Source: Thelephora terrestris (lineage: Eukaryota; Basidiomycota; Agaricomycetes; Thelephorales; Thelephoraceae). Taken from it: 64,000 nt of DNA. The position numbers and the translations under genes are program-made. Under the pieces are notes generated by a model. The model made no database searches and was not told where the DNA came from. It saw only the letters and a program-made list of their open reading frames with translations. This document shows, piece after piece, positions 1 through 64,000 of the stretch (positions are counted from its first letter, which is position 1; each line of letters begins with the position of its first letter). The stretch covers positions 558,001 to 622,000 of the forward strand of contig WIUZ02000022.1 of NCBI GenBank assembly GCA_015956445.1, given 5' to 3'.

Positions 1-1413
1 GGGGGGGGGGTCATCTCACTCTCTCCTCCGCGATCGGATTGAGAAAGTTGAACTAACGCGATCAGAGGCTCTGACGATCCCTTCAGTATTGACTTGTTCG
101 CAACCCTCTCGTTGATCAGCGTCGCCTGAATGGATTCCAATTCCGCAGCTTGCTCCATCTGTGACGGCAGTTCTCCTTCGTGTCGCTGCTGGAACTCCCA
201 CAGCGCTGGTTTCCGTATGAATCGAACCCGGCACAGAACCGATCAGGACAGCTCTCGCAATGAGGGTCAACACGCGCATCCAGCGCGTGAATTCACGTAC
301 CGAGTAACGTGAAGATCAAGTGGGGATTAATCTCTTTTGCTTCACGCTTGGCTTTCAAATTCCACCGCCATTCCAGTGCCTCCCGTAGCGAGGTGAACCG
401 GGATTTCAGTTTCACATTTTTTGCGTCCTTCTTCCCGGAGCGGTCCCTGAAGCCGCCACTATTAGGCTATTTCAAACGTAACGCTTGCGGAAGACTTACG
501 GTGAGATGAACTCATGTTCTTGAAGATCACAAAATATGTACCCGAGTAAGCCATATACCCCTCCGGCGTAAAATTTCTTGCCCAATGACCGGCATGTCTC
601 GTTCAGCCTCACCTGTTAATTTCAGCCGACTTGTAACTGAAACGTTGGTTACGGGGTTCAACTTACGATATTCTCTCTCGTTTCCTCCGTCATGCAGACC
701 AAATCTACTTGCTCAATCAACTTGACCAGTGACTCATCGCTGTACTCTGAGACCGCTTCAATTGCCACGAGTGGGTTAAGACTTTCCACCCTCGGCCTGG
801 CCGCATCGACCCTCTGATGAGTAAGCATGAGCTATCCGGTGATCCGAAGGCGAGGAAACAACGGCGGAAGGAACGGCGGAGAGAATAAGCTTGGAATTAG
901 ACGTACCTTCCGCCCAACATCTTCGTCCCTGAAGAAGAAACCAGTCCCAAGATCTTCCTCTTTCACCTCCTCATTGTCCGCGATGATCAGCTTCCCTACG
1001 CCAGCCAGAACTATATTCTTGACAACTTCCGTCGCTAACCCTCGGATTGTGAGCACAAGGATCGTGGCATTTCGCATCCTAAAACGTCCGCGGTCACTAT
1101 CGTGTTAAACCACAAAATAATGAAACGCACCGTTGCTGGGCTTCAAGCCCCCACAACCGAATCTGCCTATCATATAAAGCAGCTTCGTCTGTTATCCGTG
1201 ATAGGGCGTCGACAAGAAACGAGCAGACATAAAGACACGAAGGAATGAGCGAACGACGCGTCGAAAACGGAGGTGGCCACGGAAAATTGAGGAACCAGGT
1301 TAGAACAGTTGACGCGACTCGGTGCGAAACAAGCAGCGGTGGAATGCAGGACCCATCGACGGACCTTCTGTAATTTGCACGGGAGCACCATCGCCTGGGG
1401 CATGTGAGCTCAT
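1..1413 (-). CDS. AOS1: SUMO-activating enzyme subunit 1 (AOS1/SAE1), 3'-partial
   Basis: This is the small, ThiF-fold subunit of the heterodimeric SUMO E1, which with UBA2 adenylates SUMO in the nucleus. Seven exons can be joined in frame: 1413-1365, 1188-1131, 1078-907, 813-667, 612-500, 446-301 and 205 to the window edge. The protein opens MSSHAPGDGAPVQITEDEAA and then shows the family hallmark YDRQIRLWGLEAQQR. A Rossmann-like segment GLATEVVKNIVLAGVG and the IADNEEV stretch follow, then RPRVESLNPLV and DLVCMTEETRENI. Later exons carry FYAGGVYGLLGYIFCDLQEH and LWEFQQRH, matching the order in yeast and human orthologues. There is no catalytic cysteine, as expected, because UBA2 provides it. 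The C-terminus is lost at the left edge, where the first ten bases are all G. I am sure of the identity; the GTCCGT donor of intron 1 is slightly unusual. Confidence 0.93.
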
Positions 1414-1611
1414 GATTGAGGGGGGCGGCGGACTTCTCCGTCGGGCGTTACGAACGGTGAGGGGGTGGACGACAAGATTAGAACCAGGATATTAGGGGAT
1501 TTCGTAAAGTACTCGGCATATACAAGTGGGTAATATTGCTACATCACTGAACACGCAGATGGGGTATGTATTTAAATTATTGGGCTGAGGGTATGAGATG
1601 ATGTAGGGTAT

Positions 1612-3065
1612 TCAGCAGTAAGCGCCATTTGCAATCACCGTCCTGACCTGCTCAAAAGTCCCCACAAACCGTTTCTCGCACCACCCATACTCCATATCGA
1701 CAACCTCCAACGTCCCTGGTCGCCTCAGTGATCTCGAGAAACTCTTGAGGCCACTGAACACCCGCCTCGACCGCCCGCTATCTCGCAGCCTCAGCAGTCG
1801 CAGGGTGGGCATGTGAAGATATCCAAAGATCGTCGACAACTCCAAGGGTATATCATACTTGGCGTAAATGGTCAACCGTTCAAGGTACGGCATGCTGACG
1901 TGTCGGAGAGGGAAAGTGGTAGGGTACCAATCCCATTCTCCCCCTCTCACAGGGGCGGCGCCCGAAGAAGGAAAGGTAATCCTCAGCTCCCTCAACTTCC
2001 TCGACACGTCCAACACATTCAACACCTCAGCCACACTCTCCCACGCACTCGTGAACCCGTGGTGACAGTAATCCAGAAAGACCAGGTTGGAGAACAACCC
2101 CGGGCTCCAGTCGAGGTGTACACCAGCGATGGTCGTCCTTGTCAGTCTGGGAGCGATGCCGCCGAACAACAAGAATTCCTTGTTGTCGTCGTTCCGAGGA
2201 TATATCAGCGTCAACTCTTCGAGGTTCCAGGCTTGGACGGACGTCGAGGAGATCCCACCGGAGGCACAACACGGGCTGAGTGCGGCATTCCAGAGGAACG
2301 GGGAGTATTGATCAAACTTGATGGTAAGTGACCTCCAACGTCGGATGTGCGGTGCGACGAGGCCCATATACCATTGGACGTTGTTGGCATCGAAAGGCGA
2401 AACCCGCTGGGCGTTAACCCTATTGTGATCATTGTACGGGGAAATGGACGAAGGCCTGGTCAATGAGATATCGATCAAACACGCGGCCGATCGGCGAATA
2501 TACTGCTTCCAGAGTCGGTGTCGCAAGTCGGGGGTGATACGCTGCCAGAGGGTGTGCGTGCTTAGAGCGAGATCTCTCCATGCGCCGCAGACGTGAGATA
2601 TGCGGAGGGGGAAAAGGACACCGAGTTCTGATGGGTCGCATGATCCGAAGTAGAAAATGTGTGCGAGGACTTCAGGTGGGAGGAAGTGAATAGGATGAGG
2701 GCGATAGTAAGGGTTTGTGCAAACTGGCCTCATCTTGTGGTTGCCTGTCAATGTGCCGGTAGAGGTGTGCGATGGGGGGCGGACATGACGTGAATGTGAA
2801 TGGTCAACGACACTGCGTTTGGAAATTAGGCTTGGTTTAGATCCCCGACTAGCAGTGTGATCACCGTTAGCACGAGGGACGATAAGCAATGTTCAGCGAT
2901 GAGATCCTGTGCTCACAATGCTGAAGAGGATGATCCACCTGCAGAGCCTGCAGAGGGTTTAGCCTTCCCGATGCTGAGGGTTTTGGATATCTTCGCCTTG
3001 ATGACCTGCGCGAACGATGGGCTCAGTACGAGCTCTCTACGGCGAGATCTCTTGAGGGTCGACAT
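1612..3065 (-). CDS. F-box protein with leucine-rich C-terminal half
   Basis: This is a basidiomycete F-box protein, probably a substrate receptor of an SCF ubiquitin ligase. The F-box reads HFLPPEVLAHIF, then RISHVCGAWRDLALSTHTLW, and lies just after a basic, disordered N-terminus. The rest is degenerate leucine-rich repeat sequence (LEELTLIYP, LRELRITFP, LERLTIYAK, LRLLRLRDS). I place the start at 3065-3063 in a small first exon (MSTLKRSRRRELVLSPS) that ends at 2917. A 68-base intron with a GTGAGC donor, a GTGCTAAC branch site and a TAG acceptor follows, and exon 2 runs 2848-1612. The phases match, giving about 461 residues. A shorter start inside exon 2 is possible. The substrate is unknown. 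Confidence 0.85.
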
Positions 3066-3731
3066 GGTCGGAGACAAGGGGGTGGCATGGTGGACGTCAA
3101 AGCCGAGACAGGCTTTATATGCTGTGGGAGCACTCGGGAAGGGCTACCCGATTAATGAGGCGTTGGATAAATGTAACTCGCAAGGGACCACCAGCGCGCT
3201 GATAGCCTGAAAAGTACAACTTGGCCCGAGCGACACTGGATTGGTCCTCTGTCAGTTTTTCTCTCAAGCTCACGTCTTGCAAATTCGCATGTTCGCAACA
3301 CAACGTCAAGGTGCTCGGCTCTCCGGGTGTGATCCTGCAGAAAAACCCCGCTGTTCGTTTCGGTGAACGTGAAGAACGGAGATAAAGACAAGCAACAGCG
3401 AGCAGCGTTCCATTCCCAGCTATAAAAAAACGATGTTACCTACCTGTTTTCTGATACACTGACAAGTTGGGCGGTCTCCGACCTTGGGCTGTTCCCTTAA
3501 GGAGGCCAAAGTGGGATTGGGCGGCGTATCTTTTTCACAGGATGTCGTGAGATTTTTCCTTCGGCCATTCGGTGACCTTCACGGCCGTGTAAATTGTGGA
3601 TGTTGCACGATGGGGTTGGCGAAGAGAAGATGAGATACATACATACAATGAGGGTCGCGTAGGCTTGACGTCGCGTTCAACGTCGCGATCGGCATCACCC
3701 ACGACGCTCCTGAGAACAACACACCGACAAC
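3066..3731. promoter_or_regulatory. Divergent intergenic region between F-box gene and PRP24
   Basis: These 666 bases separate the starts of two divergent genes, so they must hold both promoters. I see no convincing coding exon, and the short reading frames here have no family resemblance. No clear TATA box or shared binding motif stands out. Confidence 0.5.
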
Positions 3732-6700
3732 ATGGACGAGGCGGAATCCCTCGAAGCTCTCTCTAACATCCTCACATCCATATCGGAGAACCCTTACGAT
3801 TTCTCTCTTCACGTCCAACATATCAATGTCGCAGAAACCCTTGGGGAAGGTCAGCAGGACCAGGCCCTTTCAGCTCGCGAAATGATGACCGGTTTCTGGG
3901 CCGCCGGCGAGGAAGTCTGGCTTCCCCTCATAAATGCCAAGAAAGCATCCGTTGATCTGGATACGGAGGAAGGAGTGGCGGAGGTTCTCGAATTGTACGA
4001 AAAGGCGGAGGATGATTATCTATGTGAGCCCCGCATACCTTCGACCATCTTACTGATCCTAATTTCATGTAGCTATTGACATCCTCAAGGCACACCTGGA
4101 GTTGTTGATCGACAGATACAACGCATTCAGGGAGCGTAGGAGCCCTCCGGTAGCAGAAGACCCATTCTCCATCCAATGGACACGCGAGGCTATGGAGGAC
4201 GTCGTTGAAAAAGCTATCGGCCATGTCTCCCAGGCAAGGATCTGATTAGATTATATCTTATCGAGGGACTCAAGAGTTGGATGCAGAGTCATGTACTTTG
4301 GGATCTTCACCGGGATTGGGAACTTGAGCTGTTAGAGTCTCTGACACCGGATGAGAGGTGAGGCGCGAGTTGCCTGGAGCGTGTCTGCCGCTTACAGCGT
4401 TATAGACTTCCCCATGTCGCATACATCGAACAGATGTTCTTGGCAAGGCTACGACAGCCACATTCGAGTGCGCCATCTGGTCCTTGAGCCCCGTTTCATA
4501 CCCCACTGACCTCACCGCCAATAACTTAGACAACGACGCGACGTTTCAAGCATATTCCTCATTCACGACAAACTACAAACCTGCGACCGAATACGAGGGC
4601 TTACTTGTTACAGCTTCAAAGGCTCGCACAGGTGCTGTCAAGTCATATGCGTGGAAAGAATCCCGTGAGGCCGTTCTCGTACGCAATTTTCATTCAATCA
4701 TTTGCCTTTCACGCTGATCTCTCAAATCCAAGTCTCTCACATATAAATACCATTCTTCCTCTTCGTATCCTTGCCTACCTCGCTGCGATGGATTGGCTGG
4801 GGCTCATTGGCCTTGGGTAGACACAACAAAACTTTTCGTTGGAAGCGTATGCATATTATATCTCTGAAGAGCGGAAGGGCAAAAGGTTGGATATGTTTGC
4901 TCTCCCTGCTCTGTATGAGCGCGCGATTGCCGAAGCTGCCAAACGGAGGTTTGCTGGTGATCTCAACGCTGAGGTAGCCCTACGTGCATTTTGGGTAGGG
5001 TACATCGACACCCTAGTGAGTCAACCTCGCTCTTGTCCGAGCGCGATGACTGACGGGAAAGAAACCTCACTCCAGAGGGTAGGTGAATCAGAGAAGACGG
5101 CTTTCACTCGCGCATCAAGAAGCGTGCCAGGTTCAGGAGAGGTTTGGGCCCGCTTCATTCGGTTTTTGGTACGTAATTATCCGCGGGCCTTGCGAGGGTG
5201 TGGCCCATTATTCCTAGGAGTCCAAAGAGGAAGAGGATGATCCCATGGACGGAGGAGAAACTGTTTCGAGTGAGCGGAGTGCAATAACCCCTGCTTTGGG
5301 TCCTTCTCACCTGCGGAATTAGATGTGTACGCAAGAGCTCTTTCGACAGGGTTGATCCAGAAGGATATCGAGCAAATCGTCGTGATTGTGCTTGCTGGGG
5401 CCGGCGCGGAGAGGAGGAAGGCAGAAGCTAGCCCTGAAGGTCGGTTCTCCCATTGGCTCCAAGTATGTGGACCCTGACCGTCATCCGATAGACCAGGAAG
5501 CATGGGTTTCATTAATCAAGGTGTTGGAAGAAGGGATCGCAATGACCCGCGCAGGTGATTACTCGTTCAGGTGACCTCTTACTTTAGGACGTGACTAACC
5601 CCCGTTTACCTAGCCCAGAAAGCAGGTGACCCCAGGCTCCGCCTCGAACGATATCTGAGCGAAGTAGTGAGTGGATATGACCTATCCGTTTGCCCAGGAC
5701 TGACAATCAACCCTCCCCACGTTCCAGTATGCCAAGATCGGCTTGGGTGACAGCGCAGTGGATACTTGGAAGGCAGTGGTGAAGCTCCAAAAGTCAAGCT
5801 ACCTCGCTTGGATTGGATACACCGACCTTCTCACGAAATTGGAGAAATATGACGAGGTTCGGGCGGTGTTTTCGGATATTTGTCAGCGGAAAATCGATTG
5901 GCCTGAAACAATCTGGGACTCGTGGATCTTCTTTGAGAACCTCTACGGAGATGTGGAGAGCCTGGAAGAATGTTTGTCTAAGGTTGAGAAAGCACAAGCC
6001 TTTGTAGACGCGAGGCGAGCCAAGGTGGGACCCCAAACATTTATCGAGAAGAAGCTCGCTCACAGCCTCCAGGAAGCGGAACAAGCCGCATATTCTAACA
6101 CGCAGGCCACGGCTGGGCAGGCCATTCCCAATGTTCCTGCCAAAGAGGTTCAACCAACCACAGCTGCGGAGCCTAGTGCCATGGAGGTTGACGGAGACGC
6201 TGCTACGCAGGAATCCGTGGGTGAGGGACACGGCGGCGTCAAGCGTAAGGCTGGCGAGGACGCAGAGCCTGCAGCTAAAAAGCTGAGGATGGGTATGCTC
6301 ATAACGCTGTTTCATGCGCCTACGGCTGACGCTACAATCGCCTGTAGAACTTTCCCCTGCTCCTTTGAAGAGGTGAACCCCATCGATACGTCCTCGATGT
6401 TCCAATTTCTGAACTGCAGTTACAGAGATCGGGAACACTGCACGGTGTTTGTTTCTAACCTGCCGGAAAGCGCGTCTGAAGATGATCTAAAAAGCCTGTT
6501 CAAGGATGTGCGTTTGCATTCCTACTCCGCTCAGAATCGGAATTGACCACAAACGCGTTCGCTTCCTAGTGTGGCGAAATTCGGGAGGTTAAGATAACGA
6601 AACTCGCGAATTTTCAAGTTGCCACTGTTGAATTTGCTGAGCGGGTCAGAGTGTTCGTCGAGTTGATTGGCTGCCGACTAACATGTTTACGCAGGAAAAC

Positions 6701-8044
6701 GTCCCCGCAGCCTTGACTAAGGATAAGAAGCGAATCCACGGAGATGAGATTTCGGTCCACCTTGCCTGGAAATCTACATTGTATGTGACCAATTTCCCTC
6801 CTTCAATGGACGACTCTGGTATGCGGGCACTTTTCGGAAAGGTGAAGGAACTTCCTCATCACCCCTATCTGTCATTGACGACAAATGGCTTAGTATGGAA
6901 CCCTGTTTGATGTCCGGTGGCCGAGCAAGAAGTTCAAGAGTACAAGGAGATTCTGCTACGTCCAATTTACGTCTCCGGTCAGTAATTCCCGCAACGCGTC
7001 CGGCCTCTATTGCTCACCGCGATTTCAGGATGCCGCCGAGGCAGCATTGACTCTACATGGGACTCAGATGGCCGGCGATCTCATATTAAACGTATTCATT
7101 TCGAATCCTGAACGCAAAAAGGAGCGAACGGACGCAGATGCCAATGACAGGGAAGTCTATGTTGCGGGTCTAAGCAAGTTCGTCTCAAAGGGGGACCTGG
7201 AAAAGCTATTCAAAACAGTGAGTTTACCCTTCTGCTCTCTAGTAAGTGGCGTTTCTCACTCACTTATACGGCCAGTATGGCCCACTGAAAGACGTGCGGA
7301 TGACAACGGATCATAACGGTCATTCAAAGGGTTTTGCCTTTGTGGAGTTTGTGAACGAGGTGAGGGATCTGCTGATATGTTCATCTCGCGTTAAAGGCTG
7401 ACGGATGCTATGTTCAGCAAGACGCAAGGATGGCTCTTTCGGCCAATAATCACGAGCTTAAGCGAAGAAGAATAGCCGTGACGTTGGCTGATACCCGGGT
7501 CAAGGGTAAGAGTCAGAATGTTCAGTCGGAAACAGGGCTGGGTAGGCTGGAGGACGCCCTGAGCCGATCTGTGCGGATCAAGAATTTGCCCCCTGGGACA
7601 CAGGAGGGTCTCCTACAGCAAGTCTTGGAGCAACACGCCACTGTAAAAAGAGTTGAGGTCTTTGATGGTATCAACCAGGCCACCGTCGAGCTCGAGAACA
7701 CCTCAGTACGTACAGGACAGTGCTCGTCGACGAATGGCGGGCTGATCTACCTTTAGGAAGCAGGGAAATTGTTACTTCGTTCTGAACCTATTGTTTTCAA
7801 TGGTGTAGAACTCAGTGTCTCCGAAGAAAAGGCGATCAAGAAGAAGCCAGGAGGGACTGGGAAGCCGACGAAAGGCGCCCCAGATGTATTTGTCCCAAGG
7901 ACAACCGCCTCGAAACCTAGGGCTGGAATTGGCTCGAAGAAAGCAGCTGGCACTCGCCCCCCTGTCACCACAACAGTCACTTCAGCTGGAGATGCGTCGT
8001 CATCACGGAAGGCACAGGATGATTTTAGGAAGATGCTTGGGTGA
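3732..8044 (+). CDS. PRP24: U4/U6 snRNP recycling factor, PRP24/SART3 family
   Basis: This nuclear splicing factor binds U6 snRNA and promotes U4/U6 annealing and snRNP recycling. The N-terminal half, in many short exons from 3732 to about 6300, is made of HAT repeats (for example VWLPLINAKK, AMEDVVEKAIGHV, WDLHRDWELELLE, AWIGYTDLLTKLEKYDEVR, IWDSWIFFENLYGDVESLEE). A basic segment GGVKRKAGEDAEPAAKKL resembles a nuclear localisation signal. RNA-recognition motifs follow: CTVFVSNLPESASEDDLKSL (about 6440), TLYVTNFPPSMDDSGMRALF (about 6780), VYVAGLSKFVSKGDLEKLF with GFAFVEF (7156-7355), and VRIKNLPPGTQEGLL (about 7570). The last residues, SSRKAQDDFRKMLG, match the C-terminal Lsm-interaction motif of Prp24 and SART3 and fix the stop at 8042-8044. 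HAT repeats plus RRMs make it more like SART3 than the short yeast Prp24. Internal exon limits are only partly resolved. Confidence 0.9.
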
Positions 8045-8142
8045 AGAGTTGTTGGCGTCTATTTCGTAGAGGTCTCGTGACCACGTGACCATTGAAGGAA
8101 CAGTGAAACATTTCCTTAAAAGGAGTAGCTTATGTACCTGAA

Positions 8143-10696
8143 ATGTCCCACGTTTTCGCCAGCCCTTATCCACGCCGCGCTTCAATTCTAAGCCGCAATC
8201 CATCATCGTCCCTCTTTTCCGTGACGATGGAGGACGTTCAGGAGTTCCAAGAGAGCACAAGTATCAAGTTTGAGTGGACGCTGAAAGGTCTTAAGCAGCT
8301 TTTCGAATCCAGGTGCGGTTATAACCAGATCAGCTTCCATCCCATGATCCGTATTGCTCGAACGGTGGCTGATTCAGTGATCTCGTTACCACAGCAGGGG
8401 AAAAGCAAAGTCAAAGGTTACCAAGAGCGTAAAGTTTGGGGGTGGCAGGTGGCAGGTCCTCTTCTATGCAAATTCCGGTGTCACAGGAACGGCCGCCTCC
8501 GGAGCTAATGAAACTTCGACCATTGAGGGGGACGAGGACGGTTTCATTTCTTTGTATCTCTCGTGTGAAGTGAGTGTAAACGTTATGTGATCAAACCTCT
8601 CTCGTGGTTGCTCAAGTAACATCTTGGTCATCGTATAGCCGACCGCTGAGGAGAGGGCGAATTCAGTGAACGGAAAGTACGTAGCTGATGTTTATCGGAT
8701 GCACGCGCGCCTCGTGCTGAGTTCTTGATAAGATGGGTCCGTGAAGGAGTCTTCAAGTTTGGGTTCGAGCTTCGCAAGTAAGTGGGTTATCTGCATGTCA
8801 CCGTGTCAGTGCTTGAGAGCAGTCCCTCCTAGTGTACACAGGACGGTCCTTTTCAACAGCAAGGAGGCCGTTGATCATTCCTTCTCCTTCAAGGTGCGAA
8901 CCCCCAAATCATCAATGGACCATTATGCTCACGACCTCGATCCCCCAGACGGTCAACTGGGGATGGCGAGTAGTTTTCCGCTTCAAAATTTGTCGGCTAA
9001 CCTGACCCTCCATGGCAGGGCTCAATTTGCGAGGAGGGATGCGGTGTACTGGCAACCTCACAGCGTTAAAGGCCCGGATGCGTTCGTGATTGTGTGCACT
9101 ATCACTTCATCGCCTGCCCCGCCCGTGCAACCGCCGTCGATACCACGGTTGCCTGTGCCCAGGGATCTCTTGTTCTCCGTTGGAACCATGTTGGACGATC
9201 CGGCGTACTCAGATATCGAGTTCATCCTCCCTCGCCGGGGTAGGGGCTCCTTGCAGGGTGCCAAGACGATCAAGGCTGCTAAGAAGTTACTGCAGAGGGT
9301 GGAATACTTCGATACCAGTACGTTCTCTCTGACTTCATCATCCGAATCCGCCCTAATTTTTTCAAGTGTTCAACTCCGGATTTGCCGAGGCGACAGAATC
9401 TGTGATGTTATTCGGTGCCAGGGAGGCGGACGATGGGTATGCTACTGCTGCATCGCCTCCATTTAGAACCTACGCGGATTCTGATGATGAGGACGATGAC
9501 AATATGCTTGAAACTGACGACGATCAAAGTATGGTTGACTTCAGCGATGGAGAAACAACCCACAGTCGTATCCCTACCGCTCCTTCCGTCCTCTCCACCA
9601 ATTTCACTGAGGATGAATCTGATGCTTGCATCGTGGAGACCGACACCACTGAGCCTAGAAATGTGCGGCAAAAGGTCACGCACCCATCCTCGCCTCGCCG
9701 AACGACAGGGACTGCCACACTGTCGACCGGGCCACCTGCTGACAAATTTCCGCCGCGACCCATGACCCGAGTGGTAGTCCGCGATGCGTCCTACTCCGCC
9801 TACCGTTCTGTCCTGTACTATGTAAGCAGCCACTAACTGTTCAAAAACTGCGAAACGCGACTGAGACCGCCCCAGATCTACACTGACAACATCATTTTCG
9901 CTCCACTCTCTTCCTCGTTCATCAACCACTCCACCTCAGATCAGTCAATGCTGGCAAACGCCGCCGGACCATCGGAGAGCTCGAGCAACGTCCGAGCAAG
10001 TCAGTCAGTTGACTCCGCCGTGATTTCCGGGGTAAAGTCTCGGAGGGAGTGGATCAAAGTTTGGGAGGGTTGTCACCCTGGACAGCCCAGTCCATGTTCG
10101 GCGAAGGCGGTTTATCGTCTTGCAGATCGTAAGTTCTACAGTGGAGCATCTAGGACGACACCGACGCATATTTACCTTCCTCTTTTCCGTCGCTGATTGA
10201 CGGTTTAGGTCTCGACTTGAGTGATTTGAAACACAGGGCGTTCCAGGTTGAGTCCAATTTTCTTGTCGTTTCATAGATTTTGTCGTTGATACCTGCACGT
10301 TCACCTGCAGTTCATCATCAAATCGCTCACTGTGGAGAACGTGCCGTTTGAGGTGTTCTCTACCTTCTCAGTTGCGTACGAGGAAGTCAGGAAGGTGAGA
10401 TAATCCGGCTTGCATCTCCACCGTTTGGACTAACCCGAGATCGCTCAGGTACAAATCAAGTATTTCCTTGACAACTGGGGAGCGATCCGAGCTTCCGATA
10501 CCATGAAGAATGTTTGGCAACAGATCAGGTTAGGTAGACATCCAGGATACGAGGAAGGTCAGCGTCAATTTGCTCCTGGACCCTTCGGACCGCGTTGAAC
10601 CCTATTCATCTCATAGTTTGGCCGTTGATCGCTCAGAATCTGGAATTCAAACCACAACCGGAAGCCACCCCCGGGGGAGAATCCAGGGACGTCTAA
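8143..10696 (+). CDS. MATH-BTB domain protein
   Basis: This protein has an N-terminal MATH (TRAF-like) domain beginning SIKFEWTLKGLKQLFES and a C-terminal BTB/POZ domain, the layout of Cullin-3 substrate adaptors such as SPOP. The MATH part is spread over short exons from about 8250 to 9100. The BTB domain starts near 9180 (LLFSVGTMLDDPAYSDIEFI) and continues through MFNSGFAEATES, VVVRDASYSAYRSVLYYIYTD, KAVYRLAD and LDLSDLKHRAFQ. The coding end is an exon reading WPLIAQNLEFKPQPEATPG, joined in phase after HPGYEE, with stop 10694-10696. Two in-frame starts are possible: 8143, or 8227 (MEDVQEF), which lies closer to the domain. A strongly acidic insert (9481-9560) interrupts the BTB domain. The substrate is unknown. 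Confidence 0.82.
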
Positions 10697-11481
10697 GTTG
10701 GAGTGTTGAAGTGCTTTTCATATCCGTTTACTTTCTCTTTGGGAAGTTTTGCTTGGAGGTTGTGACACCATGTATCTCTCCCTGTACACTGTGTTCGTTT
10801 GGATTGGTTTTCTGCTTCGTGTAGTTTGTAGCTGGCCTAGAAACGCAGAGCGACTACCATTCTAACGCAAACTTTTTCCAGAGGTTCTCGGTGTAGCCGC
10901 GGGTAGCGGCGAAGTTCGGTTTTGGAGGTCGCACGCCTTCAATAATCTTGAGCATTGCCAGGTGCTTACTACAATCGTAGTACGGGACTCTGGTCGTCAA
11001 AACCTAGCACTGGGTCAAGGCCTCACGTTCCAAGGTATCTCTCAGCCTTGTCCTATTACATTCCTGTCTTCCGATAGCAGACGTTTCCGTCCGGACGACC
11101 TTGCCACTGCCAATATCGGAATCTCTGTTTGGTTCCGCAATGGAACTATAAATTTCACTGCGCAGAAGGTCAAGACGATCATGAAGATTCTGCTTCACTC
11201 TCACGTCGGGCACCAGCAGGGTTCCCGAGGCTGAAAGGGCGAAGGTCCAGGAAGAAGTTGGGGTTGGTATCACCATAGTCCCAAGTGTCTACGCGTGGCG
11301 GACCCGTGGTGATTCTGGTGTCCTCCCGAATAGCAGGCGTAGAAAGGAGAAAGTCAAGCTGCTGGTGCTCAACTAGAAAACATCGTCGAAAGCTAGTGGA
11401 AGAACGTGGGAAAATCATACACTGAAAAGCCGAGTTCAGCAAAATCCAGCAGCGCTGGCAGATTGTCAATTTAATACCACC
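10697..11481. other. Unassigned intergenic stretch between MATH-BTB and kinase-like genes
   Basis: The first 150 bases look like the 3' untranslated end of the MATH-BTB gene. The rest has medium-length open stretches on both strands. The most protein-like is on the minus strand at about 11420-11190, containing DTWDYGDTNPNFFLDLRPF. I recognise no family and cannot build a full gene, so this may be a gene relic or non-coding DNA. Confidence 0.3.
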
Positions 11482-13575
11482 ATGAGCTCGGTAGTAGGGG
11501 GGACGAGCGCAAGCCCGCGTGAGTTATATCGTTCCAAGCGAGGAGGGCACTTTGAGATACCGCATTCTTCTAGTGAAGCCGCTCTTAGAACAGATCGCCC
11601 AGCATTGTGGCAAGATATTCGTCGCCAAGGTTGTTCCTTTCCTCTCGCTCGTCCTCGAGATGCTGATTATGGGATTGCCCTATCAGAAAAAAACTTCGGA
11701 GCTGGCGGACTTGTGTATCATTCTTAGTGATCGTCTCGACGATCGTGTCCTCACCCCCCAACGGCCCGACTATAATGATCTCAAAAGGCCTGTTAATTGA
11801 CCCCTAGATCTACTCTCTACTGATGTGAACCAACAGTGAGCTAGCCAAAGTCGAGGAACAGCTGGCTGGCTGGTCGAAGTATAGCTATCTCAACAGCTTG
11901 AGTGAGTTCGGATGTTCTCACATTCTCCATAGCTGAGAGGTCCGCCAGTGGCCAGAAAGCGGATCAAGGTAGGTGTCACAGGATTTGTCGAGCAGTTCAG
12001 ATCTATGGTCAGTTTTTTTCGAGTTCTCCTCACAGTATCTGTCACGGGCTCTTCTCTAATCCCAGTGTCCGGTCGTCCACCCCACCCCCGGGTTTTCCGG
12101 AAACCACGGGGTACACCCTCCCCACCGCAAGGGCGCCGAAGGGATCCCCTCTCGAGAGGGAGCGAATTACGATAGCACCAGCGTCGTGGTGTTGCCTGGT
12201 CATAATGGTGATAGTTTCGTCGCGTCTACCAAGGGTGTGGCTGATGACGCAGGGCTGCCGATCCTTAGAATTACGAACTTCGGAACCCGAGACACCAGAG
12301 GAAGCAGATCCACTTCGCCCTGTCAAGCGCCTAAACGGAGAAGTCACGAGACAAAGGAGAAACCCCTATGCCGGCGGGGAGCGTACTCAAGTCTGGATAG
12401 GGCTATGGACGAAAGGAGGTGGCGAGAAAGTGAGCCTGGGTCTCATAACCTCTATCTCGCTGATACGATTCTTTTCAGGTATGTTTGAAAACACTTCGAA
12501 CCACCGAGTCGTCAAATGAATTACGGCGTAAGGTTCGACTCTCACCGACCATTTCCGTGCTTCTTGCTCATGACTCTCATTAGCGACTCGAAGCCGAGCT
12601 TCCGCGCTGGGCAGAGCTCCGCCATCCTCATGTCCTGCCGTTATATGGTGTGTTTGTTTTTCAAACCCTTCTCCCAAAGGTTCTCATGGTTGTGCAGGGA
12701 TGGTTACGGATATCGGAGCGCACCTCTTCATGGTGAGTGGATAATTGCGGGTGGAAAAAAACACAGGTCAAATTCGATTCTCTCAGGTAACACCGTGGCG
12801 AGAGGACGGAAACCTACTTTTGTACGTCAAGAATAATCCTCGATTGGACAAAAATAGTCTGGTAAGCTCCATAGCAATTTGAGGTCAAATCGACCGTCAT
12901 TCTTTATGGTTTAGTTACGTGGTTCCGCATGTGGGCTGAGTTACCTCCACTCAAGGGGTATTGTACATGGGAGTGGTAAGTCTAACCTAGATCTGATGAT
13001 TCACACCAAACTGACACACACAGTCAAATGTGTGAGTTTTCGATAGTGTTACCTCTGTCTCGGTTGACTGAGGGGGCGAAGAATAACGTACTTGTCTCTC
13101 AGGAGGTAAATCCATGTCCCTATCCCATCCACAGAACAATGGTTGAGCATACGATTATAAGGGTGAACCGCAAATCTGTGACTTCGGAATAGCAGGTATC
13201 ATGACTGCGGAGAAGGATGACTCGGGATCGGTCTCATCGAAAGAGCCATCCGGGGAGGTTGCTAGGTATGCAGCTCCAGAGCTCATCATACACAAAGGTT
13301 CCACTGCAACAACACATTCAGACACATACTCGTTCGCGATGCTGATACTTGAGTGCATCACGGAAGCTGTACCGTTTCCCGACATCATAGATGATGCTGG
13401 AGTCATTCATGCGAGGATCAGCAAGCGGCAGACTCCCCCTCGGCCAAGTGGACAGGAGAGTGGGAACCACATCTCGGATAATTTATGGCACCTTATGCAC
13501 CGTTGTTGGTCTATCGAACCTCACAAAAGACCTACAATGGAACATGTCCATCACTTCTTTCTTGAGATATCTTAG
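11482..13575 (+). CDS. TKL-type kinase-like protein with helical N-domain and altered catalytic loop
   Basis: The C-terminal part is a protein-kinase fold of the tyrosine-kinase-like type common in agaricomycetes. Visible parts are a degenerate glycine loop (GGERTQVWIGLW), the beta-3 lysine in VCLKTLR, LRHPHVLPLYG, the hinge region VTPWREDGNLLLYV, the catalytic loop HGSVKCNNVLVSQE, the metal-binding DFG in QICDFGIAG, and RYAAPELI, DTYSFAMLILE and HKRPTMEHV. The usual catalytic-loop aspartate (HRD or HGD) is serine here. Its codon lies before a strong GTAAGT donor, so this does not depend on the splice choice. Start 11482 is chosen because a 12-residue first exon splices in phase to a helical segment (LKPLLEQIAQHCGKIFVAKV, LVLEMLIMGL, ELADLCIILSDRLDD, ELAKVEEQLAGWSKY). 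That segment resembles MLKL/HeLo-type four-helix N-domains, a low-confidence match. Stop 13573-13575. It could be a pseudokinase or a low-activity kinase. Confidence 0.72.
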
Positions 13576-13913
13576 GTTGGTGCGTTGAACAGGTGGAAAA
13601 TGGCAGAGGTCACTAGGTGTGGTTGTGGGTTAAAGGGATCAGCGAAGTATGCATTTAAGTTATCACAGCTTAGTTTCGTGATTTGTGCTCGTCTAGATTG
13701 TGATTCTTATTTTTAAGCAAGCATTTGGTGAGAGCAAATGAGATGGTCAGTAAGGAAAAGAGGAGGGAAAATTACTATTAGAGTAGCAAAAAGCGCACAT
13801 CAAAAAACAGTTGATAGCCATCTTCCTGATGCAGTAACTCCAGACTTGTTAAATAAACCGTGTAAGTACTGTTCGGTATACATCAGGTGCCAATCGGTGG
13901 ATTGATAACTTGT
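13576..13913. other. Convergent 3' intergenic region
   Basis: These 338 AT-rich bases lie between two genes that point toward each other, so they hold both 3' ends. I see no gene and no clear structured terminator. Confidence 0.5.
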
Positions 13914-16900
13914 TTACACTGTAGATATCCTTAGGGCACACAGAAGACCACTAACCATTGCAGAGACAACTTTTCCTGGTCCCTCATAGGCAAAATTTTG
14001 CCGCTTCTCCAACGACGGTATAACCTGTTCAACCACCGCCAAAACTGCCTGCCGATCGCTTTCGCTGAAGAATGATTCCTTGAGCTGCATTGTAACCTCC
14101 ACAAATGGTTTAAGCAGATCAGCAGAGATATCCTTCGCCTGACGGCCTGGAACTCGCGCCCACTCGTCTGCCACAATTTTGACTAAGAGGTCATCAATTT
14201 GGAGGTGGTGACCATCCTCCGGGGGTGGTATTTTGCCGATACGAAGAAGGATTTGAATAGCCTGGTGTGGTCCTTCATGACGGCAGTCCAACCAAATGTC
14301 CATGGACCCCCTGAGGTAGGAGTGCCAATACTCATCCTCCGACAGGATTTCGACAATCTTAAGGAACGAAAGCTGGTGGTCAGCACGACCGGTTTGGATT
14401 GCAACACTGTATAGTCGCCTGGGAAGGTCGAGACGCCAGAGGGTCTGGCGTAAAACCACCGATCTAAGCCAATCATCTCGAGCGGCTTGAAGCACGTCGT
14501 AAGCGACCTTCCTGACGCTAAATGGCTTGTCTTCCTCCATTGCCTCAGCCAACGTCTGAAGGAAGCCAACCTCCGGGAGACAAGGTCCTAGCCGACAAAT
14601 GTCCCTGATCGCGACGAGGCCCCCATAGACGGCTTCGTCTCGCCATCCTCCATCCCGGTCACTACAGACCTTGACGTTCATGGAAATCCTTTGGAGAAGG
14701 GTATACTCTGGAATGAGGATTGCCGATGTCACAGCTTCTCCAAGAAAATTAGGGTCTGCTTCATGACTTTGGACGTGGGCACCCCCTTGGCCGAATTGCG
14801 ATTCCGCATCCACCACACAATCCCCATCCTTCCTCAGTGCGCGGAGCCTGAGGAACAGAATGAACGCATCTTCCCCCATATTTCCCTCCGCGGCTCTCCT
14901 CAGGAGCTCGTTTATCCATGCAACGCCCACGGGGGGAACATAGTCTTCTTGGCAAGGAGTAGAAGTAATTTGAGCGCTGGTACGGCATAGTGGCGCCGAC
15001 GTCCAGTGCGGGCCAAGAGTATTCCGTGGATATGCTCAACCACCATTTTAAAGGTTGGCTGAAGGTAGTCACTATTCCCAGTCAATTCTTCCGTCAACCT
15101 ACGAAGGAGCAAACATACCTTTTGTCGGCCCGAATCAAATCCTCCGGATGTAAAGGAAAGTCCATAGCCGCTCCTACACAGAGCACGCAATCCATAATGG
15201 CTGCTGGGGTCAACGCCTTGGAAACTTCCAAAACGTCGACGAGATCGTACAAAACGTGCAAACGGATCGGCCGACACCGGACGGTAAAGTCTGAGTCACC
15301 ACAAAACCAGTACGGAGCAATATAGGATAAGAACCGCGCTGATGTTACCGGTTCCGAGTGGTCTTGGTTGTGGAGAAGGTACTCGAACACGTCATCTCTA
15401 TTCCAATTATCGCGGTGATCGTGGAGGAGGAGATCAGGAGGCAGGTCGGAGAGAAGTTTCGCCTCCTCAATGTCGAGGCCCTTTGAGATAGTCCAGATGA
15501 GTTGTGTGTGATAAAGGACGTAGTAAGCGGCAGCGGACTGGAGAGCCATGAGGCGAGCGGGCCCGATGAGCTCAGGTGCTCGAAAGCATTCCGTGTAAGT
15601 ATCACGTAATCGCACCAACGCGATCAGGGAAGGTTGGTGAGACGGCCACTGGAATTCCGGGAATACCGCGGCAACGGCGGCGGCCGCAGAAAAATCGGTG
15701 GAGTTCTCTAATAGCCAAAACCCTGCAGAAGGTGCGAAATCACTCGGGACGGGGGAAGCAAAAAGTGGGTCGCGCCTCCAAAATGCGGGATTCTGGAGCG
15801 TCATATAACGGTTGTCATTCATCGGGTCTTCGCTGGCGTGGGTTGCCGCGGCGACCCGGCCAGTGAACTTCTTGAAACCGCGTTTGAGGAACTTCTTCAA
15901 CAAGTCCCGCCCTTTGGCCCATTGGACTTGGGGCAGGAATGCTTTGATCGTTCGCCCCAACCAAGGACAAGCAAGCGCTGGGGCCTCCCTCTCATACGGC
16001 AACACTTTCGGAAGTAGCACTGATAAGGGCGTTTGGAACGGACAACCCATCCAAGTTGTTGCGGCAATGGTGATGAAGCCATAGAACGCGGAGCCGAAAC
16101 AGGTGACCACCACTACCACGTTTGCGGCGGAAGGATCAAGATCCCAGAGGTAGACGCTGAGGCCAATGCCGAAAAGGAGGAGTGCAAGCTGCAACAAAAC
16201 GGGTAGTGATTCCATGATGAAGTGGAGTCTCCACTTCTGAAGTCCCGCGAACTTCAGTTGGCGTTCCTTCCCTCGATCGACGACGCTCCCCCACGTCGAG
16301 GCTCGCGTGTAATGCAGGATCCACTGCTTCCCCAATACTGCGACGAACGCCACGAACAATGTGACGGCCAAACTGGCAAAGAGGATTGACTGAGCTTGAA
16401 CAGCACTGGGGGAGACATTCGCGACGTTTGCCAACGGGTCGGATTCACCAAACGAATCGTTTTGTTGCAATATTCGAAGCAGCAGAACGTTCGTGAGGTG
16501 AGAGGGGTTTGGTTGGAGTGACGGAATGATTTGGACAATAAAAGTAGTGGCAACGGCAGAGAACAGACCTGCCTAGTACAGAAAAGGAATGAGGTTGAGG
16601 GAACACAGGACGTGCAGGGACGTGGATGTGCTCACGAATATCAGCGACGTGTCCAGGTCTCCGGCATATTTCTTAAGCAGGTCATTGTCATGTTCATCGG
16701 TGACTTCCTTGTAGACGTTCCAAAATGTTTTTGCCGGATCGCTCTTGAGCTTCCGCGGGACCGAGTCCGTTATTATCTTCTCTAGCCTAAGGCAGGACAG
16801 AGCTGGCTCGGTGCTAAATATTCCCTTGAAGGACTTGAGAAAAGACTAACCGAGTAAGCCAGGTCTCCTCGCCTTGACGGAATGCTGAGAGTTCTTCTTG

Positions 16901-17336
16901 AAGGGTTGCAGAGAACCTAAGATCGATGGGAATGCGCGCAACCCTGAGAGCTTGGCGGGGGCTTACTGAGACATTTTCACCTCATTGTCCCTTCGAAGCT
17001 CCACAACGCTACCCTTGAGAGTGTCTAAGAGACTGTCCAACTCAGATGTAAAACAACCAACAGACACGTGTGGTACGAACCTTGCTAACTGTCCCGCCTC
17101 ATCTTCTTTTCTTGGATTGCCACCAGTGGATGTATTCGTGTTACTGGTGAAAATGTAAGCTGTAGTCAGAATTGACCAAAGTTAAAGTCCACACGCCTTT
17201 TGGTAGGGCCGATGGAGAGTCGGGTGCCAGGTGATTGTCCACTGCCACCATCCTTTTTGCGATCCTCGACCATGGATGGTTTCTCATCGGTGGCCGGGGT
17301 ACCTCGCTCCGTTCCAGGACCACGCAATGTCGTCAT
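13914..17336 (-). CDS. DUF6535 multi-pass membrane protein
   Basis: This is a lineage-specific basidiomycete membrane protein of unknown function. The DUF6535 core begins KTFWNVYKEVTDEHDNDLL and LDTSLIFAGLFSAVATTF (the latter across a 63-base intron near 16640-16577). It continues with three further hydrophobic helices between about 16390 and 16050 (SILFASLAVTLFVAFVAVLG, LPVLLQLALLLFGIGLSVYL, NVVVVVTCFGSAFYGFITIA). A long soluble C-terminal part made mostly of predicted helices follows to stop 13914. Upstream exons give a coiled-coil-like segment (LDSLLDTLKGSVVELRRD) and a hydrophilic N-terminus; I place the start at 17336-17334 (MTTLRGPGTERGTPATDEK) with low certainty. A 47-base intron lies near 15121-15075. 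The reading frame changes at a six-base homopolymer (14931-14936); see findings. Confidence 0.75.
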
Positions 17337-17568
17337 GGTTCCTTGGTGATACCAGGGAGGGTAAATTTTTTGTAATCTTCTGCAAATTTGCTGCAACTTT
17401 CACTTTGGGGCGGGGATGTCCTATGCTTTGTCTGGCGATAGTGGGGACAGGCAACAGTTACAGCCGGCGACCCTCTGTCAGATTTGCTTCCGATGTTCCC
17501 ACGGAGGCGCGTCGCAGGAGACCCTTTCAGGGTGGGGGCTATTGACTCGGATGACCCTCTGATCTACC
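17337..17568. promoter_or_regulatory. Divergent promoter region, DUF6535 gene / inositol monophosphatase
   Basis: A 232-base gap lies between the proposed starts of two divergent genes and should contain both promoters. No specific motif can be claimed. Confidence 0.4.
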
Positions 17569-18837
17569 ATGTCTTCGATCGAGCTATCCATTACAGACTT
17601 GCGGTCCATCCTTGAGTTTACCTCCACGCTAGCGCGAGAGGCTGGCGACCTGATCCTGGAGGGTTCAAAGGCGATAGCAGCATCGGGTGATGTCAACTCA
17701 AAGAAAAACTCGGTCGATCTTGTAACTGAGTACGATGTGAGAGTCGAAGAACTCGTCAGAGAGGAGATCAAGAAGGCCTATCCTGGCTTTCAGTTGTGCG
17801 TATACACCACCGCATCGTGGCCCACGATCATTGATGTTTTGGAATAGCATCGGGGAAGAGTCCTACTCGGCCGGTGTCAGGCCGGACCTTACTGACGACC
17901 CAACCTTCTGCGTTGACCCCATCGACGGTGATTATGACGTTCCGCCCGTTGCTAATGTTCTTCTTACGCGTACCTAGGGACCACCAACTTCGTTCATGGT
18001 TTCCCCTTCGTCGCAATCTCGCTCGGGTTGATATATAAGAAACGTCCGGTGCTGGGGGTAATCTACAATCCCTTCCTGGATTACCTTTACACCGGGATCG
18101 AGGGACACGGCTCGTATCTCTCCAAGAATAAGCAAATCCCCCAGAAGCTTCCCCTCTCCGCCCCTCGTCCTCTGCCTTCTCTCTCTGGGGCTTTGATTGC
18201 CGTGGAATGGGGTTCAGCCAGGTCGCAAACTGCTGCTGGGTCAAAGGCCGAATCTTTCTTGCGTCTTGCAGGAGACCCCAACCACGCGAACCCAGTCGAG
18301 GGAGGGAGGATGGCTCACTCGCTGAGGTCTCTGGGAAGCGCTGCGTTGAATTTTTCGATGGTTGCTCAAGGAGGACTGGATGTGTACTGGTACGTTATTG
18401 TGATCGATGCGTTTTTGTCACCTAACGGTTAATCGCAGGGAAATTGGTTGCTGGTCAGTCATGTTCCCGTAACAGTTTTCTTATTGATCATGAAGATCGG
18501 CATATTTCAGGGCGTGGGATGTCTGCGTACGTCAACCTATCCAAAACTTCCCTCTTCCTCTAAAGAGTCCCGCAGGCGGGAATCGTAATTGGACAAGAGG
18601 CAGGGTGCTACGTTACTGGTGGTCATGATGGCCCACGCGACGGGAATGTGACACCTGAGATACTGCTCGGAAGAAAATACCTCATCGTGCGAGCCATTGC
18701 AGATAGCGAGGTACGCTCCAGTCCACAGATGTACGTCGCGGTGTCTGATCAAATGGTAGACCGAGAAGGGTATCGATGCTCAAAAGCGCATTGCTGAGGA
18801 GTTCTATGCTACGGTCGCAGATACTGATCCCTGCTAA
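17569..18837 (+). CDS. Inositol-1-monophosphatase
   Basis: This is a magnesium-dependent, lithium-sensitive phosphatase of the IMPase family, which releases inositol from inositol monophosphates; the related fungal quinate-cluster QutG has the same fold. All metal-site motifs are present when introns are removed: the GEES segment just after the first intron (about 17850), DPIDGTTNFVHG across the intron near 17931-17980, and WDVCAG near 18515. The N-terminal helix ILEFTSTLAREAGDLILEGS and the segment NSVDLVTEYDVRVEELV are typical. Start 17569 (MSSIELSITDL) gives the usual N-terminal length. The C-terminus reads RIAEEFYATVADTDPC with stop 18835-18837. Six or so exons are needed. Confidence in function is high; whether the preferred substrate is inositol phosphate is inference. 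Confidence 0.9.
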
Positions 18838-19200
18838 GGATAGAGGGGCAAGTGAGCTTGCAGATGATCTGTCCATGGAATATGTAGAAATTAGCTTTGT
18901 TGACCCCCTCGTGTGAAGTCGTAGTTTTCTCCCTAGCCGATCTTAAAGGATAACCGAGGTATGGAGGGAAACATGGTATCGCGTTGCTGGATTGTGGTAG
19001 ATTTCTTCGTAAGATATGATCAGAGGATTTCGCACGGATGTTGATCCCACTCATAGATCTGACCGAGCGAAGGTATCTAGTGGGAGAGCTCCTGGTGAAA
19101 TCTGTTGTGTGGTTTTGCCCACCACGGCCCCACGAACAGGTATTCGCAACGTTCTCACATCGACTTTATTACATTTATCACGTCTGTTATGGTGTCCTGT
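18838..19200. other. Convergent 3' intergenic region
   Basis: These 363 bases lie between the ends of two converging genes. No coding or RNA feature was seen. Confidence 0.45.
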
Positions 19201-20582
19201 TTAGTGGTATTGAACTGTACATATTGCGTAAGCAGGGACATTCTCTTGGTCTCGTTCGGGTGCGAGCGACTTACAAGGTCCGAGTCTCCTTGCATCGATT
19301 GCCCGGAAAGAAGAACATATAGCCCACCACTTGCGACTATCGAGGCGGTACGACCCGTAGGTAGGCCGGATGTGCACCGATTTGAGTGCCGGAAAGAGAT
19401 CCCGGCGAGAGAGCATACGGTCGAAGTACCCCCAGCAATCGACAGTAAACGCCCCAGGTCTGGGGTAATGATATATGATGGTAACGTCATCCACGCATGG
19501 GAGCGGGGGGAGGTCTTTGAACGCTTCTGCCCAGAACTCAGTATTCTGGTGGCGTTGCGGTCCAATCGTCAGGGTCTTTAGGTTCCATTTGGTTGAGAAA
19601 AGTCCCATGAAAGCTTCGGGCCTGATGTCAGAGCCATCGTTGTTCAGGGTTTCCGCGGCGCGGACTCACCCTGAAAGCCCTCCGGTTGGAGGCACGCCAT
19701 TTGGAAGTGTTCTACTCGCGATCCGGAGACTGCTGCTGCAACGCGCTGGGTCCTCTCGGAAGTCGCTACGTCGCACACCAAGGAAGTGAGCGACCCCACG
19801 TCCAGAGCGGCGTCCTCGATCAAGTTGGAAATATCGATCAGCAAGTCGCTCGATGAGGAAGCGGAGAGTTGGAGATCATTAACGGTGAGTCTGTGCTCTG
19901 GAAGCCCGGCGAGCGCGTTTCCGCCAGTAGCTTGCTCTCCCGTGACACAATCTCTGATGAACAGAAGGTTGCAAAGAGGGAAGGAGCGAATGAAAGAAAC
20001 CAACTCTTGGTAGGAGGAAAAATGGCATCCGTATAACCCAAGTTCTGTGACCGTGGAACCCAGCGCAGTGACCGTCTCTCTGTGGTTCTTCTTCTGGCTC
20101 GGCTTGAGGAAGATAAAGGGCACTTCCGAAAGCCAAAGACGGTTCAGGGAGCGATAACGGGAGAATGAAGCAAGGATGACGATGTAATCCTTCCAATACT
20201 CCTCTAGGATCACATTCTTTTTATCGACGCCGAGGTCAAGAGATCGGACGTGCTGGAATGCCCCCCGTGTGATCAACCGGGCACATTCCTTTACGCGATC
20301 GACATCGTTGACTCTGATGTGACGACCAAGGAAAGATAAGGCGACGTGACGGAAGTCGTGGGCAGCCCGGGAACAAGCGCGTATGGCTTCCTTGTCGGTC
20401 TCGAGATATTGGAGGATCATTCGGATTATTTCTGGAGGAAGGATGCGCCAACGTGGTCTCGCGCTAGAGTCGCGTGGAGCGGACGATTTAGAGGAGCGTT
20501 AGGATGCGACTCGTGAGCTAGGGATTGTGACCCACTTAGCGGCCTCGCCTTTCCTGCTCTTCTTCGTCTTTGCTTTCGCCAT
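19201..20582 (-). CDS. F-box-like protein
   Basis: This is a second basidiomycete F-box-like protein. The start at 20582-20580 opens a short basic exon (MAKAKTKKSRKGEAA). It is joined through an intron with a GTGGGT donor, a CCTAACG branch site and a TAG acceptor to RPRWRILPPEIIRMILQYLE, the F-box-like motif, then AIRACSRAAHDFRHVAL. A leucine-rich body follows (FQHVRSLDLGVD, SLNRLWLSEVPFI, TVTELGLYGCHF, HRLTVNDLQLS). A second intron, about 19671-19615, leads in phase to a last exon with FMGLFSTKWNLKTLTIGP and ALKSVHIRP, ending at 19201. The product is around 400 residues. A role as SCF adaptor is inferred from the family; the target is unknown. It shares no close similarity with the F-box gene at 1612-3065. 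Confidence 0.78.
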
Positions 20583-21904
20583 GGTCGAGCGTCGTGAGGC
20601 TGAGGTTGAACTCGATATGAGTCACGTGGTATGGAACTCAGCGCTCAGCCTCAGCGTCGGATGACTGCCCCACTCTAGTCATTGTGCGTTCGGTCTCTGA
20701 GGCTCCGAAGAGGAATCAAAGGTGGAACCTACGCCCAGTCTCCCGGAACCAAAATCACGAAAGATTTGACCTTTCCAAAGTTCCCACAACACCCCCGGCC
20801 TGTCCTACCGTGGCGAAGGGAGACAAACGTCTGCAAACGTTCACGAATTACCGGGAACAATCCCATTCATCCCTGAAGCTGAAGGCCTAAAAATTCCTCG
20901 ATTCCCATGCCGACAATCATCTCTTTCACTTCGCAACCTCTCGTCGATTCCTTTGTGCTCGGGATGGCCAACCTGTCCCATCCGATCGCTGGATTCCACT
21001 AAGTGCGGTCGGTCTCCGGCCATTCACGTCCTTTGGCAGATGTGAATGTGCCCTCCCTTACTGTGGATGGTGTCCGGTGCGGGTTGCAGTTGCCATCGAA
21101 GTCTCAAAGCCGCCGTTGATTTGGCCGTCTGCAATCCAATGATTTCCTTGCTGGCATTTATAACGGTCCCATCTAGACCCCGCTGCATCAGTGCATGTAC
21201 TCTGAAAGGCTGTGTCTCACTATAAACATCGCGTACTCTCACAGGTAAGATCGATCACACCCCAACCCATACCCACGGCCAACCTTCACGGACCTCTGTA
21301 GGTGTTTGAGCGAAGGTTAATGCGAGGAAGGACAAAGGAGCTCCCGGGTAGGGGGACCACGGACTTCAAGATCCGTGCATGCCTCCAGGGTGCTTCTACC
21401 TTCAGGGACGTTAGTACAAACCGTTCACCGGTGTCATCTGGCAGCCGGAGTGAGTGCGACTCGCCGGCCTAATAGACTGGTTCTCGACCCTTCAAGCAAT
21501 CTGCACTTGGTGATACGGTCACAGGATGAGCCCTCATATGCCCCACGGTACTATAAGAAATCTCCCCAGGTTTGATCTCGTTCAACTCGTTCAACTCTCC
21601 CCTTGATCGTGGGTTTTCCCGCGATTGGTAAAACGATCCCTCTCCCACGTTCGTTTCGCCGTGTTTTCACTAAGCACAAACCACTATCCACGCCATGGTT
21701 CTGATAGTCTTTGGTAAAATAGACTAGTAGGGGGTCGTCATTGTCATCAGGTTACCGTTCTTGCTAGATTGCAAAACGACTAAAGTCAATCGATGAGACC
21801 TGGGTAAAGTTCTCTATGTGCTATCAAACATTACAAAAAACACGAAGTAAGGGGGAGGCGACGGGTTACTCTACGTACTACAAAGCAAGGAACTCTCTAC
21901 ACTC
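20583..21904. other. Gene-free stretch upstream of F-box gene, downstream of ABC transporter
   Basis: These 1.3 kb contain the promoter of the leftward F-box gene and the 3' end of the leftward ABC transporter gene. Short open stretches near 20682-20890 and 21375-21575 have no recognisable domain and no convincing exon structure. I see no repeat or RNA gene. Confidence 0.4.
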
Positions 21905-24900
21905 TCACTGCGTCATCTCGTAAAGGGTATCTTTATCACCACTCTCATCCACCAACGCCTTGAGCTTGCCCCCCTCGATCTGGAGGAGCTCGCTTGGCTT
22001 TCCGAATTCGACGACATTTCCCGCATCGAGGACCATCTACGACCGAACAGTCAGCGCTCTGAATATGAGAAAGAGACCAACCCAGATGGCCTACAATTTT
22101 ATCAGCGTCCATAATCGTTTGCAACCTGTGAGCGATCGTGAACAACGTAACGTCCGGTCCGAGATTGGTGCGGAGCGAATTTTGGATGACCGCATCTGTC
22201 TCGTAGTCGATGGCCGAAGTGGCTGTGCAAGATATTTGGTGAGCGAGTAATCTCAAGGCACGGAAAATCACCCAGCTAGGAATTCACCTTCGTCCAGGAT
22301 CAAGAGCTTGCTACGCCGAAGAATGGCCCTGGCAAGTGCCAAGATCTGACGCTGGCCAATCGAAAGGTTTCCCCCACCACTCGAAATGGCCGTCTCCAAC
22401 GTGATCCTTCCCTCGTCGTCCTCTCTCTGGACAGAGAACAGTCCCGCAGCCCGGAGTGCATCATTGAGAGTAGCGTCGTCGTATTGATCGAACGGATCCA
22501 AGTTTCCACGAAGGGTGTCGCTCAGCAGCTCCGGAACCTGTGGAATGATCGTAACGTTCTTCCTCAACGCGTCCAAGTTGATGTCACTGGTCGGAATCCC
22601 ATCGTACAGGACGGCCCCTTCTGTAAGGATGCACCGAAGCAGCGCCAGAGTCAACGAACTCTTTCCGCTTCCGGTGCGACCAACGACCCCGACCCGTTCG
22701 CCGGATCTGATATGGAAGTTGATGCCGTGGAGAACTTCGGGACCATCGGCGCTGTATTTGGCAGTCAGGTTCTCGACGATGAGTTCGCCGCTGGCGGGCC
22801 AATAGGCAGGAGGAACGCCCTCGGGCGTCGGCTTGGGTTCCTGCTCGACGTTAGCGTACTCCTGGATTCTCTCCAAGCTAGATTTTCAAGCGATCAGAGT
22901 CACCCCTCCCAGTAGGAGACCGACAGCCCCACCTGTTTCCGCTGACTTCGAACTCATTCAAGCATCTGACCCACCACAGGATCATGCTGCTGAACCCGAC
23001 GGCCATATTCAACGAGAAACCGATGTTCGCGGCGGAGCCGTGTTTGTTGATAGCGCCAGTTCCGTACACCAGGTAAATCGCCAAAGCAGAGGAGAAAATG
23101 GTGCCGACAGCGTCAATACGGATCGAAATCCACCTGTTTAGATTGTAGAATGCACGAGAGGGGCGCGTGACCTTGTCAATGCGGCGCAACGACTCTTGCC
23201 GAAACGAGTCCTGGGCAGAGTAAGCGCGGATGGAAACTATAATGACCGATCAACTAACACTGTCCCTCGAGGTGATAGAAACCACATACCGATACCAGCG
23301 ATGGCGGCACCAAAATGGGACAAGACAGGTGACCGTGCATTGCTCATCTCACGTTTGACAGAGAGCTGAGCCTTGATGTAGATTTGTCCGAGCCAAGCTC
23401 CGACCACGAACGCAGCGACGCCGGGTAACAGAAAAACGGGCGAGAACGCGACGACAGCAACGAACTTTGCAAACATGCTGATACCCATACCGATCACGGG
23501 GTTGAGATAATCGGGTATCGCACTGTCGACTGCAGTTGGCGTAAGTACAGATTCCCGGGAGGCGGAAACCAATAGCTCCGCTCACCAGATTGCATATCCT
23601 GAGTGCATCGTGCGATGACACGAGCAACGGGTGTGGAGTCGAGCCACCGCAGAGTTGTACCCAGGACTGAAGAAATCAGTCGGCGGTGGATGATCCTCGA
23701 TGCCCTCAACCCTCCGAACATGTACACCGAGGTGGCAATCGCGCTGACAAACGTCGCGAACAGAAGGAGCCCACTGTATCCGAGGAGATACCTAATCGGA
23801 AACTTTCAGAATCGATGACAAAGAGCAGCGAAGACGGGACTTACCGAACAGAGTCGACCTGCCACGGGAGGAGTATCTCGTATTGGGAAGACCAGTAACC
23901 TAAGAACCAAGTTTGCTATGTGGGGTTAGGAAGCTGGGGCGCGGGTAGGAGGTTCACAACACTCACGACTACGAGTGTAAATTCCTCCAAGGACCAACAC
24001 CCGAGAACAATAATCCAGAAGAGAACGGGGAACGATCCGCCCATTCCAACAATGTACATTTGGACTGACGAGTGGAAATTCGGCCTCGTGCAAGTTTGGG
24101 AGGAATCAAGCGGGCTTACTGGCAGACCAACTGACGTGCCCCTCAGCGATCTCTTCTTTCACGATCAACTTGCCTCCCTTTCCTTCGGGGATTTCAGGGA
24201 GAACATCGTCAATAGTTTCATCGGCCTTGACGACTTCTGCTTCTTCAACCTTGATTTCCTTGAGGAGCGCCTTGTTGGACTTGAGGGCCTCGGAGAGTGT
24301 CCCTTGACTCAGGATCCGACCGTCTTGTCCAAGCGAAACGACAAAGTCTGCCGCAGGTCCCGCCAAAGCGACGTTATGGGTCTAGCACCACATTGAACTA
24401 AAGTATCTCGGACCGGAACGCGAAACACTCACCACCAGGAGAACAGTCCGCCCGCGGACGAGGTCGCCCTGCAGACACTTCTCAACGATCCACTTCGCAG
24501 TGTGCACATCCAATGCAGCCAAGATGTCGTCCAAAATCAGAATCTGTGCCTGGGAATAAACGGCTCTGGCCAGCGTCACCCTCGCCTTCTGTCCGCCGCT
24601 CAACGTCAGTCCCTTCTCTCCAACCTCAGTCTGATCTCCCCCCTCAAAGAGCGTCAGGTCTTTGCTCAGTCCACACTGGTGAATGACCTTGCGGTACCTG
24701 ACCTCATCGAACTCCGAGCCGAAGAGGATGTTTTCGCGGATGGTCTCGTTCTGGACCCAAGATTCCTGAGCGGCGTATGCCACGCCGTCCTCCCTCGGAA
24801 GGTTAAACCACGAATCCGGCCCGGAAGGAACGTAGTGCATCTCTCCGAGCAACGCCATCAGAAGGGAAGTTTTGCCGCAACCGGTGGGGCCGACGATCAA

Positions 24901-27691
24901 GTTGATCTTGTTCTGCTCGAACGTCACTTCTTCCTGAATTCGCAGGACAAAATTCCGACGTAATGAACCTGGAGTGGTGGCGCCTGTGGATTCGGAAGAC
25001 CAGGTGAAGGAGGCGTTTCGGATGCCGATGAGCGATGAGTTGCTTGGCACGTTTGAAGCGATCGTGTTCTCTGCCTGGGTTGGGTCAAAAACGTCGAGGA
25101 GCTCGGTCTGAAAAGAGGCGCCTGAGCAATGATCTGGTGGACACACATGGACAAGATTGGTACCTTACGAAGGAAGTCATTGACACGGTCAAGAGAAACC
25201 TTGGCTTGTATGATCATCGGAACGTGATAGAAGGACATCCATATCTGGTTTCGCAACATATCGAAAACTGTGGGAATGAGCTATTTGAGTGACCAAAACC
25301 TGAGAATGATCAAGGCGTACCGGACATCGCAGAGAAGACCTTGGCAGCGGTCATTTCTTCCTTCATGACAACCGTCTGCACATCCGAACATCAAAACGCC
25401 ACCCCTTAGGGACACCCACAGAGGGACTCACATAACACGCGAAAGAGACAATCATAGTGATGACGGGGATGGAAAAACTAGAGAGTCATCAGCACAGATT
25501 CCTAAAACCAGCGCAGCTACTACGCACTTCAGCACGTTTGAGATGATCTCGAGAATTATGTTCTTCCTTTGATAAGCCAATTCTTCCTCTCGTTTAACTG
25601 CGATTTTTTCATCCATGTGTTTCTCCCAACCGAAGACCTTGATCATGCGGATGACGTTCATGACCTCTGTGACGACCTGAACCCGCGCATCCGTCTACAA
25701 CAACACCCGCGATGAGATGGAATCATATGGTATAAACGGTGAAACACGACTCGCCACTTTCATCTTCTCTTTTTGGACGTCCTGCATTTTGGAAGCTATC
25801 CATCCTGGTAGGGGGTAGAGAGCAACCATGGTCACCATGCCCACGATGGCACTCCATCCAAGAATCTTGTATAAGAACACAATGCACAAAGTAACCTGGA
25901 GCGGCAACGAGATGAACAACATGGGGAAATCCCTTCCGTCAACAATGTTGTTGAGGTCGGTCGAGACGAGGTTTGTGATTTTGCCGACAAGGTTTGACTC
26001 CTTCTCCGTTTTACTCTCCTCTTCCGTGTCTTTACCTTTCCCCTTCTTTCCTTTCCCAACGGTGTCTCCGTCGGAAGAGGAGGGAGCGGATTCAACGATG
26101 AGGGTAGAGATGGGAGTTTCATTCGTCCCTTCAGCGGAGTGTTCCACTGTTGAACTCTCTGCGACGGAGGCGGTGTCGGGGGTAGGAGGCTTCGTTGATG
26201 GGCGACTTCCGGATGAAGATTCAGAAGGGTCTGACTTCATTCGTACACGGAGAGCGTGTTCGAACACGAGTTGGGTGACGATTCCTTGGGTACGGATAAG
26301 GAATAGACTCTGCGCATCAAGTCAGAAGTGTCAGGAGATGAATGCGAAAAGACACACTGTCTGGAAGAAGTAGCTACGCGGAGTCATGAGCATAACCACT
26401 CAATTATTATTCTAGCATGATGGACTGACCACTGGAAGAGCGCAGATCCCACAAGAGGGGCAGAGAACAAAAGGAAAACCCAAACCCAGGGCCTAACGAT
26501 GGCATCCTTGCCACCTTCACCGAGGTATGTGAGCAACCGATTGATCGCGATAGGGCTGAGAAAATTTGACAAGCTCTGGTGGATGCATATCGGTCCCACC
26601 GTCTCAGTATTCCATGGAGATCACAGACCTTCAAGGTGAGAAGAAAACACATGATGATATATTCACGACGGAAGATCTTCATGAGACCAAAGAACATATG
26701 CCGCTTGACAGTTCCGGAGAGAGGATCCAAGTACTGGGGGTGATTGGAATGAGAATCGCAAGAGGCGCATACGTGACATGTGAAGACGTACGGGAAAACT
26801 CTGCTTGACAAGGCGAGGTGCCAAATCGTGGTCAGTAAGGGGTGGAAGTTCTTCAGCGGGCAAGTGCGGGACACGAGATGCCTTGGAAATTAGGTCTCCC
26901 ACGAAAAAGAAGAAAACGAATGAGAACCATGAGGCTGTTTGCTCAGGATTAACAGCCGTCTCAGAGTTCTGTTTGATACAGACCTTAGAGGTGGGGTTAG
27001 ATTTGAAGTAACAGGGCAGTGACGAACCTTGGGATGGAGTGGAATGTATTGGGTTGGAACGAAGGACGGGACGATGATGGCGGCAAAGGTAAGAATTCCG
27101 AACTTGGTCCACATGAGCCAACCCTCATGGAGGTCGAGAGGTTCAAGGGTGAAGGTACCTAGAGGATAGATGTCCCTATACCCGTAAACTACCCAAGTAC
27201 CAAGCAAAACCCAGATGAGGTGCGCGTTTGCAACGTTTGCGATTCTTGGAGGTGTCGATACGGCGATCAGAGCCAAGATAGATGCATACGACTGTAAAGT
27301 GGTGAGAATCTCCTGCAATCCGCAACGATAGGACACGCACATAAGCTCCTAAAACGCTCCAATTCAGAAACAAGGCGTGGTGGGTAGAATCGTATGCAAC
27401 ATCCTCGGCCAAAACGAGGGTTGCGACCGCGAGACCGACGAGATCTAGAACAGCTAGAAGACGGAGGATGCGCCAAATGAAAATGCTGGGACCGCCAAAG
27501 CGGTTCACGTGGCGGCAGAGTTTAATGCTGAATCCGCGCGATGCTTCCTCGGGCGGTTGTTCGTGTTCTTGCCCATCTTCTATTATTTTACGCGTCAAAA
27601 GGAAGTAGACGAGCAGTGAGAATGCTGAAGAGGCGGAGAGGATCGCGGGGATTGCGAGCGTGTCGGACCTGAGAACGGGCGGGCTGAACAC
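21905..27691 (-). CDS. ABCC-family (MRP/YOR1-type) full ABC transporter
   Basis: This is a full-length ABC exporter of the multidrug-resistance-associated group, expected in the vacuolar or plasma membrane and moving conjugates or xenobiotics. An N-terminal TMD0-like helical region starts near 27690 (LAIPAILSASSAFSLLVYFL). TMD1 follows, then NBD1 (about 25090-24160) with Walker A GPTGCGKTS (near 24890), Q-loop AAQESWVQNETIRENILFG, signature LSGGQKARV and Walker B ILILDDILAALDVHT. TMD2 comes next, then NBD2 (about 22800-21940) with Walker A GRTGSGKSS (near 22680), signature LSIGQRQ, Walker B LLILDE and H-loop IAHRLQTIMDADKIV. The stop is 21907-21905. NBD1 has aspartate where NBD2 has the catalytic glutamate, the asymmetry usual in ABCC proteins. 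A charged insert lies inside TMD1 (26237-25990). The true start codon is unclear: the open frame at 27691 begins with GTG, so a short first exon may lie upstream. Confidence 0.88.
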
Positions 27692-28185
27692 GAGGAATGA
27701 GATCGTCTGTTCGATCGCGTTTGGGGCTCAACGCGGCTTACTCATGTTTTTGTGACGCGGAATAAACTTGGGTGACGCGTTGAGAGGATTGGTAAAGTAA
27801 AGGAAACCAGCCGTCCTGGGTGAGCAGGGATGGTATGCCGCGCATGTTCAGCAACGGTGGGAGCAGCGCGCAGTGATCAAACCGCTCGCTTTAGTTTATG
27901 TACTTGCGCGGTTGCGCTCACTTGAGCGGTTACGATGAAAGATTGACTCGAATCCTGTAATGGTCTTCCCATTGGCTGAGCGACTAAGTACTCCCGGATT
28001 GATTGGTCATGTAGAACGAGGTTGGTGTCGGCAAACAGATGGCCAGCGTTCGTAGGAAATCAATCTTCACTCCAAACTTGACCCGGTCGAATGATGGAGG
28101 CAATCGATATAAACAGTTGACAGGGCAAACCAACTCCGCCCAGTTAGACGCTCCATCCTTACCCCCTCTCCCTCTCATCCTCACC
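27692..28185. promoter_or_regulatory. Divergent promoter between ABCC transporter and transcription factor
   Basis: A gap of about 490 bases lies between two divergently transcribed genes. CG-rich stretches and repeated GCGGTT/GCGGTTG-like words near 27885-27925 (GCGCGGTTGCGC, GAGCGGTTACG) could be binding sites, but this is only visual. The region may also hold the missing first exon of the transporter. Confidence 0.4.
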
Positions 28186-30646
28186 ATGACAGACATCGAG
28201 TTCAACAAAGACGGAAGTGTCTCTAGGAAGAGACTACACTCCGGAAATTTACCATCCATCCCGCGAACCGAAGAATGTCATGTATGCTCGGCCAAATTCA
28301 CCAGGTACGCACGGATCACCCCTCTCTCCTACGGCTGACCCACCCTCCGCTTCCGAACGCCATAGACTCAATCACCTCAAGAGACACTTATTGACTCGTG
28401 AGCCTTGCTATTGACTCCTGTATACCGTAAAGCCGATTAACTCTCTTTGGCAAGATACCGACTCGAGGAAGCACGAGTGTGAGGTAAATCGTTCCACAAA
28501 CTCACTTAGCCGTACTTACCAATTTTTATTAGAGATGTCGCTTCCAGTTCACTCGGAGAGATCTTCTCACGAAACACCTACGGATATGTGGCAAACCGTG
28601 CGTGAGCGTACCATTTCCCAGACCAATGCTCATAGTAAACACGGAACAGGAAGATCAAATCGCCGAAATCCAGGAGGAAATCTTGTGCGCCTTGCGCCCT
28701 CGCTAAATGCAAGTGCGATTTGCAACAGCCCTGCTCGTGCTGTATCGCCAAGAGAAGAGAATGTACCTTCACCGACTCTAAGTCTGTATCTGCAGTCAAA
28801 GTAACTACTCCGGACGTACACGAGACTGAGTGCATCATTACCCCGCAAACCTCCTCCGACATCATTTTTACCCCGGATGACCTCATTCCACCCAACCCCA
28901 AGTCACGCACCCCCGAAAAGCATGACCCTACCCGCCACCCGCTTGATGTTTCTTCCAGTCTCTGTTTAACACCACCCTTGGACCCGTCGATCGTCAATCA
29001 GAACTGGTTGGGAAGCACTGGCCAGTTTGTTGATCAGTTCAGTTCCTCTTGTCTACAGGATATATTCTTCGACTGGAATGTCCCTCCCGGCTGCAACCCA
29101 CTTGATTTCGCCTCGACATTTTCGCCCATATATGCGTCCGCGGAAACAGCATCGTTGGGTGTAATATCCGACCCAACCCACATTCTCACCCCCTCCGCCT
29201 ATTTGGAACCAGCGAATGCACATCAATCTGCTGCCGAACTCAAACGATACCGTACGTTTCTTGTTTTCCATACTTCTACTCTTCACCTCAATTTTCTCTC
29301 GCTCCCAGTCGACATCTCTGTAAAGATTTACTCTGCCTTCCTCCCCGTTCTGCACTCCACATGGCGGAAAGAAGGAAAATCGCCCCTCCTTCTGACGTTT
29401 ATGCAAGCTACCGGAGCATATCAAGTGGGGACCCGTGAATCCCGGGAGTTTCTGCGCTTTGCTATCGAGGACATGACACCGGTCTTGACCCGTGAGATCG
29501 TGAGTGGCCGCTGACGCGCACGGGACCACAACTGAGCTTCCCATAGACTCGGAGCACCTCGGATGTGGGTTATCAGACCCAACTGCTTGCTGCTTACCTC
29601 TTTCTCCTTACCTACCCTCTGTTCCAACTCCCAACAAACAAACTGGTCCCCTGTCCTTGGTTGATCGTTGTCAGTGAAGCGATCAAAGAGGTTCGTATAT
29701 CACCCTTATCACTTGTCACCCTTCCGTTAACCTTCTCTCAGATGATCTACCGGAAGGACCTGATCAATGACGTCGCTACTTGGCAACCATTCACAACCTA
29801 TCCGCTGACAGCCAGCGCCATGCAAGATGAGTGGGTAAGGTGGGCTGAATACGAATCGAGAAAAAGGCTAGATCCGGATTGTCCACGATCATAACATACG
29901 GGACTGACATCCCCTTTAGGTTGCTGTGGGCACTGTATTGTTTTGATGGCATCCAGGTCCTCTACTTTGGCGGTCGCCCGGCTTACCACATCTCGTGCTT
30001 TCCCGTCCCCCTCGCCTCTGAAAATCCCGTCTGGTACGCGGATAATGTTACGGACTGGCTCAATATCCTCTCCTCTCCTTCTCAGTATGGCCCGTTACAG
30101 GAGCGCCTGGTGGGCGCATCTATGGTCGACAAACTCTATGCCCTCAAGGGGGACTGGGATGCCCCCCTCCCTCTCAACATCTGGCAACTGACATGTACGT
30201 TGATGGCGATCACCGTCGAACTCGAATCGTGTCTATATCAAAGACACAAAACGGAGACCGAGACCAGGTACCTGTTTGATCTTCTCCCTGGGCCTACCCA
30301 AATTACGCTTTTCGGGGAGGGAATGCCCACGTCCACCGTCCGCAAGATGCTACAAAATTGGGTGGAGAGTTTCGCGAATTCCACCGAAGTCATTTACGAC
30401 GGGTGGGAGAGGACCGATTGCGCGTTCCAGGACGTCATTCACTTGTGGTATATCTCGCATGTGTTCTTGGACATGTACGAGAAGCCGACGAACGAGTTCA
30501 AGTATAATGGGACGAGAACCGCGAACGCTGTGAAGGCGTGGTTGTCGAAGAACCTGCCCAGGAGGGACAAGGGGAGTTTCGTGAGGAATCTGGGTAACAT
30601 CAGGTTTCAGAACATGGATTACGAACCTCACCAGGAGGACTGTTGA
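28186..30646 (+). CDS. Transcription factor with two C2H2-type fingers plus Zn2Cys6 cluster
   Basis: This is a predicted nuclear DNA-binding regulator. Start 28186 has a good context (CACCATGAC). Two finger-like units are split over short exons: CHVCSAKFTR joined to LNHLKRHLLTH, then a unit reading CRFQFTRRDLLTKHLRIC. A perfect fungal binuclear cluster follows at about 28678-28770, with spacing C-x2-C-x6-C-x5-C-x2-C-x6-C (CAPCALAKCKC and further), preceded by a basic stretch RKIKSPKSRRK. The C-terminal half (about 29230-30640), with no zinc ligands, looks like the helical fungal-specific regulatory domain: FLSLPVDISVKIYSAFLPVL, TQLLAAYLFLLTYPLFQL, LLWALYCFDGIQVLYFGGRP, VIHLWYISHVFLDMYEKP. The stop is 30644-30646. 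It is divergent from the ABCC gene, which suggests it may control it (inference). Confidence 0.83.
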
Positions 30647-30896
30647 AGAGGTGGCGAGCGATGGGTAGTTCGAGAGATGGTTTGTACAGTGCTGCTTGTG
30701 TTCATATAGACGACAGGATTTCGGTATTGTTAATCAGTCTGTGGATCTTCTAAACATAAATACTCTAGGGATTCTTGCCAATTAGTGTATATTTTATTCT
30801 CTGTACGTATCCACTTCTCAATCTGCACCTTCCGTCGAGGTCCGGTTTCGATTTCGATCATCATCGCACCGAACTTGCCGATCTCATATCATCACC

Positions 30897-33258
30897 ATGT
30901 CTTCCCCAGGCCCATCCCCCCGAAGAAGCCACCTCAAAGTGACGCGCTCGACATCCAACCTCCGCATACCACCTGTATCCTTCACCACTGGCTCCTCGTT
31001 GGTTCACAATACCGAAGCCCTCGCGTCGTCCTCATCGTCGATCAACAACGTCGAAATGTACGATCGAATCCTGGTGACCGAGCCAGAAGCGGACGTCGAC
31101 GCTGCGATAGAGCATCAGACCGCTGTTGGACAGATGGATGCTACCGCGGATGATGAGGAAAGCAAGGAGAACCTTAGGACGAAGCTGAGGAACACTTTGA
31201 GCAAGAAACAGTCGCTTCCTGGTACGTTCTCTCTCTCGCCTGGTTGGTCGAAGGGGTTCGTTTAGCTACGTTGTTGTAGATGTTGGGATTCGACAGAGGA
31301 AGAAAGGGAGGTCGGCTGAAATGAGCGAGTTGACTGCAACACTCCGTTCGTCGGTTCCTTATCTCTGCACCATGACGCCGACGCTCACTGGCAGCTTGGA
31401 TCGTTTACAGCGGAAGAGTACCCTCCCCGGCAATACTTCGTCCTCACGAATGCAGGCAAACCTGTATTCACGACTCTTCGGGACGAATACTCTGTCGAGG
31501 TCGCATCGTCGATCGGGATCATGCAAGCCCTCATCTCCGTCTTCCTAGACGACCAAGATAAGATACGTTCGATCAACGCCGGGTCTTGCAGGATAACGTT
31601 CCTGCTGAGACAACCGCTGTATTACGTCTGCGTGTCTTCTTGGGGAGAACCGGAATCAGTGGTCAGTGGTTCATTGCACGTTTATCGGGCGAGTGGGGAA
31701 AATGGCGCGCGGAAGCTGAGATCTACCAAGAAAGACGCGATTGCACCTCGATTACCTCCATCTGCAAATACTCAGCGTTGTGACGGCTCAGCAACTCAAG
31801 AAGTTGTTCGAACGCCGAACGAATTTCGATTTGCGCAGGTTGTTGGGAGGTAAGGGGACACTGCGAGGCTACGGTTCTTCGCTGTGCTCACTCCCCTTCT
31901 CAGGTGCAGAACCGTTTATGCACACGCTGCTGCAGAGGTTGGAAGGAGACATGGCCATTAATATGTCCTCGTTGCAGTTTCTCAAGTTGGATCAAGCTAT
32001 TCGGTCCCGGGCCGCAGAAGCTCTCATCCCAGTGTCGAAAATGAAGGTTTGTTTTGGCCGTGTCCGTAGAGTTGACAGGAGACTTATGGCTGGGGTCTCA
32101 GGATATGCTTTACATCGTGTTGATTGCGGCAGGACGAATAATCACGCTCGTCCGTCCGAAGAAACATTCGATCCACTCTACAGGTGCTCTGTTCTTGTCA
32201 CCTCTTGGAAATAAACAACACTGAAACCCTCCCGTGTCAGATCTTCACATCTTGCTGAACACTGTCCACGCGCCTTCCATCTACAACAACTCTGCCTCCG
32301 CATCGTGGCTCCCCATCTGCCTACCAAAGTTCAACTCGACAGGGTTTGTCAATACGTATGTGAATTTCGTGCGGCGAGATGGAGATTCGAGTTCGGTGCC
32401 AACGGCGTTAACGGTGGCAGCTGCCACGACCAGCGGCTCGTTACCGGCCGCCACGGGTGGGGATAAGCACACGGACAATCCTCCAGAGTCTGATTTGGGA
32501 GACGGCCCGGATTCTGGGAGTGGGGATGGTGAAAATGGGAGCACGACGGGGCGTTCTCCAAGTCCAGGACCTTCTACAACGAGCATCGGTTTGATTTGCG
32601 TGACGGGAGAGCCTGAATTCGACGTGATACGGGCGTGGGGTGAGAACGTGATCCAGGTCGGTTCCCGTTTCTCCTCCGAGTAGCGGCTCGTGAAATCCGA
32701 TAATTTCGCAGCGGCTGGAGCGAGAAGGTTCACTTGATGCAATTTCTAATGCCATCCGTTCGGGGGGCAGCTCGTACTCTGTCTCAGAACTTGGGATCCC
32801 TGGACTGAGACACTTCTTCTACAAAAGTCGGTCTCACGTCCAAGTGACTGGCCCAGAGTTCGAAGAGCCCTACGAGGAGTTGCAAGAGCGGAGGAGGTAA
32901 CCACCGTTCACGCCGGTCTGCTTCTATGCTAATCTTCCGGGCCACTGCGCAGGTTGATTACACTGTATCAACTCATCCACGACGCTCTGCATGGAAAGTC
33001 TGGACAAGAGAAGACGCTGAAGTTACAGTACATAAGGACGGAGAAGGAGGGTGTCCTCGGATGGGTGCGCACATTTCCCTGCTGCCAAGCAGACCTCACC
33101 TACCGTCTCCGATTTAGATAACCCAGCCTTTCGAACTTTACGCTACGCTCTCCCCGATCTTACCCAAGAGCGCCGTCATCGGGGCAGCGAACGCGGTGGT
33201 GAAGTGGGTGAAGAAAGAGGAAAGCAAGCTGTTCCTCAGAGACGCTCCCACGTTCTAG
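30897..33258 (+). CDS. MON1: Vacuolar fusion protein MON1
   Basis: MON1 forms with CCZ1 the exchange factor that activates Rab7/Ypt7 on late endosomes, vacuoles and autophagosomes. After a disordered, acidic N-terminus (MSSPGPSPRRSHLKVTRS) come the longin-type domains: KHFFVLTNAGKPVFT-like sequence encoded near 31430-31475, ASSIGIMQALISVFLDD, PLYYVCVSSWGEPES, LHLQILSVVTAQQLKKLFERR and FLKLDQAIRSRAAEALIPV. Then follow MLYIVLIAAGRIITLVRPKK, LLNTVHAPSIYNN, WLPICLPKFNSTGFVNTYV, LHGKSGQEK and the very typical C-terminus PILPKSAVIGAANAVVKWVK, then KEESKLFLRDAPTF, with stop 33256-33258. Length and motif order agree with fungal MON1. A low-complexity Gly/Ser/Asp segment (about 32400-32580) is inserted between conserved blocks. 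Several short introns are needed. Confidence 0.92.
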
Positions 33259-33680
33259 GGATTCCGCGATTGCCGCCGAGGACGAGGCGTCCTTCGTTTC
33301 GTTTTCTCCGAATCGGAGGTACGGGTGATGTTAGTACCTGTGGCTTGTGTGCGGCTTAATGTGCTTCCGGGAGCTTTTACTTCCCCGTTGTAACTATGAG
33401 CCGCTTGGCTTTAGCGACACGTTTGTCAGATTTGGTTTGGGTGTGTTGTTGTTTCGTTGTAGTGCTTACTACATTTTTTGTCCGTGTGGTGTTCACTCTC
33501 GTCTCGTGATCACTTTTTGTGCCCCATGCCTGGCAATGATGCCTCAACACAACGTTTTTGCGCTTGACATTTGATCGTGTTATGGGATTCAGCCAGGATT
33601 ATGAATGGGGTTCAAGATGGCCAGCGCGCGGCTTGAGGAAGCTTTCTTGTATTAAATCAAAGCCAGGTTCGAACTCATCC
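33259..33680. other. Convergent 3' region with a duplicated spacer
   Basis: This holds the 3' end of MON1 and the 3' end of the first helicase gene, which converge. The part at 33578-33660 is also present near 51060-51135 (see repeat entry). There is no gene in the remainder. Confidence 0.5.
33578..33660. repeat. Duplicated spacer, copy 1 (3' flank of helicase copy A)
   Basis: This stretch contains GGGGTTCAAGATGGCCAGCG and GGCTTGAGGAAGCTTTCTTG. By eye it aligns at about 80 percent with 51060-51135, the 3' flank of helicase copy C. It is a relic of the duplication that made the array. Confidence 0.75.
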
Positions 33681-36600
33681 TTAGTACGTGCCATACAAAA
33701 GGCCTTCTTTGCTTAACATTGGCCTCCGGACCTTTCGGACCTTAACCGGTTCCTTAACGATACCATCCCACCCCAGCTTCCAGTCACTCTCGATCCCCTC
33801 CTTCGTCTTCGTCGCCGCATTCCCTGGAAACTCCGAGAGCCGGTCAATCAGTTTCCCCACCTCCAATACTGCAGCTTTTAATGCTACTGTACTGCGATCG
33901 TCGTGGAATGGAGACAAGTGTCCTAGCTTCGTTTGAAGTTCTTCAACAGCTCTCTGTAGGTCACTGAGCCATAAAGCGGTTAGGCGGCGCTTCACCGAGG
34001 CGAGAGCATGTGTTTACCTGGACCGATCAAACCTCTCGATGAATTCTTCAAGCCTCTCGTGGCCACTTCCTTGCAGCTGCTTCCTCGAATCCTCCTTGAT
34101 ATGATCTGCGAATGTCTTCATACCATCTAGGCACAGAAGAACGTGTACAAGAGGTCCTTGGATCAGCAATTTGTACCTCGTGCCCCTTGGCCATTCCATG
34201 CCTGACACCCTCTCGTGGAGAAAGGGCCATAGGCATCTTGTGGCATCCAGGGCCTCTTTTTTCCGTTGTCTGAAGCGGTGATACGCCGCCTCGATTGTGA
34301 AGACAGCTTGAATCTCCTCGGGAGACGCAGGGGCTCTGTCTTGGCCGCCATTATCAATGTTAACCTCGCTTTCATTTGGGTTGAGTACGTCTTCCTCAGG
34401 CAGGGTGAGTTGCTTTTGCTGGATATCGTCGTTCTCAGGTTCGATCGGGCGTCCCTCGGAGCGACCTACCACCTTTGCGCGGAGGCGGTCCGGGATCTCT
34501 TCGAGGTTGTCATGCATGACGGTTCGGACGTATCGGGATACCCATCCCCGGTGTTTTGGCCCTTTAGAGTGTAACAGGAGGACCATTTCGTCGAGCGTCG
34601 ATTCGGACAGCGACTTCGTGAACACCTTTAACAATCCCCACCAGTCTGTCGCTTCGGCGTACCTAAGTACATCGAGGTTAAAGCGAGCATTTGACGAAAG
34701 GGCGTATTAACCACATACTGTCGGTAGATTCCGTTCGCTCGCTCCTGCCTCCGTAGCCCGTGGATAGCTTGTACTACTTTCGACCTAAGTGCAGTGTCGT
34801 TGATGTTGTATGCCACTAGCGAATAGATTAGGCGTGGGATGTCCATAATACTGGTAATCACTCACAAAGACAAAGGCAGAAACAACTACAGGCAATGGTT
34901 AATCTCGATTTTGAGGGATGGATGAGGATAAGCCTACATTCTAGCGATGTACACCGATGCGTACATGGGACTCAGCCTCGACCCGTTGTGTGTGAACTGG
35001 CAGTCATCAACATCTTGAGGGTCATATTGCTCGCGTTGCAAATCTATGCGCTGAAGAAGCTTGATTGTGTCGTGTACTAAGTTCGGGAAGTGGCTTATGT
35101 TCTGGTCCAGAGCGGGGTGTGAACGGAGTAGGCCTATGAACCAGCTACGGGGTAAGGTGACACCGTGCAAGGTGCCACGCCCCGTCGCAAACCGGTGAGC
35201 AAGGATGTGCAAGCCGCATGACCTTTCCACTGCGTCGCAGAAAGGGCCAAGGTCCACAGGGATACGATTCACAAGGATTTGCCTGTATGTACATAAGTCG
35301 AGGGATAAAAACTCCTCGAGTACGACGCTCACCTCAAATACAAGACTCCTAATACCAGTGAGTGGCGGAGATCACCGCGCAAAAGTTGAACATAGTCCCT
35401 GACAATGAAGTGTGTCTCCGTGCCTGACCCCGGTCGAGTGAGGCACTGAGGCCACCCATCGTATGTGCACATCTGTGTACGAGGAAGATATTCTTGTGCC
35501 CATTCATAGTCGAAGTCGTATGACATCGTGCAAACAAGCATAAAGTTGGAGATAAAGGTTTCTGGAGCTTCGGGATTGAACGAGAGTCCGCCACACGCCT
35601 GCCGGACCCACTCCCGCAGAGTCCGAATCCCATCCACCGATTCGGGTGTGTCCCCGAGATCGAGGATTGCGATGGACCCCAGCTTTGGTGACGGTGGGTG
35701 CAGAATGGAGTAGAGGACGTCAATCCAGTGGCTATTCGTGTATGATTAGACTCTGGGATAGGCACGGTCAGAAGCAAAGCGCACATAACGACACCCTTTG
35801 GGCGGAAACCAGCCAAATTCAAAATTCGGATTTCCATCAGCACGGACTGGATGCGAGCGTTGAACCAGCTGACTGTCATCTCCTCAGGCCGGATGTGCTG
35901 GAACTGACAGTCCTCTCTTGAGCATTCACCCCTTGTCGCCATTGTCATGCAGGGATAGCTTCCGAGCTTCCTGCGGTAAGCGGTGTGTTGCTGTTTTGCA
36001 CGAAGGTAGATATACTCCGGGATCTCGTGATTAAGTACGCGTCTGAGCTTCTCATGGGTAAAAATGAGGCCTCTCCCCACGCGCAAGAAACTTTCTGCTG
36101 GGATGAAGAATTGATCGTTTCCGCGTGACTGGAATGCGAAGACCTTTTGGCGCATGGATCCAGGATCCAGGCGATCTTCCCGCCTCAGACGATCCAGAAG
36201 CTCGAAATAGGCAAGATGAAGGAGAAGTCCGGGTCCAGGATCGACTGGCGTAACGCCCTGTGGAGGAAGATTGGGGGTGAAGGTTGGATCGAGGCACAAC
36301 AAAGCGGCAGGATAATTTTCTGCCTGGATGAATCGAGGGTGGAGAGAATGAAGTGTTTCAAGATCGCTGTTGTGCCTCGCTCTGAACATCTCGATCTGTG
36401 GTTCTCTCAGTACCGTTCTACTACCACAAGAGAACAACGAACCCCACCTCGTTAGCCTCTTGCTCGTGTATGTCAGTTTCTAAAGTGTTTGCCAACTCCA
36501 GTAATTCGGAAACCGCGTCTGGGTCCATTGTAAGATAGCGCGTCCCGAACGATTGATATCGCCAGAGTCCAGCTACCAGATACTCCACTGCGCGTCGCGT

Positions 36601-39600
36601 GCGGTCTCGTGCTCTCGGTAAGGTAAGTAAGGTCTTGACCGCTTTCGCTACCCTTCCGCTGTTTGCAAGGACCTCTGCAGCTTTGAGGATCATTCCCGAT
36701 GTGTGGAGCAATTCGGCATGTTCCTTGTGGAACCCGTAGTCTTTCGTGAATGTTATGGCTTCCTCCTTCGAGGAGAATAACTTCTGTGCTTTCCTACTCG
36801 TTGTTAGGTCTCGACTTCTGCCCATTTTTCTCCAAAAACTCACTCGACCTTGCCGCTCTAAGGGATCTTTGTTTCAGTGATATGTTCTCTGATAGCGGAT
36901 AAGTTTCCCACCTTGAAGTAGTTCACTTGAGCAATTTTCGTCAGCTGAGCACGGAGACTGGCTTCAATCTGATGCCCGTGTCTCTTGAGCACATCTACCA
37001 TCTCGTCGAAGTGACCGCCCTTCCGATAGGCGCGAGCCGCTTCGGAGTACTGCTCTACATGCCCGAAACAATCACCTGCGTCCTTCCATCTGTTGCTCTG
37101 AGAAAAACAACCCGCCGCGTTGGTATAGTATGCCAACTGTTCTCTCCTCTTGTCTGCAGGAGATGTGTCCGCACAAGTATGGAATGCTTCACCGGCTTTA
37201 CCAAAAGCAGCTGACCTTTCCTTGACTTTGTCATCGGGTACTGCCTTGGCGTTCTCTCGGAGGAGGTATGCATGACAAATTGCGGCCTCTCGGCTGCTTT
37301 CAGCTTGTCCAAATGCCACCTTAGCTTGTGCATAACGCTTGTTGGTGAACATCCTAAGCCTCCTGCGTCAGAACATAACGCTACAGCTTTGGAGCGCACA
37401 ACAGACAATTTCCCTGTGTTGTACCATTCTTGTGAAACGGACTTCGCGTCCAAGGGAAAAGCGTTGGTCATAGACTCCAAAACTCCAGGAGCAGACTCCC
37501 GAACTTCGATGTCATTTCTCCAATAAGTCTGGGTTCGATTGTCAGCACCTGTTGGAAGGATTGATGACGCGGGTACCTTCATCGGCTCTGCGCTTTCAGA
37601 GTCATCCAAAAACAGGAGGTTCTTCCGGGCGCGTGTGATCGCGACGTATAGGAACTTCAACTAATCCTGTAGCTTAGCAGCTGTGGGGCGGGGACGGAGT
37701 CACAGTAATACCTCCGTGCAGATGCTCGCATGCCTGGTTTCGTCGAAATCTGGCACAGGTGTTCCGTTGGAATTGCCCTTCATGACCAATCGCCATCGGG
37801 CAGCATCCACAGTGGAATCCTTGAAGAAGTTGTACAACACGACCTGCACGGAGTCAGATTTACATAACTCCCCATGCTCCGCAAAGCCTACATCGTTGGT
37901 TTCTAGGCCTTTGCTCTCATATAATGTCCTGGAGTAACACGTTACACCGCTTCAAGTTTGTTTTGAGCCGGGACTCACATGATTATGGTCTTGTCTCCCA
38001 ACGTCTCCTGGAGCCGGTTCTTGGCAGCACAGTCACGAACGAGTATCCCTGGTTCATTCCCATGAGTGAGTTTTTAAAAGATCAAGATTTCTGCGTTTAC
38101 ATTGATCCGGTCGGAACTGGACCGGCTTTCCTTCGCTGTCATAGAAGAAAGATTTCTCAGAACAGCAAAGGAAGATTGGTTTGGCGCCATCAACTGATGC
38201 CCTCTCCGGCTGCAATGTATCAATAGAATGTGGCCAATAGTCTTGGATCAGGTCTACCACAGAACGAGCACAGTTTATAATCCCTCCGTGAGACCTATAA
38301 TTGACAAGTAGTTCATAGGTCATGGGGTCTACTGGCTCCGTTCCATAGTGGGATTCGCTCTGATGGAGTGTGAGAAACGATCGGAGGAAGCTTTCTGGGA
38401 CGCTGATACCTCTATTCGGTACTGGAAAGCTTTCAGATCACTGAATTTGAATGAACTCCCGACAGATATGGTCTCCGAGCAGATTAGGGATTGCGCTGTG
38501 TATAAATGAAACATGCACACCTGTGCGGTGTCACCAGCCCAGAAGAGACCGTGGGGGTTTCTGCATATTGTTCGGAGAACTGCAGTAGAGAAACAGGTCA
38601 ATTGGGTTTTGGATGAGTTTTTGGGAAACGTACCAAGCGTGTCTATCAGGAGGTTATCTTGTACTTCATCAACATACCTGTGCCATGAGTTACTTAAGTC
38701 TTCCGAAGTAGGCGCAACATTTACACCAGTACTGACAAGAAGTCGACTTTTTTACCCTTCTCCTCCTCCTTCCACCTAGTGTCACGAAATTCTTTAAGTA
38801 TGTGATGGGTCCTGCGGACTCGATCAGCGGATTCAGTTGTACGGAGAATACTCCAATAAAACTGACCGATCTGCCGCGTCGTACTCCTGACGTTGTCGCT
38901 TAAGCTTAGTGTACTCAACAAAGAGGTCATACACAGCATCCTTCGTGTGGGAAAGCATCCCTCGGCGACTGCCAGATATGTAGGCATCCCGATCTAAACA
39001 CCGTTGCCATGTGCCGATAGCTTGCTCAGAGCCTTTGATCACTCCCAAAATCTCTCCAAAAACCAGAGCAGGATCTACCCCCAAAATTATACGTGCTTCG
39101 CGAGGGGCTTGTTGGGTACGTACCTAAGGCTCGCGTGAGATGTTGCGGAAAGTGGTTCCAGTACCGTGGGAGAAAAGTGTCTTCGTAGGATATTAACCGG
39201 TCGCCATTCCGTTCAGAATAATCAACTGTGGGAACGCTTGTTGAAACCCCCCTTTGTCGCGTCCTCTGAGATGACAATGAAATTGTGGAAGAGCCGCCAC
39301 GCCCTGGCGTGGTTGAAGTTGCAGGAATGATAAACCCATCGTTATCATTTTCTTCCCTGATGTCATTCTGAAGCATGAAACAAAGCTATATCCAAGCTTA
39401 TCAGGAATAGGGAATTGAAGGAACTGATCGTCATGGACACACCCGCTCGTACGTTATGAACAGCGGGAAATGATCATTATCCAGCTCGCTGAACTTCATA
39501 GGTAAATCCGGTCGCCAATGAGCTTCATCGTCCAGGTCTATGAACTCCATCTCCTTTTCGGCGTCCTTGCACATCTCGCGGAGTTCCTGGGGGGAGTAGG

Positions 39601-41837
39601 AAGCAGTTTCAACTGAAAACTTGAGCTTCAAGAAGTCTTGATCAACTTTTGCGGCAAGATTCCTGGATTGCGTGACGAAAATTTGGCGGGGTCTGTCCCA
39701 CATGTCTGGGAATTGCTTGCAAGTGCGCTCTATGCCAAGCATCTTATAGAGGATTGTAGTTGTCTTCCCCGTACCGCTTCGGCCAATGACGTAGCACGAT
39801 GACGTGCTTTCAATGACTTCCTGCTCCTGCGAACTACCCCGCGCATTAGACATGAGCATTGCAATGAAATCAGGTGCGTACGAGACAGCAAACACATGCG
39901 CAAAATCTTGATCGGCGATAATACCTTTTAAGCATCGGTGAGCGTTAAACCTTGTGAATGCTGACGCGGTCGCCTACTGCTAAGAAGAGCCTGACAATGG
40001 ATCATTTTTTAACGGGGAAATCCTTCAATAGTGAGTTACGCTACCTGGGATAGGATGACATATTTATCCAGGCTGGTTGGAGATGAAACAATGCACTGCG
40101 AGACGCTATACAGGGACATACACAAGCATGGAGTGGATCTATACATTCGAAGTGTTAGTGCACACCGAGAGAAATTCGGGAATAGATTGATCATACATTC
40201 CCCAGATCATCTTTCCAAGGATTGACTAGAGGCACATTCTCCTGGATCTCTTGGACCGGTAACTGGGGAAAACTTGCAGGAAGGATCGCGTTGTCTCCGG
40301 TATTTAGAGGCTTGGCCCTGAATGTGCATCTTGCAATATAATCTGAGCCCTTGTGTTCGAGCTGTTGGCTAAGAGTATCCCAGAAAAAGCTGTGTTCCAT
40401 TTTGGCATGTGTGTAGATGCCAAAGACATTGATTGCTTGATTTTACGGGTAGTTGGTTGTAGGGTCTTAGGAAAATCGTGTGAAAAATACCTTGAGTTTC
40501 GCCCTGGCTATGCTTGTGAGAACCGGGTTGGCAATAATGGCAAAGAACCCACCTCGCCATCAGGAATGCAGTCAATGCGGTACTACGAAGGGGTCACTTC
40601 TGTCGGTATAGAGCCCATGATGCTGACTCACAACAAGCCTTGTATCGCCGGTCAATTTAGCTTCGTATACCTGGATGGTTGTCTTAGGACCAGTGAGCTG
40701 TTTTTGGTTGTCACCGGAGAAGTGGCCTCGAGATAGTTCTCTGTTACCAAGTTAGGACGTGCGGAGGTCAAACAGGGGATTCCCCTTACTTCATTTTCTT
40801 CATGGTGATCTTGAACATGAGTTTGTTTCCACGTCTGGCTTCTCGCAAGTACTTCTGTGCCCTTGTTGATAACAAAATCCGCCACTTTCCGAATCCCTCC
40901 ACGTTATCGAAGTAGAGAGAGGCCTTAATCGGTTCGATCGTGGACTCTGCTGTTGTGATTCCTGAGTCTTCGAGTTGGCGCTTGAAGTGATCCGATAGCC
41001 TAGGTCGCTTTAGGAAGTGGAGGTGGTCCTAGGATCGGGTAAGTGTTCCAAGGTGTGCCTGATTGAGAGGGGTACACGCACTCCAAAGACAGCCTCCAAT
41101 CGAAGTAGGATGTCGCCGCACGCTGCGCGGACTTCGTGTTCAGTCGTCGGTACTGGAATTCCCATACAATCGAAGGGATATGGGTTGAGTCCTAGGTTCC
41201 TCGTTGGCGCTTTAGGCTTTCTACGGCTGGCCTGGGACATGTTTACATTGGCCGAAGCTCGATCTGTGTATCCATTGAGTTCCTTCAATGCATCCAGAGA
41301 CAAGACTGTCTTCTTTTGTAGCTCCCTGAGCTCGTTCCGTTGCTCTGTCGGGACCACCCTTTCTGCAGGGATTAGGGAAGAGGAAAGTCGTTGGAGGAGC
41401 GTGATGCCCAACGTCTCCATCACATTGGGCGTGTCGGGCGCGGGGAACCGGGCGATAATCCACGTTGATAATATCTCGAAGGATTGGTCATCTAAGGCTA
41501 GAGGAGCGTTCCTTATCAGACATACAGCAATCAATAGCGTCAGAAACTTACCAGACATGATGTACTCAAAAACGTGAGGACGACAACTGAGCTCTGAAAC
41601 CATATGCATGATTGAGGGATCGTCGTGGTAGCAGACCCTTTGAACCGAGCGCAGGGCGGTTTCAAGCCCGCCTCGGGTGGTCAACGCATCTGGCTTGAGA
41701 ATATCCGTGTTCAAACTTTGTGCGGAGGAAGCGCGTTTTGGCGGCATGATATCGGTGAGGCGAAGATTGGCTGCCGCGCTTTCTCGGCTCCGAGGCGCGG
41801 TGGGTTGGGCGCCTTGAGGAATCGTAGGCTCTGTCAC
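33681..41837 (-). CDS. TRANK1-like multidomain UvrD-type helicase, copy A
   Basis: This is a very large protein (roughly 2,000 residues by my estimate, more than 15 exons). In order: an N-terminal lineage-specific block (41837-41082, ALTTRGGLETALRSVQRVC, RPHVFEYIMS); a region at about 41030-40380 resembling the RelE/ParE fold (FGKWRILLSTRAQKYLRE, VYEAKLTGDTRLVYRIDC, AINVFGIYTHA); and an SF1 helicase core. The core shows Walker A GRSGTGKT (39784-39761), motif II VDEVQD (38673-38656), GDTAQ, motif IV NYRSHGGI (about 38302) and motif VI YVAITRAR (37648-37625). Next come a helical TPR-like stretch (37350-36430), a CCCH zinc finger with spacing C-x8-C-x4-C-x3-H (35951-35895), and a charged C-terminal domain (34634-33681). 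All helicase motifs are intact. The TRANK1-like assignment rests on layout; substrate and role are unknown. Start 41837 (MTEPTIPQGAQ) aligns with copy B. Confidence 0.82.
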
Positions 41838-42089
41838 GGTACCGGTGTGATTTTGATATAACTTATGGACAAAGCGCGCGTTGTACCAACTCCCGCAAAG
41901 TAGCAGCAGCTGTCGTTAATCACATTATATCCGAAAACCGCTCTAGCCACATTGAAAGCTTCTTGATTCCGCAGAAGAGCAAAGCGAGAAGGGTAGGCGG
42001 AAGCGCAAGAGGTGTCGGAAGATGCCGATGCGACATGGTCAAGGTGCACTCTACAATCGTACAGACTTCAATTTCGAACTGATGACTCC
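41838..42089 (-). promoter_or_regulatory. Promoter of helicase copy A
   Basis: This 252-base spacer lies between the stop of copy B and the start of copy A. It has a TATA-like GATATAAT on the minus strand (41931-41924) and the 16-bp element GTGTCGGAAGATGCCG (42012-42027, plus-strand reading), both conserved in the other copies at almost the same spacing. Confidence 0.6.
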
Positions 42090-45000
42090 CTACAGGTACA
42101 AAAGATCTTCTTTGTCCAGGGTTAACGTTGGTCTCTGAACCTTTCTGCCCCTAACCGTTTTCCTAACAATACCATCCCATCCTAGCTTCCAATCGCCCTC
42201 AATACCCGCCTTCGTTTTTGTCGCCGCTTGCCCTGGAAACTCCGAGAGCCGATCAATCAGCTTCCCCACCTCCCTCACCTCAGCTTCTAATGCCGGTATA
42301 CTGCGATCGTCGTGAAACGGAGATGAGTGCCCTAGCCTCGTTCGGAGTTTTACAACGGTTCTCTGTAGGTCACTGAGAATGAAGTGGTTGAGCGGTGTTC
42401 CACTGAGGTGACAGCATGTCTTTACCTGGCTTTATCAGACTTCTCAATGAATTCTTCAAGTCTATCGTGGTCACTTCTCTGCAGTTGCTTCCCCAAATCC
42501 TCTTTGATATGGTCCGCGAGTATCTTGATACTATCTAAGCACACAAGAACGTGTACAAGAGGGCCTTGCATCAGTAGCTTGTACCCCTTGCGCTCTGACC
42601 ATTCCATGGACGACGCCCTCTTGTGGAAAAGGGACCATAGGCGCGATGTTGTGGAATAAAGGGCCGCCTGCTTTCGTTTGCTGAAGCGGTGATAGGCCGC
42701 CCCGATCACAAGAACAGCTTGAATCTCCTCGGGAGACGCGGAGGCTTCTTCTTGGCCGCCATTGTCGATGTTAACTTCGGTGTCATTCAACGGGTTGAGT
42801 ACGTCCTCCTCAGGTAAATCAAGCTGCTGTTGCTGGACATCGTCGTTCTCAGGTTCGACCGAGCGTCCCTCAGAGTTGCTGGCGGGCTTTGTTCGAAGGC
42901 GGTCCGGGATCTCTGCAAGATTGTCATGCATGACGACTCGTACATATCGTGATACCCATCCTTGGTATTCTGGCGCCTTAGAGTACAATAGGAGGACCAT
43001 TTCATCGAGCGTCGAGTTGGACAACGACTTCGTGAACACCTTTACCAATCCCCACCAGTCGGGCGCTTCGGTGTACCTAAGTGCATCGGGGTCCAGCGAC
43101 CACTTCACAAAAAGGTCAATAAATCACATACAGTCGGTAGGCTCCATTCAGTGGCTTCTGCCGTCTTAAGCCGTGGATAGCTTGTAATACCTTCGACCTA
43201 AGTGCCACATCGTTGATGTTGTATCCCACTAGTGAATGCATCAGGCGTGGGCGATGTTCATGGTGCTGAAAGCTACTCACGGAGACAAAGGCAGCAACAA
43301 CTGCAGACCATGGTTAATCTCAGATTTGAGGGATGATTAAGGGCAGGCTTACATTCGAGCGATATACACCGATGCATACAGTGGAGTCAGCCTCAACCCG
43401 TTGTTTTTGAACTGGCAGTTATCAACTTCGGCTAAAGGATCATAGTGCTCGCGCTGCAAGTCTGTGCGTCGAAGAAGCTCAATTGTGTCATGTACGAAAT
43501 GCGGGATGTGGCTCGTGTCCTTGTTCAAAGTCGGGCGTGAACGGAGTAGGCTCACGAACCAGCTACGAGGTAAGGTAACACCGTGCAAGGTGTCGCCCCC
43601 CGTCGCAAACCGATGAGCAAGGATGTATAGGCCACATAATCTTTCCACTGCGTCACAGAAAGGTCCAAGGTCCACGGGGATGTGATTAACAAGGATTCGC
43701 CTGTATCCACATAAGACGAGAGATAACGGACTTCGTGAGTAAGATGCTCACCTCAGATAAAGGGTTCCTAATATCAGTGAGTGATCGAGACCACCCCGCA
43801 AAAGCTGAGCGAAGTCCCTGACAATTAAGTGTTTCTCCTCGCCCGACCCCGGTCGGGTGAGGCACTGAGGCCACATCCTGCGTCTGTACATCCGTGTACG
43901 AGGGACATACCCTTGTGCCCCCTGGTAGTCGAAGTCATATGCCATCGTGCAAACAGGCATAAAGTTGGGGATGAAGGTTTCGATGTACCGGAATGGTGAA
44001 GCTAGGGTACTGAACAAGAGTCTGTCACACGCCTGCCAGATCCATTCCCGTAGAACCCGAAGCCCGTCAACAGATTCAGGTGTGACCCCGAGATCGAGTA
44101 CTGCAATGGACCCCAGCCTTGGTGACGGGGGGTGCAGGATGGAGTAGAGGACGCCAATCCAGTGACTATTCATGGATGGTCAAATTCTGGTGTGGGCACA
44201 TTCGGTGGTAATACGCACATAATGACACCCTTGGGATGGAAGCCAGTCAGATTCAAAATCCGAATTTCCATCAGTACGGACCGGATGCGAGAATTGAACC
44301 AATAGACTGTTATCTTTTCGTGCCGGAACTGACAGTCCTGTCTTGAGCATTCACCTCTTGTCGCCATTGTCATGCAGGGAACACCCCCGAGCTTCCAACG
44401 ATAAGCGTCGTGTTGCCGTTTTGCGCGGAGGTGGATGTACTCTGGAATCTCGCGGTCAAGTACACGACTGAGCCTTTCATGGGTAACGGTGCAGTCTCCC
44501 TGTCTTTGCGGGGCAATGACCGCATGCAAGAAACTTCTTGCTGGGATCAAGAATCGGTCATCTTCGGGCGACCGAAACGCGAAGATCTTTTGGCGCATAG
44601 AACCAGGATTCAAGCGATCTTCTCGCCTCAGACGATCTAAAAGCTGGAAGTAGGCGAAATGGAGAAGAAGTTCGGGTCCATAATCCACTGCGGTGACGCC
44701 CTGCAGAGGAAGAGTGGAGGCGAAGATCGGATCGAGGCACAACAAAGCGGCAGGGTAATTTCCTGCTTGGATGAACAGTGGATGGAGGATACGAAGTGTT
44801 TCAAGATCTTCGTTGTGCCTTGCCCTGAACATCGCGGTCTGTGATTCTCTTAGTACCGCACTACAAGGAAACAATGAAACCTACCTCGTTGGCCTCTTGC
44901 TCACGCATGTCGTTCTTCAATATGTCCGCCAACGTCAGTAATTCGGAAACTACGTCTGGGTCCGTTGTAAGGTGGTCCATCCCGAATGATTGGTATCGCC

Positions 45001-48000
45001 AGAGCCCAGTTGTCAGATACTCCACTGCGCGTCGTGTGCGATCTCGTGCCCTTGGTGGGGTAAGCAAAGTCTTGACCGCTTCTACTACCCTTCCTCTGTT
45101 TACGAGGGCCTCTGCACATTCGGCGATCATTCCCGACATGCGCAGCAATTCCACATGGGCATCGTGGAAGCCGTAATCTTTTGCAAACGCTATCGCTTCC
45201 TCTTCAGAGGAGAATAACTTCTGGGCTTTCCTACCCCCGGTGTTAGGTCGTAAGTTTAGCAATCTTGCTCCGAGAACTTACTTGACCTTGCCAACCTAAG
45301 GGCCCTTTGTTTCAGTGATTCGGTCTCTGACAGTGGGTGAGTTTCCCACCTTGAAGTAATTCATTTGAGCAACTTTCGTCAGCTGGGCATGCAGACTGGC
45401 TTCAATCTGATTCTTGTGTCTCTTGAGCACCTCTACCATTTCGTCGAAGCGACCACCCTTCCGATAGGCGCGAGCCGCTTCGGAGTACTGCTGTGCGTGC
45501 TCGAAACATTCGCCTGCCGCCTTCCATTGTTTTCCCTGAGCGAAACATTCTGCCGCGTTGGTATAATATGCCAACTGTTCTCTCCTCTTGTCCGGAGGAG
45601 ACGTTTCCGCACAAGTGTAGAAGGCTTCACCGGCGTTACCGAAAGCTTCTGCTCTTCCCTTGACTTGGTCATCTGGGACCGCTTTGGCGTTCTCTCGGAG
45701 GAGAAATGCGTGACAGATTGCGGACTCCCGGTCCCTTCCGGCTCGCTTGTATGCCACCTTAGCTTGTGCATAGCGCTTGTTGGCGAACATCCTAGAGCTT
45801 GCGTCAGCACGTGATGCCACAGATTTGGAGTGTGCAACAGACGATTTTGCTGTATCGATCCATTCTTGTGAACCGGACTTTGTGGCCAGCTGAGGGACTT
45901 CAGAAGTCGACTCCCAAACTGTGATTTGATCTTTCCAATAAGCCTGGGTATGATGGTCAGCACCTCCGGGATGGGTTGGTGAGGAGAGCACCTTCATCGG
46001 TTCCGCGCTTTCGGAGTCGTCCAAAAACGAGAGTTTCTTCCTGGCACGTGTGATAGCAACATATAGAAACTTTAACTAGTCCCGTAGCTTAGCAGCTATG
46101 CGACGGGGATGAAGTAAAGGTAATACCTCCGTGCAAATGCTCGCGTGCCTAGTTTCGTCGAAATCTGGTGCGGGGATTCCATCAGAATTGCCCCTTATGA
46201 CCAGTCGCCACTGGCTAGCGTTCGCAGTAGAATCCTTGAAGAAATTGTACAAAAAGACCTGCATGGAGTTTAGATATACACGTCGCCCCGTACCCCGCAA
46301 CACCTACGTCGTTGAATTCTAAGCCTTTGCTCTCATACAATGTCCTGTAACAACACGTTACACCTCTTCGAGTTTGTTTTGAAACAGGGCTCACATGATT
46401 ATGCTCTTGTCCCCCAATTCCTCCTTGAGCCGTTTCCTGGCAGCGTCATCACGAACGAGAATACCTGGTTTAATCCCATGAGTGACTTCGTGGAGGATAA
46501 GAAGTTTGCACACGTGCATTGATCTGCTCCAAACTCGACCGGCTCTCCTTGGCTGTTACGAAAGAAAGATTTCTCAAAGCTAGAATAGAAAATTGGCCGT
46601 ACACCGTCAACCGATGCCCACTCTGGCTGCAACCTATCGATAGAATGTGGCCAATAAAGGATTATGAGCTCCACTACGGAACGGGCACAGTTTATGATTC
46701 CTCCGTGCGACCTATAATTAACGAGTAGTTCGTGGGTCTCCGGTTCTACTGGATTTATTTCACGAAGTTCGCTCTGATGGATTGTGAGTAACGATGGGGG
46801 GAGGTTCTTGGGGATGCCAATACCTGTATTCGGTGCTGGAAGGCCTTCAGATCACTGAATTTGAATGAACTCCCGATTGATATAGTCTATGGATAGATTA
46901 GAGAAAGTGTTATTTGTAAATGAAGAATGCTCACCTGTGCAGTGTCACCGGCCCAGAAGAGCCCATGCGGATTTCTGCATATTGTGCGGAGCACTGCAGT
47001 AGAGAAACAGGTTAAACATAAGGTGAAGGAGTTTTCGGGAAATGTACCAAGGGTGTCTATGAGAAGGTTGTCTTGTACTTCATCAACGTACCTGTTCGTG
47101 AGTTAGCCCAGTCTACTAAAGTAAACTTAACGCTTAGACCAGTACTGACAAGAAGTCGACCTTTTTACCCTTCTCCTCCTTCCACCCAGCGTCACGAAAT
47201 TCTTTCAATATGTGATGTGTCCTGTGGACTCATTCAGCGGGTTGTTGCGGAGAGAACACTCCGATGGAACTGACCGATCTGCCGCATCGTACTCCTGTCG
47301 TTTTCGCTTAAGCTTAGTGTACTCAACGAAAAGATCATACACAGCATCCTTCGTGTCGGAAAGCATCCCTCGACGACTGCCAGATATGTAGGCATCCCGA
47401 TCTAAACAACGTTGTCGTGTGTTGATGACTTGCTCAGAGCCTTTGATCACACCCAAGATTTCACCAAAAATCAAGGCCGGATCTATCCTGAAAGTTATAT
47501 GTGCTTTGCAGGGGGCTTGTTGAGTACGAACCTAAGACTCGCGTGAGAGGTTGCGGAAAGTGGTTCCAGTACCGTGGGAGGAAAGAGTTTTCGTAGGATA
47601 TTAAACGATCTTCATTCCGTTCGGAATGATCTAGTGCGGGAACGCTCATTGAAAACCCCCTTTGTCGCGTCCCCCGAGATGACAATGGGCTTGTGGGAGA
47701 AGCGCTAGGCCCTGGCGTGATTGGAGTCACTGGAATGATAAACCCATCGTTATCGTTTTCTTCCCTGATGTCATTCTGAAGCATGGAACAAAGCTATATC
47801 CAAGCTTATCAGAAATGACGAAGCGAAAAAGTTGATAACCGTGAACACACCCGCTCGTATGTTATAAACAACGGAAAATGGTCTTCAGCCAGTTCACTGA
47901 ACTTCACGGGTAAGTCCGATCGCCATTGAGCTACATCATCCAGGTCTATAAGATCCATCTCCTTTTCAGCGTCATTGGACATCTCGCGGAGCTCCCGGGG

Positions 48001-50237
48001 TGAGTAGGAAGCAGCTTCAACCGACAACCTAAGCTTTAAGAAGTATTCCTCGACTTTAGTCGCAAGAACTCTGGATTGTGTGACGAAGATCTGGCGGGGT
48101 TTAGCCCACATGTCCGGAAATTCCCTCCAGGTGCGCTCAATGCCAAGCATCTTGAAGAGGATCGTCGTTGTCTTCCCTGTACCGCTTCGGCCGATGACGT
48201 AGCACGATGAAGTGCTTTCAATGATCTCTTTCTCCTGCGAGCTACCTCTGCGTGTTAGACACGAGCGTCGCAATGAAGCTAGGCACTTACGAGACGGCAA
48301 ACATATGCGCAATGTCTCGATCGGCGAGAATGCCTTTTAAGCATTAGTGAGTGTTGAACCTTGCGAGGGTTGACATGGTCGCCTACTGTTAAGAAGAGCC
48401 TGTCGAGAGATAATGTTTTAACGAGGACGTTCTTTCGTACTGAGTTACGCTACCTGGGACAGAATGACAAATTTATCGAGGCTGGCAGGAAATGAGTAGA
48501 TATACCGCGGAACGTGACACACGGACATACACAAGCATGGAGTGGATCTATATATTCGACGTGTCAGTGCGCACTGACAGGAATTCGACGACAGATCCAT
48601 CCACGCACACTTTTCAAGTCTTCTTCGCAAACATTGATCATGGGTACGCACTCCTGGATCCCTTGGGCCGGTAACTGGGGAAAACTTGTGGGAAGGATTA
48701 CGTTGTCAACAGTATTGAGAGGCTTGGCCCTGAATGTGCATCTTGCAATGTAATCTGAACCCTTGCGTTCGAGTTGTCGGCTAAGGGTATCCCAGAAACC
48801 GCTGTGTTCCATCTTGGCATGTGTGTAGATGCCAAAGACACTGATTGCTTGATTTCACGGGTAGTAGGTTGCAGGATCATGGGAGATTGTATAAAGATTA
48901 CCTTGGGTTTCACCCTAATTGTGTTCGTGAGAATTGAGTCGGCAATATTAGTAAAGAACCCACCTCTCCATGAGCGATACAGTCGATGCGATACTATGTG
49001 GACACATCACTTCTGTCGCTAGAGGGGCCATGATACTGACTCACAACAAGCCTTGTGTCACCGGTCATTTTAGCTTCGTATACTGGGATTATTATCTTGG
49101 GACCAGTGAGTTGTTTTTGGTTGTCCCCGGAGAAGTGGCCTTGAGATAGTTCCCTGTTACCAAGTTAGAACGTGCGGAAGAGAAACCGAGGGAAGTCTGC
49201 TCACTTCAGCTTCTTCACAGTGATCTCAAACATGACACCGTTTCCACGTTTGACGTCTCTCAGGTACTTTTGCGCCCTTGTTGACAACAAGATCCGCCAC
49301 TTTCCGAAGCCCTCCACGTTATCGAAGTACAGCGAGGCCTTAATCGGTTCGGCTGTGGACCCTGCTGTTGTGGTTCCTGACTCTTCAAGTTGGCGCCTAA
49401 AGAGATCCGATACCCTAGGTCGCCTTAGGAAGAGGAGGTAGTCCTAGAATCGGGTAAGCGTTTTGAGGTGTGGCCGACGGACAAGGAAGAACGCACTCCA
49501 AAGGTGCCCTTCAATCGAAGTAGGAGGTCGCCACACGCTACATGAACTTCGTGTTCGGTCGTCGGTACCGGGACCCCCACACAATCGAAAGGATATGGAT
49601 TGAGCTGCAAGTTCCTCGCTGGTGCTTTCGACTTTCTACGGCTGGTCGGAGACATATTCACATTGCTCGAAGCTCGATCTGCGCATCCATCGAGTTCCTT
49701 CAATGCAGCTAGAGACAAGTCCGTTTTCTTTCGTAACTCCCTGAGTTCGTTGCGTTGCTCCATCGTCACAGACCTTTCGGCAGAGTTTAAAGAGGAGGAT
49801 AGTCGTTGGAGGAGTTTGACGCCCAACGCCTCCATCACATTGGACGTTTCGGGCGCGGGGAACCGGGCGATAGTCCACTTTGATAATCTCTCGAAGGGTT
49901 GGTTATCTAAGGCTAGAGGGGCGTCGGTCGTCAGACGTGTAGCAGTTACAAGCGTAAGAAACGCACTCGACATGATGTACTCGAAAACGTGAGGACGACA
50001 ACTAAGCTCTGAAATCATATGCATGATTGAGAAATCGTCGTGATAGCAGACTCTCTGGACCGAGCGCAAGGCGGTTTCGAGCCCGCCTTGGGTAGTCAAC
50101 GCATCTGGCTCGAGGATGTTTGTGTTAAAACTCTGTGCGGAGGAAGCGCGTCTTGGTGGCATGATATCGTTGAAAGAAAGATTGGCCGCCACACTTTCTC
50201 GACTCGGAGCATGGTTTGGTGAATCGGGCGCCCGCAT
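42090..50237 (-). CDS. TRANK1-like multidomain UvrD-type helicase, copy B
   Basis: This is a paralogue of copy A with the same layout. The start at 50237 (MRAPDSPNHAPSRESVAANL) is a clear ATG. The N-terminal block runs to about 49480, and the RelE/ParE-like region lies at about 49410-48790. Helicase motifs are Walker A GRSGTGKT (48192-48169), VDEVQD (47087-47070), NYRSHGGI (about 46720) and YVAITRAR (46063-46040). The helical repeat stretch lies at about 45960-44860, where KRYAQAKVAYKRAG and AARAYRKGGRFDEMVEVLKR resemble TPR-like helices. The CCCH finger is at 44376-44320, and the charged C-terminus at 43108-42090. The stop codon is TAG at 42092-42090. All key residues are present, so the gene looks functional. 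It is probably nuclear or cytoplasmic; no signal peptide or membrane segment is seen. Confidence 0.82.
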
Positions 50238-50470
50238 CTGTCACGGCGTGATTTCATATACGGACAAAGCGCGCATTGTTCCAACTTTTGCAACGTGGGA
50301 GAAGCTGCCGCTAATCATATTATATCTGCCAACAGTCCATAGTCGCGTTCGCAGCTTCCGGAGATGCATAAAGCAAGATGAGAGGCTCTCAGGGGCAGAA
50401 GCAAGAGGTGTCGGAAGATGCCGGTGCGACAGGGTCGAGTTGCGAGCGGCGAGGGCGCCCAAGACTAGGT
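50238..50470 (-). promoter_or_regulatory. Promoter of helicase copy B
   Basis: It carries the same TATA-like GATATAAT (minus strand, 50326-50319) and the same 16-bp GTGTCGGAAGATGCCG (50408-50423) as the other copies. The spacing between them is 89 bases, against 88 in copy A. Confidence 0.6.
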
Positions 50471-50739
50471 GGTTTTTCGAAGGGGTTATGCCTCTGTATC
50501 GTTTGTCCTTAGCCGCCGATCCTCGTCTGGATTCGCGGGTTATCGTGGAGATGTATCGGTTGTGTGATCGTCCGGACCGCTCCTAAGCATCACCTTGCCC
50601 CCTTCTCTTAAACGTTCGAAACACCGACGCCGAGTATGTCTCCGTCCGTAAGTGACCATGGCCCCCGAGACCAGGAGCGCGTGTCTATCTCTTGTGGGGG
50701 AATCAAGTCCTCCGTCCTCGATAAATGGTCCAATCCGAC
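50470..50739. other. Unassigned spacer
   Basis: These 270 bases lie between the copy B promoter and the duplicated exon relic. No gene, repeat or motif was recognised. Confidence 0.35.
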
Positions 50740-51075
50740 CTAGTGGGAAAGGGAGGTTGCGACAACGGTTCTGCGAAGTGCGACTAACTCATTCCAACCA
50801 CCATGGAACATGAGATAGATTTTTCTAATGGATCACTAGAATTCCAATAAACCACAAAGCAAAAAGTGGGATTGATCACACACCAGCGCTTCAATCAACC
50901 TCCCAGAATTGTGGTCGTCCCATGGCTCCTCCCTTCCTGTCCTCCTCCAAACGAGTTCTGGCTTGGACAATGTGTGCATTCATAAAGAACGTCGTCTGTG
51001 TAGCTCAACATCGCTTGTTCGTAGGCCTCGACGACGTTTTTGTACTTGGCGTTGTCCGTATCATAGGATTCCGCC
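50740..51075 (-). pseudogene. Relic of an unidentified 3' exon, copy 1
   Basis: On the minus strand, 51075-50985 reads as protein-like sequence (AKYKNVVEAYEQAMLSYTDD). It matches 60580-60430, which reads AYERARLSYTDDVFYEDVHS. Past that point the two copies can be aligned as DNA but no longer share a reading frame. Flanking non-coding DNA (GTGGGAAAGGGAGGTTGCGA at 50741 against GTGGGAAGGAGACGTTGCGA at 60303) is also shared. I do not recognise the parent gene. Confidence 0.55.
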
Positions 51076-51135
51076 AGGATCGTGAGTGGGGTTCAAGATG
51101 GTCAGCGCGTGGCTTGAGGAAGCTTTGTTGTAATG
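51060..51135. repeat. Duplicated spacer, copy 2 (3' flank of helicase copy C)
   Basis: This is the counterpart of 33578-33660, with GGGGTTCAAGATGGTCAGCG and GGCTTGAGGAAGCTTTGTTG. It joins directly onto the exon relic, so relic and spacer together mark an old junction. Confidence 0.72.
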
Positions 51136-51370
51136 TGAAGCCGACCGCCCATAATCATTCCCGCCCGTGAAGCCTGAAGCTTGAGGTCTGGTCAAAGTGG
51201 CTGCGAGATCAGAGGTGTCGGTGCAGTATGAAAAAGGTTCCCGAGACACGCGCGACTTGGGGCCCTCTGGAGTGAGCGAAGCGAGATTAGGTGCCCCCCG
51301 ATACCCGGAGTCTTTCTGAGCCTCCTCGCTCTGAGCTCGAGGCTTGACTCCCACAAATAATCATACACCG
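51136..51370. other. Extra ~235-bp segment absent from the copy A flank
   Basis: In copy A the duplicated spacer runs almost directly into the 3' end of the gene. Here about 235 bases of different sequence intervene, including GGAGTGAGCGAAGCGAGATT. The flanking TTCGAACTCATC resumes at 51371. No terminal repeats, tRNA-like boxes or open transposase frame were found; it may be an insertion or a deletion in copy A. Confidence 0.4.
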
Positions 51371-51384
51371 ACTTCGAACTCATC

Positions 51385-54300
51385 TTACGGATACAAAAGA
51401 TCTTCCTCGTCCAGGGTTAGTGTTGGCCTCTGAACCTTTCTGCCCCTAACCGTTTCCCGAACAATACCATCCCATCCTAGCTTCCAATCGCCCTCAATAG
51501 CCTCCTTCGTTTTTGTCGCCGCTTGCCCCGGAAACTCCGAGAGCCGGTCAATCAGTTTCCCCACCTCCAATACTGCAGCTTTCAATGCCAGTGTGCTGCG
51601 ATCGTCGTGGAACGGAGACAAGTGTCCTAGCTTCGTTCGAAGCACCACAACTGCTCTCTGTAGGTCGCTGATTACGAAGCGGTCAAGCGGAGTTCCACTG
51701 AGGCGAGGGGGTGTGTTTACCTGGATCGATCAGACCTTTCGATCAGTTCTTCAAGCCTCTTGTGGTCACTTCCTTGTAGCTGCTTCTTCGAATCCTTCTT
51801 GATGTAGTCAGCGAAAGACTTGATGCCATCTAGGCACACAAGGACATGTGCAAGAGGTCCTTGCATCAGCAATTTGTACTTCTTTCCCCTTGACCATTCC
51901 ATGGTTGACGCCCTGCCGTGAAGAAGGGACCAGAGGCGTGCTCTTGTGGCATTTATACCCTTGAGGACTTCTTTCTTCCGTAAACTAAAGCGGTGATACG
52001 CAGCCCCGATCACACGAACAGCTTTGATCTCCTCGGGAGTCGCGGTGGCTTCCTCTTGGCCGCCATTGTCGATGTTAGCTTCTCCATCATTCGGGTTGAG
52101 TACGTCTTCCTCAGGCAAAGCGAGCTGCTTTTGCTGGCCATCGTCGTTCTCAGGTTCGATTGGGCGTGCCTCGGTGCGGCCAGTAGTTTTTGCGCGGAAG
52201 CAGTCCGGGATCTCTTCGGGATTATCGTACATGACGATTCGGACGTAGCGTGATACCCATCCCTGGTATTTTGGCGCCTTAGAGTGCAACAGAAGGATCA
52301 TTTCATCGAGCGTCGAGTCGGACAACGACTTCGTGAACACCTTAACCAATCCCCACCAGTCGGGCGCATCGGTGTACCTAAGCGCGTCGAGGTCCAGCGA
52401 TCACTTGACGAGAAGATATATATGAGTCACATACTGTCGATATACCGCATTCAGCCTCCGTAACCCGTGGATGGCTTGTAGTACCTTCAACCTAAGTGCC
52501 TGATCGTGAATGTTGTATCCCACTAGAGACTGCATTAGGCGTGGGCAATATCCACTGTACTGGAAGGCACTCACGGAGACAAAGGCAGAAACAGCTGCAG
52601 GTAATGGTCAATCTCGACTCCGAGGAATGAGTAAGGGTAACTTACATTCGGGCGATGTACACCGACGCGTACATGGGACTCAACCTCGACCCGTTGTGCT
52701 TGAACTGGCCGTTATCGGCAACTTGAGGGTTATAGTGCTCGTGCTGCAGATCGATGCGTCGAAGAAGTTGGATTGTGTCATTTACGAAATGCGTCATATA
52801 GCTTGTGTTCTTATTAAGAACGGGGCGCGAGCGGAGGAGGCTCATGAACCAGCTGCGGGGTAAGGTAATACCATGCAAGGCACCACGCTCCTTCGCAAAC
52901 CGGTGGGCGAGGATATGCAAGCCACATAACCTTTCTACTGTATCACAGAAAGGGCCAAGGTCCACAGGGATGCGATTCGTCAGGATTTGCCTGCATGTAT
53001 ATAAATCAAGGAATCGAGACTCCGCGAGTATATCGCTCACCTCAGGTACAAGACTCCTAATATCAGTGAGTGGTGTGGGCTGCCCTGCAAGAGCTGAGCG
53101 AAGTCCCTGACAATGAAATGTCTCTCCGCGCCCAACCCCGGTCGAGTGAGGCACTGAGGCCACTTCCTGAATCTGTGCATCCGTGTGCGAGGGACATACT
53201 CTTGCGCTCGCTCATAGTCCAATTCGTATGCCATCGCGCAGATAGGCATAAAGTCGGGGATGAAGGTTTCGATGTACTGATATGGCGAAGCTGAGGCGCT
53301 AAACATGAGTTTGTCACAGGCCTGCCAGATCCATTCCCGCAGAATCCGAATCCCGTCCATCGATTCAGATGTGTTCCCGAGATCGAGTATCGCGATGGAC
53401 CCCAGTCTTGGTGATGGGGGGTGCAGAATGGAGTAGAGCACGCCAATCCAGTGGCTATTTTTATATGGTCAAATTCTAGTGTGGCACATTCATTGGACAC
53501 GCACATAATGACACCCTTGGAGTGGAAACCAGTCAAATTCAAAATCCGGATTTCCATCAGCACGGACCGGATGCGAGAATTGAACCAGTGAACTGTCATC
53601 TTTTCGTGCTGGAACTGGCAGTCCTGTCTTGAACAATCACCCCTTGTCACCATTGTCATACAGGGGTAGCTTCCGAGCCTCCTACGGTAAGCGTTGTGTT
53701 GCTCTCTCGCACGAAGGTGGATGTAGTCTGGGATCTCGCGATCAAGTACGCGCCTGAGCTCCTCGTGGGTGACAATGCAGCCCCCCTGTTCTTGCACGGT
53801 CTCTGGCCTGGGTGCAAAGACCGTGTGCAAGAAACTTTTTGCTGGGAGAAAAAACCGATCATCTTCTCGCGCCTGAAATGCGAAGACCTTTTGGCGCATG
53901 GAACCAGGATCCAAACCATTTTCCCGCCTCAGCCGATCCAAGAGCTCGAAGTAGGCGAAATGGAGAAGAAGCTCGGGTTCATGATCGACTGTGGTAACGC
54001 CCTGGAGAGGAAGAGTGGAGGTGAAGCTCAGATCGAGGCACAACAAAGCGGCAGGGTAATTTTCTGCCTGAATGAATCGGGGGTGGAGAAAATGAAGCGT
54101 TTTGAAATCGCCTTTGTCCCTAGCTCTGAACATCGCAATCTATTGTTCTCAGGGTTAGCACCATACCACAAGGGAACAACGAATCTCACCTCGTCGGCCT
54201 CTTTCTCGTGCATGTCTCTCCTCAAAGTCCTTGCTAACTCCAGTAGTTCAGAAACCACTTCGGGATCCGTTGTAGGATAGTCCACCCCAAAAGATTGATA

Positions 54301-57300
54301 TCGCCAGAGTCCGGTCCTCACATACTCCACGGCGCGTCGTGTGCGATCTTGTGCCCTTGGCAGGGTAAGTAAGGCATTGACCGCATCCGCTATCCTTCCG
54401 CTGTTTACAAGGACCTCTGCAGATTCGAAGATCATTCCCGACGTGCGGAGCAGCTCGACATGGGCATTGTCGAAGCCGTAATCTTCTGCAAACGTTATGG
54501 CTTCCTCCTTCGAGGAGAACAACTTCTGGGCCTTCCTACTCTTGGTGTTAGGTCGCAAAGTTATCAATCTTGCTCCGAAAACTTACTTGACCTTGTCATT
54601 CTAAGGGCCCTTTCTTTCAGTGACTTGATCCCTGATAGTAGATAGACTACCCACCTTGAAGTAGTTCATTTGAGCAACCTTCGTCAGCTGAGCGAGGAGA
54701 CCGGGTTCGATCTGCTTCCCGTGTTTCTCGAGCAACTCTACCATCTCATCGAAGTGACCACCCTTCCGATAGGCACGGGCCGCCTTGGAGTACTGTTCTA
54801 TATGGTTGAAACAATCACCTGCGTCCTTCCATTTGTTGCCCTGGACAAAACATTCTGCTGCGTTGGTGAAGTATGCCAACCGTTCTCTCTTCTGGTCTGG
54901 AAGAGATGCGTTTGCACAAGTGTAGAACGCTTCACCGGCATTACCGAAAGCATCTGCCCTTTCCTTGACCTGGTCATCCGGGACCGCCCTGGCGTTCTCC
55001 CGGAGGAGAAACGCGTGACAGATTGCAACCTCTCTGCTTCTTCCAGCTCGCTGGAATGCCACCAGAGCTTGTGCATAGCGCTTGTTGGTAAACATCCTAG
55101 AGTTCCTGCGTTAGCGCACGACGGAGTGCATGGGGGTACTCGACAAACAATTTTCCTGTGTCAATCCAATCTTGAGATGTGGACTCCGTGGCCAAGCGAG
55201 GAACTTCAGAGGTAGACTCCCAAACTTCGATTTGATCTTTCTTGTCCCAATAGGCCTAGATACGACGGTCAGAACCTCTGGAAACAGGTTCGTAAGGCAA
55301 GTACCTTCATCGGCTTTGCACTGTCGGAGTTGTCCAAAAACCAAAGGTTCTTACGGGCGCGTGTGATTGCAACATATAGGAATTTCAACTAGTCTTGTAG
55401 CTTAGCGGCCATAGGGAAGGGATCAAGTAAAGGCAATACCTCCGTGCATATACTTGCGTGCCTGGTTTCGTCGAAATCTGGTGCGGGTGTTCCATCGGGG
55501 CTGTCCCTCATGACCAATCGCCACTGGCTAGCATTCGCAGTGGAGTCCTTGAAGAAGTTATATAACAAGACCTGCGTAGAGTTAGCAACACACGGTCTCC
55601 CACGCTCAGCAAGGCCTACATCGTTGAATTCCAGACCTTTGCTCTCATACAGCGTCCTGAAAAAGAAAGTGTTATACCGCTTCGAGCCCGTTTTGAGGCG
55701 GGGCTCACATGATTATGCTCTTGTCTCCCAACCTCTCCTTAAGCAGTTTCCTGGCATCGTTGTCGCGAACGAGAATACCTGGGTTTAGATCCATGAGTAG
55801 ATTTGCGCAAGATAAAATATCCGTGTATTTACACTGATCCGCTCCGAACTCGACCGGGTCTCCTTCGCCGTCACCAAAGAATGATCTCTCAAAGTCACAC
55901 TATTGGCAGAAATGTTAGTTAGTGAACGCGGCCAGAGGGGCACCAGAAACGAGTTACGTTTCCTTGGCTGGAAAAGAAAATTGGTCGGAAACCGTCGACA
56001 GATGCCCTCTCCGGTTTCAATCTGTCGATAGAATGCGGCCAATAAAGCGTAATCAGCTCTACCACAGAACGAGCACAGTTTACGATCCCTCCGTGGGACC
56101 TATAATTTTCAACTAGTTCATAGGTCACGGGATCTACTGGCTGTGTCCCATGATGAAAATCTTTCTGAAAGGGTGTGAGGAACAAAGAGGTGGTATTTTT
56201 GGCGACGTCGGTACCTCTAATCGGTACTGGAAAGATTTCAGATCACTGAATTTGAAGGAACTCCCGATAGATATGGTCTACAGATAAGTTAGAGAAAGTG
56301 TTATCCGTGAATAAACAACGCTCGCCTGTGCAGTGTCACCAGCCCAGAAGAGCCCATGCGGATTTCTGCATATGGTTCGGAGTACTGCGGGGAGAAACAA
56401 GTTAACTATGCTGTAGAGGAGTGTGCGGGAAACGTGCCAAGGGTGTCGACAAGAAGGTTATCTTGTACTTCGTCAATGTACCTGTGCCGTCGTCAGCCTG
56501 ATCTAGCGAAGTTGACGCAAGATTTACGGCAATACTGACAAGAAATCGGCTTTTTTCCCCTTCTCCTTTTCCTTCCACCCAACATCACGCAACTCTTTCA
56601 GTATATGATGCGTCCTGTAAACCCATTGAACGGGTTATGGTCAAGAGAACGCTCAAGTTAAGCTGACCGATCCGCCGCGTCATACTCCTGACGTTCTCGC
56701 CTGAGCTTAGTGTACTCGACGAAAAGGTCGTACACGGCATCCTTCGTGTGAGAAGACATCCCTCGTCGACTGCCAGATGAGTAGGCGGCCCGATCTAAAC
56801 ACCGTTGCGGTGTGCCGATGGCCTGCTCGGAACCTTTGATCACTCCCAAAATCTCGCCGAAGACCAAAGCCGGATCTAGCCCTAAAGTTATATGTGCTTG
56901 TAGATAGACCTGTTGTGCACGCACCTAAGACTCGCGTAATTTGTTGCGGAAAGTGGTTCCAGTACCGTGAGAGGAACGTTAGGTAGGATATAAACCGATC
57001 TCCGTCGTGCTCTGGTGTGGGGACGCTCGTCGAAAACCCCCTGCGTCGTGTCCTCCGTGCCAACAGGGGGCTTGTGGGAGAAGTGCTAGGCCCTGGCGTG
57101 ATTGGAGTTGCGGGAATCATAAACCCATCATTATCATTTTCTACCCCAATGTCGTTTTGAACCATGGCACAAAGCTACGTCCAAGCTTATTAGAGGTGAA
57201 GGACCGAAGAAGTTGATGCCATGCACACACCCGCTCGTAAGTGATGAACAATGGAAAATGATCGTCCGTCAGTTCGCTGAATCTCATAGGCAGGTCCGAC

Positions 57301-59547
57301 CGCCATTGAGCCATATCATCCAGGTCTATGAATTCCATCTCATTTTCAGTGTTTTTACTCATCTTCTCCAGCACCTCGGGTGAATATGAAGCAGCTTCGA
57401 CCGACAGCATAAGTTTTGAGAAGTATTCATCGACTTTGGTGGCAAGAACTCTGGATTGGGTAACAAAGATCTGGCGGGGTTTGCCCCACATGTGTGGGAA
57501 TTCCTTGCAGGTGCGCTCAATGCCAAGCATCTTGAAGAGCATCGTAGTCGTCTTCCCCGTGCCGCTTCGACCAATGACGTAGCATGATGATGTGTTTCCA
57601 ATGATTTCTTGCTCCTGCGCACTATCTTCACGTATTAAGCGTAACCGTCATACTGAAGCTTGGCACGTACGAGACGGCAAACACATGTGCAACGTCCTGA
57701 TCCGCGAGAATACCTTGAATAAGTACCTGTGAGCGTCGAATCTTGCGAAGGCTGACATGATCGCCTACTGTTAAGAAGAGCCTGCCAATGATTAATAAGG
57801 GCGTCCCTTCATACTGAGTTAGATTACCTGGGACAGAAGAACAAACTTATCCAGGCTGGCTCGAGATGAGTCAATAGACCGTGGAATGTTATACAAGGAC
57901 ATACACGAGCATGGTGTGGATCTGTACGTCTGAAGCGTTAGCGTGCGTCGACATAAATTTTACAATGGGTTCATTCGCGCACATTTTTCAAGTCTTCTTC
58001 GCAAACCTTGACCAAAGGCGCACTCTCCTTGATCTCTTGGGTCGGTAACTGGGGAAAACTGGCAGGAAGGATAACGTTGTCTCCAACATTTACAGGCTTG
58101 TCCCTGAATGCGCATCTTGCGATGTAATCTGGACCCTTGTTCTCGAGCTGTCGGCTAAGTGTATCCCAGAATCGTCCGTGGTCCAATTGAGCATGCGTGT
58201 ATACGCCAAAAACACTGATCGCTTGATTTTATGGGCAGTAGGTTGCAGGATCCTGGGGAAATCGTACAGAAAACAATCACCTTGGGTTTCACCCTGATTG
58301 TGTTCGTGAGAATTTAGTTGGCAATATTAGTAAAGAACCCACCTCGCCATGAGGGATGCAGTCGATGCGATACTATGTGAACACATTACTTCTGTCGCTA
58401 GGGGGGCCTCGATACTGACTCACAACAAGCCTTGTGTCACCAGTCATTTTAGCTTCGTATACTGGGATTATTGTCTTGGAACCTGTGAGTGGTTTATGAT
58501 TGTCACCGGAGAAGTGGCCTTGAGATAGTTCCCTGTTACCAAGTTAGGACGCGCGGAAGAGAAAGCGACTGGATTTCGCTCACTTCATTTTTTTCACGAT
58601 GATCTCAAACATGACACCGTTCCCACGTCTTGCTTCTCGCAGGTACTTTTGCGCCTTTGTTGATAACAAAATCCGCCACTTTCCAAAGCCCTCCACGTTA
58701 TCGAAGTACAACGAGGCCTTAATCGGTTCGGCGGTTGTGGACTCTGTCGTTGTGGTCCCTGACTCTTCAAGCTGACGTTTGAACACAGCTGACACTCTAG
58801 GCCGCCTTAGGAAATGGAGGTAGTCCTAGAACCGGGTAAGTGTCCCATGATGGACGCAAGGGATAGGTATACACGCACCCTCAATATTCCCTTCAATTGA
58901 AGTAGAATATCATCACACGCTGCGAAGACTTCGGGTTCAGTCGTCGGCACGCGAATTCCCGCACAATCAAAGGGATAAGGGTCGAGTTGTAACTTCCTCA
59001 TTGGTGCTTTTGGCTTTTTACGGTTGGTTGGAGATGAGGTTACACCGACAGGAGCTCGGTCTACGCATCCGTCAAGTTCCTTCAGCGCATCCAAAGAGAG
59101 GGTTGTTTTCCTTCGGAACTCCCCAAGCTCGTTACATTGTTCCGCCGTCACCACCTTTTCGGCGGGCGTTAGGGAAGAGGATAGTCGTTGGAGGAGTTTG
59201 ATGCCCAGCGCCTCCATCACATTGGGCGTGTCGGGCACGGGGAACCGGGCGATAATACACTTCGATAATCTCTCGAAGGGTTGGTTACCTAAGGCTAGAG
59301 GAGCGCTCCTTATCAGATATACAGAAATCAATAGCATCAGAAACTTACTAGACATGATGTACTCAAAAACTTGAGGACGACAACTGAGCTCCGCAATTGC
59401 GTGCATGATTGTGGAATCGTCGTGACAAGAGACACTTTCAATAGAGCGCAGGGCGGTTTGGAGCCCACCTTGAGTGGTTAATGCATCGGGCTCAAGAAGA
59501 GCAGGGTTAAAGCTTTGAGAAGCTGAGGAAGCGCGTCTTGGTGGCAT
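51385..59547 (-). CDS. TRANK1-like multidomain UvrD-type helicase, copy C
   Basis: This is the third paralogue. Similarity to copy B extends upstream to about 59604, but the ATG used by copy B is not present and a stop lies just before the aligned block, so I place the start at the next ATG, 59547-59545 (MPPRRASSASQSF). The N-terminal block runs to about 58890 and the RelE/ParE-like region lies at about 58800-58160 (FGKWRILLSTKAQKYLREA). Helicase motifs are Walker A GRSGTGKT (57572-57549), IDEVQD (56477-56460), NYRSHGGI (about 56107) and YVAITRAR (55376-55353). The helical stretch lies at 55095-54028, the CCCH finger at 53662-53606, and the charged C-terminus at 52349-51385. Core motifs are intact. 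The product would lack about 20 N-terminal residues relative to copy B, outside any recognised domain. Confidence 0.8.
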
Positions 59548-59860
59548 GTTATCGGTGAGAGAAAGGCTGGCCGCCACACTTTCTCGACTTGGACCGTGGT
59601 TTGGTAAATGGGGCGCTCAGATTTTGCAAAAATAGTAAAGGGCTGTCACGGTGTGTGATTTCATATACATGGGTAGAACGCGCATTGTGCCAATTGAGGC
59701 GACGTGGCAGCAGAGAGCAGCAGCCACTACTAATCTTATTATATCTGCAAACCACTCATCGTGGTATTCGAAGCTTCCTGAGTTCGTAGAAGAGTAGAGC
59801 AAGACGAAAAGCTGTGGGCAGAGGTGCAAGAAGTGTCGGAAGATGCCGACGCGGCAGCGC
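59548..59860 (-). promoter_or_regulatory. Promoter of helicase copy C
   Basis: It has a TATA-like GATATAAT on the minus strand (59745-59738) and the 16-bp GTGTCGGAAGATGCCG (59833-59848), 95 bases apart. The region is otherwise clearly homologous to the promoters of copies A and B. Confidence 0.58.
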
Positions 59861-60299
59861 TCGAGAGACCTGAGCGGGTTTTTTGAAATTCGTGAATATG
59901 AGAGTGTGACCGCCGAGAGCAACGAGAGTTACCCAAGAGATTGATTAACAACTAACTTGCTAGTACTAATAAACATTTGAAGGGGTTATATCTCTCAATA
60001 GCTCATCCTCAGCCGACGCAGCGGCCGTCTCCACTCGTGGGTGTCCATGGCCCACAAGGCTAGAATCGGCCGTATCTTTTAATGTCGAATGTTGAGGGTG
60101 CTTCAGGGCTCAGCAGAAAGATACAGACAGATAACGTCACGATAGAGAATGTGAAGATGAATTAATGATAATCCAGAAGGCAGGTATACGTGCATCGGCC
60201 AGTAGAGACTAGAGGGAAAGTGAAAGCAGTGCCCTAAAAAAAGAAAGAATGTAGCAACCCGAAGTCGAGAAGAAATAAACGTAAGAGGTGCAGTACGAC
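59861..60299. other. Gene-free stretch upstream of helicase copy C
   Basis: These 440 bases have no recognisable coding or RNA feature and are AT-rich in places (60220-60290). Confidence 0.35.
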
Positions 60300-60659
60300 G
60301 TAGTGGGAAGGAGACGTTGCGACCACAGCTCTGTGAAGTGCGACCAACAAATTGCCACCATGAAACACTAAACTTCCGATAAACCACAGAACCAAAGAGC
60401 GAATGCTCCACACACCGACGATTTAATCAACGCTCGTCAAGCTCCCAGAATCGTCATCGTCCCACGCTTCACCTCCCTCCTTGTCCTCCTCCACCTTCCC
60501 TCCGCCCGAGTTCCAGCTTGGAGAGTGTACATCCTCGTAGAAAACGTCATCTGTGTAGCTCAACCTCGCTCGTTCGTAGGCGGCGGGGGAACCGCGTATT
60601 CCGGACAGCCCGATGCCTTGATCACCCAATCGATCAATTCGTGACCCACAGGAAAGCAA
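60300..60659 (-). pseudogene. Unidentified 3' exon, copy 2 (possible remnant of a lost gene)
   Basis: On the minus strand an open stretch ending at 60423 reads SYTDDVFYEDVHSPSW and then a Gly/Glu/Asp-rich acidic tail. It is homologous to 50740-51075. Because it sits upstream of copy C as the other copy sits upstream of copy B, the pair forms part of the duplicated unit. No upstream exons could be found before the GRASP gene ends at 60892, so it may be a remnant in both places or the end of a small gene I cannot resolve. Confidence 0.45.
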
Positions 60660-60891
60660 GAGGTGTGGGTGAAAATCGCACGAGTTTATGAGATCCGATA
60701 CGAGGTTTACGCAGTTGAGTCGTCAATCACGTATCGAATCAAGGCAAACAGCACGCAATTGTGAATGGTGAAAAGAGGGACAGCCACAGGCGTGCAGGCG
60801 TGAAGACGCAGTAAAGATAGGAGGTGGAATGGCGAACGATAGCGAAGAAAAAGGTTCGTTGAGTGAACGGGTTGAATCGGATGATAGGAAA

Positions 60892-62308
60892 CTATGGCCT
60901 TGAATCACCGTTGGTGTATGAACCGCTGCTGTTTCTAAGCCCGGACAGCGGTCTTGCCTGAGTTGGTGTCATGTTTCTTGGGATCCCGGAGCCGAGGCGC
61001 GTGTTAGAGTGCGAATGCGAGGTTGGTGCGTTCGAAGGGAGGCGCAAAGGTATAGCGGTAACCTGAGGCGAGGAACTTTCGCTACTTTCGTAATCATATT
61101 CCTCTTGGTCGTAACCGTGATCATGGTGTTCATGATCGTGGCCGCTTTGGTCGTGGTCGTGAATGTGTACAGTATGTCCGTTCCCGTGTGGTGAATGTTT
61201 CAGAGGATCGTTGTGGTTTTTGAGGTTGGAGTGACTGGAGTGAACGGAATGGAAGGACTGATTCCACTCCTGGTAATCATCGTCATCTGACACGGGAACT
61301 GGTTGAGGAACTTCTCCGGGGACGAATAGTTGCTGCTCCTCAAAATCTTCCGCGCCTTCAAACAGCTCTGGAGGTATAGTTCCCGGTTCTCTATCCTCAG
61401 GTGGAGGTGGTATCCGATGCAGCAACCCGAAACTGAAAGTAGGAACAATTAGACGTCGTAAATGGGCAAAAGGAAAAAAAGTTACCCAAAGACGCATCCT
61501 AGTAACCCTTCCCCACCCCAGTGCCGATTAGGAACGAGAACGACCTCTCGGATGGTGCTGAAAAAACGAGGTTGAGCTAAAACTTCCCGTGACAGTCTTC
61601 AAACGCACTCAAAGTCATATGAATATACGTAGACTCGCAATGGCTTTTCGATATGCTGTCAGCTGTCTTAGCGGAGTCACCCTGGTGATCAAAAGCGCAT
61701 ACATACAGCCTCGACGACATCGTAAAAGTCACCCTCAGCACTGAGAACTCCGCCGGACCATCCGATGATCCAGTCTCCATAAGGGACGAGACCAGCACTC
61801 TCTGCAGGACTGCCTTCCAAGACATCCAGGACATGCCATACACTCTCCAAGGAGAACTCGGGCTCGCACATGCGGACACTCAAGCCTAGCAGCGAAGGTT
61901 TGATATCGAATCCGTTGGCCGGGAGTTTTGAATGAACCCACGCCCTCGAAGGAATGATTGGGACAACTGTGGGTTATACGAGCGGAACCGTGACGGTCAA
62001 AGTGCGGGGCGAGGCAATGAGTCCAACATCAGAAACGCGGGTGAAGCGGCTACGGTACCTCTGCTCTCTTGATTCTTGCTATTCCATACGACAAGATTGA
62101 GCGTTTTCCCCTCGTGGGCCTCTACGATTTTCTCAAGCTCTGCCGCATCAAGGTTGTTGGTCAACGCATCGCCTTGGAGGCCCACGACGAAATCAAAGAA
62201 GGATTCAATATCAGTCTTGGAGGCAGGCGAAGAAGGAGTTACACGCAGGACGTGTAGGGCTTTTGAAGGCGGCTGGTTCTGAGACGGCAGCGATTGACCT
62301 GCGCCCAT
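60892..62308 (-). CDS. GRH1: Golgi reassembly-stacking protein (GRASP55/65, GRH1 type)
   Basis: GRASP proteins sit on the cytoplasmic face of early Golgi or ER-exit membranes, tether cisternae and serve unconventional secretion. The start at 62308-62306 reads MGAGQSLPSQNQ, with the glycine-2 context of an N-myristoylated protein. PDZ-like domain 1 follows (LRVTPSSPASKTDIESFFDF, LNLVVWNSKNQESRG). After an intron, PDZ-like domain 2 contains AWVHSKLPANGFDIKPSLLG, GLSVRMCEPEFSLESVWHVL, LEGSPAESAGL and GDWIIGWSGG. Next comes REVVLVPNRHWGGEGLLGC, then GLLHRIPPPPEDREPGT, the conserved segment after the second PDZ domain. The C-terminal region (61400-60892) is disordered, with a His/Asp-rich run (61197-61087). 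The stop is TAG at 60894-60892. Four or five exons are needed, and the length fits fungal orthologues. Confidence 0.92.
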
Positions 62309-62664
62309 GGACACGTACCCCAGAGAGAGTTGATGCTAGTTTAGGGTTAGGCGGCACCGTTGATGGCACGTGACAACGCGGATTTCATCCTTCGAGTTCG
62401 ACCCATGCGACTGATTTACGCCCAGTCGATTGACAGGTCCGAGAGCTGCATGAGTAGAGACATGTTGAATCTAGTACTGGGCCGCCATCATCCGCCTCCA
62501 AGTTTTCCCCATAGGTTACCTCGAAGTATGCGAATCAGTGGGACAGCAGTGGTATACAGGAAATATACGAAAAGTACAAATAATGCTACAAAAATAATAC
62601 ATGAGGCCATCCGTTGCAATCTACTTACTTTGAACCCGACAAAGAACGCGCATATGGATGCCTA
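62309..62664 (-). promoter_or_regulatory. Intergenic region upstream of GRASP gene
   Basis: These 356 bases lie between two leftward genes and hold the GRASP promoter and the 3' end of the DUF6533 gene. No specific site can be named. Confidence 0.4.
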
Positions 62665-64000
62665 TCATCCCCCTTCCCTCTTGCTGTGATCGGCGATGCC
62701 AACCATTTCTATGTCTGTTCGAAGGAAGGAACTCCCCTCGGCGGCGTCCCTGCAAGCGGTAATGTTATGGAGCGGACCTTGGTTGATCACAGACTCGTGA
62801 ACCGCAGTCTCATCGAAGTTATCGATATCTGTCAACGTATATTGCAGCACGGTGGACGTAGTTGGAGCCGAAGTGGTGACCGCAGTCTCTGTGGCCGTTG
62901 CGGGGTGTCCTTGAGGCTCTCGAAGGTTGAACATTAGTCGGGAGACCAACACACATCCTAGGCTGGCGATTCGGTCAGCGTTCTTTCCGATGACCTCGAC
63001 CTCAATGATGCGCTCACATGTTCGCCGTCGTGGTCACGTCGCCGCGCGTTATTTCCTTGACGACCGTCTGAGAATTCAAACGCAATTGCTGAGGTGGTGA
63101 CTCACGGATCCGAACTTCAGCATTGAAGTCAGTCGCGCCTTCCAACAAACAGGCAAGAGGCACATACCAAGAATGTGATGATGTTAAACAATGAGACAAG
63201 GCACATAACTCTACGCACAATCACTCAGCATCCTTGGTACCTTCGATGGCAGTGTGAGGGAAAGGATGTACGTGAAGTATAGTGCACCTGGATAGCGACC
63301 TGAGTAGAATCCAAGGGCGTTTCACGAGATGCTCCTACCGTCTCGCATTAGTACGTAGGTGAGCATGTGATCTGCCCTGCTCCTTCGGCTAATCTTCATC
63401 GTCCTCAGGAGTGTCATTATTGCCACAACAAGATCAAAGATCATAACGCTACACCAGGCTGCAGCCAAACCTTCAGTTTAACTATAAGCGTCAGAACAAA
63501 CGGTCCACAATACGACAGCGCTCACGCCATGATCTGAAGGCATAGAGTAAGGGGCGCGGTTAGAAACCACTTGAATTTACTCACCGGGTCCATGAAAGAC
63601 CATTCAAGCAGCCAACTGACCCTTCGGGAAGCTCAGGGTCCATAGCGAGCTCCCTGCCTTGAGACATCATATACTAGACCGTTTGGCTGCACCTCAGCAA
63701 GGGGTAGGCGTATTTTCAGCGGTCATACTCACACCACCAATCGCAACGGAAGTGAGAGCTAGAGACATTAACCCGGCAAGCACCAGGGGGCTTCTATCAT
63801 ACAAGGCGTAGGTCCTCGTGATGAAGGTCACTGCGCAAGGATAAGCTCGCTCTCCGCGAATGCATGATAGGGCAATATGGCGTGACCTACAACCGATGAC
63901 CAATTGCATTACGACCGCCAGGATTTCGTGGTACAAGTACTCAGGCTTGCAAAGGTGATATAGAACGGACTTGGGCCGAGGAAACATCTGGATGAATACC
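62665..64000 (-). CDS. DUF6533 multi-pass membrane protein, 5'-partial
   Basis: This is a basidiomycete seven-helix-type membrane protein of unknown function; the N-terminus lies beyond the right edge. Exons reading leftward give YLYHEILAVVMQL, then TFITRTYALYDRSPLVLAGL (the hallmark R-T-Y-A-L-Y of the family) and MSLALTSVAIGG. Later exons give ELPEGSVGCLNGLSW, the helix WCSVMIFDLVVAIMTLLR, RRSRADHMLTYVLMRDG, GALYFTYILSLTLPSKVPR, and SLGCVLVSRLMFNLRE before a Thr-rich cytoplasmic tail. The stop is 62667-62665. Introns are short and frequent. No ligand or pathway is known for the family. Confidence 0.8.

Follow-up and report, generated by a model that had tools for sequence, protein, structure and literature searches.

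The locus considered here raises two questions, namely why a 64,000-nucleotide stretch of the Thelephora terrestris genome (hereafter the window) holds three giant helicase genes side by side, and what the encoded proteins may do for their host.

Gene structure and domain composition of the array

Inspection of the sequence had suggested that three head-to-tail paralogues with matching introns occupy positions 33681 to 59604. Spliced models of the three genes, designated A, B and C, were built by protein-to-DNA alignment and confirm the arrangement, as all three are located on the minus strand and form direct repeats in register, with a copy spacing of about 8.4 and 9.3 kb and with 342 bp separating A from B (Table 1). 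The array itself is therefore as described, while its upper end is not, position 59604 being located 57 bp past the ATG of gene C. The models contain zero frameshifts and zero internal stops, and their introns are 46-61 bp long, nearly all of them at places that are homologous across the three genes. A small number of introns require GC donors, i.e., one in B and two in C; the B donor at position 46517 (GCACGT) is a weak one, and here the public protein model departs from ours. Apart from three gene-model differences, the public T. terrestris protein P0001 is the product of gene B, although it may derive from the same assembly as the array and as such is not independent proof. P0001 is also the sole T. 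terrestris entry among the 120 proteins listed with C as the query, which indicates that A, C and the additional copies D to F (see below) seemingly lack a full-length public model within the range of lengths that was searched. None of five flanking open reading frames returned a Pfam match at E <= 0.01.

Table 1. Features of the helicase gene array, in positions of the window
Feature	Position	Strand	Details	Basis
Gene A, giant UvrD/SF1 helicase	33681..41747	-	2,114 aa, 33 introns	spliced model
Gene B, same giant UvrD/SF1 helicase family	42090..50162	-	2,116 aa, 33 introns	spliced model
Gene C, same giant UvrD/SF1 helicase family	51385..59547	-	2,126 aa, 34 introns	spliced model
Predicted RelE/YoeB-like domain of A	40326..40935	-	residues 234-369; K310, R316, H342	alignment to modelled B domain
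Predicted RelE/YoeB-like domain of B	48738..49350	-	residues 234-369; K310, R316, H342	structure predicted on public protein P0001
Predicted RelE/YoeB-like domain of C	58112..58729	-	residues 236-371; K312, R318, H344	alignment to modelled B domain
SF1 helicase core of A, Walker A to motif VI	37616..39784	-
SF1 helicase core of B	46031..48192	-
SF1 helicase core of C	55344..57572	-
CCCH zinc finger of A	35895..35951	-
CCCH zinc finger of B	44320..44376	-
CCCH zinc finger of C	53606..53662	-
3' flank repeat downstream of A, same as that of C	33549..33651			blastn
5' flank repeat, common to B (50259-50443) and partly C (59731-59856)	41864..42047		72-73%	blastn
Copy of C upstream flank (60287-60581), between B and C	50727..51026		67% identical	blastn
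3' flank repeat of C	51031..51132		82.5% over 103 bp vs A flank	blastn

The encoded proteins consist, in order, of an N-terminal region, a predicted RelE/YoeB-type RNase-fold domain, a UvrD-type SF1 helicase, a putative TPR-like solenoid, a CCCH finger and a mostly helical remainder. Each of the SF1 motifs originally reported (GRSGTGKTT, V/IDEVQD, GDTAQ, NYRSH and VAITRAR) is present in A, B and C, as is the CCCH finger (CX8CX4CX3H), the residues of which are invariant in all five homologues that were aligned over this part. The UvrD_C model (PF13361) matches C with 39.9 bits and P0001 with 36.4 bits, against a curated cut-off of 25.6, while the N-terminal UvrD model is below its cut-off in these two proteins and above it in proteins P0012 and P0094. 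Helical hairpins are predicted to follow the helicase, with a block pLDDT of 82-91 for the first 150 residues and of 64.9 for the whole model of the C-terminal half. This half is predicted to be mostly helical, its Foldseek matches are generic solenoids with low TM-scores, and the TPR models of Pfam produced weak matches, below cut-off, in searches with C, P0001, P0012 and P0094.

Agaricomycetes proteins described as UvrD-like helicase ATP-binding domain proteins belong to the same family, and some carry the name 'TPR and ankyrin repeat-containing protein 1' (e.g., P0094 of Hypsizygus marmoreus). The animal bearer of this name, TRANK1, is a giant protein with a UvrD-type helicase and TPR. The likeness is one of name and general layout, and, unlike TRANK1, the fungal proteins display no ankyrin model among their Pfam matches (P0001, P0012 and P0094 at E values up to 0.1, and C up to 1).

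The predicted RelE/YoeB-type domain

The domain model obtained for B exhibits, with a structural match, the RelE/ParE (BECR) fold in the order b-a-a-b-b-b-a. The positions corresponding to RelE R61/YoeB R65 and to YoeB H83 are kept in A, B and C, and each is kept in 115 of 119 homologues. More generally, the residues that match the RelE/YoeB active site are near-invariant (115-116 of 119), and the fold, together with these residues, is predicted with good support. The predicted fold, the order of its strands and the location of the conserved R and H are most reminiscent of YoeB, RelE and YafQ (cf. PMC12620021). Two of the observations that count against our preferred explanation, to which the Foldseek and sequence-level results given below also belong, are that the position of RelE K52 is occupied by E in the fungal domain and that the five domain models vary in confidence, from a mean pLDDT of 76.8 down to 37.4.

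Unlike the RelE/ParE toxins, the domain is embedded in a eukaryotic helicase some 2,100 residues long, and no significant sequence match to bacterial toxins was seen with PDB profiles, with Pfam or among the 17 matches examined from a search of 5.8 billion proteins. Foldseek searches with the domain models gave no match at E <= 0.001, and the PDB profile search returned a single, unrelated match (E 1.6). The ParE_toxin model of Pfam matched weakly in two of 15 members (best E 0.016), while single-sequence hhalign gave low probabilities of 7 and 10%, with E values of 0.003-0.005 that apply to a one-target comparison only; hhalign with YafQ gave no sensible alignment. The profile search of 5.8 billion proteins yielded 339 matches at E <= 1, and the 17 examined among the 120 listed look like fungal pieces. 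Patterns for the RelE-like domain and the helicase matched 37 and 89 times, respectively, in a bacterial and archaeal genome collection and identified no relative, such exact patterns being prone to miss distant ones.

Bacterial RelE cuts RNA at stalled ribosomes, and the CRISPR-associated effector Cami1, a relative of RelE, is controlled by cyclic oligoadenylate through its CARF domain. Unlike for Cami1, no CARF model is found among the Pfam matches of C, P0001, P0012 and P0094. The explanation we favor, with a probability of roughly 0.45, is that the array represents a lineage-specific tandem expansion of a mushroom family, whose helicases with a RelE-like domain would act as RNA-surveillance or anti-parasite enzymes; relative to other Agaricomycetes members, the array is a Thelephora expansion. 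In such an enzyme, the CCCH finger and helical regions would hold RNA or a ribonucleoprotein, which the SF1 motor would remodel or travel along at the expense of ATP. The RelE-like domain may cleave RNA, possibly at stalled ribosomes in the manner of its bacterial counterpart, or at a minimum bind it, and the whole would constitute a large surveillance or anti-parasite machine. The predicted fold would make an RNA-directed role in conflict or quality control more concrete than do the helicase motifs alone. If the domain is active, fungi would possess a built-in RNA- or ribosome-directed nuclease coupled to a motor, and bacterial toxin folds would be linked to eukaryotic RNA surveillance.

Copies elsewhere in the genome and in other mushroom fungi

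The original prediction considered three copies, a number that is to be corrected to at least seven in the genome (A to G). All seven possess the UvrD/Rep motifs in order (Walker A, DExxD/Q, GDxxQ, NYRS and TRA(R/K)), with G reading NHRSH. The additional copies were found with a protein query, a Pfam UvrD_C search of the same genome having returned no match, probably because the exons are short.

The full set of K, R and H is kept by A, B and C, is disrupted in copies D to G (four of the seven), and is missing in 7 of 118 homologues, both counts weighing against the favored explanation. A plainer account, which is quite possible though short of probable, is that these proteins are ordinary DNA-repair or recombination UvrD helicases, in which the RelE-type fold is structural or nucleic-acid-binding rather than a nuclease, and that chance tandem duplicates were kept by dosage or mild subfunctionalisation. 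This account agrees with the K-R-H losses and with the sequence libraries, which recognise a helicase of the UvrD, AddA, RecB, Rep or PcrA type, and also with the purifying selection that acts on the domain despite its altered residues (dN/dS of 0.19 for C-D, 0.22 for D-E and 0.14 for C-F). It does not sit well, however, with the finding that precisely those residues matching the RelE/YoeB active site are the near-invariant ones kept by the array.

A bolder version of the favored explanation assumes that a RelE/YoeB-type toxin was built into the giant helicase and expanded for RNA-directed immunity or quality control, with array copies being catalytically competent and dispersed copies, which lack the catalytic set, serving as regulators or decoys. 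We consider this unlikely. Array copies with the set and dispersed copies without it offer a simple testable contrast. In near-invariant columns this contrast is modest and involves copies that are not independent, with Fisher p values of 0.0094 (A-C versus D, F and G), 0.0055 (A-C versus D-G) and 0.048 (A-C versus D and F only). Loss of the set in extra copies was rejected as a general rule, since 12 of 17 species with at least two listed proteins keep it. Departures in K, R or H are found in the listed proteins of Suillus discolor (2 of 3), S. bovinus (1 of 2), Candolleomyces aberdarensis (1 of 2) and C. eurysporus (2 of 2); in T. ganbajun, K is replaced by R in P0003, while P0002 retains the set.

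A database search for the family gave 1,843 matches at E <= 1e-3. The UvrD-like proteins of Agaricomycetes are similar in length to those of the array, and the RelE-like domain and SF1 core are common to all 119 aligned homologues. This large mushroom-fungus family, so far annotated merely as UvrD-like helicase, is apparently uncharacterised, a literature search conducted mostly outside subscription journals having yielded, among the papers listed, nothing recognised on it or on fungal RelE-helicase fusions. Copy types vary by species: for example, no separate branch-mate of the T. ganbajun type P0002b is present among the seven copies identified in T. terrestris. Entry P0002 of T. ganbajun looks like two neighbouring copies fused. 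Of the 17 other species that have at least two proteins among the 120 listed, 7 have two on same-sized contigs by hand count, and clustering thus seems to recur.

Selection and duplication history

Protein identity is 76.3% for A-B, 74.3% for A-C and 77.5% for B-C; the copies have indeed diverged, at 22-26% of residues, slightly more than the 15-25% estimated at first. The corresponding dN/dS values (0.27, 0.26 and 0.21, respectively; 0.17-0.29 among A-F) are far below 1, the value that would have argued against upkeep of three full-length genes. Also as anticipated, the helicase core evolves slowly (dN/dS 0.14-0.24) compared to the linker that precedes it (0.35-0.62).

Diversification, which had been proposed alongside, is not supported. 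A family that varies in copy number and diversifies because surveillance or recognition of invaders is selected for might be read from the seven or more copies, the apparently recurrent clustering, the fused P0002 and the PADLOC results, where the closest models are UvrD helicases of the GajB (Gabija) type, with best E values of 6.7e-9 (P0001) and 6.9e-11 (P0012). Yet among 60-codon windows of the three A-C pairs none reaches a dN/dS of 1, the highest being 0.84 at a very low dS of 0.17, and relaxed constraint, more than positive selection, seems to account for the faster parts. Moreover, while SF1A motifs are shared with GajB, AddA and UvrD/PcrA, these proteins are bacterial, and both the likeness and the PADLOC matches are limited to short helicase stretches. 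Together with the low dN/dS among A-F, this renders such diversification improbable.

That the array is an assembly artefact or a decaying set of pseudogenes, as the weak GC donor of B, the deviating public model at that site and the absence of full-length public models of A and C among the 120 listed proteins might suggest, is scarcely conceivable, being contradicted by three open frames of about 2,100 codons, by low dN/dS and by a synonymous divergence (dS) of 0.49-0.59, which makes mis-assembly of one gene not credible.

The flanks retain traces of how the copies arose. Testing the three genes for mosaicism revealed no clean switch, only an A-B signal that is weaker toward the 3' end. The copy of the upstream flank of C that is located between B and C is, as judged from sequence, a footprint of tandem duplication, and the 3' flank repeat of C begins five bases from it, which places the duplication joint at about 51026-51031.

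Array genes and further genomic copies

Spliced models placed all three array genes on the minus strand with open frames, zero frameshifts and zero internal stops, in agreement with the original prediction of three intact head-to-tail giant helicase genes. Within this genome (40.6 Mb, 60 contigs), the window spans C15:558001-622000. Across its 33.7–59.2 kb stretch the genes appear as in-register direct repeats spaced about 8.4 and 9.3 kb apart, among the 20 of 42 repeat families listed. Because each gene contains more than 30 short introns (46–61 bp in A, B and C), ORF lists return fragments only. The gene models were obtained with a purpose-written splice-aware protein-to-DNA aligner, and three regions were then corrected by eye. 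Copy B is identical to the public T. terrestris protein BJ322DRAFT_1114103 (P0001) apart from three places of differing gene models, which makes T. terrestris or a very near relative the source, and P0001 is the sole T. terrestris entry among the 120 homologues listed; A, C and D–F seem to be without a full-length public model in the length range searched. One intron of B, at window position 46517, begins with GC (GCACGT), A and C having GT there; the public model differs at this position, with ~30 helicase residues replaced.

Helicase copies in the genome and other domain-bearing ORFs of the window
Feature	Location	Strand	Introns	Remarks
Gene A	window 33681-41747	-	33	spliced model
Gene B	window 42090-50162	-	33	spliced model
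Gene C	window 51385-59547	-	34	spliced model
D–E pair, arm 1	contig C24:41553-49676	+		inverted, convergent with arm 2
D–E pair, arm 2	contig C24:54944-63061	-		inverted, convergent with arm 1
Copy F	contig C56
Copy G	contig C2:912900-920024	+		divergent; model without first part of gene
ORF	window 15094-16470	-		DUF6535 domain (E 5e-26)
ORF	window 24382-25146	-		ABC transporter domain (E 3e-18)

The same set of at least seven copies (A–G) emerged whether a mid-protein stretch or a T. ganbajun helicase core served as query. In the tree, A and B are joined by C and then by the D–E pair, while F and P0002a, a partial T. ganbajun sequence covering 38% of columns, fall outside A–E in an order that is not settled; G, which is 42–43% identical to A–F, pairs with the T. 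ganbajun protein P0003. Copies D and E are 94.6% identical and share a frameshift near the stop, a few residues before the end, which is absent from F. They differ at 19–37 sites per ~450 over the first two thirds, yet at only 0–1 past residue 1800 (dS in the tail being 0.007), and these near-identical 3' ends suggest gene conversion between the two arms.

The RelE-like domain

N-terminal to the helicase, each array protein carries a predicted RelE-like domain (residues 236–371 in C). In single-target hhalign comparisons, its conserved lysine (K312 of C) aligns to RelE K54 and YoeB R59, and its conserved arginine (R318) to RelE R61 and YoeB R65. The conserved histidine (H344) would fall on YoeB H83, judging from the last aligned pairs of the VIA ranges, model position 110 on YoeB 83 (2a6r_C) and 111 on YoeB 84 (2a6q_E). 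Essential residues reported in PMC12620021 comprise R61, R81 and Y87 of RelE and E46, R65, H83 and Y84 of YoeB, H83 being regarded as the general acid. Once the fused P0002 is set aside, 119 of the 120 listed fungal homologues remain; the lysine is present in 116 of them and the arginine and the histidine in 115 each, and the complete K-R-H set is retained by 111 of 118 when P0001 is also left out. A further conserved residue, H290 of C, is without a match to a known catalytic residue. The position of the RelE general base K52 is occupied by E (hhalign), and the chemistry may therefore differ from that of RelE.

At the four sites H290, K312, R318 and H344, the array copies all read HKRH, whereas D reads REKR, E CEKR, F RERQ and G QRRL. 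By analogy, the R replacing the last H in D and E may still be functional, since the general acid of RelE is R81 (described in PMC12620021); the Q of F and the L of G could not serve in such an R81-like manner. Across 37 near-invariant domain columns, A, B and C show 4, 3 and 2 departures versus 7, 8, 6 and 11 in D, E, F and G, a significant though modest contrast that is not independent of descent and is read against homologues picked by similarity to C, with a bias toward C-like letters. The corresponding departures in 178 near-invariant helicase columns are 23, 17 and 12 versus 15, 14, 12 and 18.

In the literature searched, no description of a fungal RelE-like domain of this helicase family was found. 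A toxin survey gives Tox-RelE as bacteria-only and at least 13 toxin domains as transferred to fungi (PMC3482391), and eukaryotic ParE-resembling sequences, with Debaryomyces hansenii among their sources, are stated in PMC2446400 to fail ParE criteria. Multidomain proteins with a BECR fold are described in PMC11980606, along with a small number of toxin-antitoxin fusions from eukaryotes, one of them found in Gigaspora; its main text nowhere uses the word "helicase".

Other domains and a putative role

UvrD_C exceeds its cut-off. The post-helicase region is predicted to form TPR-type helical hairpins (block pLDDT 82–91 over the first 150 residues), the remaining C-terminal half being mostly helical at lower confidence, with Foldseek returning generic solenoids only. 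The CCCH finger is retained in A–F and changed in G. The nearest PADLOC models are GajB UvrD helicases, whose likeness is confined to short stretches of helicase. The ribosomal A site is where RelE acts, and the E. coli toxin can also cleave on ribosomes of eukaryotes, according to PMC11980606. The RelE-like domain sits beside a helicase motor, TPR-like scaffold and RNA-type finger, an architecture suggesting that the array proteins are putative RNA-directed surveillance nucleases; the chief alternative is that the RelE fold serves solely for binding.

Array growth, selection and distribution

Between B and C, positions 50727-51026 hold a 67%-identical copy of the upstream flank of C (60287-60581). 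Within five bases begins a 3' flank repeat (51031-51132), also present beside A (33549-33651), and this footprint makes a tandem-duplication joint near 51026-51031 likely. The A–B spacer measures only 342 bp.

Pairwise dN/dS (Nei-Gojobori) was 0.27 for A–B, 0.26 for A–C and 0.21 for B–C, and 0.17–0.29 across the 15 pairs of A–F. For the three array pairs, the helicase core was, as expected, more constrained than the pre-helicase linker, with values of 0.14–0.24 versus 0.35–0.62; the RelE-like domain gave 0.15–0.17 and the TPR-like region 0.25–0.34. The diversifying selection also proposed left no sign in windowed pairwise dN/dS, as no 60-codon window reached 1 (maximum 0.84, at a dS of only 0.17). 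These values speak against decay.

With residues 200–1150 of C as query, 1,843 proteins were found at E <= 1e-3; the 7,980 candidates with most shared words were scored and 120 matches listed, the named species among which we take to be Agaricomycetes, six rows carrying no name. P0002 of T. ganbajun (BDM02DRAFT_3187952, 3,022 aa) reads as a two-copy fusion in which an entire copy is preceded by the C-terminal portion of another, and neighbouring copies therefore seem present there too. Seven of the 17 other species with at least two of the 120 listed proteins have two on equally long contigs, as judged by eye.
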